NCBI RefSeq assembly: GCF_004122035.1
Contig: NZ_SAXA01000014.1
Span: 44,155 to 108,154, forward strand
Reading direction: 5' to 3'
Source of the DNA: Ancylomarina salipaludis
GTDB taxonomy: Bacteria > Bacteroidota > Bacteroidia > Bacteroidales > Marinifilaceae
DNA: 64,000 nt
Part shown: one piece after another, positions 1 to 64,000 of the stretch
Layout: each line of letters starts with the position of its first letter
Numbering within the stretch: the first letter of the stretch is position 1
The notes under the pieces: model-generated
Told to the model about the DNA's origin: nothing
Databases searched by the model: none
What the model saw: the letters and a program-made list of their open reading frames with translations, nothing else
Made by a program: the position numbers and the translations under genes

Positions 1-88
1 TAACAGCTCTTAAAGCCTGAAGTCTTTCTTTATCTTTGGCTTTCATTGCAGCCTTTATATCGCTGTTTACTTGTTCTAATAATGTCAT
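1..88 (-). CDS. yqeY: GatB/YqeY domain protein, N-terminal part (cut by window edge)
   Basis: Only the first 29 codons are inside the window. They read MTLLEQVNSDIKAAMKAKDK and onward, the usual amino end of the short YqeY family, whose members resemble the tRNA-binding tail of GatB. The start ATG is the complement of the CAT at 86-88. The gene lies 62 bases downstream of the second ftsZ on the same strand, so it is probably the last gene of the dcw transcript or close to it. The function of stand-alone YqeY proteins is poorly known. The family call rests on a short stretch but the pattern is characteristic. Confidence 0.8.
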   Translation of the reverse strand, partial: MTLLEQVNSDIKAAMKAKDKERLQALRAV

Positions 89-150
89 GATATATCAGTT
101 TATTGTATAAAAACCGAGTCTGATAAAACCAGTTTTATACGGATTTGTGA

Positions 151-1425
151 TTAATTATCGAAATCATCTAAGTCGAAATGAACCACATTAGCAGTTCTTG
201 GCGGTTCTGTTCGATGCAAGTTGATTTGTTTACGCTTATATGCAGGAATATCTTCATTTTCCTGAATTTCAGCTTCATTCATATTGCTGGCATCCAGTTT
301 TTCGTTAAGTCGGGTTTCCGGTTCAGTTTCCGGATCCAGTTCCAATTGTAATTTTTGTGTCTCAGTGACTTTCGCCGGGCCTTTTCCTCCTTTGAAGGCA
401 TTCGGTTTAGTTGCTGTTATAGTTTGAGGTTTAGATTGGTGATTATCAGATTCTTCATGATCAAATCCTGTCGCAATAATGGTTACAGAAACTTTGTTGC
501 CTAAACTTTCATCCTGGCCGGTTCCCCAGATAATGTTGCCACTGTCACCTACCGCTTCATAAACGTAATCCGTAATTTCACCGACTTCGTCCATGGTTAC
601 TTCTTCGGTGCCTGATGTGATATTTAGCAGAATTGATTTTGCTCCACGCACATCGTTGTTATCCAGCAGAGGAGAGGTTAGTGCTTCACGAATAGCTTTT
701 ACCGCACGGCCTTCACCTTCAGCACTTGCCGATCCCATAACAGCCACACCACTATCGGTCATCACCGTCTTAACATCTTCGAAGTCAACATTGATATAAC
801 CGTGTAGGGTGATAATCTCAGCAATTCCTTTTGCTGCTGTTGCCAAAACATCATCAGCTTTTGAAAATGCAGTAGATAATTTAAGATCGCCATATATTTC
901 AGAAAGTTTGGCGTTATCAATTACTAAAAGTGAATCGACACTTTCTTTCAGTTTTCTAATTCCTTCGATAGCCTGATTGATACGTTGTCTTCCTTCAAAA
1001 CGGAAAGGAATGGTTACGATACCAACAGTAAGGATTTTCATATCTTTTGCGGCCTTGGCAATGATGGGAGCAGCACCTGTACCAGTACCTCCGCCCATAC
1101 CAGCTGTAATAAATACCATTTTGGTATTATCAGCCAGTACATCGGTTACATCATCTAAGTTCTCGATTGCTGATTGTTCTCCTTTTTCAGGCTTGTTACC
1201 AGCTCCTCGTCCTTCAGTTAACGACTCGCCAAGTTGTATTTTTTTTGGTACATTACTCTTTGCTAATGCTTGTGCATCGGTATTACAGATGACAAAATCA
1301 ACATCTTTGATGCCTTGCTGAAACATGTAGTTAACAGCATTGCCTCCGCCTCCACCAACTCCAATTACTTTAATAATTGAAGATTCGTTTTCTACCAAGC
1401 CAAAGTCCATTAATTCTTCGCTCAT
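151..1425 (-). CDS. ftsZ: Cell division GTPase FtsZ, downstream copy of a tandem pair
   Basis: This tubulin-like GTPase forms the Z ring at midcell and recruits the divisome. The 424-residue protein has the glycine-rich T1 loop near residues 22-30 (GVGGGGGNA, with Gly where most FtsZ have Ser), the T4 signature GGGTGTG at 111-117 and the T7 loop with N212, D214 and D217, the residues that complete the GTPase site of the neighbouring subunit. Everything needed for polymerisation therefore looks intact. After residue 320 comes a variable linker and a tail containing PAYKRK, typical of the FtsZ carboxyl end that binds partners. It is one of two ftsZ genes in tandem. The two align without gaps for about 320 residues but have unrelated tails. 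A possible own promoter lies at 1494-1501. Confidence 0.95.
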   Translation of the reverse strand: MSEELMDFGLVENESSIIKVIGVGGGGGNAVNYMFQQGIKDVDFVICNTDAQALAKSNVPKKIQLGESLTEGRGAGNKPEKGEQSAIENLDDVTDVLADNTKMVFITAGMGGGTGTGAAPIIAKAAKDMKILTVGIVTIPFRFEGRQRINQAIEGIRKLKESVDSLLVIDNAKLSEIYGDLKLSTAFSKADDVLATAAKGIAEIITLHGYINVDFEDVKTVMTDSGVAVMGSASAEGEGRAVKAIREALTSPLLDNNDVRGAKSILLNITSGTEEVTMDEVGEITDYVYEAVGDSGNIIWGTGQDESLGNKVSVTIIATGFDHEESDNHQSKPQTITATKPNAFKGGKGPAKVTETQKLQLELDPETEPETRLNEKLDASNMNEAEIQENEDIPAYKRKQINLHRTEPPRTANVVHFDLDDFDN

Positions 1426-1493
1426 TAATTCTATTGTATTTATCCTCTGTTGGATATGGATTGTAAAATATTGTATTTTGCGTTTTTGCGCCG

Positions 1494-1501
1494 CAAATTT
1501 A
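1494..1501 (-). promoter_or_regulatory. Possible promoter -7 element between the two ftsZ genes
   Basis: On the minus strand this reads TAAATTTG, a perfect match to the Bacteroidota -7 consensus TAnnTTTG. It lies about 70 bases before the start of the downstream ftsZ. I see no clear TTTG at the usual distance upstream, so the element is suggestive only. If real, it would let the second ftsZ copy be expressed apart from the first. Confidence 0.4.
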
Positions 1502-1591
1502 ACGCTTAATTAGTTACGACCTTGTTTTTTATTCTGATTTTCCAGATAAAATTTAACTTAATATTCGAGCTAATGATTAGTTATATGTGAG

Positions 1592-2893
1592 TTACATTGA
1601 AGTATCTTCTGTATCGAATAGAGAGCCCAGGGTATCTTTAAACCACCCTGATTTTTTATCTTTCTTTTCTTTCTCAGCTGCAGGTGAAACAAAGGAATCA
1701 TTTGATTTCTTAAATGTCTTTTTGTCTTTAAAATCGTCAACGATTTCTTCATCCTCAATTACTTCAGTCTGATTTGCGCTTTTCATTTTAGGGCTTACAG
1801 TTCTTCTTTTTGAGTTGTTGGCTTCTGCTTCAAGCATTTCTGGGTTTTCAATAATCAATTCGAGTTGAGGAGCCTTATTTTGCTCATGCTGTCGAGGCTG
1901 AATATTTAGTTCAGGAATCGGATTATCCGAGAATCCTGTAGCTATGATGGTTACGCTTAATTCATCCTGACAGGATTCGCTATAACCATTTCCCCATATA
2001 ATATTCACATCATTACCAACAACCGCTTGTACATATTCGGTGATTTCAGTTACTTCCATCATGGTTGCTTCTTCTTTTCCCGAAATGATATTAAGCAGAA
2101 TATTGCGGGCACCGTAAATATTGTTGCTGTTTAATAATGGTGAATTTAGCGCTTGTTTAATTGCTTTAATCGCTCTGTCTTCACCTGCTATACTGGCAGA
2201 TCCCATAATGGCAACTCCAGAGTTTCGCATCACTGTTTCAACATCGGCAAAATCGACATTAACATAGCCATGTACCGTGATAATTTCAGCAATCGATTTG
2301 GCAGCTATAGACAAAACACTATCGGCCTGAGCAAAAGCTTCGGAGAGTTTTAAGTCTCCAAACATGCTTCTGAGCTTCTCATTGTTGATAATCAATAAGG
2401 CATCGACATGTTTTTCTAAATTTTCGATTCCTTCAAGTGCTTGTTGAACCCGGCGTTTCCCTTCAAATAAGAAAGGTATCGTTACAATACCTACAGTAAG
2501 GATATCTTTTTCTTTAGCCAGTTCTGCAATAACAGGCGCGGCGCCTGTTCCGGTACCACCTCCCATACCAGCCGTGATGAAAACCATTTTGGTTTTTTCA
2601 CCCAATATTTTATTAACCTCTTCAATGCTTTCTATAGCTGATTGCCGGCCCTTTTCCGGTTTATTGCCTGCTCCTCTACCTTCGGTCAAACTTTTCCCCA
2701 ATTGTATTTTAAAAGGGATAGGACTGTCAGCTAAAGCCTGTGAATCGGTATTGCAGATAACAAAACCAACATCTTTAATGCCTTCCTTATACATGTGATT
2801 GACAGCGTTACTTCCACCGCCTCCTACACCAATAACTTTGATCATTGATTCTTCTTTTTCTTCGAAATCAACAGGTAGTAAATCGTCAATCAT
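1592..2893 (-). CDS. ftsZ: Cell division GTPase FtsZ, upstream copy of a tandem pair
   Basis: This is a second complete FtsZ of 433 residues, directly downstream of ftsA. It carries the T1 loop GVGGGGSNAVN near 22-32, the T4 motif GGGTGTG at 111-117 and the T7 loop residues N212, D214 and D217, so it should bind and hydrolyse GTP. Residues 1-320 line up with the downstream copy with no gap. The linker and tail differ: here the end is Lys-rich followed by KKSGWFKDTLGSLFD and an acidic finish, without the PAYKRK element of its neighbour. The two copies may therefore attach to different partners, such as FtsA and another membrane anchor. Which one forms the main ring cannot be told from sequence alone. 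Confidence 0.95.
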   Translation of the reverse strand: MIDDLLPVDFEEKEESMIKVIGVGGGGSNAVNHMYKEGIKDVGFVICNTDSQALADSPIPFKIQLGKSLTEGRGAGNKPEKGRQSAIESIEEVNKILGEKTKMVFITAGMGGGTGTGAAPVIAELAKEKDILTVGIVTIPFLFEGKRRVQQALEGIENLEKHVDALLIINNEKLRSMFGDLKLSEAFAQADSVLSIAAKSIAEIITVHGYVNVDFADVETVMRNSGVAIMGSASIAGEDRAIKAIKQALNSPLLNSNNIYGARNILLNIISGKEEATMMEVTEITEYVQAVVGNDVNIIWGNGYSESCQDELSVTIIATGFSDNPIPELNIQPRQHEQNKAPQLELIIENPEMLEAEANNSKRRTVSPKMKSANQTEVIEDEEIVDDFKDKKTFKKSNDSFVSPAAEKEKKDKKSGWFKDTLGSLFDTEDTSM

Positions 2894-3006
2894 AACTTAG
2901 GGTTTATTGTGTTTTTTAATAAATACAAATGAATGAAATTAGAATTTGATAGTGATATCCAGGGGAATTCATAATCCACACTAATTTGTTTTTTCAGATT
3001 CTCATA

Positions 3007-4257
3007 TTAATTGTCGAAAAGGGTTTCAAAGAATTGCTTTAAGCCCCTTTTTCTTGTTTTAGTATTTGTTTGGGTTGCAACACCATCGCTGGGTTTATGT
3101 TGAATTTTATTTAAACCATTCAATAGCAAACCAATACTGGTTGCGTACATTGGAAGGTTTATTGCTTCGTCAACCTTAATCATAGATGATGCATTGGGAT
3201 AACCAATTCTAACATCCAGCCCCAGGGTTTCTTTTGTTAATATATCCAGATTTTTAAGCATTGCACCTCCGCCGGTAAGGACGATTCCTGCACCGAGCTT
3301 ATCGCCATAAGGCGTCATGTCAATCTGGTATTTCACACGATCCAGAATTTCTTCCATACGGCATTGAATAATTTGTGCGACAGTTTTAAATGCAATTTCC
3401 TTAGGATCCCAACCACCTGTTTGTGGAATATTGACCACTTTGTCGCTATCAGCTAATTGTTCAACAGCTTCACCAAATTGAACCTTTAGGGCTTCTGCCT
3501 GTTTTAGTAACAGATGGCAACCTTCTTTAATATCCTTAGTTACCACATCGCCACCAAATGGAATGACAGCCGTGTGACGCAGAACGCCATCGAAATAGAG
3601 TGTAATATCTGTCGTTCCGCCACCTATATCAACCAAAACAACTCCGGCTTCCTTTTCTTCCTGTGTTAATACAGCTAGGGATGATGCCAGAGGTTCCAGT
3701 ACAAGTTCTTCAATTTCAACATCAACTGCTTTTACACAGTTCTCTATATTTCGTGCTGAAGCCGTTCTTCCGATAATGATATTAAAATTCCCATCAAGTC
3801 TGCGCCCTGCCATTCCCAAAGGATTGGTAATGCCTTTATCCTTGTCAACCACATAATCTTGTGGAATGACATGAAGAATTTGTTCGCCAACCTGAATTGG
3901 GATTCTGAAGTTTTCTTTCAGAATGGTATCAATATCTTCCTGAGTAATAATCTCAGATCCGTTTTGTATGTATTTAAATTGTCGGTTTTTTAAACTTCTG
4001 ATATGTTGCCCGGCGATACCAACGTATGCCTTATCAATTTTAAGATTGGTGTTCTTTTGTAATTTTTCAACCACTTCGCGAATTGCTTCAATGGTCAGAT
4101 TAATATTTTGGATTACTCCTTTAACAACTCCTGTTGATTTGGTTTTTTCTAATCCCAGTATTTGAAGTTCTCCGTTGGATGTAACCTTCCCCGCAATGGC
4201 AACAATTTTGGTTGTTCCAATATCTATGGCCGCTATAATTTCATTTGTATTGATCAT
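3007..4257 (-). CDS. ftsA: Cell division protein FtsA
   Basis: FtsA is an actin-like ATPase that tethers FtsZ filaments to the membrane and recruits later division proteins. The 416-residue protein shows the actin-fold nucleotide motifs: AIDIGTTKIVAIAG near the start, VLVDIGGGTTDITLYFDG near 205-222 and GIVLTGGGAM near 325. The last residues, KRGLKQFFETLFDN, form a short amphipathic helix of the kind that inserts into the inner membrane face. The length is normal for the family. The gene is one base downstream of ftsQ and 113 bases upstream of the first ftsZ. Confidence 0.96.
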   Translation of the reverse strand: MINTNEIIAAIDIGTTKIVAIAGKVTSNGELQILGLEKTKSTGVVKGVIQNINLTIEAIREVVEKLQKNTNLKIDKAYVGIAGQHIRSLKNRQFKYIQNGSEIITQEDIDTILKENFRIPIQVGEQILHVIPQDYVVDKDKGITNPLGMAGRRLDGNFNIIIGRTASARNIENCVKAVDVEIEELVLEPLASSLAVLTQEEKEAGVVLVDIGGGTTDITLYFDGVLRHTAVIPFGGDVVTKDIKEGCHLLLKQAEALKVQFGEAVEQLADSDKVVNIPQTGGWDPKEIAFKTVAQIIQCRMEEILDRVKYQIDMTPYGDKLGAGIVLTGGGAMLKNLDILTKETLGLDVRIGYPNASSMIKVDEAINLPMYATSIGLLLNGLNKIQHKPSDGVATQTNTKTRKRGLKQFFETLFDN

Positions 4258-4258
4258 C

Positions 4259-4990
4259 CTATTGCCTTTTTGTACATACGACTTGATTCTCGTATTTCAA
4301 ATTTATCTTTTTGTATTTGTTCCAACCTACGGTTGAAAACCCTTCTTTGTATAATGCCAAAAGTTTTGAAAATTTTCTTTCAAAATTGTCGATCTTACCG
4401 AGTTCAATTTTTTGACCACCAACTCTTGGAATTAAAATGTATTCATCATTCGAATCTACATAGATTTGGTTAATTTGTGAAGACCAAAATTCATCTTTTG
4501 TGATAAAATTGACGAGTGGCATTAATTCGGCCTCAATCATTTTATCTTTGATGTGTCCTGAGACGACCAAAACCCTTGATGTATAGTTTGAAGACAGTGG
4601 CATTCTTTTACCTTCTTCGTCGATATAAAAGCCTTTTCCTTTTAACAAACGTACAATTGGCTTGCGCTGTTCTATTTCAAGATGCAAGCAACCCGAAAGA
4701 GAGTTAAAAACTTCAGTATTCTTAACCGAAGGGATTTTATTGATCAATGTTTCTAATTTCTCCTTATTGATGCTTGCTGCGCTTTTGCCAATGATATTGG
4801 GATGATTTTTAAGAATAAGGTTTTTGATTTCAGAATCGGAAATAAAATGAGTGTTTAAACTATCAATAATATTGATATCAATACCTGTAATCAGCATAGC
4901 ATCATTTTTTTTGTTCACAAAGGCAAACGTAAAAATGATATAGGCTAATAATGCCAAAGTGATTAATATGGGTTTGATTTTTTTTATCAT
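4259..4990 (-). CDS. ftsQ: Cell division protein FtsQ
   Basis: This is a 243-residue bitopic membrane protein with a short cytoplasmic amino end, one membrane segment (about residues 7-25) and an extracytoplasmic part that fits a POTRA domain followed by a beta domain. In the divisome FtsQ joins FtsL and the septal synthase. Sequence conservation is low, and the call rests on length, topology and position between murC and ftsA, where ftsQ is always found. Its start overlaps the murC stop by four bases, so the two are probably translationally coupled. Confidence 0.88.
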   Translation of the reverse strand: MIKKIKPILITLALLAYIIFTFAFVNKKNDAMLITGIDINIIDSLNTHFISDSEIKNLILKNHPNIIGKSAASINKEKLETLINKIPSVKNTEVFNSLSGCLHLEIEQRKPIVRLLKGKGFYIDEEGKRMPLSSNYTSRVLVVSGHIKDKMIEAELMPLVNFITKDEFWSSQINQIYVDSNDEYILIPRVGGQKIELGKIDNFERKFSKLLALYKEGFSTVGWNKYKKINLKYENQVVCTKRQ

Positions 4991-6357
4991 TTTATTTTTT
5001 GAATCATAGCATGTTCCAGTGGTTCAATAAGCTTGTCAATATCGCCTGCTCCCAAAGTTAATAATACTTCTATTTTGCTTAGTTTAATTTGTTCAATTAA
5101 TTCTTCTTTCGAGCAGATTCTGCCCTTCTTAGTCATCTTATCTAAAATTAGATTTGAGTCGACACCTTCAATTGGTAATTCTCTTGCAGGGTAAATATCC
5201 AACAAAATAATTTCATCCAGCAGATCTAAACTTTCTGCAAACCCATCGGCAAAATCACGCGTTCGGGTATACAGATGAGGCTGAAATATGCCTGTAATTT
5301 TTTTATCAGGATAAATGGCTTTTACCGATGAAATACTTTCCCAAAGTTCTTTGGGATGATGTGCATAGTCATCAATAAAGATTAAATCCTCAGTTTTAAT
5401 TCGGTAGTCGAATCTTCGACGAACACCCTTAAAATTATTCAGAGCTAGTCGGAGTTCATCCTGACTGACTCCGCATATTAGGGCAACGGCACTTGCGGCA
5501 ACGGCATTTTCAACATTTATCCGACCAGGATATGCAAGTTTTAATCCTTCGATACAACCCTTTGGGTGTACCAGATCGAATTGATATAAACCCTGAACCA
5601 GCTTCAGATTTTTGGCGTAAAAATCGGCTTCTTCCGTCAGAGAATATGAGTAAAGATTGATATCAGGCGGATTTAGAGGCAGGCCTTTTTTGTATACCAA
5701 ATGACCTCCTTTTTTTATTTGTCTGGCATAATCGTGAAATGTTTTTTCCAATTCCTCTTTCTTGCCATAGATATCCAAATGGTCAGCATCCATTGATGTG
5801 ACAACGGCTATCTGAGGATGAAGTTGAAGAAAAGATCGGTCGAATTCATCGGCTTCTAAAACCACCCACTGACTTGTTTTTGACAGAAGCAGATTGGTGT
5901 TGTAGTTTCTTGAGATGCCACCTAAAAAGGCGTTACAATCCAGAGCCGAACTTTTAAATATGTGAGCTGTTAAAGTTGATACAGTCGTTTTGCCATGCGT
6001 TCCGGCAATACCAACTCCATTTAAAGGATCAGACAAAAAACCCAGCACCTGAGCTCTTTTCATCAGAAGAAAATTCTCATTTTTGAAAAAAGTTAACTGT
6101 TCGTGATTGGACGGAATAGCAGGTGTGTAGACAACCAGTGTCTCTTTTTTGTTGAGATATATTTCAGGAATGTGTTGAATGCCATCGCTAAAAACAATAC
6201 CGATGCCTTCTTTCTCTAATTCACCAGTAAGTAAGGTTTGGGTTTTGTCATAACCGTATACATTTTTCCCAATAGCTTTGAAATAGCGCGCAATAGCACT
6301 CATACCAATGCCTCCAATCCCAACAAAATAGATGTTTTTATAATTCTCTATATTCAT
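4987..6357 (-). CDS. murC: UDP-N-acetylmuramate--L-alanine ligase MurC
   Basis: MurC adds L-alanine to UDP-MurNAc using ATP, the first amino-acid step of the peptidoglycan precursor, in the cytoplasm. The 456-residue protein has the amino-terminal Rossmann-type glycine motif FVGIGGIGMSAIA, the Mur ligase P-loop GTHGKTT near residue 117, the central EADEFDRSF stretch and the DDYAHHPKEL motif typical of MurC. Its length is normal. It sits between murG and ftsQ, its usual place in Bacteroidota. Confidence 0.96.
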   Translation of the reverse strand: MNIENYKNIYFVGIGGIGMSAIARYFKAIGKNVYGYDKTQTLLTGELEKEGIGIVFSDGIQHIPEIYLNKKETLVVYTPAIPSNHEQLTFFKNENFLLMKRAQVLGFLSDPLNGVGIAGTHGKTTVSTLTAHIFKSSALDCNAFLGGISRNYNTNLLLSKTSQWVVLEADEFDRSFLQLHPQIAVVTSMDADHLDIYGKKEELEKTFHDYARQIKKGGHLVYKKGLPLNPPDINLYSYSLTEEADFYAKNLKLVQGLYQFDLVHPKGCIEGLKLAYPGRINVENAVAASAVALICGVSQDELRLALNNFKGVRRRFDYRIKTEDLIFIDDYAHHPKELWESISSVKAIYPDKKITGIFQPHLYTRTRDFADGFAESLDLLDEIILLDIYPARELPIEGVDSNLILDKMTKKGRICSKEELIEQIKLSKIEVLLTLGAGDIDKLIEPLEHAMIQKIK

Positions 6358-6402
6358 TATTACTACCTGTATGTGAATTAAATTAACTTTTTAAACCTAA
6401 AG

Positions 6403-7506
6403 TTATTGCTTAATCATTTTTAAAATCTCTTCTGCTATTTCGTCTGCGGCATTTGGTTTTGCGAGCAAAGCAATATTCTCGCGAAGCTTTACTAGTTTCG
6501 ATTCATCGTGTAATAGCAATAAGGATTCGTCTACCAATCGTTTTTTTGATTCAATATCCGGAATCATTAGGGCTGCATCCTGATCAACCAGAGCCATGGC
6601 ATTTTTTGTTTGATGATCTTCCGAAACATTCGGCGATGGCACCAGAATACATGCCTTTTTAACCAAACAAAGTTCTGAAATTGTTCCCGCACCCGCTCTT
6701 GAGATAACAAGGTCGGCACAGGCATAAGCTAAATCCATTCGGGATACAAAATCAAAAATCTGAATGTTGTCCACATTAGCTTTTGCAAGTTTTTCTTTCA
6801 TCTCCTGATGATAGAATTTACCACATTGCCAAATGACTTGAACAGGCTCATTTCTGAAAGCCTCAATATTTTCGATAATACTGTGATTAATGGTTCTTGC
6901 TCCTAAGCTGCCTCCAATAACCAGAAGTGTTTTTTTGTTTGGATCGAGATTGAAAAATTGCTGAGCTTCCGATTTTAAATTGTCTAGTTTAGCAAGGTCT
7001 TTTCTCACCGGATTTCCTGTGAACAATATCTTATCGGCAGGGAAAAAGCGCTCCATGCCGCTATAGGCCACACATATTTTATTGGCTTTTTTAGCGAGCA
7101 ATTTATTTGTGATGCCTGCATATGAATTTTGTTCCTGTATCAATGACGGGATACCCATTTTGTTTGCAGCATGCAATAGTGGTCCACTGGCATAGCCACC
7201 CACGCCAACAACTGCATTCGGCTTAAACTCTTTTATAATTTTTTTTGCCTTGCGAAGACTTTTGAATAACCGTGAGAAAAATTTCAGGTTCTCTTTGTTG
7301 AAATTTCGTTGTAAACCTCTAATGGGAAGACCGACAATTTTATAACCAGCTGCCGGAACTTTTTCCATTTCCATTTTACCTTCGGCACCTACGAAAAGAA
7401 TCTCGATATCGTCTTGTTTAGCTTTTAAGGCATTGGCAATAGAAATTGCAGGATAGATATGTCCTCCTGTTCCTCCTCCGCTAACTATTATTTTAATTTT
7501 CTGCAT
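6403..7506 (-). CDS. murG: Lipid II synthase MurG (N-acetylglucosaminyl transferase)
   Basis: MurG moves GlcNAc from UDP-GlcNAc to lipid I at the inner membrane face to give lipid II. The 367-residue protein starts with VSGGGTGGHIYPAISIANAL, the family's first glycine-rich loop, has GVGGYASGPLL near residue 100 and the donor-binding segment ISRAGAGTISELC near 265-277. The fold is a GT-B glycosyltransferase (family GT28). The start overlaps the end of ftsW by 14 bases, so the pair is probably co-translated. Confidence 0.96.
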   Translation of the reverse strand: MQKIKIIVSGGGTGGHIYPAISIANALKAKQDDIEILFVGAEGKMEMEKVPAAGYKIVGLPIRGLQRNFNKENLKFFSRLFKSLRKAKKIIKEFKPNAVVGVGGYASGPLLHAANKMGIPSLIQEQNSYAGITNKLLAKKANKICVAYSGMERFFPADKILFTGNPVRKDLAKLDNLKSEAQQFFNLDPNKKTLLVIGGSLGARTINHSIIENIEAFRNEPVQVIWQCGKFYHQEMKEKLAKANVDNIQIFDFVSRMDLAYACADLVISRAGAGTISELCLVKKACILVPSPNVSEDHQTKNAMALVDQDAALMIPDIESKKRLVDESLLLLHDESKLVKLRENIALLAKPNAADEIAEEILKMIKQ

Positions 7507-8665
7507 GCTTTAATACGTCTTGTTCTTTAACTGATCGGCTAACACTTAAAATCATCCCCAGGGCAGCACTTGTAAATATTAGTGAGGTTCCCCCCATACT
7601 AACCAGTGGCAGGGGTTGCCCTGTTACGGGTATTAAATTTATCGAAACGGCCATATTGGTTAATGCTTGCGCTACAATGCTTAAACTGAGACCAATGACG
7701 AGAAAGGCCGGAAAAGTCCGGTCGCATTTCCGAACTATGGAGCCTGCCCGATATATTAGAAACAGGTATAAGGCCAGAATCCCAAAGCCACCAACCCAGC
7801 CCCATTCTTCAAGAATGATGGCGTAGATAAAATCGGAATAAGGGTGAGGTAAGAAGTTTCGCTGATCACTATTACCGGGTCCTTTCCCCAATATACCACC
7901 GGATACAATCGCTATTTTTGCTTGATCGACCTGATAGTTTTGTCCATTATCCTCTTTTTGTTCACCAGGACTGGCAAAATTGAGAATCCTGTTTCTGACG
8001 GTATGAATACGTCCAAAGCTATCGGGTAGGAATGGGGCAATAATTAGTAATACAATGATTAGACCCAAGCCCACTCCCATAGTGCCAAGCAGGTATTTGG
8101 CTGAAATTCGTCCGATAAACATGAGCATCAAACAAATGCCGCCTAAAAGGGCCGAGGTGGAAAAGTCATCGAGAAAGATAATGCCACAGACTACACCAAT
8201 AGAAGCAATAATTTTCCAAAAGGCTTCTTTTTGACACTCTTTATCTGTTTGAAACTTAGAGAGTATTCTTGAAACAAATAGAATTAAGGCAAGCTTGGCG
8301 AGTTCTGAAGGTTGAAAGTTAAAACCAATAACCGGGATGGTAATCCATCTTGAAGCCTGATTTAAGTTTACCCCCACTATTTTTGCCAGTAATAACATGC
8401 CTACAGCCACCACCAAGCCCATATTGGCCCAGCTGGAATAATGTTTATAAGGAATTTTGTGGGTGACCCAAATAATAAAGTAACACCCAAGCAGTAAAAC
8501 CAATTGTTTGATGAAAAAATAGGACGTATTTCCCCCTTTAACCTTATACGCCAGGGTACCGGTTGAACTGTAGACTACTAAAAGCGAGATGATCGAAAGG
8601 AGAAATATGATGATCCATATGACCTTATCGCCTTGTAATTTAAAATTGTTGATAAATCGTCCCAT
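7493..8665 (-). CDS. ftsW: SEDS peptidoglycan glycosyltransferase FtsW
   Basis: FtsW polymerises lipid II glycan strands at the septum together with its partner PBP, here the ftsI product. The 390-residue protein is very hydrophobic with about ten membrane segments and ends with the conserved stretch PVTGQPLPLVSMGGTSLIF that marks the SEDS family. RodA is the only close alternative, but the place inside the dcw cluster between murD and murG points to FtsW. Its end overlaps the murG start. Confidence 0.94.
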   Translation of the reverse strand: MGRFINNFKLQGDKVIWIIIFLLSIISLLVVYSSTGTLAYKVKGGNTSYFFIKQLVLLLGCYFIIWVTHKIPYKHYSSWANMGLVVAVGMLLLAKIVGVNLNQASRWITIPVIGFNFQPSELAKLALILFVSRILSKFQTDKECQKEAFWKIIASIGVVCGIIFLDDFSTSALLGGICLMLMFIGRISAKYLLGTMGVGLGLIIVLLIIAPFLPDSFGRIHTVRNRILNFASPGEQKEDNGQNYQVDQAKIAIVSGGILGKGPGNSDQRNFLPHPYSDFIYAIILEEWGWVGGFGILALYLFLIYRAGSIVRKCDRTFPAFLVIGLSLSIVAQALTNMAVSINLIPVTGQPLPLVSMGGTSLIFTSAALGMILSVSRSVKEQDVLKHAEN

Positions 8666-8676
8666 CTAATTTAAAA

Positions 8677-10020
8677 CTATAATTTTAGCACTTCTTCCTT
8701 AAATTGTTGGCCCCTGTCTTCGTAACTCTTAAACAGATCGAAGCTGGCACAGGCTGGCGATAATAAAACGGTTGCTTCGCCATTCGCTATTTCAAAGGCT
8801 GTTTTAACAGCATCCTGCATCGAATTTGTATCTACAATTGTTTCGATAACGCCATCAAAGGCCTGGTGAATCTTGGAATTATCGATTCCTAAACACACGA
8901 TTGCCTTAACCTTTTCTTTCACTAAATCCATTAGCTCGTTATAGTCGTTGCCTTTATCAACCCCTCCAACAATCCAAACGGTTTCGTCATCCATACTTTC
9001 AAGGGCATACCAGGTTGAATTGATGTTGGTCGCTTTTGAATCGTTTATAAAATCGACCCCATTAACATTTGAAAGCTTTTCGAGGCGGTGTTCCACGCCT
9101 TTAAAATCACTTAAGCTTTCTCTGATCACCTCGTTGCGAATGCCCAGTATGCTGCCTGCTATTCCTGCAGCCATCGAGTTGTAAGTATTGTGTTTCCCTT
9201 TTAGAGAAAGTTCATTTTGTTTCATATTAAGATTGATGTTTTCATTCTTAATAATTAATTCATCGTTCTTGAGGCTAGCCCCCTTTGGTAAACATTCATA
9301 AATACTAAACGGATGTTTTTGTACCTGAACTGAAATTTGTTCCAATTCTTTGGTGATGATTTCGTCATCCTGACAGAAAATGAAGGCGTCATTTTCTGTT
9401 TGATTTTGAATAATTCGGAATTTTGAATCGATATAATTTTTCATTTTATAATCGTAACGATCCAAATGGTCTGGTGTAATATTCATCAAAATAGCAATAT
9501 CAGCTTTGAACTGTTTCATACCATCCAGTTGGAAACTGCTCAATTCAACAACAAAGTGACTAAAATCGTTTTCTGCAACCTGACGAGCCAGGCTGTGGCC
9601 AACATTACCTGCTAAACCAACATGAATTCCTGCTTTTTTCAGCATGTGATAGAGAAGTAGTGTTGTTGTCGTTTTACCGTTACTACCTGTTATGCAAATC
9701 ATTTTTGCATTAGAATAGCGTCCTGCAAATTCAATTTCTGAAATGACAGGAATATTCAAGTCATTCAGTTTTTTAATTAGTGGAGCGGTGTCAGGAATCC
9801 CCGGACTTTTAATGACTTCACTCGCATTTAAAATAAGCTCTTCACTATGTTTTCCTTCTTCGAAAGGAATATTGTATTCCTTAAGGATTTTGCAATAGTT
9901 TGATGTAATTTGCCCTTTGTCCGAAACAAAAACGGGGAATCCCTTGCTTTGAGCTAGAATTGCAGCTCCAACACCACTTTCTCCGGCGCCTAAAACAACG
10001 ATGTTTTTCTGACTATCCAT
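8677..10020 (-). CDS. murD: UDP-N-acetylmuramoyl-L-alanine--D-glutamate ligase MurD
   Basis: MurD adds D-glutamate to UDP-MurNAc-L-Ala with ATP. The 447-residue protein has the amino-terminal nucleotide-sugar domain beginning IVVLGAGESGVGAAIL, the Mur ligase P-loop ITGSNGKTTTT near residue 110, the metal-site stretch MNITPDHLDRYDYK and a carboxyl domain containing FINDSKATN and SPACASFDLFKSYEDRG, both diagnostic for MurD. It follows mraY with no gap. Confidence 0.96.
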   Translation of the reverse strand: MDSQKNIVVLGAGESGVGAAILAQSKGFPVFVSDKGQITSNYCKILKEYNIPFEEGKHSEELILNASEVIKSPGIPDTAPLIKKLNDLNIPVISEIEFAGRYSNAKMICITGSNGKTTTTLLLYHMLKKAGIHVGLAGNVGHSLARQVAENDFSHFVVELSSFQLDGMKQFKADIAILMNITPDHLDRYDYKMKNYIDSKFRIIQNQTENDAFIFCQDDEIITKELEQISVQVQKHPFSIYECLPKGASLKNDELIIKNENINLNMKQNELSLKGKHNTYNSMAAGIAGSILGIRNEVIRESLSDFKGVEHRLEKLSNVNGVDFINDSKATNINSTWYALESMDDETVWIVGGVDKGNDYNELMDLVKEKVKAIVCLGIDNSKIHQAFDGVIETIVDTNSMQDAVKTAFEIANGEATVLLSPACASFDLFKSYEDRGQQFKEEVLKL

Positions 10021-11274
10021 TTATCTGATTTTAAGGGTCACAATAGTGATAACTGCAAGGAAAATACCAATGATCCAAAAACGTGTTACAATTTTAGCTT
10101 CAGGATATCCCTTTAACTGATAATGGTGGTGCAGAGGAGCCATTCTGAAAATGCGTCGCCCTTCACCGAATTTCTTTTTGGTGTATTTAAACCACGAAAC
10201 TTGCATCATAACAGAAACATTTTCCACCAGAAAAATCCCGCATAGAATTGGAATAAGGAGCTCTTTGTGAATAATGATTGCCAAAACTGCAATAATACCT
10301 CCCAATGATAAACTTCCGGTATCGCCCATAAATACCTGAGCAGGATAAGAGTTGTACCAAAGGAAACCAATGGTTGCTCCAATAAAGGCTGAAATATAAA
10401 CTACAAGTTCTCCTGAAAGAGGAATGTACATAATGTTGAGGTAGCTGGCATATACCAAGTGACCGGATACGTATGCTAAAATACCAAGCGTTGCCCCAAC
10501 AATTGCTGAGGTTCCGGTTGCCAGGCCATCTAATCCATCAGTCATATTCGCACCATTGGATACAGCCGTTACAATAAAAATGGTAACAATTATGAAAAGA
10601 ATCCATGCAAAAAGTGATGAATATTCTCCCGTAAAACGGACAAGGCTTTCGTAATCAAATTCATTGTTTTTAAAGAAGGGAATGGTCGTTTTAGTCGACT
10701 TGATATCCTTGGTCATAGCTGTTGCATTGGTATGATCGTTGGTGAAACCTTCGTCAACGACTTCGGTTTTTGTGCCAATATCATAAATACTAGCTCTTTC
10801 ACGAATCACAACATCATCGTTGATGTATAAGGTTAAGCCAACGATTAAACCCAAACCAATTTGGCCTGCAATTTTAAATCGCCCTTTTAAGCCCTCCTTG
10901 TCTTTCTTAAAAACTTTAATGTAGTCGTCTATAAAACCAATTAGCCCCAACCAAACGGTTGTGATAATCATTAAGATGATATAAATGTTTTCAAGTTTAG
11001 CGAATAACAAAACGGGCACTAAAATTGAGATCAATATAATAAGTCCCCCCATGGTAGGCGTGCCTTTTTTCTCAATTTGGCCAGCTAAACCCAGATCTCT
11101 TACAATTTCACCAATTTGTTGTTTTTGCAGGTAATAAATGATTTTTTTACCAAAAACAGTTGCAATAAATAGTGACGTCATGATACTTAATGCGGCACGG
11201 AATGAAATATAATCAAACATTCCTGCTCCTGGGAAATCGAGTTCGTTTAGGTATTTGAAAAGATAGTATAACAT
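10021..11274 (-). CDS. mraY: Phospho-N-acetylmuramoyl-pentapeptide transferase MraY
   Basis: MraY moves phospho-MurNAc-pentapeptide from UDP to undecaprenyl phosphate, giving lipid I at the inner membrane. The 417-residue protein has about ten membrane segments and the family's catalytic motifs: [33 protein letters not shown] and [11 protein letters not shown]. Compared with the proteobacterial enzyme it has an extra hydrophilic stretch of roughly 60 residues (near 165-225), which I know as usual in Bacteroidota MraY. It sits two bases after murE and directly before murD. Confidence 0.97.
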
Positions 11275-11276
11275 GC

Positions 11277-12743
11277 TTATTGGTTAAATATTTCGTTTAT
11301 AATTTCTTTGTCGTCAAAGTGGTATTTGACGCCTTTAATTTCTTGATAATCTTCGTGGCCTTTACCTGCTACAAGAATAATGTCATCTTTTTGCGCTAAC
11401 ATTATTGCTGTGCGAATTGCCTCTTTTCTGTCTGAAATGGCTAATACTTTTCTGAGCTTGTCTGCAGAAACACCTTCTTTCATTTCTGAAATAATTGTAT
11501 CAGGATCTTCTGATCGTGGATTGTCTGAAGTCAAAATAACCTTATCGCTATATTCGGCGGCAACATTCCCCATCAAAGGGCGCTTGGTTTTATCCCTGTC
11601 GCCACCGGCGCCAACAACAGTAATAACTGTTTCGTTTTTGGTTCTGAGTTGGTCGATTGTTTGTAAAACATTTTTCAGCGCATCGGGGGTGTGGGCATAG
11701 TCAACGATTGCCATCACACCATTGGGTGAAACCAGACTCTCAAAACGTCCCGCTACTGATTTGAGTTCGCTCATTTTCATCAAAACTTCTTCTTTTGATT
11801 GATCGAGAAGTCGGGCCGCGCTGTAAACTGCTAAAAGGTTGTGTGCATTAAAATCACCAATAAAATTGGTCCATAATTCAATCCCGTCCATTTCCAATAG
11901 CATGCCATTGAAATGCTTTTCAAGAATTTGAGCTCTAAAGTCGGCAAAGGCACGGGTTGAGTAGGTGAACTTGTGCGCTTTGGTATTTTGCAGCATGATT
12001 TTTCCGTTCTTATCATCCGCATTGGTAATGGCGAATGCCGTTTTGCCCAACTGATCGAAAAAGCCTTTTTTTGCTCTTAGATACGAATCAAAAGTCTTGT
12101 GGTAATCAAGATGATCGTGAGTCAGATTTGTGAAAATTCCGCCTTTGAAATTTAAATCAGCAGTTCTGTGCTGATCCACAGCATGTGAACTAACTTCCAT
12201 GAAGCAATATTCGCAGCCTGCAGCAACCATTTCATTTAAAAGTGCTGAAATTTGGATGGCATCAGGTGTTGTATGCGTTGCTTTTACGACTTTGGAGTCG
12301 ATATAATTGGTGACCGTAGATAGTAAACCAACTTTGTAGCCTAATTTTCTGAATAGCTCATAAAGCAAACTGGCAATGGTTGTTTTGCCATTTGTTCCCG
12401 TTACACCGACAAGTTTTAGGTGATCTGATGGACGATTGTAATAATTATGTGCTAATACAGAAAGGGCTTTAGATGTGTTTTCAACTCTAAAATAGCTTAC
12501 ATCAGGATGAGTAAGCTCTGGTAAACGCTCACATAAAATAGCTTTTGCGCCCTGTTCAATAGCCTTTGTTATATAATCGTGACCATCGGATTGGGTACCG
12601 ACTTGTGCAATGAAGAAATCTCCTGTCTCCACTTTTCTTGAATCGAAATGTATGGCGTTGATCTCTCTTTCCAGATCGCCGATACTTTCAACTATATTTA
12701 TGGATCCTAACAGATCTGTTATTTTTTTAGTCATCTTAATCAT
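11277..12743 (-). CDS. murE: UDP-MurNAc-tripeptide ligase MurE, meso-diaminopimelate type
   Basis: MurE adds the third residue of the stem peptide. The 488-residue protein has the P-loop [13 protein letters not shown] near residue 114 and the motif DNPRSEDP near 410; DNPR is the signature of enzymes that use meso-diaminopimelate rather than lysine, so this cell wall should be of the mDAP type. The carboxyl end has [12 protein letters not shown] as in other MurE. An alternative start, ATG at 12734, gives MTKKITDLL and is equally possible. Confidence 0.95.
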
Positions 12744-12799
12744 TTCTTATTTATGATATCGGTCCTTATTTTCTTGTTTTTTACAATTTCTATCTATGT

Positions 12800-14917
12800 T
12801 TAGGATAGTTCAATGTAAATTTGATCGCCGCTCTGAAAATTAGATCCTGGTCGCAGTGATTGCTTTGTTACGGATCCAAATCCATTTATCTTAACTTTTA
12901 AGCCTGCATTTTCTAAAATATACAAGGCATCTTGCAGTCCCATTCCTTTTACATTGGGGACAAGGTGATTGTTTATTGATCTGTTTTTGTATTTGATAAT
13001 GGAATCCTGGCGCGAAGTTAAAACCCAATCGCTATAGATATCTTTTTCATCAACGGTTACGCCTAATTCTTTGAATACTTTATCCAGATCTTCCTTATTT
13101 CCATTCAATGAAATTGGTACTTTTACTTCGTACTCTTGTTCATCTTGCTTGGGTGGATGCATGGCATAGGTCATGGCATAAACCTTATCAGCAATAGTTT
13201 TAAAAACGGGGCCAGCAACCTGATTCCCGTAAAACCCTTTCTTTTTGTCAGGACTATTGATGACGACTATGCACGAATATTTGGGGTTATCTGCAGGGAA
13301 ATAACCCGCAAAAGAAGCTTGATAGACTTTATGTCCGTAGCCTTTATTCTTATCTGCAATTTGAGCCGTTCCCGTTTTGCCTGCAATGCTATAACTTGAA
13401 TTTCTCAGATTTGTTGCTGTCCCTCTTAATACAACACCCTCAAGCATTTTTTTGATTTTTCGTAGCGTTTCTCTGGAGCAAAGGCTATTTTTGAGGACTT
13501 CTTCATCAAAATGTTTTAAGACTTTCCCATGATATTTAATTTTGTGGACGAACATGGGTTTCATCATTTTTCCATTATTAGCAATGGCATTGTATAAACT
13601 TAGAGTTTGCAAAGGTGTTTGTTGTACCTCGTAGCCAATAGACATCCATGGAAGTGAAATCCCAGACCATCCTTCTTCGCCCGGGTATTTGATTTTTGGT
13701 ATACCTTCACCTTTGATGTCCAAATCAAGGGGTTTATTTAATCGAAACTCATATAATCGATTGATAAAATTACGGGGTTTATCCTTATAATATTGATTGA
13801 CTAATTTTGAAACCCCAACATTTGAAGATTTTTCAAAGGCCTCTTGAACCGTTATTTTTCCATAGCCGCCTATATGAGAGTCGCGCATTTTATCGTTATA
13901 GAAACGATGCACACCATTACCTGTATCAATAGAGTCGTCTGGTTGAACATAGCCATCCTCAAGTAGAGCCATCATAGAGGCTAACTTGAAAGTAGAACCC
14001 GGTTCAGTGGCTTCACCAATGGCATAATTGTAAATTTCCTCGTAGGTATTTGTTTTCTGATTCAACCCCAGGTTTGCAATGGCTTTTATTGCACCGGTTT
14101 CAACTTCCATAAGGATAGCAGAGCCATGGTCAGCATGATATGCTTGCAATTGCTGCAGAAGGGCAGATTGAGCAACATCTTGAAAATTGACGTCTATTGT
14201 GGTTATGATGTCGTTTCCATCCTTAGGGTCAGCCTGATTGACAGGAAGCCATTTGCCAGACATTTTTTGCATCATGGAAATGCCATTAATCCCTTTGAGT
14301 TCATTTTCAAATAAACCTTCAAGCCCAACTTTACCTATAAGTTCATTTCCATTCCCTTTATTTAGATAACCTATGGTTCGGGTGGCTAAATTGATATGCG
14401 GCTGAACTCTTTTGTTTTCTTGCGAACAAATTAATCCCCCTTTGTTGGGAGATAGTCTGAAAAGAGGGAATGTTTTGATTTGTTTGAGTTCGTTATAATT
14501 TATTTTTTTGTTGTTAATGAGTACGTAGCGGTTCTTTTTGGAGTGGAACTTGGCATCCCATAGCATTCTGTGATAAGCTGACTTGCTTTTGTCTCCAAAA
14601 AATTTGGATAAGCAAAGTGCTAAAGAATCGACGTTCTTTTTAAAAACAACATCAGTTAGTCCGGGAGCCTGAAAGTCCATTCTCAGTTCGTAATAGGGTA
14701 TGGAACTGGCTAAAAGGCGACCATCTTCTGCACAAATGTCGCCTCTGTTTGCATAAACAGTAATATCTTTTTTGCTGATGGATTGTGCACGTCCTCTCCA
14801 TTTTTCTCCTTCGAAAACCTGCAGGTAGACAACTCGCCCAACCACACAGAATGCGAAGAGTAAAATTAGAGTGTAACAGACGCCCACTCGCCACATGATA
14901 TCGTTCTTTATTTGCAC
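12800..14917 (-). CDS. ftsI: Septal class B penicillin-binding protein FtsI with PASTA domain
   Basis: This D,D-transpeptidase cross-links septal peptidoglycan as the partner of FtsW. The 705-residue protein has one amino-terminal membrane segment (about residues 10-30), a pedestal domain, and a transpeptidase domain with the three active-site motifs STFK (in EPGSTFKLAS), SSN (in EKSSNVGVSK) and KTG (in GKTGTAQIA). Carboxyl-terminal to this lies a PASTA domain starting near VPNVKGMGLQDAL, which in other PBPs contacts peptidoglycan. It is flanked by ftsL and murE as expected. Confidence 0.95.
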   Translation of the reverse strand: MQIKNDIMWRVGVCYTLILLFAFCVVGRVVYLQVFEGEKWRGRAQSISKKDITVYANRGDICAEDGRLLASSIPYYELRMDFQAPGLTDVVFKKNVDSLALCLSKFFGDKSKSAYHRMLWDAKFHSKKNRYVLINNKKINYNELKQIKTFPLFRLSPNKGGLICSQENKRVQPHINLATRTIGYLNKGNGNELIGKVGLEGLFENELKGINGISMMQKMSGKWLPVNQADPKDGNDIITTIDVNFQDVAQSALLQQLQAYHADHGSAILMEVETGAIKAIANLGLNQKTNTYEEIYNYAIGEATEPGSTFKLASMMALLEDGYVQPDDSIDTGNGVHRFYNDKMRDSHIGGYGKITVQEAFEKSSNVGVSKLVNQYYKDKPRNFINRLYEFRLNKPLDLDIKGEGIPKIKYPGEEGWSGISLPWMSIGYEVQQTPLQTLSLYNAIANNGKMMKPMFVHKIKYHGKVLKHFDEEVLKNSLCSRETLRKIKKMLEGVVLRGTATNLRNSSYSIAGKTGTAQIADKNKGYGHKVYQASFAGYFPADNPKYSCIVVINSPDKKKGFYGNQVAGPVFKTIADKVYAMTYAMHPPKQDEQEYEVKVPISLNGNKEDLDKVFKELGVTVDEKDIYSDWVLTSRQDSIIKYKNRSINNHLVPNVKGMGLQDALYILENAGLKVKINGFGSVTKQSLRPGSNFQSGDQIYIELS

Positions 14918-14920
14918 AGT

Positions 14921-15301
14921 TTACTTTTCTAAATAGATTTTTATTGGAGGCTCTGTAGATTCAATTAAATCCAGACCCTCTTTTTCTACTCGTTTGACTA
15001 CCTCTGATTGTTTACTCATATACATCAAATCGGATGCTGTTGTGATGTATTCAAAACGAAGTTCTTTGAGTTCTTTTTCAAGGCCAATCATTTCCCTATA
15101 GACTCTTTCTGATTGATATCGGTTACTGATATAATAAATGCCCAATATTGCAATGAAAAGAATGAATGGGAGGTGGTGTACAACCACATCTTTAGACAAG
15201 ACACTACCTGAAAGAATATCTTTAAAGGATCCCGAAGGTGTCTCTTTAATTTCTTCTTTTGGGCTAATGAAATCGTTATATTTTCGCTTGAATCCAAACA
15301 T
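14921..15301 (-). CDS. ftsL: FtsL-like cell division protein
   Basis: This is a 126-residue bitopic protein: an amino-terminal cytoplasmic part of about 40 residues, one membrane segment (HLPFILFIAILGIYYIS, near 45-61) and an extracytoplasmic helical part with heptad-like leucines and a charged pattern that fits a short coiled coil. FtsL forms a complex with FtsQ and the septal synthase. Homology cannot be judged from sequence similarity alone because FtsL is poorly conserved. The call rests on size, topology and the position between rsmH and ftsI. Confidence 0.8.
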   Translation of the reverse strand: MFGFKRKYNDFISPKEEIKETPSGSFKDILSGSVLSKDVVVHHLPFILFIAILGIYYISNRYQSERVYREMIGLEKELKELRFEYITTASDLMYMSKQSEVVKRVEKEGLDLIESTEPPIKIYLEK

Positions 15302-15322
15302 TGTTTTTCGCTTTGAACGGTT

Positions 15323-16228
15323 TTATTTTGTTCTGGGTTGTGCAATTCTCAGCTTGGCACTTCTCGATCTGTTATTAAGTTCCAGTTCTTCTTCGCTTGG
15401 TAGAATAACTTTCCGATTCACAGCTTCGAGTGGTGCATTGGTTTTGCCATAAAAATCTTTTTCTGCTCCTCCGGCAAATTTGCCATCTCTGATGAAATTT
15501 TTCACCAGCCTGTCTTCCAGGGAATGGTAAGTGATGACGGCCAGTCTGCCGTTTGGTTTAAGAACTTCAGGAATCTGGTTTAGCATATCCTTTAAAACGT
15601 CCATCTCAGCATTGACTTCGATACGTAAGGCTTGGAAAACCTGGGCCCAGTATCTGTGTTCCTTGAATTTTGGCGTACAAGGCATGATGACTTCTTTCAG
15701 TTGTTGTATGGTTTTGAATTCGTTATCCGCACGGTGCGCTATAATTAATCGCACGAGTTTGCCCGGATTTTTAACCTCACCATAATACTTGAACACTCTG
15801 AATAATTCGTCTGAGGAATAGGTGTTGAGAAGGTCAGCGGCATTGAATTCGGCACTTTGATTCATTCTCATATCCAGATCCCCGTCAAATCGGAATGAAA
15901 ATCCTCGTTCGGCCACATCAAATTCATGTGACGAGACGCCTAAGTCCGCAAGAATCCCATCAACCTTTTCGTAGCCGATGTATTTCAGGAAGTTTTTGAA
16001 ATATCTGAAATTGTGACGAATAAAGATGAATCTTTCGTCGTCGATGATGTTTCTTTCGGCGTCAACATCCTGATCGAAACCAATCAGTTTCCCTGTAGTG
16101 AGGTGTTTTATGATTTCACGAGAGTGCCCGCCGCCTCCAAAGGTTAAGTCGACATATATCCCGTCGGGTTTAATGTCTAAAGCTTCGATGCTTTCGTTTA
16201 AAAGTACAGGTACGTGATATGATGTCAT
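15323..16228 (-). CDS. rsmH: 16S rRNA (cytosine(1402)-N4)-methyltransferase RsmH
   Basis: RsmH (formerly MraW) methylates N4 of C1402 in the decoding centre of 16S rRNA using S-adenosylmethionine. The 301-residue protein opens with HVPVLLNESIEAL and has the SAM-binding motif VDLTFGGGGHSREI near residues 27-40, then GILADLGVSSHEFD and, near the end, AVITYHSLEDRLVKNF, all diagnostic. It lies between mraZ and ftsL, its standard place. Confidence 0.96.
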   Translation of the reverse strand: MTSYHVPVLLNESIEALDIKPDGIYVDLTFGGGGHSREIIKHLTTGKLIGFDQDVDAERNIIDDERFIFIRHNFRYFKNFLKYIGYEKVDGILADLGVSSHEFDVAERGFSFRFDGDLDMRMNQSAEFNAADLLNTYSSDELFRVFKYYGEVKNPGKLVRLIIAHRADNEFKTIQQLKEVIMPCTPKFKEHRYWAQVFQALRIEVNAEMDVLKDMLNQIPEVLKPNGRLAVITYHSLEDRLVKNFIRDGKFAGGAEKDFYGKTNAPLEAVNRKVILPSEEELELNNRSRSAKLRIAQPRTK

Positions 16229-16277
16229 GTTATATGATTATTACAAAATTTGAAAATATATTCTAATTGGTCTTGGC

Positions 16278-16736
16278 TTATTCAGCCATATTGCTTCCAA
16301 AAATGTCATTTGCCAATTGGTTGAACTCCTTTAGGTTCATTCCGGAGTCTTCGTATTGTTTTGAATCCCAGATTTCAATTTTACCATCTTGGCCAACAAG
16401 GGTTAGCCCATCGGAAAGATTGGTGTCTGCAAAAAACTTTTTAGGGATAAGGATGCGTCCGTTACCATCGATTTGAACTTCGGCAGTTCCTCTAAAAAAC
16501 TCTCTTAAGAAAGTCGCATGTTTGCGATTGAATGGATTTAATTGGCTCCGAATCATTGTTAATTGTTTGTTCCATTCCGATATCGGGAAAAGGTCCAAAC
16601 AATCTTCATATAGATTTTTTCGCATAACAAATCTGTCTTCGGAAGAAGCTGTAAGCAACTTTCGAAAAGCAGAGGGGAGCAGGACTCGTCCCTTTGCGTC
16701 TAGTTTGCATGGATAATCACCTATAAATGTTAACAT
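16278..16736 (-). CDS. mraZ: Division/cell wall cluster transcriptional repressor MraZ
   Basis: MraZ is a DNA-binding protein of the AbrB-like swapped-hairpin fold that represses its own dcw operon. I place the start at the ATG at 16734-16736, giving MLTFIGDYPCKLDAKGRV, which matches the family start exactly; an upstream TTG two codons earlier is less likely. The protein of 152 residues has two repeats, each with a DxxGR loop (DAKGR near 12-16 and DGNGR in the second half). It is the first gene of the cluster and is preceded by three GTGG repeats at 16780-16809 that look like its operator. Confidence 0.95.
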   Translation of the reverse strand: MLTFIGDYPCKLDAKGRVLLPSAFRKLLTASSEDRFVMRKNLYEDCLDLFPISEWNKQLTMIRSQLNPFNRKHATFLREFFRGTAEVQIDGNGRILIPKKFFADTNLSDGLTLVGQDGKIEIWDSKQYEDSGMNLKEFNQLANDIFGSNMAE

Positions 16737-16742
16737 TGACAA

Positions 16743-17061
16743 AATTGGTTTTCATTTGTAAAAGTAAGAAATTTCCTTACCACTTTCAACCACTTCTACC
16801 CACTTTACTGCATTTGTTGAAAACTTTTTATTTGAAACACTTTTAAGGTGTGTTTAGTAATGCTATGGGTTTGGTTTTCTACAATTTAGTTTCTTTGGCA
16901 GACGGGGCTTCCGACTTGTTTTGATACCCGTTTGAAAATTCATTTTGTCATTAATTTATCAGAGAAGAAGATTAAAGCGTCTTTTTGTTATTTTTACTCA
17001 ATAAAAATAAGGTTTGGCAGTTTTCTGCTCTTGAATACTGCAAAAATATAAAAATATAAGT
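16743..17061. other. Divergent intergenic region of the dcw operon
   Basis: This gap of about 320 bases separates mraZ on the minus strand from a membrane-protein gene on the plus strand. It must hold the dcw promoter, and it contains the MraZ-type repeats at 16780-16809. I could not find a convincing TTTG/TAnnTTTG pair on the minus strand in it. The part near 16980-17060 is very AT-rich and shows no further feature I can support. Confidence 0.7.
16780..16809 (-). promoter_or_regulatory. MraZ operator: three direct repeats at 10-base spacing
   Basis: On the plus strand the repeats read CCACTTTCAA, CCACTTCTAC and CCACTTTACT, so on the minus strand there are three GTGG cores spaced exactly ten bases apart, each preceded by AAG or AAA. 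MraZ proteins are known to bind such TGGG-like repeats with one helical turn between them upstream of mraZ. The site lies about 45-75 bases before the mraZ start, fitting autoregulation of the whole cluster. Confidence 0.8.
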
Positions 17062-17499
17062 ATGAAAAAACTGGTAAAGTATGGGTTTGTAGTGAGTTTT
17101 ATTTGGGTAGGTTTTATATTGTCTATCAGCTTTATGGAAGCTTGGGTGAAGTTTCGGGCAGAGAGTTTGGATTTGCCTACAGCACTTGATGTAGGGCGAC
17201 ATGTTTTTGGGGCTTTGAATGGCGTCGAGAGAGTGTTCTCTGTTTTTTTACTGGTCGTTCTTTTTTATGAATATACCGATAAGCTTATTGTAGTGACTGG
17301 AGTGTTGATTTTTACCTTTATTGTAGCACAATCCGGCTATTTGCTGCCAGAGTTGAATGAGCATGCACAATTAATTATGCAAGGTATGAAGCCGGAGAAA
17401 AGCTCTGTCCATATGACTTACGTTGTGATGGAAGTTCTAAAAGTTGTTGCACTGTTTGTTTTGGGCTTTAGGCAAGTTAAATTGTTTAAAGCGAACTAG
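17062..17499 (+). CDS. Small integral membrane protein of unknown function
   Basis: This 145-residue protein has four predicted membrane segments (near residues 7-25, 55-75, 80-95 and 120-138). Charged segments such as EAWVKFRA lie just after the first helix. I do not recognise a named family with certainty; the pattern of a conserved Trp/Lys/Phe/Arg segment after helix 1 recalls small DUF-type membrane proteins of Bacteroidota. The start ATG follows a very AT-rich leader. The next gene is 40 bases downstream on the same strand, and both end before the terminator at 18205, so they may form a two-gene operon. Confidence 0.75.
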   Translation: MKKLVKYGFVVSFIWVGFILSISFMEAWVKFRAESLDLPTALDVGRHVFGALNGVERVFSVFLLVVLFYEYTDKLIVVTGVLIFTFIVAQSGYLLPELNEHAQLIMQGMKPEKSSVHMTYVVMEVLKVVALFVLGFRQVKLFKAN

Positions 17500-17539
17500 A
17501 ACTTGAGACTTGGTTGTTAAGTCCGGTTAAATAGAAATT

Positions 17540-18181
17540 ATGGGAAATATTTGTTCATTATGCCATTCCGGGGAGACATCTCTCTATCATGAGGGGGAAT
17601 CCCGAGAGTATTTTCTTTGTTCTATTTGTCATGTTGTTTTTGTTCCAAAAACGTTTTTTCATTCTGATCTGATTGAAAAAGAGATGTATGATAAGCATCA
17701 GAATTCGATTGATGACTTGGTTTATCAGAAGTATCTGAAACGATTGATGGATCCGGTCTTGGATCGTGTTCATTCTAGGGCATGCGGTTTGGATTTTGGT
17801 TGTGGACCAGGTCCGGCTTTGTCCCTGTTGTTTGAAAAGTGCGGTTTTGAGATGGACATTTATGATGTGTTTTATGCTCCTGATTCAGGGATTTTTCAAA
17901 AAAAATACGATTTTATTACAGCTTCGGAGGTTGTTGAGCATTTTCATGATCCCAAAATGGAACTCGATCGTTTATTTAATTTGTTGAATCCTGGAGGAGT
18001 ACTTGCAATAAAAACTCAGATGGTACCTGCGGATGAGGATTTCCCACAATGGTATTATAAGCGTGATACCACGCATGTGTGTTTGTTTTCAAAGAAAAGC
18101 TTTGAGTTTCTTGCCGTTCGCTGGGGAGCAAAACTGGAATTTATTGACTCTGATATTGTAATTATTACGAAGTCGTCTTAA
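17540..18181 (+). CDS. Class I SAM-dependent methyltransferase with amino-terminal zinc ribbon
   Basis: The 213-residue protein starts with two Cys pairs (CSLCH at 5-9 and CSICH near 27-31) that probably bind zinc. A Rossmann methyltransferase domain follows, with the SAM-binding motif LDFGCGPGPALSLLF near 84-98, the ASEVVEHFHDP segment and the LNPGGVLAIKTQM segment. This arrangement occurs in uncharacterised Methyltransf_23-type enzymes. The substrate is unknown. It follows the membrane protein gene by 40 bases and is closed by a strong terminator. Confidence 0.85.
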   Translation: MGNICSLCHSGETSLYHEGESREYFLCSICHVVFVPKTFFHSDLIEKEMYDKHQNSIDDLVYQKYLKRLMDPVLDRVHSRACGLDFGCGPGPALSLLFEKCGFEMDIYDVFYAPDSGIFQKKYDFITASEVVEHFHDPKMELDRLFNLLNPGGVLAIKTQMVPADEDFPQWYYKRDTTHVCLFSKKSFEFLAVRWGAKLEFIDSDIVIITKSS

Positions 18182-18204
18182 TTAAATAAATCGATTTAAA
18201 CTTG

Positions 18205-18237
18205 AAGGCTTGCTGGTGTTTATCAGCAAGCCTTTTT
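18205..18237 (+). terminator. Rho-independent terminator after the methyltransferase gene
   Basis: A perfect 11-base stem AAGGCTTGCTG / CAGCAAGCCTT with an 8-base loop runs straight into a T run. It ends the preceding operon and isolates the following island. Confidence 0.9.
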
Positions 18238-18332
18238 AGTTTCTGTTTTCAAGACTTATTTTAGCTGAGGGTAAGGTGTTTTCTTGTTTTTATTTAGACC
18301 TATAATGGATTTCTAATTGAGTATAAATATCA

Positions 18333-18364
18333 TTGATATTTAACATGAATAGACCTTATCTTTA
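18333..18364 (+). promoter_or_regulatory. Candidate promoter of the redox/terpenoid island
   Basis: TTG at 18333-18335 and TATCTTTA at 18357-18364 (seven of eight matches to TAnnTTTG) are separated by 21 bases. The element lies about 47 bases before the first propeller gene and after a terminator, which is where a promoter for the island would be expected. Confidence 0.5.
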
Positions 18365-18410
18365 GAATCGTGAAATTGTTAAGCTCAGTTTTGAATCTAA
18401 ACCTTTGAAT

Positions 18411-19616
18411 ATGAAATCCCTGTTTTTATTGATTTTTAGTTTTTTGTTTGTTTTTCAGTCTTATGCTCAGGAGGAATCGCAGTGGCGCGGACCGAACCGA
18501 GATGGGAAATATCCAGCGAAAAACCTGTTGAAAAAGTGGCCTGCGACTGGTCCAAAATTGTTATGGCATTATGATGATTTAGGTGACGGACATGCTTCAG
18601 CAACTGTGACTGATACACGGATTTATACAGCTGGCGTTGATGGAGAACAGGGGTTTGTTATAGCCTTTGATTATTCTGGTAAGCAGTTGTGGAAAACAAA
18701 TTACGCAAAAGAATGGTTGGAAAATTATGATGGCGTGAGAGGGACTCCCTTACTTGATCATGGGATGCTCTATATCATGAGTGGTCATGGTGAATTGGTC
18801 GCATTGTCGGCAAATTCAGGTGAAATAATATGGTCTAAAAACATGTTGACTGAATACGGAGGTAGAAACCTTCGTTTTGGAATGACTGAGAATCTTCTGA
18901 TTGAAGGGGATAAGATCTTTTGTACGCCTGGCGGTGAAGAGGTTAATATTATCGCATTGAATAAAAAGACAGGCGATTTGATCTGGAAAACAAAAGCAAA
19001 TGGCGAAACATCGGCATATTGCTCGCCTTTGTTTGTAAAATTAGCAAATCGCTCTTTGATGGTCACTCATACTGCTAACTCAATTGTTGGAATTGATACA
19101 CAAAACGGTGAGATGATGTGGCGTTTTGAGCATAAAAATCAATACAGTATTCATCCCAATACGCCGCTTTATCAGGATGGTATGTTGTTTTGCTTTAGTG
19201 GATATGGCAAAGGCGGAGTTATGCTGCAATTATCAGCTGATGGTCGCTCGGTAAAGGAAGTCTGGAGAAATGCATCTTTGGATAGTCAGATGGGTGGCGC
19301 TGTTTTACTTGATGGGAAAATTTATGGCTCAGGTCATACCAATCGTCAGTGGTTTTGTCTGGATTGGAAAACAGGACAAGAAATTTATTCTTCAAAGGCT
19401 TTGGCAAAGGGAAATGTGATTTATGCTGATGGCATGTTGTATTGTTACGGCGATAACGGAGAGATTGGATTAGTTGATGTGAAAGATGGGGCTTTTAATA
19501 AAGTGAGTTCGTTTCGCGTGCCATACGGAAGTAAACAGCATTGGGCACATTTGGTCATTCATAAGAATAGGCTATATGTGCGTCATGGAAATGCTTTTAT
19601 GGTGTATGAAATTTAA
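18411..19616 (+). CDS. Secreted PQQ-like (BamB-type) beta-propeller protein, paralogue 1
   Basis: I choose the ATG at 18411, which gives a clean signal peptide (MKSLFLLIFSFLFVFQSYAQ); a TTG two codons earlier is less likely. The mature part begins with WRGPNRDG, then carries repeated blades of the form GxxxALxxxxGExxW (for instance GELVALSANSGEIIW and IIALNKKTGDLIW), typical of seven- or eight-bladed PQQ_2 propellers. The known family motifs show a scaffold, not an active site, and no PQQ-dehydrogenase disulphide pair is visible. The proteins at 19822 and 36766 are close paralogues with the same layout. It is the first gene of the island and probably acts in the periplasm or outside the cell. 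Confidence 0.85.
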   Translation: MKSLFLLIFSFLFVFQSYAQEESQWRGPNRDGKYPAKNLLKKWPATGPKLLWHYDDLGDGHASATVTDTRIYTAGVDGEQGFVIAFDYSGKQLWKTNYAKEWLENYDGVRGTPLLDHGMLYIMSGHGELVALSANSGEIIWSKNMLTEYGGRNLRFGMTENLLIEGDKIFCTPGGEEVNIIALNKKTGDLIWKTKANGETSAYCSPLFVKLANRSLMVTHTANSIVGIDTQNGEMMWRFEHKNQYSIHPNTPLYQDGMLFCFSGYGKGGVMLQLSADGRSVKEVWRNASLDSQMGGAVLLDGKIYGSGHTNRQWFCLDWKTGQEIYSSKALAKGNVIYADGMLYCYGDNGEIGLVDVKDGAFNKVSSFRVPYGSKQHWAHLVIHKNRLYVRHGNAFMVYEI

Positions 19617-19725
19617 GCTTAAATCGAGTTTGAAAATGATCTTAATAAGACTCAATCTTAATACTATTCTTCTTTAGATTAATTAATGATTAAATCTTGT
19701 TAATCAAATGTTAACGAGCTTATTG

Positions 19726-19759
19726 TTTGTTTAATTAACTGATAGAATTAATAGGTTTG
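19726..19759 (+). promoter_or_regulatory. Candidate promoter before the second propeller gene
   Basis: TTTG at 19726-19729 and TAGGTTTG at 19752-19759 match both Bacteroidota promoter elements exactly, with 22 bases between them. The predicted transcript would have a leader of about 55 bases. This gap of 205 bases is the longest in the island, so a second transcription start here is reasonable. Confidence 0.6.
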
Positions 19760-19821
19760 AAAGACCTGTTCCCAGAAAATTAATAGTTCATTCTGATAAT
19801 TAAGAAAATAAAAAAATAAAA

Positions 19822-21069
19822 ATGAAACGACTGCTTTTTTTAGGCTTTGCCGCGATTACAATTTTTACTCAATGTAACTCTCCAAAACAAAAAAGTGAAT
19901 GGCGGGGCCCGAATCGAACCGGTGTTTATAATGAAACAGGTTTGTTAAAAGAGTGGCCTAAAGAAGGGCCTCAAATGCTTTGGTCTTTAACAGATATTCC
20001 CAAGGGATATTCTTCGGTTGCTGTGGTTGGCGATCTTGTTTATTTGACGGGAATTAAGGATTCCATGGATGTTTTGTTGGCTGTTGATATAAAAGGACAA
20101 ATAAAGTGGGAGGTTCCTTATGGTCGTTGTTGGGATAGTACCTTCCCGGATAGTCGATGTACGCCAACTATTGAAAATGACCGAATTTATCTTTCAAGTG
20201 GGAAAGGCGATTTGGCTTGTGTAAATGCTCTGACAGGAGAGATTTTCTGGCAGGTAAAAGCCAGTGAAAAATTTGAAGGAACATATGGCGAGTGGGGAAT
20301 CGCAGAATCTCTTCTTTTATATAAGGATTTGGTTTTTTATACCCCTTGTGGTGAAAAAACGACGATGATCGCTTTGAATAAGAATACGGGAGAAACGGTT
20401 TGGGAATCTAAAAGTTTGAAAGATAAACCTGCCTATGTTTCTCCACTGCTGGTTGAGCGCAATGGTAAGAATTTGATTGTAACCGTAACAGAGAATCATA
20501 TTATAGGGGTGAATCCTGAAAATGGTGAAATGCTTTGGACTTTCGACTATGCAGCATATGCGGGTGGAGAATGGAAAGCAAACATCCAGACAAATACACC
20601 ACTTTATTACAAGGGGAAAATATTTGTGACTAATGGCTATGATCACAAGTCTGTTATGCTGAATTTGAGTGAAGATGCCTCTTCGGTGAAATTGGCATAT
20701 GTTGATTCTTTAATGGATGTGCATCATGGTGGTGCCGTTCGTTTAGGTGATTATATATACGGTTCTAACTGGATACACAATCGAATGGGAAAATGGGTTT
20801 GTCTAGAATGGGAAACCGGTAAGCCAATGTATGAGACAGAATGGGAGAATAAAGGTTCTATTATTTCAGCTGAGGGTTTGTTGTATTGCTATGACGAAAA
20901 AGGTGGCAATATCGCTCTTTCAAAAGCAAGTCCTGATGGTTTTAAAGTGATCAGTTCCTTTAAAGTACCTTTAGGGAAAGGGCCCAATTGGTCGCATTTG
21001 GTGATTAAAGATGGTGTGATGTATGTCCGTCACGAAGATGCCTTAATGGCTTATAATATAAAAGCATAG
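19822..21069 (+). CDS. PQQ-like beta-propeller lipoprotein, paralogue 2
   Basis: The 415-residue protein has a lipoprotein signal with the lipobox Cys at residue 18 (ITIFTQC), so it should be anchored by lipid and may face the periplasm or the outside. It then has WRGPNRTG and propeller blades such as GDLACVNALTGEIFW and MIALNKNTGETVW. It shares the layout of the first island gene, including the TPCGEKTTMIALNK segment (TPGGEEVNIIALNK there) and the final MYVRHEDALMAY (LYVRHGNAFMVY there). The function is unknown; the propeller is likely a binding or assembly platform. Eleven bases separate it from the next gene. Confidence 0.85.
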   Translation: MKRLLFLGFAAITIFTQCNSPKQKSEWRGPNRTGVYNETGLLKEWPKEGPQMLWSLTDIPKGYSSVAVVGDLVYLTGIKDSMDVLLAVDIKGQIKWEVPYGRCWDSTFPDSRCTPTIENDRIYLSSGKGDLACVNALTGEIFWQVKASEKFEGTYGEWGIAESLLLYKDLVFYTPCGEKTTMIALNKNTGETVWESKSLKDKPAYVSPLLVERNGKNLIVTVTENHIIGVNPENGEMLWTFDYAAYAGGEWKANIQTNTPLYYKGKIFVTNGYDHKSVMLNLSEDASSVKLAYVDSLMDVHHGGAVRLGDYIYGSNWIHNRMGKWVCLEWETGKPMYETEWENKGSIISAEGLLYCYDEKGGNIALSKASPDGFKVISSFKVPLGKGPNWSHLVIKDGVMYVRHEDALMAYNIKA

Positions 21070-21080
21070 TCTGAGAAGTA

Positions 21081-22508
21081 ATGAGCAAAAAATCCCTAAA
21101 TATTCTTTTTCTGTTTTTGACTGTTGGTGTCGCGATTTCCATATTTATTATTTGGTTGCGTTACGATCCGGTTCAGGATTTCAAAGCAAGTGTTCCTGGC
21201 TTGGACAATCGTCCTGAGGCTGGAAGCGAGGCTGTGGATGAGGTGAAAATTGGAGAGAAATTCAAATTGTACACTGAATACACTTCAAATTTAAAGGGGA
21301 AATGGACTCAGTTTAGGGGAGCTGATTCAGATAATATATCAAAAGAGAAAATCAAACTTGTCGATAAAATTGGACCTGAACCTAAGATCATGTGGCAACA
21401 TGATTTGGGTGAAGGGCATGCGGCACCTGTTGTTTACAATGGAAAGGTGTATTTGCTTGATTACGATGAGGTGAAAAAAGCAGATGCCTTGCGTTGTTTT
21501 TCGTTGGAAACAGGAGAGGAAATCTGGAAACGATCCTATAAAGTTCATGTGAAAAGAAACCATGGCATGTCGAGAACCATTCCTGCAATTAACGATAAGT
21601 ATATTGTGAGTATGGGGCCGCGTTGTCATGTGATGTGTGTAAATTCGGAAACAGGAGACTTTTTGTGGGGACTCGATTTAGTGAAGGATTATCAATCTGA
21701 GGTTCCTTTTTGGTATACAGGTCAGTGTCCTGTGATTGATAATAATGTTGCCATAATTGCTCCCGGAGGTAAGGCTTTATTAATGGGTATTGATTGTGCT
21801 ACAGGTAAAGTGCTATGGGAAACGCCAAATCCGGATGGATGGAAAATGTCTCATTCTTCGGTGATGCCAATGGTTTTGGATGGAAAAAAGATGTGGGTTT
21901 ATGCTGCAGTTGGTGGCATTTGTGGCGTATCAGCCCAAGGCGATGATTTAGGACAAATCCTTTGGAAAACAAAAGACTTTTCACCCTCTGTTGTTGCGCC
22001 GTCTCCACTGATTTATGATGATGGTAAATTCTTTATGACTGCCGGATATGGGGCAGGAGCTGCACTCTTTCAAGTGAAAAAAACGGGTGAAACTTATCAG
22101 GTAGAAACCCTTCAGCAATACAAACCTAAGGATGGGATGGCATCCGAACAACAGACACCACTTTTATATAAAGGTCGGATGTTTACCATACTTCCGAAAG
22201 ATGCCGGTGCTATGCGAAATCAGTTTGTCTGTTGTGATCCGAATGACTGTACCAAAATATTATGGACCAGTGGAAAGACCGATCGTTTTGGATTAGGTCC
22301 TTATTTAGTGGCTGATGGCAAGTTTTTTATCCTGAAAGATGATGGGGAATTAACGATTGCCAAAGCTTCAACTGAGAGATTTGAAATTTTGGATAAGGTG
22401 AAAATTCTTGACGGGCACGATGCCTGGGGGCCTATGGTTATAACCGATGGACGATTGCTGATGCGAGATTCGAAACACATGCTTTGTGTTGATTTGCGTG
22501 CAAATTAA
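21081..22508 (+). CDS. Membrane-anchored PQQ-like beta-propeller protein
   Basis: The 475-residue protein has one amino-terminal membrane helix (about 6-25) followed by a linker of some 55 residues and a propeller that begins with WTQFRGADSDN, the shared entry motif of these proteins in a diverged form. Blades include LRCFSLETGEEIW, VMCVNSETGDFLW and LMGIDCATGKVLW. It is richer in Cys than its paralogues (GPRCHVMC, FVCCDPNDC), which could mean disulphides or a metal site. It probably projects from the inner membrane into the periplasm. The spacing of 11 and 25 bases to its neighbours fits one transcript. Confidence 0.82.
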   Translation: MSKKSLNILFLFLTVGVAISIFIIWLRYDPVQDFKASVPGLDNRPEAGSEAVDEVKIGEKFKLYTEYTSNLKGKWTQFRGADSDNISKEKIKLVDKIGPEPKIMWQHDLGEGHAAPVVYNGKVYLLDYDEVKKADALRCFSLETGEEIWKRSYKVHVKRNHGMSRTIPAINDKYIVSMGPRCHVMCVNSETGDFLWGLDLVKDYQSEVPFWYTGQCPVIDNNVAIIAPGGKALLMGIDCATGKVLWETPNPDGWKMSHSSVMPMVLDGKKMWVYAAVGGICGVSAQGDDLGQILWKTKDFSPSVVAPSPLIYDDGKFFMTAGYGAGAALFQVKKTGETYQVETLQQYKPKDGMASEQQTPLLYKGRMFTILPKDAGAMRNQFVCCDPNDCTKILWTSGKTDRFGLGPYLVADGKFFILKDDGELTIAKASTERFEILDKVKILDGHDAWGPMVITDGRLLMRDSKHMLCVDLRAN

Positions 22509-22533
22509 GATTAGACTTTGAAAATATGAGACT

Positions 22534-23499
22534 ATGAAGAACAAGCTAACATTAATATTTTCCGTCGTAATTCTTTTGCTTTTAGTGGCATTAATTGCGG
22601 GTGATTTGTTCTTAAAAAAGCCAAATCTTCAAAAGAACATTTATGAATATGATCTGAAGGAATTGAGAAAGGTTGATCCAACTTTAATTACCTATAGAGA
22701 GTCTTTAAATTTTGCCATTAATTCGGAATCAGTTTATGGAGTCGCTGTGGATACTGCAGACCAAATTTATGTAAGTGGAAATGATAAGCTCTGGATCTTT
22801 GATTCGCAAGGGAAATTGCAATCGAGTATGAAAGTTCGAGGGGATGCTCACGCGCTGTGTGTTTCCGAGTCGGGAAATATTCTTTTGGGAGTTGGGAACA
22901 GAATTGATGTCCGCAGACCGGATGGCAGCCTGAATAATAGTTTTCAGATTAAAGGTGTGAGAGCTTATATCAGTAGTTTGGCTGAAAAAAATGGACGGGT
23001 TTATATTGCCGATGCCGGACAGAAAATCGTTCATCAGTACACTATCGAAGGTGAAAAAATCAATCTTATTGGGGCTAAAAACCTTGAAAAAGGGATTCGT
23101 GGCTTTGTGATTCCAAGTCCGTACTTTGATCTTTTGTTGGGACGTCAAGGTGAACTTTGGGTTGTGAATCCGGGGCGACATGCCTTTGAGGCCTATAATA
23201 ATGACGGGGATTTGATTTCGACATGGGAGCGAACTTCTATGCAGCTTGATGGCTTTGGAGGTTGTTGCAATCCCAGTCATATAGCCATGCTGTCGGATGG
23301 TTCATTTGTGACCAGTGAAAAAGGGCTAGAGAGAATAAAAATACATCTCCCATCCGGTGATTTTAAATCGGTAGTTGCTGCACCTAATCAATTCGATGAG
23401 GGCACAAAAGGTTTGGATTTGGCAGTTGATTCTCAGGATAGAATTATTGTTTTGGATCCGTCGCGTAAGATGGTTCGTGTTTTTGAACTCAAGGAATAA
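22534..23499 (+). CDS. Membrane-anchored NHL-type propeller protein with a GGCCNP motif
   Basis: The 321-residue protein has an amino-terminal membrane helix (5-24) and then NHL-like repeats (VYGVAVDTADQIYVSGNDKLWIF is one, another is GRVYIADAGQKIV), so it should be an extracytoplasmic six-bladed propeller. Its most striking feature is a double Cys, C244 and C245, in FGGCCNPSH, which sits where a loop would reach the propeller face. Such a pair might bind metal or take part in electron or disulphide exchange, but this is inference. It is immediately upstream of the Tat/ferredoxin genes and so probably works with them. Confidence 0.78.
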   Translation: MKNKLTLIFSVVILLLLVALIAGDLFLKKPNLQKNIYEYDLKELRKVDPTLITYRESLNFAINSESVYGVAVDTADQIYVSGNDKLWIFDSQGKLQSSMKVRGDAHALCVSESGNILLGVGNRIDVRRPDGSLNNSFQIKGVRAYISSLAEKNGRVYIADAGQKIVHQYTIEGEKINLIGAKNLEKGIRGFVIPSPYFDLLLGRQGELWVVNPGRHAFEAYNNDGDLISTWERTSMQLDGFGGCCNPSHIAMLSDGSFVTSEKGLERIKIHLPSGDFKSVVAAPNQFDEGTKGLDLAVDSQDRIIVLDPSRKMVRVFELKE

Positions 23500-23552
23500 A
23501 GCTGTTTTAGAGATAAATTAACTCGGTATTAGTCGAGTCAAAATATAAGAAA

Positions 23553-23759
23553 ATGGATAGAAGACGTTTTTTGCATCAAATTGGCAGAGGAACAATTTTA
23601 AGTGCATTGGCTATTTTTTCAGGGACGATGATTTATCGAAATCTAAACTCAGAAAGAGAGACCTGTGACTTCGATTTTGTTTGTCGTAATTGCAAAAAGG
23701 TTAAAACCTGTGCTTTGCCTGATGGGATTGACTTTAAGAAGAAAAATTCGATACAATAA
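23553..23759 (+). CDS. Small Tat-type protein with four cysteines
   Basis: This is a 68-residue protein. It starts MDRRRFLHQIGRGTILSAL, a twin-arginine signal, with a hydrophobic stretch to about residue 28. The mature part is only about 40 residues and has four Cys at 38, 44, 47 and 53 (CDFDFVCRNCKKVKTC), enough for one iron-sulfur cluster or a zinc site. The Tat signal suggests that it folds around its cofactor before export. It has no stop-codon or frame problem and is followed 11 bases later by another Tat protein, so I believe it is a real gene. No family name comes to mind. Confidence 0.75.
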   Translation: MDRRRFLHQIGRGTILSALAIFSGTMIYRNLNSERETCDFDFVCRNCKKVKTCALPDGIDFKKKNSIQ

Positions 23760-23770
23760 TTTGTAGAAGA

Positions 23771-24343
23771 ATGGATAATAAAGGAAAAAAAGATAGAAGA
23801 GAGTTTATAAACACCTGTTTCCGGTTTGCGGCAGGAGCCACTTTAGTTGGTGTGACTGGTGTTTTAGCCCATAAAACGGTATCCGGGAATACGCTTTGGC
23901 AAATTGACACGACAAAGTGTACACAATGCGGGCGCTGTGCCACCTCTTGTGTGATGACCCCATCGGCAGTGAAATGTATTCATGTGTACGACATGTGTGG
24001 GTATTGCGATTTGTGTGGTGGCTATTTGCGACCTAATGTGAAGACTATTACCACAGGAGCTGAAAACCAACTATGTCCTACCGGCGCGATTAAACGAAAG
24101 TATGTTGAAGATCCATTTTTTGAATACGAGATAATCGAGGACTTGTGTATTGGTTGTGGCAAATGTGTGAAAGGTTGTGGGGCTTTTGGAAATGGTTCGC
24201 TTCAATTGCAGGTAAGTCATAATTTGTGTGTGAATTGCAACCAGTGTGCCATTGCACGGGATTGTCCTTCGGGAGCTTTTTCGCGCGTGCCAGCAGATGA
24301 GCCCTATAAATTTTCAGGCTTCAAAAAAGAAAAGAAAGGCTAA
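23771..24343 (+). CDS. Tat-exported polyferredoxin (multiple 4Fe-4S clusters)
   Basis: The 190-residue protein has an RR-type signal (DRREFINTCFRFAAGA, near 8-23) and a hydrophobic core to about 33. The mature part holds 17 Cys: CxxCxxCxxxC at 50-60, a group at 69, 76, 79, 82 and 102, CxxCxxCxxxC at 126-136 and CxxCxxC plus C165 at 153-165. That is enough for about four 4Fe-4S clusters, as in NapG/MauM-like periplasmic ferredoxins. The proposed role is carrying electrons in the periplasm between the polyferredoxin encoded next and an unknown acceptor. Confidence 0.87.
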   Translation: MDNKGKKDRREFINTCFRFAAGATLVGVTGVLAHKTVSGNTLWQIDTTKCTQCGRCATSCVMTPSAVKCIHVYDMCGYCDLCGGYLRPNVKTITTGAENQLCPTGAIKRKYVEDPFFEYEIIEDLCIGCGKCVKGCGAFGNGSLQLQVSHNLCVNCNQCAIARDCPSGAFSRVPADEPYKFSGFKKEKKG

Positions 24344-24373
24344 CCCAATTCAAAATCTTAAATAGATTTCTAA

Positions 24374-25675
24374 ATGTCAGAAATTTTAAAATACATATCA
24401 CGAACCTGGAATATAAAGAAGCTTGTCGCTATTCTGTCAATGTTTATTTTATTCTTGACTTCAGGTTTTCCACTTTTTGCACAACAACAGCGATTTCCCA
24501 AACCGGAATTTGAGTCCGGTTACACCCAACCAGTAACTTCAATGCCTGAAGCGCGTTCTGATTTTTTCGCTATTTTCGATGTTCTAGTGCTTATTGTGGC
24601 TTTATCATTAATATCCTGGCTGATTTTAAAGAAGCGATCAAGACGAGGCGTTCTGGCTGTATCGGTATTTTCAATTTTATATTTTGGTTTTTTTCGTGAA
24701 GGCTGTATTTGTTCGGTTGGATCCTTGCAAAATGTGACATTGGCACTTTTTCAACCAGAGTACAGTATCCCGATATCTGCTTTGGCATTTTTTGTTATTC
24801 CACTTGTTTACACCTTATTTTTCGGAAGAACCTTTTGTGCTGGTGTTTGTCCATTAGGAGCCATTCAGGATGTGCTTTTATTGCGTCCGGTAACAATGAA
24901 ACGATGGTTGCAAAAAGTTTTAGGTTTAATACCCTATATCTATTTAGGTTTGTCGGTTTTATATGCTGCAACAGCAACTGATTTTATCATTTGCAGATAC
25001 GATCCTTTTGTAGGGATTTACCGATTTGATGCCACTTTTTTCATGTTCGCTATCGGAGCCATTTTCCTTCTGTTAAGTATTTATGTTGCCCGTCCTTATT
25101 GTCGGTTCTTTTGCCCTTATGGCGTACTTCTGAATTGGATGAGTCGTTTTTCGAAACATCATCTGACTATAACGCCTAATAAATGTATTCAGTGCAGACT
25201 TTGTGAAGATTCTTGCCCATTGGGAGCCATAAATAAGCCCGTTCCGGTTAAGGTGATGGAAGACAGACAATCAGCAACAAAAAGATTTATAAGCTTGAGT
25301 TTGATTATTCCATTGCTTATGGTTTTAGGTGGTTGGACACTTTCAAACTTTCATGAGAATTTGGCTAAGGTGAATCCTAAAGTGCGATTGGCAAATGAAC
25401 TCATGTCGTTTAAACCTGATGTGATGTTGCCTTCTGTTGAAATTGAAGCCTTTAAATCTGCCGGAACTCCCCTTACAGAATTGTATTCGCAGGCGGCAAT
25501 TATTATTGAGCAGTTTTATATAGGAGCCTGGATTTTGGGTGCCTTTTTAGGTTTGGTTTTCGGACTGACCTTATCAAGCTTATCGGTATTTAAATATCGT
25601 GAGGATTACACACCTGATAAGGGAGAATGTGTGAGCTGTGCCCGATGTTTAAAATATTGTCCGGTTGAGAAATAA
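24374..25675 (+). CDS. Membrane-bound polyferredoxin of the NapH/NosR/RdxA type
   Basis: The 433-residue protein has a signal or first helix, several membrane segments and iron-sulfur motifs. These are CIC at 111-113, FCAGVCP at 154-160, a lone C207, YCRFFCPYG at 242-250, and a full 4Fe-4S motif CxxCxxCxxxCP at 271-282. A last CVSCARCLKYCP stands almost at the carboxyl end. The CxxxCP pairs at membrane edges are the hallmark of NapH, NosR and RdxA, which pass electrons across the membrane. No FMN-binding domain is present, unlike NosR. It probably links cytoplasmic donors to the Tat ferredoxin. Confidence 0.88.
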   Translation: MSEILKYISRTWNIKKLVAILSMFILFLTSGFPLFAQQQRFPKPEFESGYTQPVTSMPEARSDFFAIFDVLVLIVALSLISWLILKKRSRRGVLAVSVFSILYFGFFREGCICSVGSLQNVTLALFQPEYSIPISALAFFVIPLVYTLFFGRTFCAGVCPLGAIQDVLLLRPVTMKRWLQKVLGLIPYIYLGLSVLYAATATDFIICRYDPFVGIYRFDATFFMFAIGAIFLLLSIYVARPYCRFFCPYGVLLNWMSRFSKHHLTITPNKCIQCRLCEDSCPLGAINKPVPVKVMEDRQSATKRFISLSLIIPLLMVLGGWTLSNFHENLAKVNPKVRLANELMSFKPDVMLPSVEIEAFKSAGTPLTELYSQAAIIIEQFYIGAWILGAFLGLVFGLTLSSLSVFKYREDYTPDKGECVSCARCLKYCPVEK

Positions 25676-25707
25676 TCTTTCATTTGATTTAGGAATTAGA
25701 TAAGAAT

Positions 25708-27585
25708 ATGAATACAAAATTTTCAAATAAAACAATCAATCTTCCTCTGTGGCGGGGAGTTGCCATTGTGTCGGGTGTTTTTGCTATTTTAATTTGTGTT
25801 ATGGTGATTGTTAACTATATGCAAATTAACAAGGTTGATCCTGTCAATACGGAAGTAATTAACTCTCTGGTAGAACGATTAAATAACAACCCTAATGATA
25901 TCCAATTACGTGAGCAAATCAGGGAGATGGATTTATTGGTTCGCAAAGCTTTTTTTACCAACCAATGGGAGGTGAGAACCGGAGCTTACCTGTTGATGTT
26001 CTCTCTTATTATCATGATTATTGCTTTGCAAATTATCGGGATGGGCAAAAAAACACTGCCTGAAGTTGATAAAGAGAAGACTCAAAATATAATTAAGTAT
26101 CAGAAAAATGCCAGAAAGTGGATTAGTTTGGGCGGTTCTGTTTTGGTTGTCGTGACTTTGATATTGGCTTTTGTGACTCACAAAGACTTGGGAACACGGT
26201 TTACCGATGCAGCGAAAATTGCAAAGGTCGAAATTGAATCTTCCAATGAAGCCGTATCTGATGTGCCAGCTGAGAAGCCTAAAGAAATAGAGAAAGATGC
26301 AGTTGTTGAGAGTGTTGAGGGGAAGGAGGTTGTAGCTAAAATAGCTGATAGCCAAACTCTTGAAGAGCCGTCAAAACCGAAGCCTGTTGAAAAGGCGATC
26401 GAAGCTAAAAAATATACAGGCCAATACCCCAGCCAAGAGATGATGGCAAATTTCCCCTCTTTCAGAGGACCTGGAGGAAATGGGATTGCTTATCACAAAA
26501 ATATACCCACAGAGTGGGATGGCGCCAGCGGAAAGAATATCAAGTGGAAAGTGACAACAGCTTTGCATGCTTATAATTCACCTGTTATTTGGGGAGATAA
26601 ACTTTTTTTATCTGGAGCTGATGCGAATCAAAGAGAAGTGTACTGCTTCAATACACAATCTGGAAAATTAATGTGGACAGCAAAAATTGATCATATTCCT
26701 GGTTCACCCGAGAAGATTCCCGATGTTACCCCTGATACCGGACATGCTGCATCAAGCTTAAGTACCGATAGAAAATCTGTTTTTGCTATTTTTTCTAATG
26801 GTGATCTGATTGCTCTTGATATGAATGGGAAACCCGTTTGGAGTAAAAATTTGGGACTACCTGATAATCATTACGGGCATTCGTCTTCATTGGTTGTTTT
26901 CGAAGATAAACTGATTGTTCAGTATGATCACAAGAAGGGTGGAAAAATAATGGCCCTTTCGACTAAAACAGGTGATGAAATTTGGAGTACAGCCAGAAAA
27001 GTGAAAGTCTCGTGGGCATCTCCGGTTGTGGTTAAAAATGGCGATCGAGCAGAGGTTTTGTTAGCTGCTGATCCTTGTGTGGCTTCTTACGATGCCTTGA
27101 CAGGTGAAGAGCTGTGGAAGTTGGATTGTATCACTGGTGAAGTGGGGCCATCTGTAGCTTATGCTAATGGAATTGTGTTTGCGCTTAATGAATATGCTAG
27201 TTTGGTTGCGATCAAAACGGGTGATAAACCGGAAATACTTTGGGAAGCATACGATTATCTGTCTGATGTTCCCAGTCCTCTGGCAACGGACAAATATCTG
27301 TTTGTCGTGACTTCATATGGTGCAGTGGCTTGCTACGATGCCTTATCCGGAGAATTGTATTGGGAACATGAGTTTGACAAAGGTTTTTACGCGTCTCCTA
27401 TTTTGGTTGAGGGTAAAATATATTTATTGGATAGATCTGGAAGCATGCATATTTTCAAGGCGGATAAGGAATTTGTTTCCATTGCAACATCAAATATAGG
27501 AGAAAAGACAGATTCAACACCAGCTTTCTCTGATGGACATGTTTATATCCGAGCTGGCAAGAATCTTTATTGCATAGGGAAGTAA
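25708..27585 (+). CDS. Membrane-anchored PQQ-like beta-propeller with three amino-terminal helices
   Basis: The 625-residue protein begins with three membrane segments (about residues 15-35, 92-113 and 138-160). A Glu/Pro/Lys-rich linker follows to about 240, then a propeller that starts with FPSFRGPGGNG, the shared entry motif. Blades include VYCFNTQSGKLMW, IMALSTKTGDEIW and VACYDALSGELYW. The propeller must lie outside the cytoplasm if the third helix ends there. This is the largest propeller of the set and the only one with three helices. It sits between the polyferredoxin and the cytoplasmic flavoproteins, and its membrane part might dock to one of these. Confidence 0.82.
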   Translation: MNTKFSNKTINLPLWRGVAIVSGVFAILICVMVIVNYMQINKVDPVNTEVINSLVERLNNNPNDIQLREQIREMDLLVRKAFFTNQWEVRTGAYLLMFSLIIMIIALQIIGMGKKTLPEVDKEKTQNIIKYQKNARKWISLGGSVLVVVTLILAFVTHKDLGTRFTDAAKIAKVEIESSNEAVSDVPAEKPKEIEKDAVVESVEGKEVVAKIADSQTLEEPSKPKPVEKAIEAKKYTGQYPSQEMMANFPSFRGPGGNGIAYHKNIPTEWDGASGKNIKWKVTTALHAYNSPVIWGDKLFLSGADANQREVYCFNTQSGKLMWTAKIDHIPGSPEKIPDVTPDTGHAASSLSTDRKSVFAIFSNGDLIALDMNGKPVWSKNLGLPDNHYGHSSSLVVFEDKLIVQYDHKKGGKIMALSTKTGDEIWSTARKVKVSWASPVVVKNGDRAEVLLAADPCVASYDALTGEELWKLDCITGEVGPSVAYANGIVFALNEYASLVAIKTGDKPEILWEAYDYLSDVPSPLATDKYLFVVTSYGAVACYDALSGELYWEHEFDKGFYASPILVEGKIYLLDRSGSMHIFKADKEFVSIATSNIGEKTDSTPAFSDGHVYIRAGKNLYCIGK

Positions 27586-27613
27586 CAGATTCCGATTACT
27601 TGAAAAAGAAACA

Positions 27614-29959
27614 ATGAATAAGATAATCGATATAGTTGACAGAATAGTTGAACAGAAAGGGAAGTCACCCGAGAAGGTGATTCCTATTTTGCAAGCAATT
27701 CAGTCTGAGTTGAATTATTTACCGGAAGAGGCTTTAAAACGTGTTTGTGAAATCACTGAGATTACTCAAGCTCAGATAGCTGGGATTTCAACCTTCTATT
27801 CGCAATTCCGTCATCGGCCAGTAGGCGAGCATGTTGTTCGTGTATGTGTGGGTACGGCTTGCCATGTAAAGGGGGCTGGCCAGGTTTACGATGCTTTCCG
27901 AAGAGAACTAAGCTTGCCTGACGGCGAAGATACAGATACTGATAAAAATTTCACTTTGGAAGAAGTAGCCTGTTTGGGCTGTTGTACTTTGGCTCCTGTG
28001 GTTCAGATAGACGATGTGACTTATGGTCATGTTGAAACAGGAACGGTTAAGGATGTTCTTGAGGATTTTTTATCCAAAGTCGATAATCAGGAAGAAGAGA
28101 AAGTAAGAACACTTTCAGAAAAAGGTTTGCCTCAGGGTGAAATTCGAATTGGATTGGGGTCATGTTGTATTGCCAGCGGTAGTTCCGGAGTGAAAGAAGC
28201 TTTGGAGGAAACTCTGGACAGTAGTGGCATAAATGTCGATGTGAAACAAGTCGGTTGTGTTGGTGTTTGTAATCAGGTTCCCATGATGGAAATTCACAAA
28301 CCGGGAGAGGAAGCTGTTTTTTATACAAAATTAAAATCTGAAGATGTTGGGGATATTATTCAAAAGCATTTTCAGTCTAAAGGATTTTTGAGTCGATTTA
28401 AAAGTCGATTTTACAATTATGCTGAGAACTTAACTTTCAGCGATATGCCTCAAACAGCGGGTAGGTATCGAGCTAATGAAGAAAAGACGCCTATAGCTGA
28501 GTTTCTGAAAGGACAAGTGAATATTGCGACAGAATTTAGAGGCCTGATAAAGCCATCCGATTTTGATGAGTATAAAAGTAAGGCAGGTTTTTCAGCTCTG
28601 AAAAAATGTTTGAAAGAATTGACTCCTGATCAAATTATAGATGAGATTGAGGCGAGTGGTTTGAAAGGACGAGGGGGTGCTGGTTTTCCATCTGCCATAA
28701 AATGGAGTTTGGTACAGAAGGCTCAAGCCGATAAAAAATATATCATTTGCAATGGCGATGAGGGTGATCCGGGAGCTTTTATGGACAGAATGCTTTTGGA
28801 ATCTTACCCTTTTAGAGTGATTGAAGGGATTATCATCGCCGCTTATGCTGTGGGTGCAAGTGAAGGACGTTTATACATTCGTGCAGAATACCCTTTAGCC
28901 GTCGAGCGAATTCGTGAAGGGATTAAGATATGCAGAGAGAAGGGAATTCTTGGTGAAAACATATTGAGTACAACTTTTTCGTTCGATATGGAAATTTTCG
29001 AAGGGGCTGGTGCTTTTGTTTGTGGAGAAGAAACAGCTTTGATTGCTTCCATTGAAGGAAAAAGGGGAATTCCACAACTGCGGCCACCTTATCCGGCTGA
29101 AAAAGGACTTTGGAGCCACCCCACACTCATAAACAATACCGAAACTCTTTCTCTTGTTCCCTGGATTCTCAGAAACGGATCAGCTAAGTTCAGTGAGATT
29201 GGAACTGAGAAAAGTAAGGGAACCAAGGTGTTTGCCTTGGCTGGTAAAATTAAAAGAGGGGGACTGATAGAGGTGCCCATGGGAATAAGCATTCGCCAGA
29301 TTGTTGAAGAAATTGGAGGTGGAATTGCTGGTGGAAAAGCATTTAAAGCAGTTCAAATTGGTGGACCTTCGGGTGGTTGTATTCCTGCCTCTATGGCAGA
29401 TACTACGATTGATTTTGATTCCTTAAAAGAAGTAGGTGCCATGATGGGATCGGGTGGTCTGATTGTTCTGGACGAATCGGATTGTATGGTGGATATTGCG
29501 CATTATTTTTTGTCTTTTACTCAGGATGAATCTTGTGGACGATGTACTTTTTGTAGAATTGGGACGCGTCGGATGCTTGAAATTCTGGAGAAGATAAAAG
29601 CTGGAAAGGGTAAATTGGAAGACCTGGATTTGCTTGAGAAATTGGCAATCAATACGAAGAAGGGAAGTATTTGTGGTTTGGGCCAAACGGCGCCAAATCC
29701 TGTTTTATCGACCTTAAAATATTTCAGACACGAATATGAAGCCCATATTAATGGGACATGTCCTTCGGGGAAATGTGAGCATTTGATTACTTATGAAATC
29801 AAGGATGAATGTACGGGTTGTACCAAGTGTGCCCAACGTTGTCCGGTGGATGCTATTAAAGCAAAACCTTACGAACTGCACGAGGTTGATAACGAGATTT
29901 GCATTAAATGTGACATTTGCAGACAAATTTGTCCGGTTGATGCAGTCGTTGTACGCTAA
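27614..29959 (+). CDS. NuoE/NuoF-like NADH-oxidising flavoprotein fusion
   Basis: The 781-residue protein fuses a NuoE-like thioredoxin-fold 2Fe-2S domain (Cys 78, 83, 120 and 124), a second, similar domain (C184/C185, C215 and C219) and a NuoF-like domain. The NuoF part has the NADH/FMN glycine-rich loop GRGGAGFPSAIKW near 350 and NGDEGDPGAFMDR, then the 4Fe-4S motif ESCGRCTFCRIG and GSICGLG. Two ferredoxin-type 4Fe-4S motifs end the chain. The same architecture is seen in HydB of electron-bifurcating hydrogenases and in NAD-linked formate dehydrogenases. No hydrogenase or formate dehydrogenase catalytic gene is nearby, so the NADH partner must be something else. Cytoplasmic. Confidence 0.9.
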   Translation: MNKIIDIVDRIVEQKGKSPEKVIPILQAIQSELNYLPEEALKRVCEITEITQAQIAGISTFYSQFRHRPVGEHVVRVCVGTACHVKGAGQVYDAFRRELSLPDGEDTDTDKNFTLEEVACLGCCTLAPVVQIDDVTYGHVETGTVKDVLEDFLSKVDNQEEEKVRTLSEKGLPQGEIRIGLGSCCIASGSSGVKEALEETLDSSGINVDVKQVGCVGVCNQVPMMEIHKPGEEAVFYTKLKSEDVGDIIQKHFQSKGFLSRFKSRFYNYAENLTFSDMPQTAGRYRANEEKTPIAEFLKGQVNIATEFRGLIKPSDFDEYKSKAGFSALKKCLKELTPDQIIDEIEASGLKGRGGAGFPSAIKWSLVQKAQADKKYIICNGDEGDPGAFMDRMLLESYPFRVIEGIIIAAYAVGASEGRLYIRAEYPLAVERIREGIKICREKGILGENILSTTFSFDMEIFEGAGAFVCGEETALIASIEGKRGIPQLRPPYPAEKGLWSHPTLINNTETLSLVPWILRNGSAKFSEIGTEKSKGTKVFALAGKIKRGGLIEVPMGISIRQIVEEIGGGIAGGKAFKAVQIGGPSGGCIPASMADTTIDFDSLKEVGAMMGSGGLIVLDESDCMVDIAHYFLSFTQDESCGRCTFCRIGTRRMLEILEKIKAGKGKLEDLDLLEKLAINTKKGSICGLGQTAPNPVLSTLKYFRHEYEAHINGTCPSGKCEHLITYEIKDECTGCTKCAQRCPVDAIKAKPYELHEVDNEICIKCDICRQICPVDAVVVR

Positions 29960-30001
29960 AAAATGTTCAATTTAAAATCAGTAATCTGATAGATATCGAT
30001 T

Positions 30002-31513
30002 ATGGTAAAACTAAAAATTGACAATAAAGATATAGAGGTTCCAGCGGGAACTACGGTTTTAAATGCCGCAGAGTCTGTTGGGATACATATTCCTTCGATG
30101 TGTTATTTGGATGGTTGTTCGAATCATCCCACTTGCATAGTGTGTATGGTGAAGGATATCAAATCGGGAAAGATGATGCCATCCTGTGCAACAAAAGTTG
30201 TAGAGGGAATGGAATTGGCGAGCGAGGATGCGGAGGTATTTGATGCCAGAAAAGAGGCAGTGGAGCTCTTGTTGAGTGATCATGTTGGTGATTGTGAAGC
30301 CCCTTGTCGTGTGGCTTGCCCTGCCTTTATGGATATTCCTAAAATGAATCGATTTATTGCTGAAGGGAAATTCGATGAGGCGATTCGGATTGTGAAAGAG
30401 GAAATAGCCTTGCCGCATATTTTAGGACATATCTGTTCAGCGCCTTGCGAAAAAGTTTGTCGCAGAAAAGATATGGATGAAGCAGTTTCGATTTGCATTT
30501 TGAAGCGAACTGTGGCTGAAGAATCAGAAAACAGTTATTTGCCTGAAGTGAAACCATCAAGTGGAAAAAAAGTTGCTGTTATTGGCTCAGGAGTTGCTGG
30601 TTTAGCAGCTTGTCTTCATATTCTGAAGGAAGGACATGTCTGTCGTCTTTTCGAAAGTAAATCTGTTGTGGGAGGAAGTTTGCAGACTGCAATCGCTACC
30701 GGAGAAATGCCTAAGGAGGTTTTGGCCTCAGAAATAGAGATTCTTAAGAAACTAGGCTTAGAGATAAATTTAGATAGCCCGGTATCTTCAGATAATTTTA
30801 CGGGTATTTGTCAGGAATATGACGCGGTGATTTTGGCAACAGGAAATTCTTCAGATGAAATAAGTAAGTTGAATCTCGATTTTGCTGGGGAGAAAGAGGC
30901 TTATAAAACCAGTTTGTCGGGAGTTTTTGCTTGTGGAAGCTTGCTTCGTTTACAAAAAATGGCTGTGAAAGCTTTGGCTCAGGGAAAAGAAGCGGCCCAT
31001 TCTGCTAATTTGTATTTGAGGGGACAAGAGGTTGAAACCATAAAGAGAACGTTTAATTCTCGTTTTGGTGTTTTGCGCCAGCCTGAGGCTTTGGAATATC
31101 TGAAGGAGTCGCATGAAGGAATGCGCAAGGACATAAAAAACAGGACAGATGCTATAGCTGAAGCTTCGCGTTGTCTGCATTGCGATTGCAGAAAGCGTGA
31201 CAATTGTAAGCTTCGGGATTGTGCAGAAATCTATCAGGCTGATCGTCGAAAATTTTTATTGGGAGACAGAGAATCTCTCAAAAAGCATTTCAATCACGAG
31301 AGTCTTGTTTACGAACCTGAGAAGTGTATTAAATGCGGCTTGTGCGTTGAGATTGCTCAGAAAAATAATGAATTAACAGGGGTGACTTTTATTGGAAGAG
31401 GTTTCGATGTGGAAATGGCAGTTCCTTTCAATCAGAGTATAAACCAGGCTTTAACACTAACGGCACAACAATGCGCTGAGGCTTGCCCTACAGGTGCTTT
31501 AGCTTTGAAGTAA
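30002..31513 (+). CDS. NuoG/GltD-like 2Fe-2S and FAD protein
   Basis: The 503-residue protein starts with a NuoG-type 2Fe-2S domain (Cys 34, 45, 48 and 62) and the H94/C98/C102/C106 segment of the NuoG H-cluster kind, then a GltD-like Cys group (145, 149, 153). The FAD motif VIGSGVAGL follows at 193-201, with the second flavin motif GVFACGS later. At the end CxxCGLC and CAEACPTGAL give five Cys in all, fewer than the eight of two 4Fe-4S clusters. The flavoprotein probably passes electrons from the preceding NuoEF-like subunit to a ferredoxin. No second clear NAD(P)-binding site is visible. Confidence 0.85.
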   Translation: MVKLKIDNKDIEVPAGTTVLNAAESVGIHIPSMCYLDGCSNHPTCIVCMVKDIKSGKMMPSCATKVVEGMELASEDAEVFDARKEAVELLLSDHVGDCEAPCRVACPAFMDIPKMNRFIAEGKFDEAIRIVKEEIALPHILGHICSAPCEKVCRRKDMDEAVSICILKRTVAEESENSYLPEVKPSSGKKVAVIGSGVAGLAACLHILKEGHVCRLFESKSVVGGSLQTAIATGEMPKEVLASEIEILKKLGLEINLDSPVSSDNFTGICQEYDAVILATGNSSDEISKLNLDFAGEKEAYKTSLSGVFACGSLLRLQKMAVKALAQGKEAAHSANLYLRGQEVETIKRTFNSRFGVLRQPEALEYLKESHEGMRKDIKNRTDAIAEASRCLHCDCRKRDNCKLRDCAEIYQADRRKFLLGDRESLKKHFNHESLVYEPEKCIKCGLCVEIAQKNNELTGVTFIGRGFDVEMAVPFNQSINQALTLTAQQCAEACPTGALALK

Positions 31514-31567
31514 CTTTGAGCCCCGCACAGGGTACGGATTTAGATATTAAGATCATGTTGAAAAAGC

Positions 31568-31599
31568 CGTTCGTTGAGCGGAGTCGAAACGATTTTTTT
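31568..31599 (+). repeat. REP-like palindrome with T run
   Basis: CGTTCG and CGAAACG flank the core TTGAGCGGAGT, followed by eight T. The core resembles repeated intergenic palindromes common in Bacteroidota genomes (TTGAGCGGAGTCGAA-like), and the T run could make it a weak terminator between the flavoprotein and the next propeller gene. I cannot see other copies in this window. Confidence 0.4.
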
Positions 31600-31605
31600 T
31601 AATAT

Positions 31606-32712
31606 ATGAAACAACTAATATTCATTATACTCATTTTTATCAGCATTGGAGGCTCTGCTCAAAATCAATCGAACTGGTTGGCTTTTCGTGGGAACTCGGA
31701 GTTGACGGGCTATACAAATGTTGAAATTCCCAAGGTACTTCAATTACTTTGGACCTATAAAACGGGAGATGCTATTAAATCATCCCCCATCATAAGCAAT
31801 GGGACTGTTTATGTAGGATCAAATGATGGGAAGCTATATGCCATTTCGAGGGATGGTAAATTGAAATGGACATTCGATGCCAAGACTTCGATCGAAGCTG
31901 CTCCTTTATATTTGGATGGGAATATTTACATCGGTTCATTAGAGGGAAAATTCTTTTGTTTGAATGCCAGTTCAGGTGAGTCGAAATGGAAATACTCAAC
32001 TGATGGGCAAATATCAGGATCGGCATCTTGGTTCTATTCTTCGGCTGAAAAGAAGAAACGAATACTTTTTGGTAGTTACGACTATTTCCTGCACTGTGTG
32101 GATGCCAGAACCGGCGAAGGGCTTTGGAAATATGAATCGAACAATTACATCAACGGAGCTCCTGCTTGTGATGGAGAGATTGCCGTGTTTGGTGGTTGCG
32201 ATGGTTTTATTCATCAGGTTGATGTGAAAACAGGACAGGTAAAAGATACGCTGAATGCGGGTTCTTATATTGCTTCGTCAACGGCTCTTGACGGGCAAAT
32301 GGCTTACTTTGGTAATTACGATGGGTTGTTTTATTGTGCTGATCTGAAGGCAGGGAAAATACTCTGGCAGAAAGAAGGGGGGATTTCCTTTTTGGGTTCG
32401 CCATCTGTCAACAAAGACAAAGTGATCATTGGTGCAACGAATAGAATGGTGTATTGCTACAATAAGAAAACAGGTGATCTCATTTGGCAATTTAAAACCA
32501 AGGGTAAAATTGAAGGCTCACCCGTGATCACTAAAAAGTCAGTTTTGATTGCTTCAGGTGATGGCCGAATTTATCAATTGAATTTGAATACCGGAGCCCA
32601 AATATGGTCTTATGAAATTGGACGAGCGATTGTATCAACTCCGGCTGTGATCGAAGATATGATTGTGGTGACGGCCATGGATGGCCGAATTTATGCTTTT
32701 GGAAAGAAATAA
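31606..32712 (+). CDS. Secreted PQQ-like beta-propeller protein, short form
   Basis: The 368-residue protein has a signal peptide (MKQLIFIILIFISIGGSAQ) and enters its propeller with NWLAFRGNSELTGY, a diverged version of the motif seen in the other members. It has the most regular blades of all: VYVGSNDGKLYAISRDGKL, IYIGSLEGKFFCLNASSGE and so on, with VYCYNKKTGDLIW and IYQLNLNTGAQIW at the end. Regular repeats like these form a seven-bladed BamB/PQQ_2 propeller. It is directly upstream of the ABC transporter genes (17 bases), so it may act with the exporter outside the cell. Confidence 0.85.
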   Translation: MKQLIFIILIFISIGGSAQNQSNWLAFRGNSELTGYTNVEIPKVLQLLWTYKTGDAIKSSPIISNGTVYVGSNDGKLYAISRDGKLKWTFDAKTSIEAAPLYLDGNIYIGSLEGKFFCLNASSGESKWKYSTDGQISGSASWFYSSAEKKKRILFGSYDYFLHCVDARTGEGLWKYESNNYINGAPACDGEIAVFGGCDGFIHQVDVKTGQVKDTLNAGSYIASSTALDGQMAYFGNYDGLFYCADLKAGKILWQKEGGISFLGSPSVNKDKVIIGATNRMVYCYNKKTGDLIWQFKTKGKIEGSPVITKKSVLIASGDGRIYQLNLNTGAQIWSYEIGRAIVSTPAVIEDMIVVTAMDGRIYAFGKK

Positions 32713-32728
32713 TTTAATATTAGGACGG

Positions 32729-33406
32729 ATGTTAAAACTCGATAAAATCACAAAATATTACGAAACAACCGAATCGAATATTCGAAGATTGGTTTTGGAT
32801 GAGCTTTCTCTTGAAATTACTAAGGGAGATCGGATTGCCATTTTAGGACCTTCAGGTTCGGGCAAGAGCACCTTGCTTAATGTGATGAGTTCGCTTGATC
32901 TTCCTAATTCGGGGACCGTGAAATTCGATGATGAAGAAATTTCATCCTACAATTCAAATCAGTTGGCACAGTTTCGTAATAAGAAGATTGGATTTGTATT
33001 TCAAGCTCATCATTTGTTACCTCAGTTGAGTTTGCTGGAAAACGTTTTGTTACCCTATCTGCCCGAAAAGGATAGAGCTGTGAAAAAAGAGGCTGAAAAA
33101 AGAGCATTGCACTTATTGGATTTTGTAGGTTTATCGAACCAGATTCATCAACGACCGGGGCAAATGTCAGGCGGGGAATGTCAGCGTGCAGCAGTTGTGA
33201 GAGCCTTAATTCATGAGCCTAAATTGCTTTTAGCCGATGAACCAACTGGCTCGCTGGATAAAGCGAGTGCTGATCAACTCGCAAAACTGTTTGTTCGGAT
33301 CAACGAAGAGCAAGGCGTGACGATGGTTGTGGTGACCCATTCACAGGATTTGGCAGAGCATATGAAACGTATTTGTCGTATTGAAAATGGTAAAATCAAG
33401 GAATAG
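32729..33406 (+). CDS. ABC transporter ATP-binding protein (LolD/MacB/YbbA type)
   Basis: I choose the ATG at 32729 (MLKLDKITKYYE), giving 225 residues; an upstream in-frame start would extend it into the preceding propeller gene. The protein has the Walker A motif GPSGSGKST, the Q-loop in FQAHHLLP, the signature MSGGECQRAAV and Walker B LLLADEPTGSLD, all as in the LolD, MacB and FtsE group that drives lipoprotein or hydrophobic-compound export. Its partner is the permease 12 bases downstream. Confidence 0.93.
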   Translation: MLKLDKITKYYETTESNIRRLVLDELSLEITKGDRIAILGPSGSGKSTLLNVMSSLDLPNSGTVKFDDEEISSYNSNQLAQFRNKKIGFVFQAHHLLPQLSLLENVLLPYLPEKDRAVKKEAEKRALHLLDFVGLSNQIHQRPGQMSGGECQRAAVVRALIHEPKLLLADEPTGSLDKASADQLAKLFVRINEEQGVTMVVVTHSQDLAEHMKRICRIENGKIKE

Positions 33407-33418
33407 CGAATTTTGAAG

Positions 33419-36400
33419 ATGAATTTATATCGATACATATTAAGAAGTCTTTGGTTTTTCAAGAAACAGCATTTGGCTGTTTTATTAGGAACACTTATCA
33501 GTACTGCTGTTTTAACCGGGGCTCTGATTATTGGCGATTCCGTAAAATATAGTTTGCACCAATTGCTGAATATGCGATTGGGCGAAATTGAATTTGCCAT
33601 GCCAACGGGTGATCGATTTGTTCGTGCCGAATTGGCCAAAGATATTGCCATAGATATGGGGATTAAAGTCGAGCCTGTTTTAAGTGTAAAAGGCCTGGCT
33701 ATTGAGTCCGAATCACAAAAAAGGGCTAATGGCGTGCAGGTTTATGGCATCGATCAAGCATTTTCAGGTTTTTCAGAAAAGGTTCTGCCCAATTTGAAAA
33801 AGGATGAAGTCGCAATAAGTGAAAATCTGGCAGAGAAACTGGGACTGGTTCCGGGAAATGAATTTTTACTGCGGGTTGAAAAGGCTAATTTGGTTCCGGT
33901 AAATGCTCCCTTCGTTTCTGATGAGGATCAATCATTAGCTCTGCGCTTAAGTGTAAAAACCATACTTGATGATAAACAACTCGGACGTTTTAGTTTGAGG
34001 AGTAACCAAGTGGCCCCTTATAATATTTTCATGTCGAGAGCATTTCTTGCACAAGAGATGGAATTGGAGGGCAAAGTCAATTTATTGCTGGCAAGTGGTC
34101 GGGGAAACAGTGATCTTACTGAGATAAGTTTGAATGAAAGTTTGGCTAAAAAATGGCAGCTTGCTGATGCAGGTTTACAACTCAAAGAATTGAAGGATCA
34201 ATCGGTTTTTGAGCTGAGTTCTGATCGTATTTTTATTGATGAACCGATTGCCAATGAAATTCAGAAAATGGCTTTGCCAAAGGATGCTTTGATCACTTAT
34301 TTTGTAAATAGTCTGGAATCGAAAACAGGAAAAACACCCTATTCATTTGTGACGGCAATTGAGAACGAGGATATGTTTTCAGATATCCGGACTGATCGGA
34401 TTCATATTAGTTCGTGGTTGGCCAGAGATCTTAGCCTGAAAATTGGAGATAGTCTGAAGTTGGATTATTTCGTGATTGGTCCATTGCGTTCTCTGGAGGA
34501 AGAGAGTAGGGATTTTTTGGTATCGGGCATATTTTCTGAAAAGACAAAGAAGTTGGATCAGGCGATGATGCCTTCATTCCCGGGCTTATCGAATGCAGGA
34601 AGCTGTAACGATTGGGAAGCGGGTATTCCTATCGATTTTAGCCGAATTCGCGATAAAGATGAGGCTTATTGGAAAAAATATAAAGGAACACCTAAGGCCA
34701 TGATTGGCATGTCGAGTGCCTTGAACATGTGGAGTAATAAGTATGGGCAATACACTGCTTTTCGTTTTCATAAGGATGCGTTGACTTTGCCTCTTTTGAA
34801 GAAGGAAATTCTGAAGCGTTTGCATCCCTCAATGTTGAACTTGACTTTTATCTCTGTTCGCAATCAGGGCGAAAATGCTGCTAATAATATGGTTGATTTC
34901 GGAGAACTTTTTCTAAGTCTGAGCTTCTTTATTATTGCTGCCGGTATTTTACTTACTTTATTGATTTATGCCTTAAACCTGGAAAATAGAAATCAGGAAA
35001 CGGGTATCTTAAAGGGACTGGGTTTTAATGACCGAAAAATTTTAAAGATCCGTTTTTTTGAATCTTTACCGACAATAATTTTTGGTGGCATTTTAGGGAG
35101 TTTAATAGGAATAGCCTACAATCAGGCTATCATTTGGGGACTGAATTCTGTTTGGCAGGATGTGGTTCGTACCAATATGATTCAGTTAAATGTTCAGGTT
35201 CAAACCCTAATAGTCGGTGCTGTAATCGGAATGCTCATCGCCTTGTTATCTGTTTACTGGGTGAGTCGCAGACATTTGAGAAAGTCTGTGGTCGGGTTGA
35301 TCCAAAATACAAATCCAGGCTCTAATTTAAAAAAGAAGAAAAGTTTGTCACTTTTGTCTGCAGGCTTTGCTTTTATCATTTCACTTTTAATTGCAGTTTA
35401 CGCTTTTGTCAGTTCTGATATTCTCAATGCTGAATTGTTGATGTCATCGGGTGGTTTGTTGATGATCGCTTGTTTTGCCGCTTTTTATTATTTCTTGATT
35501 TTAAATGATGAGCAAAACAGAACATCCGTTCCGTCTTTAGTGGAGTTGGCCATTAAGAATGCCGCCCGAAATAAAGGGCGAAGTCTCAGCACAATTGTTT
35601 TACTTGCTTTGGGTTGTTTCTCGGTGATGATTACCGGAGCCAATCGTAAAACCTTTGTTGACACCGAAGATTCTCCTCAGTCGGGAACGGGAGCCTATAA
35701 CTATTGGATTGAGACGAGCTTGCCCGTTTTGAATGATATCAATACTGATGAGGGAAAAGAGAAGCTTGGTTTGGCAGAAGATTCTCTGATGACTACTGCT
35801 GATTTTGTGCAATTCCGAAGTCTGGATGGTGACGATGCCTCGTGTTTAAATTTGAATCAGGTGCAACGTCCACGAGTTCTGGGCTTTAAGATTGGCCAGT
35901 TTGATAAGCGATCGGCTTTCTCATTTGCAACTTTACACAAAGCTGTTAATCCGAATCATCCCTGGTTAGCTTTGAATCAAGATTTTGGTCCGGATGTGAT
36001 CCCTGCCTATGCTGACCAAACGGTGATTGTTTGGGGACTTAAAAAAGCTGTTGGGGATACACTTCAGTATAAGGATGAATTTGGAAAGACAATGAAGCTG
36101 CTTTTGATAGGCGGATTGAACAATTCCATCTTCCAAGGCAATATCCTGATTTCAGATCAAAACTTTCAATCACATTACCCATCGGTAAGCGGATCGAAGT
36201 TGATTCTGGTTGATGGCATAAATAAAGAGGGGATTCAGATGATTGAAGACCAATTGCTGGATTATGGACCTCAGGTTCAAAAAGCAAGCGAGCGTTTGGC
36301 AGCTTTCTATTCTGTAGAAAATACCTATTTGAATATGTTTATGTTGTTGGGGGCTCTTGGTGTAATGATTGGAACCCTTGGTTTGGGAATCGTTTTGCTT

Positions 36401-36703
36401 AGAAACATGCTCGAGCGGAGACAGGAATTGGCCTTATTAAAAGCATTGGGTTTTGAACAAAAAAGCATTTTCAGATTGGTAATGATTGAGAACTTATTTT
36501 TATTAGTTGTCGGCTTATTGAGTGGTGCTTTAGCTGCTTTGGTAGGCATGTTACCTTGCTTGTTTTCCGATGCTTTTAGTATGCCGGTAGCTTTTGTTTT
36601 ACAGGTGACACTAGCTATTCTGTTTTTTGCTTTGATATCGATTTATATTCCGGCAAAATTGGCTATGAAACAGAACCTGATTGAGAGTTTGAAAAATGAA
36701 TAA
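33419..36703 (+). CDS. FtsX-type ABC permease with duplicated halves (YbbP-like)
   Basis: The start is the ATG at 33419 (1094 residues); a TTG two codons earlier is less likely. The protein has one amino-terminal membrane helix (about 18-38), a large extracytoplasmic domain to about 500, a cluster of membrane helices (near 505-700), a second large outer domain, and a final group of helices from about 985. Two FtsX-like permease modules in one chain recall YbbP/MacB-type proteins, which move lipoproteins or hydrophobic molecules out of the inner membrane rather than using a channel. Its place among redox and terpenoid genes suggests export of a product of the island. Confidence 0.87.
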   Translation: MNLYRYILRSLWFFKKQHLAVLLGTLISTAVLTGALIIGDSVKYSLHQLLNMRLGEIEFAMPTGDRFVRAELAKDIAIDMGIKVEPVLSVKGLAIESESQKRANGVQVYGIDQAFSGFSEKVLPNLKKDEVAISENLAEKLGLVPGNEFLLRVEKANLVPVNAPFVSDEDQSLALRLSVKTILDDKQLGRFSLRSNQVAPYNIFMSRAFLAQEMELEGKVNLLLASGRGNSDLTEISLNESLAKKWQLADAGLQLKELKDQSVFELSSDRIFIDEPIANEIQKMALPKDALITYFVNSLESKTGKTPYSFVTAIENEDMFSDIRTDRIHISSWLARDLSLKIGDSLKLDYFVIGPLRSLEEESRDFLVSGIFSEKTKKLDQAMMPSFPGLSNAGSCNDWEAGIPIDFSRIRDKDEAYWKKYKGTPKAMIGMSSALNMWSNKYGQYTAFRFHKDALTLPLLKKEILKRLHPSMLNLTFISVRNQGENAANNMVDFGELFLSLSFFIIAAGILLTLLIYALNLENRNQETGILKGLGFNDRKILKIRFFESLPTIIFGGILGSLIGIAYNQAIIWGLNSVWQDVVRTNMIQLNVQVQTLIVGAVIGMLIALLSVYWVSRRHLRKSVVGLIQNTNPGSNLKKKKSLSLLSAGFAFIISLLIAVYAFVSSDILNAELLMSSGGLLMIACFAAFYYFLILNDEQNRTSVPSLVELAIKNAARNKGRSLSTIVLLALGCFSVMITGANRKTFVDTEDSPQSGTGAYNYWIETSLPVLNDINTDEGKEKLGLAEDSLMTTADFVQFRSLDGDDASCLNLNQVQRPRVLGFKIGQFDKRSAFSFATLHKAVNPNHPWLALNQDFGPDVIPAYADQTVIVWGLKKAVGDTLQYKDEFGKTMKLLLIGGLNNSIFQGNILISDQNFQSHYPSVSGSKLILVDGINKEGIQMIEDQLLDYGPQVQKASERLAAFYSVENTYLNMFMLLGALGVMIGTLGLGIVLLRNMLERRQELALLKALGFEQKSIFRLVMIENLFLLVVGLLSGALAALVGMLPCLFSDAFSMPVAFVLQVTLAILFFALISIYIPAKLAMKQNLIESLKNE

Positions 36704-36765
36704 AAATACACCATATATAGTTCAAAGAATAACCGACCAAAATCAATAAACTAACCGTAAGAAAA

Positions 36766-37980
36766 ATGAAAAATTTAAGCTTGTTAATCTGTTTGGTACT
36801 GTTTTTCTCATGTACCTCGAAAAAGAAAGAAGTTAGCCAATGGCGAGGTGAAAATCGAACCGGAATTTACGATGAGCCTAATTTATTAACCGAATGGCCC
36901 GAGAATGGACCTGCTTTGCGATGGGAATTCGAGGGAGTTGGAAATGGATATGGTTCGCCGGTGATTTCTGATGACAAACTTTTTGTGAATGGTGAGATTG
37001 ATAGTTTGGCCTATTTGATGGCCTTTGATATGGAAGGGAGAATGCTTTGGAAGACAGAGTTTGGAACCGATTGGATGAAAAATTTTATTGGATCTCGTTC
37101 GGCACCAACAGTTGTAGATGATTTGGTTTATGTTGCATCAAGTATGGGCGATATCGCTTGTATTGATACCAAAACGGGTGAAAAAAAATGGGGTTTGAAT
37201 ATGATTGAGAAATTTAAGGGAAAGAATACCCGATTTGGTTATTCTCAATCTCTTGAAATTGATGGCGATTTGGTATACTGTGCTCCGGGTGGAGACGAGG
37301 AGAATATTGTTGCCTTAGATCGTTTTACAGGTGAAACCAAGTGGACCAATAAGGCTTTTGGAGAAATACCAGCCTATTGTTCGCCGATTGTTTTAAAATT
37401 TCCAACTCGTCATGTTTTGGTAACTTTCTCTGATAATGCTCTTTTCGGTCTGGAAGCTCAGACAGGTGAATTGGTATGGTCTCATATGCAGGATACGCTT
37501 TGTGATATTCATGGAAATACGCCGATTTACGAGAATGGCTGTTTGTATTATGTTGCCGGCTGTGGTAATGGCACTGTAAAACTTCAAATCTCGAAGGACG
37601 GAAGTCAGATTACAGAAGTGTGGCGAAACATGAAGCTGGATAATATCATGGGAGGTGCTGTAAAAATTAAGGATAAAATTTTTGCTTCAGGTCATCGTAA
37701 AAAGCAGTGGAAAGCGATTGATACCAATTCGGGTGAGATGGTTGACAGTTTGAAATTTGGTCGCGGAGCGACTATTGCTGCCAATGGACTCTTATATTGT
37801 TATAACGAACAAGGAAAAGTGGCTTTAGTAAAGACTGAGCCTAAAATGGAAATTGTTAGTTCTTTTAAAGTGACTAAAGGAACCAAAGAGCACTTTGCCC
37901 AACCTGTAATTCATAATGGTGTTTTATACATCCGTCATGGTAACGCATTATTGGCATACGATATAAAAACTCAAGGATAG
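36766..37980 (+). CDS. PQQ-like beta-propeller lipoprotein, paralogue 3
   Basis: The 404-residue protein has a lipobox with Cys at residue 16 (VLFFSC) and then WRGENRTG. It shares with paralogues 1 and 2 the blade order, the CAPGGDEENIVALDR segment and the final LYIRHGNALLAYDI. Its closeness to the first island gene, despite lying 18 kb away, shows that the island holds a dispersed family of three. Its role is unknown. Between it and the next gene lies a 10-base perfect hairpin. Confidence 0.85.
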   Translation: MKNLSLLICLVLFFSCTSKKKEVSQWRGENRTGIYDEPNLLTEWPENGPALRWEFEGVGNGYGSPVISDDKLFVNGEIDSLAYLMAFDMEGRMLWKTEFGTDWMKNFIGSRSAPTVVDDLVYVASSMGDIACIDTKTGEKKWGLNMIEKFKGKNTRFGYSQSLEIDGDLVYCAPGGDEENIVALDRFTGETKWTNKAFGEIPAYCSPIVLKFPTRHVLVTFSDNALFGLEAQTGELVWSHMQDTLCDIHGNTPIYENGCLYYVAGCGNGTVKLQISKDGSQITEVWRNMKLDNIMGGAVKIKDKIFASGHRKKQWKAIDTNSGEMVDSLKFGRGATIAANGLLYCYNEQGKVALVKTEPKMEIVSSFKVTKGTKEHFAQPVIHNGVLYIRHGNALLAYDIKTQG

Positions 37981-37991
37981 AGGTGATTTGT

Positions 37992-38020
37992 AAGCTGTGA
38001 GTTTCTAAATCTCACAGCTT
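37992..38020 (+). terminator. Perfect hairpin between propeller lipoprotein and ferredoxin genes
   Basis: AAGCTGTGAG (37992-38001) pairs perfectly with CTCACAGCTT (38011-38020) around a 9-base loop. Only a few T follow, so it may be a weak terminator, a processing site or an mRNA stabiliser that divides the island into two expression blocks. Confidence 0.5.
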
Positions 38021-38046
38021 GTTTCTAATGATTCAAATCTAAAAAT

Positions 38047-38889
38047 ATGACTAAGAAAATATTTATTTGTGGATGTGAGAAAGATGGTAAGATTGAGAAG
38101 AAATCTGTAGAAAGATTGATTCAAAGTCTTGAGGAGAAGAATATTGGCTACACCTATATCGAAGATCTTTGCGGAAGTGTACTCAAAACACCTGAAGCTT
38201 TAGAGGATTTGTTTACTGCTGAAGATGCGCTTGTTTTTGGTTGTCAGTCTCGTGCCATGCAAAATCTAATTGATAACAGCGGAAAGAAATCGCAAGAGAA
38301 TAAAACGACCTATTATCATATCGATGATGAGGATGGCAATAAGCTTGTTGAAACGGTAAAAACGGATAATTCAAAAGCCTTAAAAATAAAATATTCAGAT
38401 TCCTGGAAACCCTGGTATCCTGTTATAGATTACGAGCGTTGTAATGGTTGCAGAAAATGCCTAAACTTTTGTCTTTTCAGTGTGTATTCTGTTGAAGATG
38501 ATGGATCGGTTGTGGTATCAGCTTCGGCTAATTGTAAGGATATGTGTCCGGCTTGTGCTCGTGTTTGTCCGCAAAATGCGATTATTTTCCCCAAACATGC
38601 TGAAAGTCCTATCGATGGTGGAGAAGGTGAGATGTTATCAGGAGATAATGTTTTGGAGCAAATTCAGAACGACGATGTGTATTCGGTTTTAAGTGCTCGC
38701 CGCAATAATTTTAAAGTGTCTCTTTTGAAAAAGGAGCAATTGAAAATGGCTGAGGAAGAACGAAAAATCTGTAGTACCAAAGAAGAACCACAAGATAAGG
38801 CTTGCGATTGTGACTGTAATTGTAAAACTGAAACCGAGTCGGACTGTGCATGTAAAGATGCAGATTCGGATAGAAATTGTTGCTGCTAA
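38047..38889 (+). CDS. Cytoplasmic 2[4Fe-4S] ferredoxin with cysteine-rich tail
   Basis: The 280-residue protein starts with FICGCEKDGKI, a segment like the Cys-containing amino part of HdrA-type proteins. It then has two ferredoxin Cys groups (132, 135, 138 and 142; 163, 167, 170 and 174) and a highly charged tail. The last 30 residues carry nine Cys (253, 255, 257, 259, 267, 269 and 278-280) in CDCDCNC, CAC and CCC groups. The tail looks like a metal-binding or disulphide element, not a cluster site. The protein likely feeds electrons to the adjacent radical SAM enzyme, whose reaction needs a reduced ferredoxin. Confidence 0.8.
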   Translation: MTKKIFICGCEKDGKIEKKSVERLIQSLEEKNIGYTYIEDLCGSVLKTPEALEDLFTAEDALVFGCQSRAMQNLIDNSGKKSQENKTTYYHIDDEDGNKLVETVKTDNSKALKIKYSDSWKPWYPVIDYERCNGCRKCLNFCLFSVYSVEDDGSVVVSASANCKDMCPACARVCPQNAIIFPKHAESPIDGGEGEMLSGDNVLEQIQNDDVYSVLSARRNNFKVSLLKKEQLKMAEEERKICSTKEEPQDKACDCDCNCKTETESDCACKDADSDRNCCC

Positions 38890-38904
38890 TAAGAGAACTT
38901 GAAT

Positions 38905-40098
38905 ATGATTTTAAAGTTAGGAAATAGAATAATGCGCCAGGTGGACTTTCGATTACTTTGGAAGATTGCTTACAACCTGGGTTGGAAGGGGATGCGCACT
39001 GTGGCAAAACATAAGAAACTATTGAAGAAGGGTGAGTTATTTCCTGCTTTTTTAATGATTTCATTAACCGATAATTGCAACCTGAATTGTCAGGGCTGTT
39101 GGGTGAGTATCAATAATAAATCCAAAGGAATGGATGTTGAAACCCTCAATAATGTGATTGAATCGGGAAAGAAAAAGGGATCGTATTTCTTCGGACTTTT
39201 GGGCGGTGAACCTTTGATGTATCCCCATTTGTTTGATGTGATAGAGAAGCATTCTGATTGCTATTTTCAGCTTTTTACAAACGGAACCTTATTGTCCGAC
39301 GAATATGCTCAGCGTATGAGACGTTTGGGCAATGTTTCGCCTTTGATAAGTGTTGAAGGTTTGAAAGATGTAAGTGATGTTCGCCGGGGGGCCAATGATG
39401 TTTTCGGCCGAACGATGAAAGGCATCGAAGCTTCTGTGAATAATAAGCTCTTTACTGGAGTTGCGACTTCGGTTTGCAAATCGAATTTTAAGGAATTGGT
39501 CAGTGAGGATTTTGTGAATGCTTGTATCGAAAAAGGGGTTCATTATCTGTGGTACTATATTTACCGACCTGTGGGAGCACGGCCAACAACAGAATTAGCA
39601 CTTTCTGAAGAAGAAATTTTGGAACTGAGACAGTTTATGGTTGATATTCGGCTTAAGGCTCCACTGATGATTATCGACACCTATTGGGATGAAAAAGGAA
39701 AGGCATTATGTCCCGGAGCCATTGGTTTGAGTCATCATATTAATCCTTTTGGTGATATCGAATTTTGTCCACCCATTCAGTTTGCTAAAGAAAATATTGG
39801 GAATGGAAAAGATTTGGATCGGGTGATTGAGGATTCTGATTTTATTAGAAATATGCGGACTCGAATCAGTAACAAAACCCAGGGCTGTATTTTACTTGAC
39901 GATCCGGAATATTTAAACACAATATTAAAAGACTCTGGTGCTTATGATTCGTCTAACAGGAATGCGAGTTTTCAGGAGTTAAGCCAAATGCGCCCATGTG
40001 CGGGGCATCATATCCCCGGTAAGGAAATTCCGGAAAAAAGTTTTGTGTATCGGTTTGCCAAGAAATATTCCTTTTTTGGATTTGGAGCCTACGGGTAG
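38905..40098 (+). CDS. Radical SAM protein with SPASM-like tail
   Basis: The ATG at 38905 gives 397 residues; a TTG two codons earlier is possible but weaker. The CNLNCQGC motif (C58, C62 and C65) holds the radical SAM 4Fe-4S cluster, and FGLLGGEPL is the family's glycine-rich SAM-binding part. The carboxyl half has further Cys (in ALCPGAIG, EFCPPIQFA, GCILLDD and RPCAGHH) like the auxiliary-cluster region of SPASM proteins. The substrate is unknown; being followed by prenyl synthase and cyclase genes, it may act on an isoprenoid, but a peptide substrate is not excluded. Confidence 0.85.
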   Translation: MILKLGNRIMRQVDFRLLWKIAYNLGWKGMRTVAKHKKLLKKGELFPAFLMISLTDNCNLNCQGCWVSINNKSKGMDVETLNNVIESGKKKGSYFFGLLGGEPLMYPHLFDVIEKHSDCYFQLFTNGTLLSDEYAQRMRRLGNVSPLISVEGLKDVSDVRRGANDVFGRTMKGIEASVNNKLFTGVATSVCKSNFKELVSEDFVNACIEKGVHYLWYYIYRPVGARPTTELALSEEEILELRQFMVDIRLKAPLMIIDTYWDEKGKALCPGAIGLSHHINPFGDIEFCPPIQFAKENIGNGKDLDRVIEDSDFIRNMRTRISNKTQGCILLDDPEYLNTILKDSGAYDSSNRNASFQELSQMRPCAGHHIPGKEIPEKSFVYRFAKKYSFFGFGAYG

Positions 40099-40179
40099 AT
40101 TTATAAGATGTAGATGCAATAATGCGAGATTGAAGAGAGGAGACGTTTATAATATTTGAACCATTTAGCCATTTGTGAA

Positions 40180-41781
40180 ATGATATTAAAAGATAATAAT
40201 CCTTCAGGAGGATTAGGAAACAGTTTGCCTCAATCGCCTGAAAAACTAAAACAAATTCGCGATTTAATTTGTGATTATACGGCTGAAAGGGAACTTATTC
40301 CTCCTTTACAAGAGGAAGAGGTGATTTTTCATTCAGGGGAATTGATTAAAAAACATCCCGAGCTTTTCTTATATCAAAAGCTTTTGGCAGTCATGATCAA
40401 CAATCATTCGTGGCGTGATATTGTTTCCGGTATTCCCTTTAACCGCCGCATATTATTACTTCCCAAATGCATTGCTCATGCGACAGAATGTCCGGCTCAA
40501 TTCGACGAATTGGGTTTGCTCTGCGAACAGTGTGGTAAGTGTGACATTGCTGAGATTACAACTCAGGCTGATGAATTGGGGTATCATACACTTGTTAGTG
40601 AAGGGACAACAACGGTCAGTACGCTTTTGGGATCGGGCAAGGTTGAATGTGTGATAGGCGTAGGCTGTTTGCATTCTTTCGAGAAATCGTTTCCCTTGGC
40701 TGTAAAAGAAGCCGTTCCTTCAATGGCAATCCCATTGTATAATAACGATTGTAAGAACTCGAAGGTAGATAAGTTATGGCTTGACGAAATTTTGCCAATT
40801 CGCAAAGAAAGCAATTGGTATGGTTGGATCAATATTGATAGCCTGAGGTCGGATATAAATTCGTGGTTTGAAAAAGATCAGCTTGCACTCCTTATTGATG
40901 GGGAGGATGAAAGTTCTCAAATTGCAATTGATTGGTTAGCACAAGGTGGAAAACGCTGGCGACCTCTGATTATGCTTGCCGTATACAAAGCACTGATGGG
41001 ATCAGAAGCTGTAATGGATGATTGCATTCAGAAACTGGCCGTCTCTATTGAGTGCTTTCATAAGGCTTCATTGGTTCACGATGATATTGTTGATGAAGAT
41101 CATGAACGTTACGATCAACCCACTCTTCACAGGCAATACGATACGCCTGTTGCGATAAATGTGGGGGATTTAATTTTGGGTTTTGGTTATCAGTTTATTG
41201 CAGAGTCAGGCGCGAAGCATATTCGGAAATTATTAAAAATTGCTTCGTATGGTCATCGCGATTTAGCAATAGGGCAAGGCGAAGAACTCCTGTGGCGAAA
41301 AAATAAAGCTCTTTTATCTGTTGAGGATATTTTGAAAATTTTTAGTTTGAAAACCTCACCAGCTTTTGAAGTCGCTTTGCAGTTTGGTGCGATTATTTCA
41401 GATGCCGGGGACGACGTGATGCAAGTTTTGACAACTTACAGTTCTGCACTGGGAATTGCTTATCAGATTAAAGATGATTTGGACGATTTTAATCTGGAGA
41501 ATATCGATAATGCTTTTAATACGATTCAGCCTTCATTGGTAACAGCTATTATTAACCGGGAACATCCCGAAAAAATGAAGGCTTGGTTTAAGGATTTTCA
41601 GAATGGTAATGACTTCAGCAAAAAAGAAATTTGGAAGCAAACTGAAATTCGTGAAGGTATAAAGGAGGCTGAGCAAATGCTTGAGAATTATAAGTTAAAA
41701 GCCCTAAGCAGTATTGTAGAACTGAAAAGCCCATCCCTAAAAATATTATTGACTCGTCTCTTGAATAAAATCCTGAACTGA
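40180..41781 (+). CDS. DUF116-polyprenyl diphosphate synthase fusion
   Basis: I use the ATG at 40180 (533 residues); a TTG at 40156 would add eight residues and has an AGGAG 13 bases upstream, so it stays open. Residues 85-195 match DUF116: LLLPKCIAHATEC, LLCEQCGKCD and GVGCLHSFEK carry its Cys groups. Residues 245-525 form a trans-prenyltransferase with both aspartate-rich sites, DDIVD at 301-305 and DDLDD at 432-436, so it should condense isopentenyl diphosphate into a chain. Fusion of these two parts is rare. The last base overlaps the start of the next gene, which suggests coupled translation. Confidence 0.85.
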   Translation: MILKDNNPSGGLGNSLPQSPEKLKQIRDLICDYTAERELIPPLQEEEVIFHSGELIKKHPELFLYQKLLAVMINNHSWRDIVSGIPFNRRILLLPKCIAHATECPAQFDELGLLCEQCGKCDIAEITTQADELGYHTLVSEGTTTVSTLLGSGKVECVIGVGCLHSFEKSFPLAVKEAVPSMAIPLYNNDCKNSKVDKLWLDEILPIRKESNWYGWINIDSLRSDINSWFEKDQLALLIDGEDESSQIAIDWLAQGGKRWRPLIMLAVYKALMGSEAVMDDCIQKLAVSIECFHKASLVHDDIVDEDHERYDQPTLHRQYDTPVAINVGDLILGFGYQFIAESGAKHIRKLLKIASYGHRDLAIGQGEELLWRKNKALLSVEDILKIFSLKTSPAFEVALQFGAIISDAGDDVMQVLTTYSSALGIAYQIKDDLDDFNLENIDNAFNTIQPSLVTAIINREHPEKMKAWFKDFQNGNDFSKKEIWKQTEIREGIKEAEQMLENYKLKALSSIVELKSPSLKILLTRLLNKILN

Positions 41782-42752
41782 TGAAAAACTGTAATCAGGA
41801 GATACTAAAAGCTCTTTTAAAAGCAAAGGATTTGTTAAGTGATGAGGCTTTGCGTGAGATCAGATCTTTTGTTAGTTCTCAAAAATGTGACTCCGGTGGC
41901 TTTAAAGATAGAGCAGGAAAACCTGATCTGTATTATTCTGTTTTTGCTTACACTTTGGCTTTTGTCTATGATATTGAACTGGATATTGAGAAAGAATTCA
42001 AATTTTTAGAATCCTTTCAGGATGGGTCTGTTTTGGATTTGGTACATGCGGTTTGCTACATTCGATCTTATCTATTGCTGCAAGTCATTCAGCAAAAACG
42101 AAAGTTTGGGTTTAAACCTGATGTTAGGAATGTTGATGGTTTCTTCGGAAAGATTCTGATGAAAGGTTTGATAAAAAAGGTGAAAAAAGATTGTTCGGTT
42201 TTGTTTGAGTTGATTGAAACTTACAAATCTAAAGATGGAGCTTATAATCACAATAAAAAACAGGCTGAACAGGCGACAGTTTATGCTTCATTTCTTGTTT
42301 GGACGCTTTTTCAGGATTTAAATGAAGAAGAATCTGTTTTAAACCGAATCACAAATCAACTTTATACTTTAAAGTGTGATGATGCTTCATTTGCCAATGA
42401 TAGTGCTTCAAAAACGGGTGTGACTTCGGCAACTGCAGCCGGTTTAATTATGACAAGTAATCAGAATCATAATTTTGATGGTTCTATGTTCTATTTAAAG
42501 CAGAATTACACGTCTCGGGGCGGGTTTAAGGCTGCTTCGGATTTGCCTATTGCAGATCTGCTTTCTACAAGTACAGGATTATTAGCTCTTTATATGGCTG
42601 GAGAGAATTTACAAAATCTGTCTGAAAAATCTATCGATTTTATTAATTTGCATTGGGATGAGTCAGGAGGCTTTTTTGGAAGTATCGCCGATATGACATG
42701 TGATGTTGAGTATACATATTATGCTCTTTTGGGTATTGGGATACTAATCTAA
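41781..42752 (+). CDS. Prenyltransferase/squalene oxidase-repeat protein, GGTase-beta-like
   Basis: The 323-residue protein is built of alpha-alpha repeats with GGF motifs at DSGGFKDRAGKPDL, SRGGFKAASDLPIAD and ESGGFFGSIADM, as in the beta subunits of protein prenyltransferases and in terpene cyclases. It lacks the DxDD acid of cyclases. The final DVEYTYYALLGIG resembles the active-site region of GGTase beta, though the Zn-binding Cys is not clear. It could be a scaffold, a prenyl-binding partner or a diverged transferase. The ATG overlaps the preceding stop by one base. Confidence 0.75.
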   Translation: MKNCNQEILKALLKAKDLLSDEALREIRSFVSSQKCDSGGFKDRAGKPDLYYSVFAYTLAFVYDIELDIEKEFKFLESFQDGSVLDLVHAVCYIRSYLLLQVIQQKRKFGFKPDVRNVDGFFGKILMKGLIKKVKKDCSVLFELIETYKSKDGAYNHNKKQAEQATVYASFLVWTLFQDLNEEESVLNRITNQLYTLKCDDASFANDSASKTGVTSATAAGLIMTSNQNHNFDGSMFYLKQNYTSRGGFKAASDLPIADLLSTSTGLLALYMAGENLQNLSEKSIDFINLHWDESGGFFGSIADMTCDVEYTYYALLGIGILI

Positions 42753-42765
42753 TTCGAGTGACTTT

Positions 42766-44520
42766 ATGATTGAAAAAAGGAAACAACTTTTTCAGAACTT
42801 AGAACAAAAAATCCTTTCGTTAAGAAATGAAAACAACCTGTGGACAGGGCGATTGTCAAGTAGTGCTCTGTCAACTTCGCTTGCCGTTTTTGCTTTATGG
42901 AAATACGATAAACAAAAATATCAGCAACAAATAACCCAGGGTCTAAATTGGCTGGTTGCTAATCGCAATGCCGATGGCGCTTGGGGTGATACCATCAGAA
43001 GTCAGAGTAATCTGAGTACAACATTGATAACTTGGGCAACTTTCTCTATTGTCGAGAAGGATGAGAAATTTCTGGAAACGATTCGTGATGCAGAAGCCTG
43101 GTTGAAAAGACGAGTGGGAAGCTTAGAGCCGGAAAAGCTTAGTCAAGCCATACTGGATCATTATAAAAGTGATCAAACCTTTTCTGTACCTATACTGGCT
43201 ATGTGTGCCATATCGGGTCGATTGGGAGAAAATGGATGGACTTTGGTTCCTCAATTGCCTTATCATTTGGCTATTTTTCCACATCGTTTGTTTCGTTGGC
43301 TTAGACTTTCGGTGGTGAGTTATGCTATTCCTGCATTGATTGCCATTGGTCTTGTGAAAAGTCAACATTCGAAAAAGAACATGTTCAGACGTGCGGTTAG
43401 AGCTATCTGCCGAAAACGAGTTTTAGATGTACTTAAGGCTAAACAGCCTGATAATGGCGGATTTCTTGAGGCAACACCTTTAACGGCTTTTGTTTTGATG
43501 AGCATGGTTCATGCTGATTATCAAGATTTAGATGTTTCAGAAAAAGCAGCTCAGTTCTTGAGTCACTCAATTCGTGAAGATGGCAGTTGGCCAATTGATA
43601 CGAATCTTTCAACATGGGTGAGTAGCTTGTCTTTAAATGCTTTGAGTGATGCTTCTCTGAGTTTGATTGACAGTCAATCGGATATGCAGGCGAATTTATT
43701 GGAGCAACAATATAAAAAGATACATCCTTTTACCCGAACAAAACCCGGAGGTTGGGCATGGACTAATTTGCAAGGTGGCGTTCCCGATACGGATGATACT
43801 TCCGGAGCTCTTATTGCTTTACACCGATTAAGCAAGGATAAAGGGCTAGTTTTAGAGGCTGCCCGTAATGGTATCAGTTGGTTAATCAGTTTACAAAACA
43901 AAGATGGAGGTTTTCCTACTTTTTGCAAGGGATGGGGAAAATTACCTTTTGATTGTTCTTGCCCTGATATTTCAGCTCATGCCATTAAAGCTTTTGTGAT
44001 TTGGAGAGATGAATTTGATAAGAAGTTTCAAAAGAAAATTAACAGGAGTCTGAAAAAAGCCGTCAGCTATTTGAAGAAAACACAATTGCAGGATGGTTCT
44101 TTTCAACCCCTATGGTTTGGAAATGAACTTGGAGAACATCACCAGAATCCGGTTTACGGGACTTCTATTGTTTTATATGGACTTGCTGAACTGCAGAAAT
44201 CCGGTTATGAAGGCCTCAATACGATGATTGAAAAGGCGGTTCGTTTTTTATCAATGACTCAACACCACCATGGTGGTTGGGGAGGAGATAAAGATTTACC
44301 ACCGAGTATTGAAGAAACCTCTTTGGCATTAAGAGCGATGGCTGCTTGTGGTAAGGAGAGCCTTGCACATAGAGCCGCAGAATGCTTGATGCAGATTATT
44401 CCGGAAAATTTAGATGAGATAAAAGCAACACCTATTGGCCTTTATTTTGCCTCACTTTGGTATTACGAAGATATGTACCCATTGGTATTTGCTTGTTCGG
44501 CTCTGAAAGAGCTGGATTAA
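42766..44520 (+). CDS. Class II terpene cyclase-like protein with DTDD motif
   Basis: This is a 584-residue member of the squalene-hopene cyclase fold. The acid motif DTDDT at 341-345 corresponds to the DxDDT that protonates the substrate in squalene-hopene and related cyclases. QW-like repeats are present (DGAWGD near 70-75, DGSWPID near 272-278, GGWAW near 328-332, and HGGWGGD near the end). No squalene synthase gene (hpnCDE or sqs) is in the window, so the substrate might be squalene made elsewhere or another polyprene, perhaps the product of the fusion protein two genes upstream. It follows the repeat protein by 13 bases. Confidence 0.85.
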   Translation: MIEKRKQLFQNLEQKILSLRNENNLWTGRLSSSALSTSLAVFALWKYDKQKYQQQITQGLNWLVANRNADGAWGDTIRSQSNLSTTLITWATFSIVEKDEKFLETIRDAEAWLKRRVGSLEPEKLSQAILDHYKSDQTFSVPILAMCAISGRLGENGWTLVPQLPYHLAIFPHRLFRWLRLSVVSYAIPALIAIGLVKSQHSKKNMFRRAVRAICRKRVLDVLKAKQPDNGGFLEATPLTAFVLMSMVHADYQDLDVSEKAAQFLSHSIREDGSWPIDTNLSTWVSSLSLNALSDASLSLIDSQSDMQANLLEQQYKKIHPFTRTKPGGWAWTNLQGGVPDTDDTSGALIALHRLSKDKGLVLEAARNGISWLISLQNKDGGFPTFCKGWGKLPFDCSCPDISAHAIKAFVIWRDEFDKKFQKKINRSLKKAVSYLKKTQLQDGSFQPLWFGNELGEHHQNPVYGTSIVLYGLAELQKSGYEGLNTMIEKAVRFLSMTQHHHGGWGGDKDLPPSIEETSLALRAMAACGKESLAHRAAECLMQIIPENLDEIKATPIGLYFASLWYYEDMYPLVFACSALKELD

Positions 44521-44549
44521 AAAAAACTGATAAATTGAGGGATTTAAAG

Positions 44550-45116
44550 ATGGAAAATATCTTATTTGAGTATTACGAAAGAATTTTTGAACGTAAGCTT
44601 TCACTTGATGAAAAAGTGTTTATCAAAGACTCATCAAAATATGAAAGCTTCAAGAAAAAACAGCTTTTATTTTCCAGCGGCGATGCGAATACCAGGCACT
44701 ATATTGTTGAAAAAGGTTTATTGCGTTTGTATATTATCGATCCTTCGGGAAAGGAATTCAATATTTTGTTTGCCAGAGAAAATCAGGTGATCGGGGACCT
44801 TTCTACTCCATTGCCAACCTCCTTCTTTTTAGAAGCTATTGAAGACAGCCGTGTTCTTTCGATTGATGACGATCAGTTTAGAAAATTAACGGATAATTTC
44901 TCAAAAATTACAGAAACATTAAAACGGTCCTATATTTTTTTACAAAAACGCTTCATATCCATTTTATCGAAAACAGCCGAAGAGAATTATGAAGAACTAA
45001 TTGCTGAATATCCTGATTTGGTAAAACGACTTCCGCAATACCATATTTCGTCTTATTTGGGAGTTACGCCTGTCTTTTTGAGTCAGATTATGGCAAAAAG
45101 AGCTAAAAAGAAATAA
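44550..45116 (+). CDS. Crp/Fnr-family transcriptional regulator, short Bacteroidota type
   Basis: I place the start at the ATG at 44550 (MENILFEYYE), since any earlier start would lie inside the cyclase gene. The 188-residue protein has a cyclic-nucleotide-binding-like domain (about 20-130) and a brief helix-turn-helix end (QYHISSYLGVTPVFLSQI), the form common in Bacteroidota Crp-type regulators. The effector is unknown; no FNR-type Cys set is seen. It follows the cyclase by 29 bases and may regulate the island or the YceI gene behind it. Confidence 0.85.
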   Translation: MENILFEYYERIFERKLSLDEKVFIKDSSKYESFKKKQLLFSSGDANTRHYIVEKGLLRLYIIDPSGKEFNILFARENQVIGDLSTPLPTSFFLEAIEDSRVLSIDDDQFRKLTDNFSKITETLKRSYIFLQKRFISILSKTAEENYEELIAEYPDLVKRLPQYHISSYLGVTPVFLSQIMAKRAKKK

Positions 45117-45166
45117 AAGGTCTGAATTTATTAAACTAGTTTATTTTTTTCGCTAATGTGGTCTCG

Positions 45167-45174
45167 TATGTTTG
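45167..45174 (+). promoter_or_regulatory. Promoter -7 element before the YceI gene
   Basis: TATGTTTG matches TAnnTTTG exactly and stands about 29 bases before the chosen start. No clear TTTG is seen at the right distance, only T-rich sequence. It suggests that yceI has its own start even though it follows the regulator gene closely. Confidence 0.55.
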
Positions 45175-45202
45175 CAGTGTTGAAACATTAAAATACAGAG
45201 AT

Positions 45203-45823
45203 ATGAAAAAAATAGGATTTTTTATATTAATGGGCTTCATGCTCATTAATAAAGTTGATGCAAAACTACCGGTTAAGAATGTAACCGCGTTCAAAGTTCA
45301 GGCAAAAGAAAGTAAGGTTTATTGGACTGGGAAGAAAGTTTCAGGCAAACATACAGGTGAAATCTCGCTTAAGAATGGTGAGATTGTTTTAAATGGTGAA
45401 AAGTTTGTCAGTGCAAACATTAATATTGATATGTCTTCGATTGTTTGTACTGATCTTAGTAATGAGGAATGGAACAAGAAATTGATCGGACATTTAAAAT
45501 CGGATGATTTTTTTTCAACTGAAAAATTTCCGGAGTCAAATTTTAAAACAACTCAGTTTATTAAAATTCAGAATGCCAAATCTGATGAAGCCAATTATAC
45601 TGTTAAAGGGATTTTGAGTATCAAAGGAATTAGCCAAGAAATCAGTTTTCCTGCAAAAATAGATTGGAAAGATAATGAACTTTGGGTTGATGCATCACTA
45701 TCTGTAGATAGGACCAAATGGGATATTAAGTATGGCTCTGGTTCTTTTTTTGATGATTTAGGTGACAATATGATTCACGATAAGTTTGAAATTAAATTTC
45801 AACTGGTTTCAAGAGTGAATTGA
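45203..45823 (+). CDS. YceI-family periplasmic polyisoprenoid-binding-type protein
   Basis: The ATG at 45203 gives 206 residues with a signal peptide (MKKIGFFILMGFMLINKVDA). The mature part has the YceI pattern: a WTGKKVSGKHTGEISLKNG segment, FPESNFKTTQF in the centre and VDRTKWDIKYGSGSFFDDLGD near the end. YceI proteins are lipocalin-like barrels, and one structurally studied member binds a long polyisoprenoid. Here it lies just after a prenyl synthase/cyclase set, which makes a lipid-carrier role plausible. It ends at a bidirectional terminator. Confidence 0.88.
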   Translation: MKKIGFFILMGFMLINKVDAKLPVKNVTAFKVQAKESKVYWTGKKVSGKHTGEISLKNGEIVLNGEKFVSANINIDMSSIVCTDLSNEEWNKKLIGHLKSDDFFSTEKFPESNFKTTQFIKIQNAKSDEANYTVKGILSIKGISQEISFPAKIDWKDNELWVDASLSVDRTKWDIKYGSGSFFDDLGDNMIHDKFEIKFQLVSRVN

Positions 45824-45828
45824 GCCGT

Positions 45829-45867
45829 AAAAAAAGGGAAAAGATTAATAATCTTTTCCCTTTTTTT
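45829..45867. terminator. Bidirectional terminator between yceI and lysC
   Basis: A run of A, GGGAAAAGAT and its complement ATCTTTTCCC followed by seven T form a long stem with a 5-base loop. The A and T runs on the two sides let it work for the plus-strand yceI and the minus-strand aspartate kinase, whose stop codon starts at its edge. Confidence 0.9.
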
Positions 45868-47133
45868 CTATGCGTTGCATTCGAGCACAAATTGAGCTGT
45901 ATCTCTGCTTTTTTGTTCCAATAGGATGCTGCGGCCTTCCGTCATCTGAAGAATTGAATTTGTGTCGTAATGACGAATTGTGATCAACTCCAAATTGTCG
46001 TTATATCTGACCTCGTAATCGACATTGAGAGCCTCAATTAATTTGTCGATTTTTTTATTGTTATCGACACAAAGTGAAAAACTAATGGCAGAATTCTGAG
46101 TTAAATTTACCTTTAAGCGATACTTTGCAATAAGTGAGAAAATGGGTCCGAGATTTTCTTCAATAATAAATGAATAATCTTTGGGACGAATTGAAATCAA
46201 ACGTTGTTTTTCTTTTTGAATAAATATGGGGATTTTACCTGTTTTTTCAATAGAGGTTTCACTCACTAAAGTTCCCTGATCAAAATAATTGATGAACGAT
46301 TTTACATACATCGGGATATTCTTCTCCCGTAAGGGCTGAATGGTTTTGGGATGAATAACCTTTGCCCCAAAAAAAGCAAGTTCAATAGCCTCCTGATAAG
46401 AGATCCGTTTCAGTTGTTTGGCTTCAGGTATCCATTTGGGGTCAGCATTCATCACACCGGGGACATCTTTCCATATTGAAACTTGCCGGGCATCTAATAT
46501 ATTAGCGAGAATGGCGGCGGTGTAATCAGAGCCTTCGCGCCCCAGTGTTGTGGTTAAATTCGATGACGTTCCACCAATAAAACCTTGTGTGATATAGATA
46601 AAGGTATCTTGAAATGTAAAAGCATGGGGCAGCAGTTGACGCGAAAGTTCCCAGTCAATTTTGGCTTCACCGAATGTATCGTTGGTTTTTAAATACCTTC
46701 TGATATCAACCCAATGGTTATTTACGCCCTTGTATTTTAAATATTCAGATATGATTTTTGTGGATAGAAGTTCGCCATAAGCGACTATCTGATCGTATTC
46801 GAATTCATAATTGAGCGAAGCCGGCTTTTGCAGATAAGCACTAAGCTCATCGAAAAGTTTTTCAACTTTGGATACTGAAGCTGTTTCTGTTTTTGCAAAC
46901 AAGGTATTTATAATATCGAGATGGTAGGTTTTAAGTTCATTAAATTGTTTTAAAACCAGATCATTTTTTTTGTTGAAAAAATTGTCGACTATTTCTTCCA
47001 GGGCATTGGTGGTTTTTCCCATGGCTGAAACCACAATTAAGCTTTCATTTTTATAAGATTGTACAATCTTGAAAAAATTCATAACGCCTTCAGCAGAATT
47101 TACTGAAGCTCCTCCGAATTTAAAAACATCCAT
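45868..47133 (-). CDS. lysC: Aspartate kinase
   Basis: This enzyme phosphorylates aspartate at the start of the lysine, threonine, methionine and diaminopimelate pathway. The 421-residue protein starts with KFGGASVNSAEG (usually KFGGTS), has the TTLGREGSDYTAA motif near residue 192 and two ACT-like parts towards the carboxyl end, which normally bind the feedback effector. It is monofunctional: the homoserine dehydrogenase part found in some fusions is absent. The diaminopimelate made through this route fits the mDAP-type MurE above. Confidence 0.92.
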   Translation of the reverse strand: MDVFKFGGASVNSAEGVMNFFKIVQSYKNESLIVVSAMGKTTNALEEIVDNFFNKKNDLVLKQFNELKTYHLDIINTLFAKTETASVSKVEKLFDELSAYLQKPASLNYEFEYDQIVAYGELLSTKIISEYLKYKGVNNHWVDIRRYLKTNDTFGEAKIDWELSRQLLPHAFTFQDTFIYITQGFIGGTSSNLTTTLGREGSDYTAAILANILDARQVSIWKDVPGVMNADPKWIPEAKQLKRISYQEAIELAFFGAKVIHPKTIQPLREKNIPMYVKSFINYFDQGTLVSETSIEKTGKIPIFIQKEKQRLISIRPKDYSFIIEENLGPIFSLIAKYRLKVNLTQNSAISFSLCVDNNKKIDKLIEALNVDYEVRYNDNLELITIRHYDTNSILQMTEGRSILLEQKSRDTAQFVLECNA

Positions 47134-47415
47134 TCGTTTTATTGTTTAATTCTATAATAAGAGCCGATATCTGACTTATTGGTCTTGAAAATTAGTTTGA
47201 GATCTTATCTTAATGTCAGGAATATAAACGATTCCATAAATCATAAAATAGATCAGTAGTTGAAATTAACAAATAAACTGAAGAGAGCTGCTTCTGTTCT
47301 GTTTTTTTAACACAAAAGTTCCTTGCACACGTTTGAAATAAGCTTTAGGAGGTTCAATAAAAAAAGCTAACTTTATCCCACCAAACAAAACCAAACGTAT
47401 TAAAAGCCAAACAAA

Positions 47416-48438
47416 ATGACCGAACACAACAATGTTCAAACCCTGAATCAGTTTATTATTCAGCGTCAAGCTGATTATCCAAATGCTTCAGGAGAGTTAT
47501 CACGACTGCTTCACCACATTGGAATTGCTTCCAAGATTGTAAACCGTGCTGTTAATAAAGCGGGTTTAGTTGATGTTTTAGGAGCCCATGGAGATCAAAA
47601 TGTACAGGGTGAAGATCAACAAAAACTGGATGTTTTTGCAGATACTCATTTTATAAATGCTCTTAGAGCGAGTGGTGAGTGTGCTGCTATTGCCTCTGAA
47701 GAGAACGAAGATATCATTATTTTTGATGATGCAATGGGACGAAATGCAAAGTATGTTTTTTGCATGGATCCTCTGGATGGGTCTTCAAATATTGATGTTA
47801 ATGTTTCTATCGGAACAATCTTTTCTATTTATCAGCGTGTAAGTAAAAAAGGGGAACTGCCAACCAAGGAAGATTTCTTACAAGAAGGAACAAAGCAGGT
47901 TGCTGCAGGTTATGTGATTTATGGATCTTCAACCATGTTGGTTTATACAACGGGAAATGGTGTCAACGGATTTACGCTTGATCCTTCAATTGGAGAATTC
48001 TGTTTGTCGCATCCTAATATTAAGACACCAAAAAATGGGAGTATCTATTCCATTAACGAGGGAAATTATATCAACTTACCCGCAGGCGTGAAAAAATACA
48101 TCAAGTATTGTCAGGAAAAAGATCCCAAAACCAATCGACCTTATACATCCCGATATATTGGATCATTGGTAGCCGATTTTCATCGAAACTTACTTAAGGG
48201 GGGGATTTTTATCTATCCTAATACTAGTGCAAATAGTAATGGCAAACTACGTTTGCTTTACGAATGCAATCCAATTGCTTTTATTGCCGAACAAGCTGGA
48301 GGAAAGGCAACCAATGGTGTTGAGCGTATTTTAAAAATTAAGCCAGACTCCATTCATCAACGTGTACCTTTCTACACCGGATCATCAGCAATGGTGAAAA
48401 AAGCCGAAGATTTTTTGGATTTTTTTAATAATATATAA
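47416..48438 (+). CDS. fbp: Class I fructose-1,6-bisphosphatase
   Basis: FBPase removes the 1-phosphate from fructose 1,6-bisphosphate in gluconeogenesis. The 340-residue protein has the metal-binding segment [23 protein letters not shown] near residue 118 and the substrate-site [19 protein letters not shown] further on, both diagnostic for class I. It is divergent from the aspartate kinase, with about 280 bases between them. TAACTTTA at 47368-47375 is a weak candidate -7 element. It ends in a strong terminator. Confidence 0.96.
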
Positions 48439-48463
48439 GCGATTGTTAGATCAAAAAATTAGG

Positions 48464-48495
48464 AAAGCAGAGCCGATAGAGGTTCTGCTTTTTTG
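48464..48495 (+). terminator. Terminator after fbp
   Basis: AAAGCAGAGCC and GGTTCTGCTTT form an 11-base stem (one G-U pair) with a short loop, followed by six T. It also shows that the following mfd gene cannot start this early. Confidence 0.85.
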
Positions 48496-48556
48496 CTTTT
48501 GGCGAATTCAAATTTCTTAAGGAAAGCTACAATTATCTATTCCCAAACAATTTCCC

Positions 48557-48564
48557 TAAATTTG
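48557..48564 (+). promoter_or_regulatory. Promoter -7 element of mfd
   Basis: TAAATTTG fits TAnnTTTG exactly and lies 25 bases before the AAGGAG/TTG start of mfd. The -33 element is not clear. The site supports a translation start after it. Confidence 0.55.
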
Positions 48565-48588
48565 TGGGCATTACAAAAAGGAGAAAAA

Positions 48589-51500
48589 TTGGAATTAGAT
48601 CAAATTATAAACTTATTTAATGAGCATCCGGCTCGTTATTCTATTCAGAAATTTTTAGATCAGGAATCTCAAACTAAGATCCATTTAAAGGGTTTGCAAG
48701 GTTCAGCATTGGCTATTTTAGCTGCTTCATTGCCAAACGAAAAAAAGGCTCAGGTTTTTGTTTTGAATGATAAGGAAGAAGCTGCGTATTTTTATAATGA
48801 CTTGTGTACGTTGCTTGATGAAGAGCAGGTTTTATATTTTCCTTCCTCATTCAAGCGTTCGGCACAATACGAAAGCACTGATAATTCAAATATTATTCTT
48901 CGTGCCGAGGTTTTAAATCGCTTGCTTTCGAATCAGAATCCAAGTTATATTGTAACATTTCCCGAGGCAATTGCTGAAAAGGTGATTAGTCCGGAGCAAT
49001 TGGAAGAAAATACGCTTAAAATAAGTGTTGGTGAAAAATTGTCACCTGAGTTTATCGAAGAGGTTCTGGTTGATTATAAATTCGAAAGGTCTGATTTTGT
49101 AGTAGGTCCGGGTCAATATTCCATTCGTGGTTCTATTATCGATATTTTTTCTTTCTCTGATGAATTTCCCTATCGAATTGACTTTTTTGGAGAGGAAGTG
49201 GATTCAATTCGCTTGTTTGATGTGGAAAATCAATTATCAAAAGAGAAGTTGAATACAGCTGATATCATCCCTAATATTCAGGAAGATTTGAATGATGAGG
49301 CACGTATTTCATTTTTAAAATTTTTACCCAAAAACTCGATTTGCTGGATTAAAAATGTTGCTTTTATCGCTGATAGAATCAATTCGATTTTTGAAAAAAC
49401 GGTTGAGAAGAAAGCCTATGTTGAGTTTGGTGAGGATCGAATTGCAATTCAGGATTATCTAATTCAGGGAGCTGATTTTATCGATCAGATTAATGCTTAT
49501 AAAGGTTTGGAATTTGGACAGAAATTTTATTTTCCGGCAGAAAACATTATCGAGTTTAACCAGAGTCCACAGCCAGCTTTTAATAAGAATTTTGATCTTC
49601 TTGGTCAGGAATTGCTTAATAATAATGCGAAAGCCCTTGAAAATTATATTTTCTCTGATAATCCCAAGCAGATAGAACGGATTCATAATATATTTGAGGA
49701 TAAGGGTATTGAGGTTATTTTTACCGATGTGAACCGAACTTTACACCAGGGCTTTTCTGATTCTGATCTTCGAATTGCTTGTTATACCGATCATCAGATT
49801 TTTGACAGGCACCATAAGTTTCGTTTAAAGAATGAAACAGTTCACAAGGCTAATGAAACGGTTACTTTAAAGGAAATCAATCGACTTCATCCGGGCGATT
49901 TTATCGTTCATTCAGATCATGGTATTGGTCGTTTTGGTGGCTTACAGCGTATCGAAACCAATGGGAAATCACAAGAAGTGATTCGTTTGGTTTATAAGGA
50001 TGATGATATTCTTTATGTGAGTTTACATTCGCTACATAAAATTTCGAAGTACAAAGGTAAGGATGGCAGCGCTCCTAAGATATATAAGTTGGGTACGGGA
50101 GCCTGGCAAAAGCTAAAAGATAAAACAAAGACTAAGATTAAGGACATAGCCAAGGATCTGATTCTTTTGTATTCAAAGCGAAAATCTGAACGTGGGTTTC
50201 AATTCAGTCCGGATAGTTATATGCAGCAGGAACTTGAGGCTTCGTTTATCTATGAGGACACGCCAGATCAGGTTAAGGCAACGCAATCGGTTAAAGAGGG
50301 CATGGAATCGCCAACCCCAATGGACCGATTGGTTTGTGGTGACGTAGGTTTTGGGAAAACCGAGATTGCAGTACGTGCGGCGTTTAAGGCTGTGGCCGAT
50401 AATAAGCAAGTTGCTATTCTTGTTCCGACAACCATTTTGGCTTTTCAGCACTATAAAACCTTTAGCGATCGGCTTAAGGATTTTCCTTGTCGTATTGATT
50501 ATATCTCGCGAATGCGAAAGGCAAAAGATCAAAAAGAAATTTTGAAAGATCTGGCTGCTGGTCAGATCGATATTCTAATCGGAACGCATCGCATCATTGG
50601 TAAGGATGTTCGGTTCAAGGATATGGGGCTTTTGATTGTTGATGAGGAGCAAAAATTTGGTGTTTCTGTAAAAGAGAAATTGAAACAGATGAAGGTTAAT
50701 GTGGATACCTTAACTTTAACGGCGACTCCTATTCCGCGTACCCTCCAGTTTTCGTTGATGGGAGCTCGTGATTTATCGATTATCAACACACCACCTCCTA
50801 ACCGATACCCTATTGTAACTGAAATTCACAATTTCAACGAAGATATTATTCGTGAGGCGATTACCTATGAGGTAGAACGAAATGGACAAGTCTTTTTTAT
50901 TCACAACAGGGTACAGAATATTCATGAGATTGAAGCCATGTTGCACCGTACTGTACCGGGAATTTCGACAGTTGTTGCCCATGGGCAAATGGATGGACCA
51001 AAGTTGGAGAAGATTATGCTGGAATTCATTCGGGGTGATTACGACGTGTTGATTGCAACAACGATAATTGAATCGGGGCTTGATATTCCGAATGCGAATA
51101 CCATTATCATTAATAACGGACAGAATTTTGGCTTAAGTGAATTACATCAATTGCGGGGTCGGGTTGGCCGATCAAATAAAAAAGCTTTTTGTTATTTGTT
51201 GACACCACCTATGGAGTCGATGACACAGGAAGCACGCCAGCGTCTGAATGCAATTGAAAGTTTTTCGGAGTTGGGAAGCGGGTTTAATATTGCCATGCAG
51301 GATTTGGATATTCGTGGTGCCGGGAATCTTTTGGGCGGTGAACAAAGTGGTTTTATTTCTGATATTGGATATGAAACCTATCAGCGAATATTAAATGAAG
51401 CTATGCTGGAGCTTAAGGAAACGGAATTCAAGGATGTTTTTGCTGAAGAAAAGAGTAAGGAAGAAGAAGAATTTAAACGATTTATAACGGACTGTCAGAT

Positions 51501-51948
51501 TGATACGGATTTGGAGATTTTATTCCCGGAGACTTATATTGAAAGTATTTCTGAACGAATTCGTTTGTACAGGGAGTTGGATAATTTACAAACTGAAGAG
51601 GAAATCGAAAAGTTTGCAATACACTTAAAAGACCGTTTTGGTGAGATTCCTGAAGCATCTATCGAATTACTTAATGTGGTTCGTTTAAGATGGTATGCTT
51701 TAGATTTGGGAATAGAGAAGTTAATTTTAAAGTCGAAGAAGATGGTTCTGTATTTTGTAAACGATCATCAATCGGCCTATTATCAATCGCCACAGTTTTC
51801 AAGAGTATTGGCTTTTGTGCAGTCTCAAAGAATACCTTGTAAAATGAAAGAAGCAAGGCATCGATTAAGTTTAAGCTTTGAAAATGTGAAGAGTATTAAA
51901 CATGCAACTGAAGTATTGGAGAAGTTTTCAGAACCTGTATCTTTATAA
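48589..51948 (+). CDS. mfd: Transcription-repair coupling factor Mfd
   Basis: Mfd removes RNA polymerase stalled at DNA damage and recruits UvrA. I place the start at a TTG (48589) preceded by AAGGAG six bases upstream, giving 1119 residues. The longer reading frame to 48493 runs into the fbp terminator and has no good start. The protein has the UvrB-like amino part, the CarD-like RNA polymerase interaction domain (RLHPGDFIVHSDHGIGRF), helicase motifs GDVGFGKTE (Walker A) and DEEQ (Walker B), QLRGRVGRS (motif VI) and the carboxyl TRCF domain. Confidence 0.95.
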   Translation: MELDQIINLFNEHPARYSIQKFLDQESQTKIHLKGLQGSALAILAASLPNEKKAQVFVLNDKEEAAYFYNDLCTLLDEEQVLYFPSSFKRSAQYESTDNSNIILRAEVLNRLLSNQNPSYIVTFPEAIAEKVISPEQLEENTLKISVGEKLSPEFIEEVLVDYKFERSDFVVGPGQYSIRGSIIDIFSFSDEFPYRIDFFGEEVDSIRLFDVENQLSKEKLNTADIIPNIQEDLNDEARISFLKFLPKNSICWIKNVAFIADRINSIFEKTVEKKAYVEFGEDRIAIQDYLIQGADFIDQINAYKGLEFGQKFYFPAENIIEFNQSPQPAFNKNFDLLGQELLNNNAKALENYIFSDNPKQIERIHNIFEDKGIEVIFTDVNRTLHQGFSDSDLRIACYTDHQIFDRHHKFRLKNETVHKANETVTLKEINRLHPGDFIVHSDHGIGRFGGLQRIETNGKSQEVIRLVYKDDDILYVSLHSLHKISKYKGKDGSAPKIYKLGTGAWQKLKDKTKTKIKDIAKDLILLYSKRKSERGFQFSPDSYMQQELEASFIYEDTPDQVKATQSVKEGMESPTPMDRLVCGDVGFGKTEIAVRAAFKAVADNKQVAILVPTTILAFQHYKTFSDRLKDFPCRIDYISRMRKAKDQKEILKDLAAGQIDILIGTHRIIGKDVRFKDMGLLIVDEEQKFGVSVKEKLKQMKVNVDTLTLTATPIPRTLQFSLMGARDLSIINTPPPNRYPIVTEIHNFNEDIIREAITYEVERNGQVFFIHNRVQNIHEIEAMLHRTVPGISTVVAHGQMDGPKLEKIMLEFIRGDYDVLIATTIIESGLDIPNANTIIINNGQNFGLSELHQLRGRVGRSNKKAFCYLLTPPMESMTQEARQRLNAIESFSELGSGFNIAMQDLDIRGAGNLLGGEQSGFISDIGYETYQRILNEAMLELKETEFKDVFAEEKSKEEEEFKRFITDCQIDTDLEILFPETYIESISERIRLYRELDNLQTEEEIEKFAIHLKDRFGEIPEASIELLNVVRLRWYALDLGIEKLILKSKKMVLYFVNDHQSAYYQSPQFSRVLAFVQSQRIPCKMKEARHRLSLSFENVKSIKHATEVLEKFSEPVSL

Positions 51949-51956
51949 AAAAAGAG

Positions 51957-52685
51957 ATGAATTTAATAATCGACATAGGAAATACGCAAACAAAATACGC
52001 AATCTTTAATGGTAAAGAGATGCTTGAGTTTTGTGAGTCGCACATTTCAGATCTGGATTTGATTAAAGTCTGGCAAGAGAAATATCCAGATTTAGATGCC
52101 GCTATTGTATCTTCGGTGCAAGGGAGGCCTGATGCTTTTCTTAAGTCGTTGGAGTCAGAGGTCGACAACTTAATTTTCTTTGATCAGAACACACTAACAC
52201 CGCTTGAAAATTTGTACGAGTCCAAAGAGACATTAGGTTATGACCGTTTAGCAGCATGTGTTGGTGCCAATGCGCTTTCGCCTAATGCAAATTTATTGGT
52301 AATTGATGCGGGAACTGCAATCACTTTTGATTTTGTTAGCGCAGAGAATCAATATTTGGGAGGTACAATATCACCCGGTTTGGCTATGAGATTTAAAGCA
52401 TTACATACATTTACGAAGAAATTGCCCTTGTTGGAAAAATCGGAGACCTATGCATTATTAGGTAAGAATACATCACAGGCTATTATCTCGGGAGTTCAAA
52501 ATAGTCTTCTGTTTGAGATTGACAGTTATATAAATCAGTTAAAGCAAAAACACTCGGAAGCAAAAATCTTTTTAACAGGAGGTGATTCTGAATTTATTCA
52601 TTCAAAATTAAAGCATGTAACTTTCTGTGACAGGTCACTTTTGTTGTATGGTTTAAATGCTATCCTTAATTATAATAAATCCTAA
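51957..52685 (+). CDS. coaX: Type III pantothenate kinase CoaX
   Basis: CoaX phosphorylates pantothenate, the first step of coenzyme A synthesis. The 242-residue protein has the ASKHA-type phosphate motif IDIGNTQTKYAIF at the start, GYDRLAACVGA near 96, VIDAGTAITFDFV near 115 and GGTISPGLAMR, all diagnostic for type III rather than CoaA. It follows mfd by eight bases. Confidence 0.95.
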   Translation: MNLIIDIGNTQTKYAIFNGKEMLEFCESHISDLDLIKVWQEKYPDLDAAIVSSVQGRPDAFLKSLESEVDNLIFFDQNTLTPLENLYESKETLGYDRLAACVGANALSPNANLLVIDAGTAITFDFVSAENQYLGGTISPGLAMRFKALHTFTKKLPLLEKSETYALLGKNTSQAIISGVQNSLLFEIDSYINQLKQKHSEAKIFLTGGDSEFIHSKLKHVTFCDRSLLLYGLNAILNYNKS

Positions 52686-52707
52686 TATCGAGATTATTCT
52701 GGATCGC

Positions 52708-52738
52708 TTTGTTGCTTGTTAATTTATTTATAGTTTTG
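52708..52738 (+). promoter_or_regulatory. Strong Bacteroidota-type promoter
   Basis: TTTG at 52708-52711 and TAGTTTTG at 52731-52738 match both elements exactly with 19 bases between them, the standard spacing. It should drive the secreted repeat protein gene downstream, with a leader of about 170 bases. Confidence 0.75.
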
Positions 52739-52912
52739 CACTTGTCAGAATTTTGAGATCCACAAGGCTGACTTTCATCTTTTTTTCGTTAAGCTTTTTT
52801 AACTAATAGTTGCGGAGAATGGTATATGGTTTGCCCTGAGATTAATTATATTTAAAAAATTTAAGGTCTTCTGTTGACACAAATAACTAACTAGATTATA
52901 AAATAGAGTATC

Positions 52913-54244
52913 ATGAAAACTAGACTTACAATCCTTACAGCTGTCCTTATGCTATCGACAATGTTCGGAGTGAATGCTCAGACCAAAGAGTCGAAGTATG
53001 GCTTAGATAGTGCAAAAACAGTTTTAAATGCCTCACTATATAGTGAAATGGTGAAGCAAAAGAATTATAAAGACGCTCTTCCAGGTTGGAGATATGTCTT
53101 TAATAATGCACCTAAATTTCAACGATCAACTTATTCGAAGGGTGTGGATATCATGCGTGGTATGTTTGTTGCGACTAAAAACCCTAAATATATTGATACT
53201 TTGATGATGGTTTACGATCAAAGAATTAAGTATTACGGAACGAACAAAAAATACCCTACAGGATGGATTTTGGGACGTAAAGGTGGTGACTTGTTCACTT
53301 ACGGTCAGAAAGAAAAGGGCAAGATCAGAGAAGCTTACGACATCATGAAGAAGTCTATTGAGATTCAGGGTGTTGAATCTGAGGCTGCAGTTGTTAATAA
53401 GACTATGGAAGCTGGAAAGCTTTTGGTTAAAGCTGGTGAATTGTCTCCTGAATTAGTAATCGATGATTACTTGTCATTTATGGATCTTTTGAAAAGCCAA
53501 ATGGATAAGTATCCTACTAAAGCGACAAATATTAAGGCAGCGATTGCAAATGTTGAAAATGATTTCTTTGCTGCAGGTGTAGCTGATTGTGAAACTTTAA
53601 GCAATATTTTCACACCAAAATTCGAGGCAAATCCTGATGATATGGTTTTGATCAACAAGATTATGAGAATGTTGAACCGTCAGGAATGTGAAGATGGTGC
53701 TTTATATGCTAAGGTAGCTGAGCAAAAATATAAGCTTGAGCCTAGTGCTGATGCAGCTCACAACCTGGCTAAAATGTTCATTAAGAAAAAACAATTTTCT
53801 AAGAGTAAGGAATATCTTACTAAGTCAATTGCTTTAGAGGAAGACGCAGAAGTTAAAGCTGATCTTCATTTCAAATTGGCAAGTATTCTGCTTATGGAGC
53901 ACAATCTTGTTGAGTCTAAAAAGAATGCACTAGCGGCTATTAAAAATAAGCCAAATTGGGGACAGCCTTACTTGCTAATTGGTAAGTGTTATGCAGCAGG
54001 AAGTAAAGAATTTCCTGGTAAAATGCACGAGAAGCAAGCAGTATATTGGGTTGCTGTTGACAAGTTCATGAAAGCGAAAAGCGTAGATTCTGAATGTGCT
54101 GAAGAAGCTAATAAATTAATCCAGACTTATTCAAAGTATTTCCCAGCTAAGGAAGAAGCATTTATGCAAGGTCTTAAAGAAGGTGAAACTTATACAGTAG
54201 GTGATTGGATTAATGAAACAACTAAGATTAGACTAAACGAATAA
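52913..54244 (+). CDS. Secreted TPR-like repeat protein
   Basis: The 443-residue protein has a signal peptide (MKTRLTILTAVLMLSTMFGVNAQ). The rest is mostly helical, with TPR-like segments (ADAAHNLAKMFIKKKQFSKSKEYLTKSIAL and the next repeat with DLHFKLASILLMEHNLVESKKNALAAI). Such proteins are frequent in Bacteroidota and have been seen near coaX and lptC, but no function is known to me. It has a strong own promoter and is followed after four bases by lptC. Confidence 0.8.
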   Translation: MKTRLTILTAVLMLSTMFGVNAQTKESKYGLDSAKTVLNASLYSEMVKQKNYKDALPGWRYVFNNAPKFQRSTYSKGVDIMRGMFVATKNPKYIDTLMMVYDQRIKYYGTNKKYPTGWILGRKGGDLFTYGQKEKGKIREAYDIMKKSIEIQGVESEAAVVNKTMEAGKLLVKAGELSPELVIDDYLSFMDLLKSQMDKYPTKATNIKAAIANVENDFFAAGVADCETLSNIFTPKFEANPDDMVLINKIMRMLNRQECEDGALYAKVAEQKYKLEPSADAAHNLAKMFIKKKQFSKSKEYLTKSIALEEDAEVKADLHFKLASILLMEHNLVESKKNALAAIKNKPNWGQPYLLIGKCYAAGSKEFPGKMHEKQAVYWVAVDKFMKAKSVDSECAEEANKLIQTYSKYFPAKEEAFMQGLKEGETYTVGDWINETTKIRLNE

Positions 54245-54248
54245 TCAG

Positions 54249-54830
54249 TTGAAAAAGACAATTCAAATAGAATTCATATATAAAAGCATTGTTGCCCTAT
54301 TTGGGGTGACAATGCTTTTGTCTTGTGAAAACAGTATTAAAGAAGTTAAGAGTATAACTGCTGAAGAAACCCGTCCGGAAATTTATGGTGAAAATGTAGA
54401 ATTCATTTTTACAGATTCAACTCGAATTCAATATAAAGCGTTTGCAATTGAATTTTTGCAAATCAAAAACGAGGAAGAAGAGTATAATGAGTTTCCAAAA
54501 GGAGGGAATGTTATTTCCTATAATAAAGATGGTTCTCAGGCATGGACAATTAAATCCAATTATGCCAAAAATATCGTTAAAGATATGATTTGGGAACTTC
54601 GAAACGATGTTGTTGCCGTTAGTGATGATGGTAAAACCATAAACACCGAACTTATGTATTGGGATCAGAAGAATCAAAAGATCTATTCTGATCAGTACGT
54701 TCGAATCACTAAAAAAGATGGACAAATGTTGGAAGGCAATAGTTTCACGGCTGATGATAAGTTAAATCACATTTCATTGAGCCGGGTTAGCGGTGAAGTA
54801 TTTCTCGAAGACAAAAATATGAAGCAATAA
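54249..54830 (+). CDS. lptC: LPS export protein LptC
   Basis: The start is a TTG at 54249, four bases after the preceding stop; no ATG gives a complete signal. The 193-residue protein has a lipoprotein-like signal with Cys at residue 26 (VTMLLSCEN) and a beta-jellyroll of the LptC/OstA type (NAKNIVKDMIWELRNDV-like segment, TINTELMYWDQKNQKIYSD). LptC relays lipopolysaccharide from the inner membrane LptBFG complex to LptA. A lipid-anchored LptC is usual in Bacteroidota. Confidence 0.85.
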   Translation: MKKTIQIEFIYKSIVALFGVTMLLSCENSIKEVKSITAEETRPEIYGENVEFIFTDSTRIQYKAFAIEFLQIKNEEEEYNEFPKGGNVISYNKDGSQAWTIKSNYAKNIVKDMIWELRNDVVAVSDDGKTINTELMYWDQKNQKIYSDQYVRITKKDGQMLEGNSFTADDKLNHISLSRVSGEVFLEDKNMKQ

Positions 54831-54850
54831 AGGCTCATTTGTAGCTTGTG

Positions 54851-54888
54851 AAAATTACTTGTGTTGAAATACAGGTAATTTTTTTTTG
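54851..54888 (+). terminator. Terminator after lptC
   Basis: AAAATTACTTGT and ACAGGTAATTTT form a 12-base stem (one G-T pair) with an 8-base loop and a long T run. It separates lptC from the next operon. Confidence 0.8.
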
Positions 54889-54979
54889 TTTATAGGTTTT
54901 TATTCTTGATCAAAATCTCCATCTTTAAATGTCCTAATGCACGACAGATAAAGGAATATCTAAAAGTTAAAAAAAGAAG

Positions 54980-55186
54980 ATGAAGCAAAAATTACCGTTC
55001 GTTTTAGAAATAATTTGGTTGCTTGTTGCCATTATTAGCATCCTGTTTGCTATTGTTAGAACTTATAATTTGGGTTTCAAAGAGAACATCATGTTGTATG
55101 TTATCGCCATGCTTGCCTCTTTAATGTATGGTTCTCGCCGCTATCTACGAAAAACAAGAGAAGGTATAAATCAAGATAGAGACTAA
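54980..55186 (+). CDS. Small two-helix membrane protein
   Basis: This 68-residue protein has two hydrophobic segments (about residues 6-26 and 35-50) and a charged tail (SRRYLRKTREGINQDRD). The stop codon shares one base with the start of the next gene, so the two are coupled; such small proteins upstream of CNNM/CBS genes are common in Bacteroidota. I do not know its function. Confidence 0.75.
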   Translation: MKQKLPFVLEIIWLLVAIISILFAIVRTYNLGFKENIMLYVIAMLASLMYGSRRYLRKTREGINQDRD

Positions 55187-56445
55187 TGAATGAGCTTTTT
55201 ATAATTCTAGCCATGTTGGCTCTTTCTGCATTTTTCTCGGGTATGGAAATTGCCTTTGTTGCAGCCAATAAGTTGAGAATGGAACTTGATAAAAGTAAAA
55301 ATACGCTGCCTTCACGCATCATCAATATTTTTACAAATCATCCGGGACATTATATTTCAACAATGTTGGTTGGAAACAATATTGCTTTGGTTATTTATGG
55401 TATCATGATGGCAAAGATTCTTGAGCCTACCATTGCTCTTTGGCTTGATTCTGAATTGTTGATTATGGCGATTCAAACAATCTTCTCAACGCTTTTGATT
55501 CTTTTTACAGCAGAGTTTTTACCTAAAACACTTTTTAGATTAAATCCCAATTTATCTCTGAACCTGTTTGCTGTTCCTGTGATGTTTTTTTATGTCATCT
55601 TTTATCCTATAACAGTTGTAACGATGGTGTTTTCGAAGAATATCATTAGCCGGGTTTTAAAAACAGATATTTCGGATGAAGTTGCATCTCACGCATTTGG
55701 AAAAGTCGATTTGGATCATCTGGTGCAAGAGGGGCAGGATGCACAATCGGTTTTGGAAGAAGATGAACACAATATGAAACTTTTTAGAAATGCTTTGGAC
55801 TTTTCGAATGTGAAGTTGCGTGAATGCTTTGTGCCCCGAACTGAAATTGAGGCTATGGATATTGGGGGCGATATTGAAGCCCTGACCCAGCGTTTTATCG
55901 AAACAGGTTATTCCCGTATCATGATCTATAAAGATTCAATTGATAATATTATTGGCTATGTGCATTCGTCCGTACTATTTAGAAAACCCCAAAGTATAAA
56001 AGCTGCCTTGAGCCGTGTTATAATTGTGCCCGAAACAATGGCTGCTCATAAGCTTTTGAATCTTTTTACCCGTGAACAAAAAAGTGTGGCAGTTGTTGTT
56101 GACGAATTTGGAGGGACCTCAGGTATGGTAACCATAGAGGATATTATGGAGGAGATATTTGGTGAGATAGAGGACGAGCATGATAGTGTTGATTTGGTTG
56201 AAGAACAGTTGAGTGAAACCGAATTTATTTTTTCCGGAAGAATTGAAATTGATTATTTGAATGATAAATACAAAATAGGACTCCCTGTCTCGGATGATTT
56301 TGAAACACTAAATGGATTCATCATTTTCAATCATGGTAGTATTCCAAATAACAATGAAATTATTCGAATTAAAGAATTCAGAATTCAAATTGTTGAAGTT
56401 TCCAAGACACGTATCAAAAAGGTGAAATTGACTGTTCTGTCTTAA
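55186..56445 (+). CDS. CNNM/CBS-domain membrane protein (HlyC/CorC family, GldE-like)
   Basis: The 419-residue protein has four amino-terminal membrane segments (CNNM or DUF21 domain), then two CBS domains (around 205-320, with VPRTEIEAMDI, SRIMIYKDSIDNIIGY and VAVVVDEFGGTSGMVTIEDI) and a CorC_HlyC domain at the end. Related proteins act in ion (Mg2+/Co2+) transport, and GldE of gliding Bacteroidota is of the same build. The call is at family level because no gliding genes are near. It starts on the stop of the small membrane protein. Confidence 0.9.
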   Translation: MNELFIILAMLALSAFFSGMEIAFVAANKLRMELDKSKNTLPSRIINIFTNHPGHYISTMLVGNNIALVIYGIMMAKILEPTIALWLDSELLIMAIQTIFSTLLILFTAEFLPKTLFRLNPNLSLNLFAVPVMFFYVIFYPITVVTMVFSKNIISRVLKTDISDEVASHAFGKVDLDHLVQEGQDAQSVLEEDEHNMKLFRNALDFSNVKLRECFVPRTEIEAMDIGGDIEALTQRFIETGYSRIMIYKDSIDNIIGYVHSSVLFRKPQSIKAALSRVIIVPETMAAHKLLNLFTREQKSVAVVVDEFGGTSGMVTIEDIMEEIFGEIEDEHDSVDLVEEQLSETEFIFSGRIEIDYLNDKYKIGLPVSDDFETLNGFIIFNHGSIPNNNEIIRIKEFRIQIVEVSKTRIKKVKLTVLS

Positions 56446-56657
56446 TTTTGTCATCCTTTTCTTAATCCTAACTATAATTTTGACTGATGTTAAGGTGGAT
56501 TTCAGGCAATAGCTTTGGCTGTGCTTTACACTTGATGTTGGTTTAAATCTTTTCATTTTCAAAAGGTTATCCCGAGTGTTTTTTCATCTTCTTTGTCAAT
56601 TGTTAATTGGTTCGATATTTATCGATAAAAAGCCGAAAAGCTCTTTAGATAAAAGCC

Positions 56658-56686
56658 TTGTTCTTGTTCATTTTTTTGTATATTCG
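56658..56686 (+). promoter_or_regulatory. Candidate promoter of ppiD
   Basis: TTG at 56658-56660 and TATATTCG at 56679-56686 (seven of eight matches to TAnnTTTG) are separated by 18 bases, and the gene starts about 34 bases later. The position is right; one mismatch leaves some doubt. Confidence 0.45.
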
Positions 56687-56719
56687 TAGCCTATTTTAAG
56701 AATAATTAAATCTTTTTAG

Positions 56720-58843
56720 ATGGCAACATTACAGAAAATAAGAAACCGCGGAGTTTTTATAGGAATTATCATTGGTGGAGCCTTGTTGGCATTTATAGCC
56801 GGTGATGCCTTAAAATCAGGTGGTTCTCTTTTGACAAACTCACGAAATGAGATGGCTGAAATTGCAGGGGAATCTGTAAATATTCGTGATTTCCAAAACA
56901 GATTCAACCATAATCTTGAAGTGACTAAATTAATGAGTGGGCAGAATTCAATTCCTGCTGACCAAATGGATAAGATCAGAGAACAGGTTTGGCAACAAAT
57001 GGTTCAAGAGATCGTAATGAATCGTGAGTACGATGAGTTAGGAATTAGCTTAACTTCTCAGGAGTTGTTCGATATGGTTCAAGGTAAAAATATTGATCCA
57101 ACTATTCGTCAACTATTTACAGGGGAGAATGGTCAGTTCGATAAAGACAATGTTGTAAAAACACTTAAGCAACTAATTGCTGCTCCTGATGGAACACCTC
57201 AAAAAGCTTATTGGTTGAATATTGAGGAGTCTTTGATTGCTCAACGAACATTGACTAAGTATAATGCTTTGATTGCTAAAGGTCTTTATATTCCGACTGC
57301 TTACGCTAAGAATATGGCTGCGAATGGCTCTAAAAAAGTGAACTTTGATTATGTTGTTAAAAGCTATAACTCAATTTCGGACTCCACTGTTAATGTAACT
57401 GCTGAAGAGATTAAAGCATATTACAACGATCACAAAGAGCTGTTTAAGCAAAGTGAGTCAAGAAAGATTGATTACGTGCTTTTCAATATTGAGCCTTCAA
57501 CTGATGACTTCAAATACACAGAGAAGTGGATCGCTGATATGAAAGCTGATTTTACAGCTGAAGAAAATGTTGCTCAATTTTTGGAGTTAAATTCAGATAC
57601 AAAATTCAATTCGTATTATTTTGCTGAGGGTGAAAACTCAAACAAAGCCCTTGATGCGTTTATGTTTTCTGGTAAAAAAGGTGATGTTTTTGGACCTTAT
57701 GATGAAAAAGACGCATACAAATTAGCAAAAATATCAGATATTAAAATGATGGCTGATTCTGTAAAAGCTCGTCATATTTTAATTCGTCCTGTACAAGGTG
57801 ATTTCAAAGCTGCTGAAGCTAAAGCTGACAGTTTGAAGCTATTATTGGATAAAGGTGCTGATTTTGCTGAATTGGCTAAAACAAATTCTGATGATCAGGG
57901 ATCTGCTGTTAACGGTGGCGATTTGGGTTGGTTTACTCAAGGTCGTATGGTTCCTGCATTTAACGACGCTGCATTCTCTTCTAAGAAAAATGAAGTGAAG
58001 ATTGTGAAAACTCAGTTTGGTGCTCACCTGATTCAAGTTGTTGGATTAAGTAAGGCTGTTAAAAAAGTACAGGTTGCTATTTTAGATCGTAAGGTTGAAG
58101 CGAGTCAGAAAACTTTCCAGGCAGCTTATTCAGCAGCTCGTAAATTTGCTGGTGAAAACCAGGATAGAGCTTCTTTCTTCAAGGCAATTTCTGAGCAGAA
58201 CTTAACTCATCGTGTTGCAAATCTTAAGAAGGATACCAAATTGATTCCTGGTCTTGAAAGTTCAAGAGAATTGATTCGTGTTGCATACAATACGGACAAT
58301 ATGGAAACGATTCTTTTAAATAATGATAATTCAGCAGTGTTTGAGTTTGGTGACAAATTCGTAGTTGCTATTCTTTCAAATATTAAAGAAGAAGGTTATG
58401 CTTCTGTAACTGATGTACAGGCTACTGTTGAAAGAGAAGTTAGAAAGAACAAAAAAGCAGAAATGATAATTGCTTCTATGTCTAAGAATGCTAAAGGGGC
58501 ACAGTCTTTATTATCTGTTGCTCAGAAAGAAAACTTAGAAGTAAAGAATGCTGCTGATGTGACTTTCCAATCTTTCCAGATTCCTGGTGCAGGTATTGAG
58601 CCTAATGTGATTGCTAATGCAAGTAACATTGAAAAAGGTATGCTTTCTGCTCCTATAAAAGGAAATCAAGGTGTTTATATGATTCTTGTAAACGATGTTA
58701 AAGAAGATGCACTTACGCAAGATGCGATCGATGTCTTTAAATCTCGTATGAATCAAAATTACCAATACCGTACAAATTATCAGTCAATGCAAGTTCTTAG
58801 AGAAAATGCAGATATTGTTGATAAGCGTTACAAATTCTATTAG
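56720..58843 (+). CDS. ppiD: Membrane-anchored peptidyl-prolyl isomerase PpiD/SurA type
   Basis: The 707-residue protein has one membrane helix near residues 10-28 (FIGIIIGGALLAFIAGDAL), then a SurA-like chaperone part and a parvulin domain containing KARHILIRP near 348 and NGGDLGWFTQGRMVPAFNDAAF near 395-420. PpiD-like proteins help fold outer membrane and periplasmic proteins on the inner membrane. It ends in a clear terminator. Confidence 0.9.
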   Translation: MATLQKIRNRGVFIGIIIGGALLAFIAGDALKSGGSLLTNSRNEMAEIAGESVNIRDFQNRFNHNLEVTKLMSGQNSIPADQMDKIREQVWQQMVQEIVMNREYDELGISLTSQELFDMVQGKNIDPTIRQLFTGENGQFDKDNVVKTLKQLIAAPDGTPQKAYWLNIEESLIAQRTLTKYNALIAKGLYIPTAYAKNMAANGSKKVNFDYVVKSYNSISDSTVNVTAEEIKAYYNDHKELFKQSESRKIDYVLFNIEPSTDDFKYTEKWIADMKADFTAEENVAQFLELNSDTKFNSYYFAEGENSNKALDAFMFSGKKGDVFGPYDEKDAYKLAKISDIKMMADSVKARHILIRPVQGDFKAAEAKADSLKLLLDKGADFAELAKTNSDDQGSAVNGGDLGWFTQGRMVPAFNDAAFSSKKNEVKIVKTQFGAHLIQVVGLSKAVKKVQVAILDRKVEASQKTFQAAYSAARKFAGENQDRASFFKAISEQNLTHRVANLKKDTKLIPGLESSRELIRVAYNTDNMETILLNNDNSAVFEFGDKFVVAILSNIKEEGYASVTDVQATVEREVRKNKKAEMIIASMSKNAKGAQSLLSVAQKENLEVKNAADVTFQSFQIPGAGIEPNVIANASNIEKGMLSAPIKGNQGVYMILVNDVKEDALTQDAIDVFKSRMNQNYQYRTNYQSMQVLRENADIVDKRYKFY

Positions 58844-58893
58844 TAGATAAATTGTAAAGTGATGATTTTGTTCATCTCTTTCAGATACTATAT

Positions 58894-58927
58894 AAAAGCG
58901 AGTTGGGAAACCTTCTCGCTTTTTTTA
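58894..58927 (+). terminator. Terminator after ppiD
   Basis: AAAAGCGAG and CTCGCTTTT form a nine-base stem around a GGGAA-containing loop, followed by a T run. The sequence is nearly the same as the terminator after the PhnA-like gene. Confidence 0.85.
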
Positions 58928-58995
58928 TCCTAAAGAATACGAATCGATTGGGAATAGGTAAAGATTGAAGGATACAATAAGTCGATAAGAATGCT

Positions 58996-59003
58996 TATTT
59001 TTG
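58996..59003 (+). promoter_or_regulatory. Candidate -7 element before the PhnA-like gene
   Basis: TATTTTTG matches TAnnTTTG exactly, about 95 bases before the gene. No TTTG at the right distance is visible, so the assignment is uncertain. Confidence 0.35.
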
Positions 59004-59098
59004 TCGTATTAAGCTGAATGTTTGGCTGGTTGATTGAAAGTAAGGTCGTATTGACAGTGTTGTAAAATTATAATTGAAATTTAATTCAGAATATAAAT

Positions 59099-59677
59099 AT
59101 GAGTGTTATTAAAGAATTGCAAGCAAGAAGTGGTTCGGTTTGTGAACTGTGTGGAGCTATTAATGATTTGAATGTTTACGAGGTGCCACCTGCAACGAAG
59201 GAGGGAAGTGATAAGTGTTTGTTACTTTGTTCAACTTGTTCAGAGCAATTGGATAATCCTGAAAAGGTAGATGTGAATCATTGGAGATGTTTAAACGATA
59301 GTATGTGGAGTGAGGTGCCTGCAGTGCAGGTGATGGCATGGCGTATGTTGAATCGTTTACGTTCTGAAGGCTGGCCTCAGGATTTGCTTGATATGCTTTA
59401 TTTGGATGAAGATACAATGGCATGGGCTCAGGCTACAGGTGAAGGCGAAAATGAAGAAGATAAAGTTAAACACCTTGATAGTAATGGTGCGCTTTTGGAA
59501 TCGGGAGATTCAGTTGTGCTGATTAAAGATTTAAATGTGAAAGGTGGCGGTTTTACTGCTAAACGAGGTACTCATGTTCGTAATATTTCATTGGTACATG
59601 ATAATGCTGAACAAATCGAAGGACGTGTAAATGGTCAGCTGATTGTAATTCTGACACAGTATGTGAAGAAAGCTTAA
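59099..59677 (+). CDS. PhnA-domain protein with zinc-ribbon start
   Basis: The 192-residue protein has an amino-terminal Cys set (CELCG at 15-19 and CSTC near 40-43) like a zinc ribbon and a carboxyl PhnA domain (DSNGALLESGDSVVLIKDLNVKG and GTHVRNISLV). Despite the name, PhnA proteins have no proven role in phosphonate use; some are thought to hydrolyse phosphonoacetate, but that is a different protein. The function here is unknown. It ends in a terminator. Confidence 0.82.
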   Translation: MSVIKELQARSGSVCELCGAINDLNVYEVPPATKEGSDKCLLLCSTCSEQLDNPEKVDVNHWRCLNDSMWSEVPAVQVMAWRMLNRLRSEGWPQDLLDMLYLDEDTMAWAQATGEGENEEDKVKHLDSNGALLESGDSVVLIKDLNVKGGGFTAKRGTHVRNISLVHDNAEQIEGRVNGQLIVILTQYVKKA

Positions 59678-59700
59678 GCTGATCAGATTTGATATAATGA

Positions 59701-59732
59701 AAGCGAGATGGGGAACTGTCTCGCTTTTTTAT
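59701..59732 (+). terminator. Terminator after the PhnA-like gene
   Basis: AAAGCGAGA and TCTCGCTTT form a nine-base stem with a GGGGAA-type loop and a T run. It is a near copy of the terminator at 58894. Confidence 0.85.
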
Positions 59733-59751
59733 TCCTTATTTTAGGAGCAGA

Positions 59752-59787
59752 TAAAAAATGCCGCAAATAAAAAATATTTACGGCATT
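59752..59787 (-). terminator. Terminator after the tricorn-like protease gene
   Basis: On the minus strand AATGCCG and CGGCATT close a stem that extends into TAAATA/TATTTG, followed by a T run. It ends transcription of the minus-strand protease. Confidence 0.8.
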
Positions 59788-59815
59788 CTATTGTCATGAG
59801 GGTTATCTCATATTT

Positions 59816-62800
59816 TTATTTCTTCTGGTCGAGTTCATCAAGTAGAATTTCAACGGCTTTTCTTAGTTGTTGATCTTTTCCCTGGCTAACCACATCGTAA
59901 TCGTAAAGCACTTTGTAGTCTGGTTCCAATTGTTTGTTTTCAAGGAAATCGCCTTCTGAGTCAACGTAACCAATTTGGGGGATACCAAAATACATATTAC
60001 CATTCATAAGGCTTTCCCACCAAACCGAAGTCATGGTTCCGGCTACTGCAGTTCCAACGAGTTTGCCTAGTCCCATTGTTTTGTAAACCCATGGCGTACC
60101 GTGTGCATTCGAGTAGTTGCCTTCACTCACTAACATGATAGATGGTTTTTTCCATCTTTTACGAGGCTGTTCGCCAATTTTTTGTCCACGTGGTAATTGG
60201 GTTAAGTACTTCTTTCCGCTGAACAGGACTTCGATATCTTCGTGCATATGTCCGCCACCATTATAGCGTGTGTCAATTACAATAGCTTCCATATTGTTAT
60301 AGCGCCCCATTACCTCTGAGTAAAGTGTTCTGAAGCTATCATCATTCATGCCTTTTATGTGAACATAGCCTATGCGCCCGTTTGATACCATCTCAGTTTC
60401 AGCTCTGCGCTGCTTAATCCAGCGCTCGTATAGCAGATCATCGAATTTTCTTTTTGAGATTGGCTTAATCACTTCGTCCCAACGTTTTTTTGTTGCAGGA
60501 TTATAGAAACTTAACAAGGTGTTTTTGCCGCTTTTGTGATTTAAAAGAGGGTAGTAATCCATTCCTTCGGTAATTTCAACCCCATCAATCTTTTCTATAA
60601 TACAAGTAGTACTCGCTTTTGATTTTGCTTTTTTAAGAGGCGATTTGTCAACAATCTCAGCTATTCTTAAACCTTTGCCCTTGTAGTTGTCGTCGAAGAA
60701 AACACCAAGATTCGCAGTTTTGTCGCCGTTGGGATAGCTTGTCCATGCACCAGCTCCGGTGTGAGAGGCATTTAACTCACCTAAAAGTTCACTCAGTAAT
60801 TCGGCAAAATCGTATGAATTGTTGATGTATGGAAGGAATCGCTTGTATTCCAACTTGTAGGCATCCCAATCTACACCATGCATATCTATACGGTAAAACT
60901 TTTCTTTGGTTTGTCTCCAGGCATGCTCGAACAGATAGTCTCTTTCGGCATCCTCATTCAGGTTCATTTCGGCTTGGTAGTTGATGTTTTTACGCTTGTT
61001 TCCAGCTGTCTCAATACGCATTAATCGACTTCCGGAACGTAAAAAGATATATTTTCCGTCCTTAGTAATACTCATATCAGAACTTGAACCGGAGAGCTTT
61101 AAAACTTTCTTGGTTTCATCTTCTTTAAAATCATGTACCCAAAGGTCGTAACCATCTTCGAACTTACTTAAATAATAGAGTTTATCGCCTTTAGGCGTCA
61201 TTACGGCTTCAGAAAGATTCGATGAGTTAATCGTTAAACGAGCGATACGATCTTCGTAATTGTTTAGATCAATCTCAATATCTTTAAGCTTTTTTTCATC
61301 CGTATTCTTCTTTTTATCTTTCTTATTGTCCTTTTTGTCGGCTTTAGCTTCTTCTTTCTCTTTGTCAAGCGCCTCTTGTAGCTCAGCTTCTTCTTTGCTC
61401 ATGTTGAATTTGTCGAAAGCTTCCTGAGTAAAGAACATGGCAAATACATCGTTTTGAGAGCCCCAGCTTGCGTGGTTGCGCATGCCAAACCGATCAGAAA
61501 ACCAAATCATAGCTTTACCACCCATAACCCATTTGGCATTGCCGTCAATATATCCCGAGTTGGTTAAATCAGTTATGGTTTTATTGCCTTGTGCATCTAT
61601 CAAGCCGATATCAGAATTTGGCCAACGTGTTTTAGCATTGTAGTCCATCAAAAACCATTTGCCATCCGGTGACCATTCAAAATACAAGTCTTCGTCGGTA
61701 TAAGAATAGTTCCATTTTCCTTCCAATATGGTTCTGATTTTTTTGCTTTTTAAGTTGATAACCTGTAGTTCCGTTCTGTTTGCCAAATAGGCAACTTCTT
61801 TTCCATCAGGAGAAAAAACAGGACGAAAAGTTTCATCTTTATTCGCAAGAATTTCATCTTCTTCTAAAAGTGTAGAATGGGTGAAGTCAATTTCAGTTTC
61901 ATTTTTGATTTTAGTACGATACAGGTTCCAGCTTCCGTTACGTTCACTGGCGTAAATCAAACTTTTACCATCAGGACTAAAACTCACACTGCGCTCTTGT
62001 TCAGGCGTGTTGGTGATACGTTTTGTTGTTGCATACTCAACTGATGTTACAAAAACTTCTCCGCGAACAATAAAAGCAACTTCTTTCCCGTCAGGAGAAA
62101 CAGACATTTCGGTTGCTCCTGATGATTTTTTTAGGAACTCATCTTCGTAGGCAGTGTGGTCTGTTCTAATGTTTATATCTAGTTTCTTAGCTTCGTTTTT
62201 GCCTGTTTGAGTGTAAATTTCACCTCGGAAACCAAAACACAATGTGTTGTTTGAACTTACTGATAAAAAGCGAACAGGATTTTTGCTGTATGTTGTGATT
62301 TGGGTTTTGTTGGCTCCACTATTGGCATCCATTTTCCAGATATTAAAAGAACCCGATTTTTCACTTAAGTAATAAATTGCAGATTCATCATTGTTGTAGA
62401 CAGGTTGACGATCTTCTCCTTCGAATGTACTAAGGAAACTGTGTTTTCCTGTTTTGGTGTCGAATTTACGTATGTCGCGGGCTACTGATGATGTGTGATG
62501 TTTTCTCCAGGTATTCTCTCCCGCTTTTTTATCCGTGTATATCAGTTGTGTCATGTCCTTATTGTAACGAGCATCTTCGGCCGGAGTCGTTAATATTTGT
62601 TGAGGACGTCCTCCCTCTATTGATACAGCATATAACTCAGTCAGATATCCCTTGGGAAACATGGCGTTTTTATAGTTGTCAGCAATTGCTGCAGTAAATA
62701 GCACCGATTTGCCATCAGGAGTAAACGATGTTGGAACTTCTTTTGCCGAATTTGTAGTCAAACGTTTGGGAGTTCCACCATCAATCGGCATTAGGAAGAT

Positions 62801-63073
62801 GTCGAAATTCCCATTTCTTTCTGAAGCAAATGCAAGCTGTTTCCCATCAGGTGACCAAATTGCATTGTAATCGTAGGCAGGATTTGAAGTTAAACGTGTT
62901 GCTTCACCACCTTTTGCATCTACCTTATATATGTCGCCCATATAATTGAATGCAATAGTTTTTCCATCAGGAGAGATGCTCGGGTATCGCATCCATAATG
63001 GATTTGTTTGAGCCCAACTACTAGCGCTTAGTAGTAATAAGCCGGCTCCAATCATTAATTTTTTTAAAATCAT
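59816..63073 (-). CDS. Secreted tricorn-like S41 peptidase with WD40-type propeller
   Basis: The 1085-residue protein has a signal peptide (MILKKLMIGAGLLLLSASSWAQ) and a long series of PD40/TolB-type repeats of the form SPDGKxIAFxxxGDIY. A Lys-rich segment follows (about 585-615), then a PDZ-like part and a carboxyl S41 peptidase domain with the catalytic stretch SEGNYSNAHGTPW near 1005-1020. Tricorn-type proteins degrade peptides; this extracytoplasmic version is frequent in Bacteroidota. It is encoded alone, behind a perfect promoter, and is not linked to the island by position. Confidence 0.9.
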   Translation of the reverse strand: MILKKLMIGAGLLLLSASSWAQTNPLWMRYPSISPDGKTIAFNYMGDIYKVDAKGGEATRLTSNPAYDYNAIWSPDGKQLAFASERNGNFDIFLMPIDGGTPKRLTTNSAKEVPTSFTPDGKSVLFTAAIADNYKNAMFPKGYLTELYAVSIEGGRPQQILTTPAEDARYNKDMTQLIYTDKKAGENTWRKHHTSSVARDIRKFDTKTGKHSFLSTFEGEDRQPVYNNDESAIYYLSEKSGSFNIWKMDANSGANKTQITTYSKNPVRFLSVSSNNTLCFGFRGEIYTQTGKNEAKKLDINIRTDHTAYEDEFLKKSSGATEMSVSPDGKEVAFIVRGEVFVTSVEYATTKRITNTPEQERSVSFSPDGKSLIYASERNGSWNLYRTKIKNETEIDFTHSTLLEEDEILANKDETFRPVFSPDGKEVAYLANRTELQVINLKSKKIRTILEGKWNYSYTDEDLYFEWSPDGKWFLMDYNAKTRWPNSDIGLIDAQGNKTITDLTNSGYIDGNAKWVMGGKAMIWFSDRFGMRNHASWGSQNDVFAMFFTQEAFDKFNMSKEEAELQEALDKEKEEAKADKKDNKKDKKKNTDEKKLKDIEIDLNNYEDRIARLTINSSNLSEAVMTPKGDKLYYLSKFEDGYDLWVHDFKEDETKKVLKLSGSSSDMSITKDGKYIFLRSGSRLMRIETAGNKRKNINYQAEMNLNEDAERDYLFEHAWRQTKEKFYRIDMHGVDWDAYKLEYKRFLPYINNSYDFAELLSELLGELNASHTGAGAWTSYPNGDKTANLGVFFDDNYKGKGLRIAEIVDKSPLKKAKSKASTTCIIEKIDGVEITEGMDYYPLLNHKSGKNTLLSFYNPATKKRWDEVIKPISKRKFDDLLYERWIKQRRAETEMVSNGRIGYVHIKGMNDDSFRTLYSEVMGRYNNMEAIVIDTRYNGGGHMHEDIEVLFSGKKYLTQLPRGQKIGEQPRKRWKKPSIMLVSEGNYSNAHGTPWVYKTMGLGKLVGTAVAGTMTSVWWESLMNGNMYFGIPQIGYVDSEGDFLENKQLEPDYKVLYDYDVVSQGKDQQLRKAVEILLDELDQKK

Positions 63074-63143
63074 GGTCTTTTTGAGTGTTAAAGGTTTTGT
63101 TGGTTTTCTGGTGTCTGGAATGGTTGATGTATTCCTCGTTTGG

Positions 63144-63174
63144 CAAAGCTATCGACAAAAGAAAAATTATCAAA
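63144..63174 (-). promoter_or_regulatory. Promoter of the tricorn-like protease gene
   Basis: On the minus strand TTTG (63171-63174) and TAGCTTTG (63144-63151) match both Bacteroidota elements exactly with 19 bases between them. The leader to the gene start is about 65-70 bases. Confidence 0.75.
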
Positions 63175-63494
63175 TAGAGTAGTCATTATTTTGTCGATAG
63201 ATTTTGCCATATTCTGAAGAGGTGATTTTATATAGTTGTAGTTCAGGTGTCTTGTCGGCTAATATATTATTTTTTATACCTGTGTCTATAGTTTTTCGAT
63301 AAACGAGTTATATATTAAGATGTAGTACGTATTGTAATTCGATTTGGATGTTTGTTTTAAAAAGAGTTTAGCCTTATTTGAGTAAGTGAATAGGGTAAAT
63401 CATCATTTTAAATTTGAATTCTTAATTTTATTAAAATTTTTATATCACATTATCAGTGTTTTAGTAGTTAAATAGAAAAAACAGTTAATTTGGA

Positions 63495-63527
63495 TTAGGA
63501 AAGTTGAAATAAAAAGGTCTATATTTG
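63495..63527 (+). promoter_or_regulatory. rRNA promoter 1
   Basis: TATATTTG at 63520-63527 is a perfect -7 element; TTAG at 63495-63498, 21 bases upstream, is a one-mismatch -33 element. The bases that follow (GCACTCGCTTT) recur after the other two rRNA promoters. Confidence 0.65.
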
Positions 63528-63628
63528 CACTCGCTTTAAGAGAGAGGCGCAGGTCATTGAAACGTTTGTAGAGCTTGTAAACATTGGGTTGTCCCGATAA
63601 AATAAGTTAAAAAATAAACGAAAAAAGA

Positions 63629-63661
63629 TTTGCAGAATTAGAATTAAGTTTCTTATATTTG
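63629..63661 (+). promoter_or_regulatory. rRNA promoter 2
   Basis: TTTG at 63629-63632, 21 bases, and TATATTTG at 63654-63661 match both elements exactly. The next bases are GCAGCCGCTTT, as in the other two copies. Confidence 0.8.
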
Positions 63662-63767
63662 CAGCCGCTTTCATAGCGAAAGAGTTCTTAAAAAATTTGG
63701 CAGGGTGACGATGAAAATCTGAGGTAAAAACGGAAATAAATTTTCTAAAAAAAAACTTCAATTTTTA

Positions 63768-63800
63768 TTTGGTTTTAAAAACTAAAAGTTGTTATCTTTG
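63768..63800 (+). promoter_or_regulatory. rRNA promoter 3
   Basis: TTTG at 63768-63771, 21 bases, and TATCTTTG at 63793-63800 match both elements exactly, and GCACCCGCTTT follows. It is the promoter closest to 16S, about 180 bases before it. Confidence 0.8.
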
Positions 63801-63855
63801 CACCCGCTTTGACGCTGTAATCGGCATCAAAACAGAGAAGAAATTTTGAACGCAA

Positions 63856-63873
63856 GTTCTTTGAAAATATTGG
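63856..63873 (+). promoter_or_regulatory. boxA-like antitermination site in the rRNA leader
   Basis: GTTCTTTGAAAATATTGG between the last promoter and 16S resembles the boxA region that NusB/NusE bind in rRNA leaders. The match is partial. Confidence 0.35.
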
Positions 63874-63978
63874 AAGTAGAATAAAGTTAGGTAAATACAA
63901 GAATAATAACCTTGTCAATTAGATTTACGAAATAACTTAGATATTATCCACGAGCAGATTAACTATAAGTTTTTTATA

Positions 63979-64000
63979 CAACGAAGAGTTTGATCCTGGC
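63979..64000 (+). rRNA. rrs: 16S ribosomal RNA, 5' end (cut by window edge)
   Basis: ACGAAGAGTTTGATCCTGGC at the window end is the universal start of 16S rRNA (the 27F primer site). Only about 22 bases are visible. The exact 5' end is judged from the usual AACGAAGAG pattern. Confidence 0.95.

Follow-up and report, generated by a model that had tools for sequence, protein, structure and literature searches.

Most of what is known of electron transfer across the inner membrane involves quinones, hemes, and flavins. The flavin-based extracellular electron transfer of Listeria is an NADH-fed electron route to the envelope that has its own isoprenoid genes, and such systems are marked by an FMN-binding or flavin transferase domain. 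The Stn, Nfn, and Hyd enzymes are electron-bifurcating complexes, and reversible operation is described for the HydBC-type module, according to the part of the source drawn on here (PMC10482914). On the isoprenoid side, a fusion of a DUF116 domain with a polyprenyl synthetase (Psta_0175) has been published together with a proposed electron-transfer role for DUF116 (PMC5898192); the portion of that report used here mentions neither a cyclase nor a radical SAM enzyme, nor the cassette or the redox module described below. The portion of PMC8692599 used here deals with other terpene clusters. The open-access text searched contained no description of a system joining these two sides, and the DUF116 fusion alone is in print.

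The window analyzed here is a 64,000-nucleotide stretch of DNA from Ancylomarina salipaludis, in which 20 co-directional genes span positions 18411-45823 (27.4 kb). An earlier note, made from the letters alone, had described nineteen co-directional genes over 26 kb; the shared direction was recovered and the number and length were revised. Its open reading frames (ORFs) and protein families were rechecked with the ORF list and Pfam and agreed, as did its mostly short gaps, the largest intergenic distance being 271 bases and the majority below 100. Pfam cut-offs were passed by the NuoEF-like, NuoG-like, ABC ATPase, FtsX permease, radical SAM, DUF116, polyprenyl synthase, and SQHop_cyclase domains. 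The island consists of two conserved modules. Module B (18411-36703) comprises propellers, an NHL protein, a Tat ferredoxin, a membrane polyferredoxin, an NADH module, and an ABC exporter, and module A (38047-44520) comprises a ferredoxin, a radical SAM enzyme, a DUF116-polyprenyl synthase fusion, a single toroid, and a class II cyclase. The features, with the evidence for each in parentheses, are as follows.

18411..19616, + strand: propeller 1, signal peptide, PQQ_2/BamB-like, module B (ORF, Pfam, synteny)
19822..21069, + strand: propeller 2, lipoprotein type, module B (ORF, Pfam, synteny)
21081..22508, + strand: propeller 3, membrane-anchored, module B (Pfam, row conservation, hydropathy scan)
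22534..23499, + strand: NHL propeller, membrane-anchored, module B (Pfam, row conservation)
23771..24343, + strand: Tat-exported multi-cluster ferredoxin, module B (Pfam, row conservation)
24374..25675, + strand: membrane polyferredoxin, distant from NapH/MauN, module B marker (Pfam, NCBIfam, row conservation)
25708..27585, + strand: propeller 4, three N-terminal membrane helices, module B (Pfam, row conservation, hydropathy scan)
27614..29959, + strand: NuoE-NuoF fusion with C-terminal 2[4Fe-4S], HydBC/StnAB type, module B (Pfam, PDB, row conservation)
30002..31513, + strand: NuoG-like/GltD-like subunit without NADPH lobe, module B (Pfam, frame lengths, literature comparison)
31606..32712, + strand: propeller 5, signal peptide, module B (Pfam, synteny)
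32729..33406, + strand: LolD/YbbA-type ABC ATPase, module B (Pfam, NCBIfam; start inferred)
33413..36703, + strand: FtsX-type duplicated ABC permease, module B (Pfam, NCBIfam, synteny)
36766..37980, + strand: propeller 6, lipoprotein type, where modules B and A adjoin (Pfam, gene order)
38047..38889, + strand: 2[4Fe-4S] ferredoxin carrying an additional N-terminal domain, module A (Pfam, NCBIfam, rows)
38899..40098, + strand: radical SAM enzyme, module A (Pfam, NCBIfam, rows)
40156..41781, + strand: DUF116::polyprenyl diphosphate synthase fusion, module A marker (Pfam, rows)
41781..42752, + strand: single alpha/alpha toroid, module A (predicted fold, rows)
42766..44520, + strand: class II terpene cyclase, module A (Pfam, PDB match, predicted fold, rows)

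Conservation was assessed on rows of tblastn hits without stop codons, identical rows being counted once; hits were required to cover 80% of the query in the row set that includes the cyclase and the toroid, and 85% in the other set (75% for the NHL protein and propeller 4). The host's own copy (L155), which had come up among the cyclase and toroid rows, was left out of the row counts, and the window's own protein formed one row. In the NuoEF fusion, the cluster Cys and nucleotide-site motifs are kept in at least 90% of 36 rows, the best PDB matches are 9bov_B, 8oh5_B, and 9n5u_B, and the thioredoxin-like [2Fe-2S], FMN/NADH, and C-terminal ferredoxin domains of the HydBC/StnAB core are all present. 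Judged by the part of PMC10482914 used here, the fusion resembles StnAB/HydBC in its NuoE-like part, second thioredoxin-like domain, FMN/NADH site, and C-terminal ferredoxin domain, and the third subunit, like StnC, joins a NuoG-like part to a GltD-like one; unlike Stn, Nfn, and Hyd as presented there, the third subunit of the host has no NADPH lobe, and membrane and Tat ferredoxins and propellers are encoded alongside. This subunit is 503 amino acids long, and Pyr_redox_2 covers only profile positions 1-111 of 291. Complete NuoG-like frames are at most 560 codons in 29 of 31 cases, and the remaining two (L169 and L170) have 684-685 codons, with an insertion at the site of the NADPH lobe. A general absence of the lobe from all NuoG-like relatives was considered and dropped, as it reflected the 85% coverage filter and did not hold for the longer L169 and L170. 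The NuoG-like subunit was not found in the interval from NuoEF to propeller 5 in L194, L195, and L199, and it is present there as short pieces only in L193 and L198.

The polyferredoxin shares with NapH/MauN-type ferredoxins the character of a membrane Fe-S protein with Fer4_5 motifs, and differs from them in its score (55.5 bits; cut-off 213) and in the Tat ferredoxin and propellers that accompany it. Within the twin-arginine motif of the Tat ferredoxin, Arg9 is kept in 42 of 44 rows and Arg10 in 40 of 44. The ABC ATPase scores 244.8 bits against the equivalog for LolD, of the lipoprotein exporter LolCDE, under the cut-off of 307.75. No obvious terminal reductase was found among the island genes.

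The six PQQ-like propellers and one NHL propeller of the earlier note were borne out, with six proteins passing the PQQ_2 (BamB-type) Pfam cut-off and one that for NHL, and its observation that they are placed outside the cytoplasm by different leaders held in the sequence and a simple hydropathy scan. The propellers at 18411 and 31606 have leaders of the signal-peptide type and those at 19822 and 36766 lipoprotein-type Cys leaders; propeller 3 (21081) and the NHL protein (22534) carry a single N-terminal helix, and propeller 4 (25708) carries three. Many polar residues of propeller 3 are kept across 39 rows, and the Cys244-Cys245 pair of the NHL protein is kept in 40 of 40. Electrons might flow inward through these proteins if the propellers oxidized an extracytoplasmic compound and passed the electrons via the Tat ferredoxin and the polyferredoxin to ferredoxin and NAD+. 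The reversibility described for HydBC-type modules in the part of PMC10482914 used here is consistent with this direction, as are scores of 28-65 bits for propellers 1, 2, 4, 5, and 6 (propeller 3 is not listed) against PF01011 (cut-off 26.7 bits), the propeller domain of PQQ-type dehydrogenases, and quinoprotein dehydrogenases are among the weaker PDB matches of propeller 1. We nevertheless regard inward flow as rather improbable: propeller 1, the sole propeller scored in NCBIfam, reaches 56.5 bits against 480 for a PQQ alcohol dehydrogenase, and in the PDB it matches BamB best. PqqC was matched in none of 16 genomes, a result of little weight because the control genomes gave no match either.

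In module A, the ferredoxin, the radical SAM enzyme, and DUF116 all have conserved Cys residues. The CxxxCxxC motif of the radical SAM enzyme is kept in 51 of 51 rows, and the enzyme scores 43 bits where HpnH would need 225. The cyclase has a DxDD motif at 341-344 (D341, D343, and D344) in 44 of 44 rows, which aligns to the motif of 1gsz, and its predicted fold has two toroids with DxDD, as in class II prenyl-diphosphate cyclases. Identity is about 20% to both the squalene-hopene cyclase of Alicyclobacillus and the drimenyl diphosphate synthase of Streptomyces showdoensis; unlike these, the island cyclase shares its locus with genes for a DUF116-polyprenyl synthase and a radical SAM enzyme. 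The adjoining toroid (41781-42752) gave nothing in a sequence search of the PDB at E 1, and its fold was therefore predicted; the model is a single alpha/alpha barrel of the type of the protein geranylgeranyltransferase beta subunit. Protein prenyltransferase beta subunits bind zinc through a conserved Cys; no column of the toroid rows is invariant for Cys, the best having it in 43 of 54 rows.

Since the cyclase matches squalene-hopene cyclase in both sequence and predicted fold, we weighed a conventional pathway to hopanoids, sterols, or carotenoids that adjoins respiratory genes. Members of the squalene/phytoene synthase family occur in 8 of 24 cassette genomes (absent in 16; the control matched in 7 of 14). 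This reading is nonetheless very improbable, because the cyclase scores 95 bits against 431.1 for the NCBIfam hopene cyclase equivalog and the family (PF00494) has no match in the host genome, which is 99.98% complete, nor in 24 of the 26 two-module genomes from the phylum of G158 (present in 2). A hopanoid or carotenoid pathway in the host was rejected on the missing synthase, and the 24 genomes make squalene an unlikely substrate of the cyclase. The squalene-synthase control marker showed no association with module A.

Co-occurrence was counted with single markers, the DUF116 fusion for A and the polyferredoxin for B, in three genome samples; one genome check examined the genomes of 45 of 80 loci. 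In the host order, B is present in 7 of 7 genomes with A and in 25 of 149 overall. The phylum of G158 has B in 26 of 31 A genomes and 28 of 194 overall (p 5e-25, shared ancestry uncorrected); A is found in 26 of its 28 B genomes, a near-exclusive association. For the phylum of G174, the figures are 9 of 33 and 16 of 149 (p 0.002, shared ancestry uncorrected), and the A marker is not always a full cassette, as L182 (from G316, one of the 9) has the fusion alone in 20 kb. The central idea of the earlier note, that the two halves belong together, is strongly supported by this co-occurrence in all three samples and by repeated adjacency in distant genomes, and a joint system is well supported. Co-occurrence far above chance in widely separated bacteria, sometimes in a single gene run, suggests a shared function.

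The same note held that halves found apart in most genomes would be neighbors by chance, and part of this was seen. B occurs without A in 18 of 25 host-order genomes, and a search of these 18 for relatives of the cyclase at E 1e-15 gave none; B can therefore work without the product of A. In the phylum of G174, 24 of 33 A-marker genomes lack the B marker (13 of 20 when A is taken at E below 1e-100). Across the samples, genomes with both modules often have them on separate contigs. These counts bear on the possibility that B mainly supplies electrons to A, with NADH-driven low-potential electrons reaching ferredoxin and the radical SAM enzyme and the isoprenoid being a separate end product, e.g., a membrane lipid. 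Such a role would fit an NADH subunit closest to HydBC/StnAB-type modules, which reduce ferredoxin, the Cys-bearing proteins of module A, and the presence of B in 7 of 7 and 26 of 31 A genomes of two samples. It is unlikely, as neither the Tat ferredoxin nor the exporter nor the seven propellers would be accounted for, nor the host-order genomes with B alone, and B accompanies A in only 9 of 33 genomes of the third sample.

Where both markers were present in the phylum of G158, they lay at most 10 kb apart in 10 of 26 genomes and on different contigs in 16; in G158 itself, each is mid-way in one of two separate large contigs. Adjacency within 10 kb was also found in one genome of the Planctomycetota draw and in a second Bacteroidales genus, and the modules were apart elsewhere, including megabases apart on the complete chromosome of G174. 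The modules might have separate functions and co-occur through a common lifestyle, with adjacency reflecting shared regulation or joint transfer. That each occurs alone and that they are often apart where both are present favor this, as does a tree in which the Marinifilaceae fusions form one clade with the fusion of G016. We consider it improbable in view of the near-exclusive association in the phylum of G158. In the fusion tree, moreover, 5 adjacency rows need 5 changes, at least 3 of them forced by starred branches, a weak argument given the long branches and the 6 of 11 adjacency rows lost to the coverage filter; the tree has 39 rows chosen of 98, and G023, G100, and G112 were removed with duplicate names.

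The reading we favor, at somewhat less than an even chance, is that module A builds and cyclizes a dedicated isoprenoid while module B carries electrons from NADH to the envelope propellers, where the isoprenoid would likely be a membrane partner or substrate. The polyprenyl synthase would make the isoprenoid chain and the radical SAM enzyme would modify it, with the DUF116 part and the module A ferredoxin probably handling electrons; the cyclase would act not on squalene but on a prenyl diphosphate or another prenyl compound, closing its rings, and the single toroid may bind or process the isoprenoid. The HydBC/StnAB-type module would oxidize NADH, possibly along with reduced ferredoxin, and the NuoG-like arm, without NADPH lobe in the host, would hand electrons to the membrane polyferredoxin, from which they would pass to the Tat ferredoxin and then to the envelope propellers. 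The cargo of the ABC exporter may be the isoprenoid or the lipoprotein propellers. What the data show is the gene content, the co-occurrence and repeated adjacency of the modules, the conserved catalytic motifs, the predicted folds, and the lack of a squalene/phytoene synthase hit in the host and in most genomes with both modules; we infer the product, the electron direction, and the acceptor.

By analogy, the island may resemble the Listeria system in joining an NADH-fed envelope electron route to its own isoprenoid genes; it differs in that its isoprenoid is predicted to be cyclized, and Pfam matched no FMN-binding or flavin transferase domain in the 20 island proteins. Tentatively, the locus could represent an undescribed multi-phylum system in which a bifurcating-type, NADH-oxidizing module is linked to a Tat ferredoxin and a propeller cage, with a cyclized, radical-SAM-modified isoprenoid of its own, not a quinone, serving as dedicated redox carrier or cofactor in the membrane. 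A conserved set tying an envelope electron route to its own terpene-type cyclization would suggest that phyla with few characterized envelope systems have a new class of membrane cofactor or lipid, and the DUF116 fusion and a sizable branch of the class II cyclases would gain a function. Strains of Marinifilum and Labilibaculum make the gene set testable.

At the 3' end of the island, the Crp and YceI genes that the earlier note had listed as following were rejected as members, being present past the cyclase in 1 (L002) of the 7 Marinifilaceae loci that extend so far. The likely starts of Crp (44550) and the ABC ATPase (32729) are not those of the longest ORFs. The window gave no Rfam or tRNA matches, and sigma-70-type promoter matches were no more frequent than chance, so operon limits were not drawn from them. 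No gene family beyond the known parts recurred in at least 3 of 26 gene-order strings (ORFs of at least 80 amino acids, E 1e-9, within the fetched stretches); the recurrent families u0 and u1 are antisense to known parts. Immediately 5' of propeller 1, a terminator-like hairpin of 14 pairs lies at 18204-18235 on the + strand, a consensus match rather than proof of a terminator.

The island at 18411-45823 was resolved by an ORF map of the window into 20 co-directional genes separated by no more than 271 bases, in a host genome of 4.15 Mb (55 contigs, 99.98% complete). The gene families named in the earlier note were borne out by Pfam and NCBIfam scans, and its claim that seven propellers (propellers 1-6 in island order, PQQ_2/BamB-like, and one NHL propeller) are exported or anchored in differing ways was supported by leaders and hydropathy. 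The genes were divided into module A (ferredoxin, radical SAM protein, DUF116-polyprenyl synthase fusion, toroid and class II cyclase) and module B (propellers, NHL protein, Tat ferredoxin, polyferredoxin, NuoEF, NuoG-like subunit and ABC exporter). Two features outside the island were named by reading the sequence:

151-2893 (-): tandem pair of FtsZ-type genes closing a cell-wall/division cluster
17540-18181 (+): small methyltransferase-like protein with paired N-terminal Cys motifs, upstream of the island, with a terminator-like hairpin downstream of its gene

An alignment of the fusion protein, searched against named genomes, returned at least 534 relatives, of which the best 80 loci were used. 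The window protein shares 82% identity with its Ancylomarina sp. DW003 counterpart and 66-68% with those of Labilibaculum and Marinifilum, which points to the host as a probable member of the Marinifilaceae. The titles of the 80 loci assign them to Verrucomicrobiota, Planctomycetota, Acidobacteriota, Kiritimatiellae, Lentisphaeria, Marinifilaceae and further groups. ORF clustering placed the toroid in 46, the ferredoxin in 42, the cyclase in 38 and the radical SAM protein in 35 of the 80, which are undercounts because overlapping and contig-edge ORFs dropped out (the fusion itself clustered in only 65). Four additional families recur near module A outside Bacteroidota, mainly upstream; they accompany the cassette in L017, L021, L025, L028, L031, L045 and other loci.

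Families recurring near module A outside Bacteroidota, with number of loci (one member of each scanned)
CobW-type GTPase: 25 loci
Small Cys protein with no Pfam match: 19 loci
GcvH-like protein: 14 loci
Class V aminotransferase, read as cysteine-desulfurase-like: 11 loci

In four planctomycete loci a different radical SAM protein lies immediately ahead of the fusion:

L012, 2472-4331: after the ferredoxin
L013, 2-1417: contig starts here
L018, 222-1826: contig starts here
L079, 7975-9963: after the ferredoxin

The usual radical SAM protein of module A was not found in these four loci, and because a different one fills its place, the radical SAM step is suggested to be integral to the module.

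Module B has an operon of its own in Bacteroidales, the host order, where the polyferredoxin is surrounded by propellers, the NHL protein, the Tat ferredoxin, a membrane propeller, NuoEF, the NuoG-like subunit, propeller 5, a GT4 glycosyltransferase, the ABC ATPase and the permease. The glycosyltransferase is present in 14 of the mapped genomes; the window (31513-33413) and six mapped Marinifilaceae loci lack it at the corresponding place, where propeller 5 is followed by the ABC genes. In three Marinifilum loci (L008, L009 and L010) the ABC ATPase is retained, and the large permease was not found between it and propeller 6. At E 1e-25, the polyferredoxin was detected in 24 of 45 genomes behind cassette loci (8/9 Marinifilaceae, 16/36 others), and it lies amid other module B genes in all 16 stretches fetched.

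Joint occurrence was assessed in three genome samples drawn evenly over groups, using the fusion (E 1e-60) as marker for A and the polyferredoxin as marker for B (E 1e-40 in the host order, 1e-60 in the phylum of the Kiritimatiellae bacterium G158, 1e-30 in Planctomycetota, the phylum of Planctomycetales bacterium ZRK34, G174). These markers are single genes and do not always represent a full module; in L182 the fusion occurs without the rest of the cassette across 20 kb. In tests uncorrected for ancestry, the host order (149 genomes) had A in 7, B in 25 and both in 7; the phylum of G158 (194 genomes) had A in 31, B in 28 and both in 26 versus 4.5 expected; and Planctomycetota (149 genomes) had A in 33, B in 16 and both in 9 versus 3.5 expected. 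Among the 25 host-order genomes with B, the cyclase was found in exactly the seven with A. When A was required at E <1e-100 in Planctomycetota, B accompanied it in 7/20. As a control, squalene/phytoene synthase showed no association with A in the 194 genomes (6/31 versus 6.9 expected) and was absent from 24 of the 26 with both modules. Five genomes in this sample have the A marker without the B marker (G391, G404, G483, G525 and G528), and the synthase occurs in four of them versus 2/26 with both; the role of the cassette may differ in these five.

In the phylum of G158, both markers lie on one contig at most 10 kb apart in 10 of the 26 genomes. Eight of these pairs form a single co-directional run (ferredoxin, radical SAM, fusion, toroid, cyclase, propeller 3, NHL, Tat ferredoxin, polyferredoxin, propeller 4, NuoEF), with an additional propeller downstream of the cyclase in G367; in L191 and L192 the modules face one another. 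The remaining 16 have A and B on separate contigs, including G158, where two large contigs carry them mid-contig. The entire run, reaching the ABC permease, is found on one contig of the planctomycete G224, and Bacteroidales genome G023 has the same A-then-B order with markers 8.2 kb apart; in G137, also Bacteroidales, the A/B junction falls at a contig end. In the host, module B comes first and the markers are 14.5 kb apart, and B precedes A in eight of nine Marinifilaceae loci, the ninth contig starting at the fusion. The modules are on different contigs in G112 and G100 and megabases apart on the same chromosome in G174; contigs of G016 and G058 are too short to show the arrangement. The five adjacency rows in the fusion tree, which carries a long-branch warning, are scattered, and six further adjacency rows are not in it.

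The proposal in the earlier note that the two halves belong together is strongly supported by co-occurrence in three samples and by repeated adjacency; the separation of the halves that the note named as refuting it is seen in part, with B alone in 18 host-order genomes, Planctomycetota with A only and modules placed apart elsewhere. We consider it highly probable that A and B form one system. That a dedicated cyclised isoprenoid serves an envelope electron route has, in our estimate, slightly less than an even chance, as the 18 genomes with B alone, the many Planctomycetota with A without B and the genomes with both modules placed apart also speak against this mechanism. The DUF116::polyprenyl synthetase fusion has been noted before, with an electron-transfer role proposed for DUF116 (PMC5898192); no description of the joint system was found in open-access literature text.

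The closest relatives of the NuoEF fusion are HydBC/StnAB-type subunits. At least 90% of 36 rows keep the motifs of its nucleotide site and of its clusters. In the Stn complex, NADPH electrons enter the StnAB-type core via a third subunit (PMC10482914). The corresponding NuoG-like subunit of the host retains the Fe-S sites and a fold of the FAD type, with the NADPH lobe missing; this arm would pass electrons to the polyferredoxin. Among its relatives, 29 of 31 complete frames have at most 560 codons, those in L117 and L119 being short enough to lack the FAD part as well, and the acidobacterial L169 and L170 frames have 684-685 codons, with extra sequence inserted at the position expected for the NADPH lobe. 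The subunit in acidobacterial L174, cut by the end of the stretch, is also longer. Within joint clusters of the G158 phylum, the subunit is full in L190, reduced to short pieces in L193 and L198, and not found in L194, L195 and L199; in L196 and L197 the region is outside coverage. Because lengths and presence differ in this way, the arm is variable, which leaves our estimates unaffected since they are founded on joint occurrence and gene position. The ferredoxin keeps its Tat motif (Arg9 in 42/44 rows, Arg10 in 40/44), and a Cys-Cys pair of the NHL protein, a possible redox site, is invariant in 40/40 rows.
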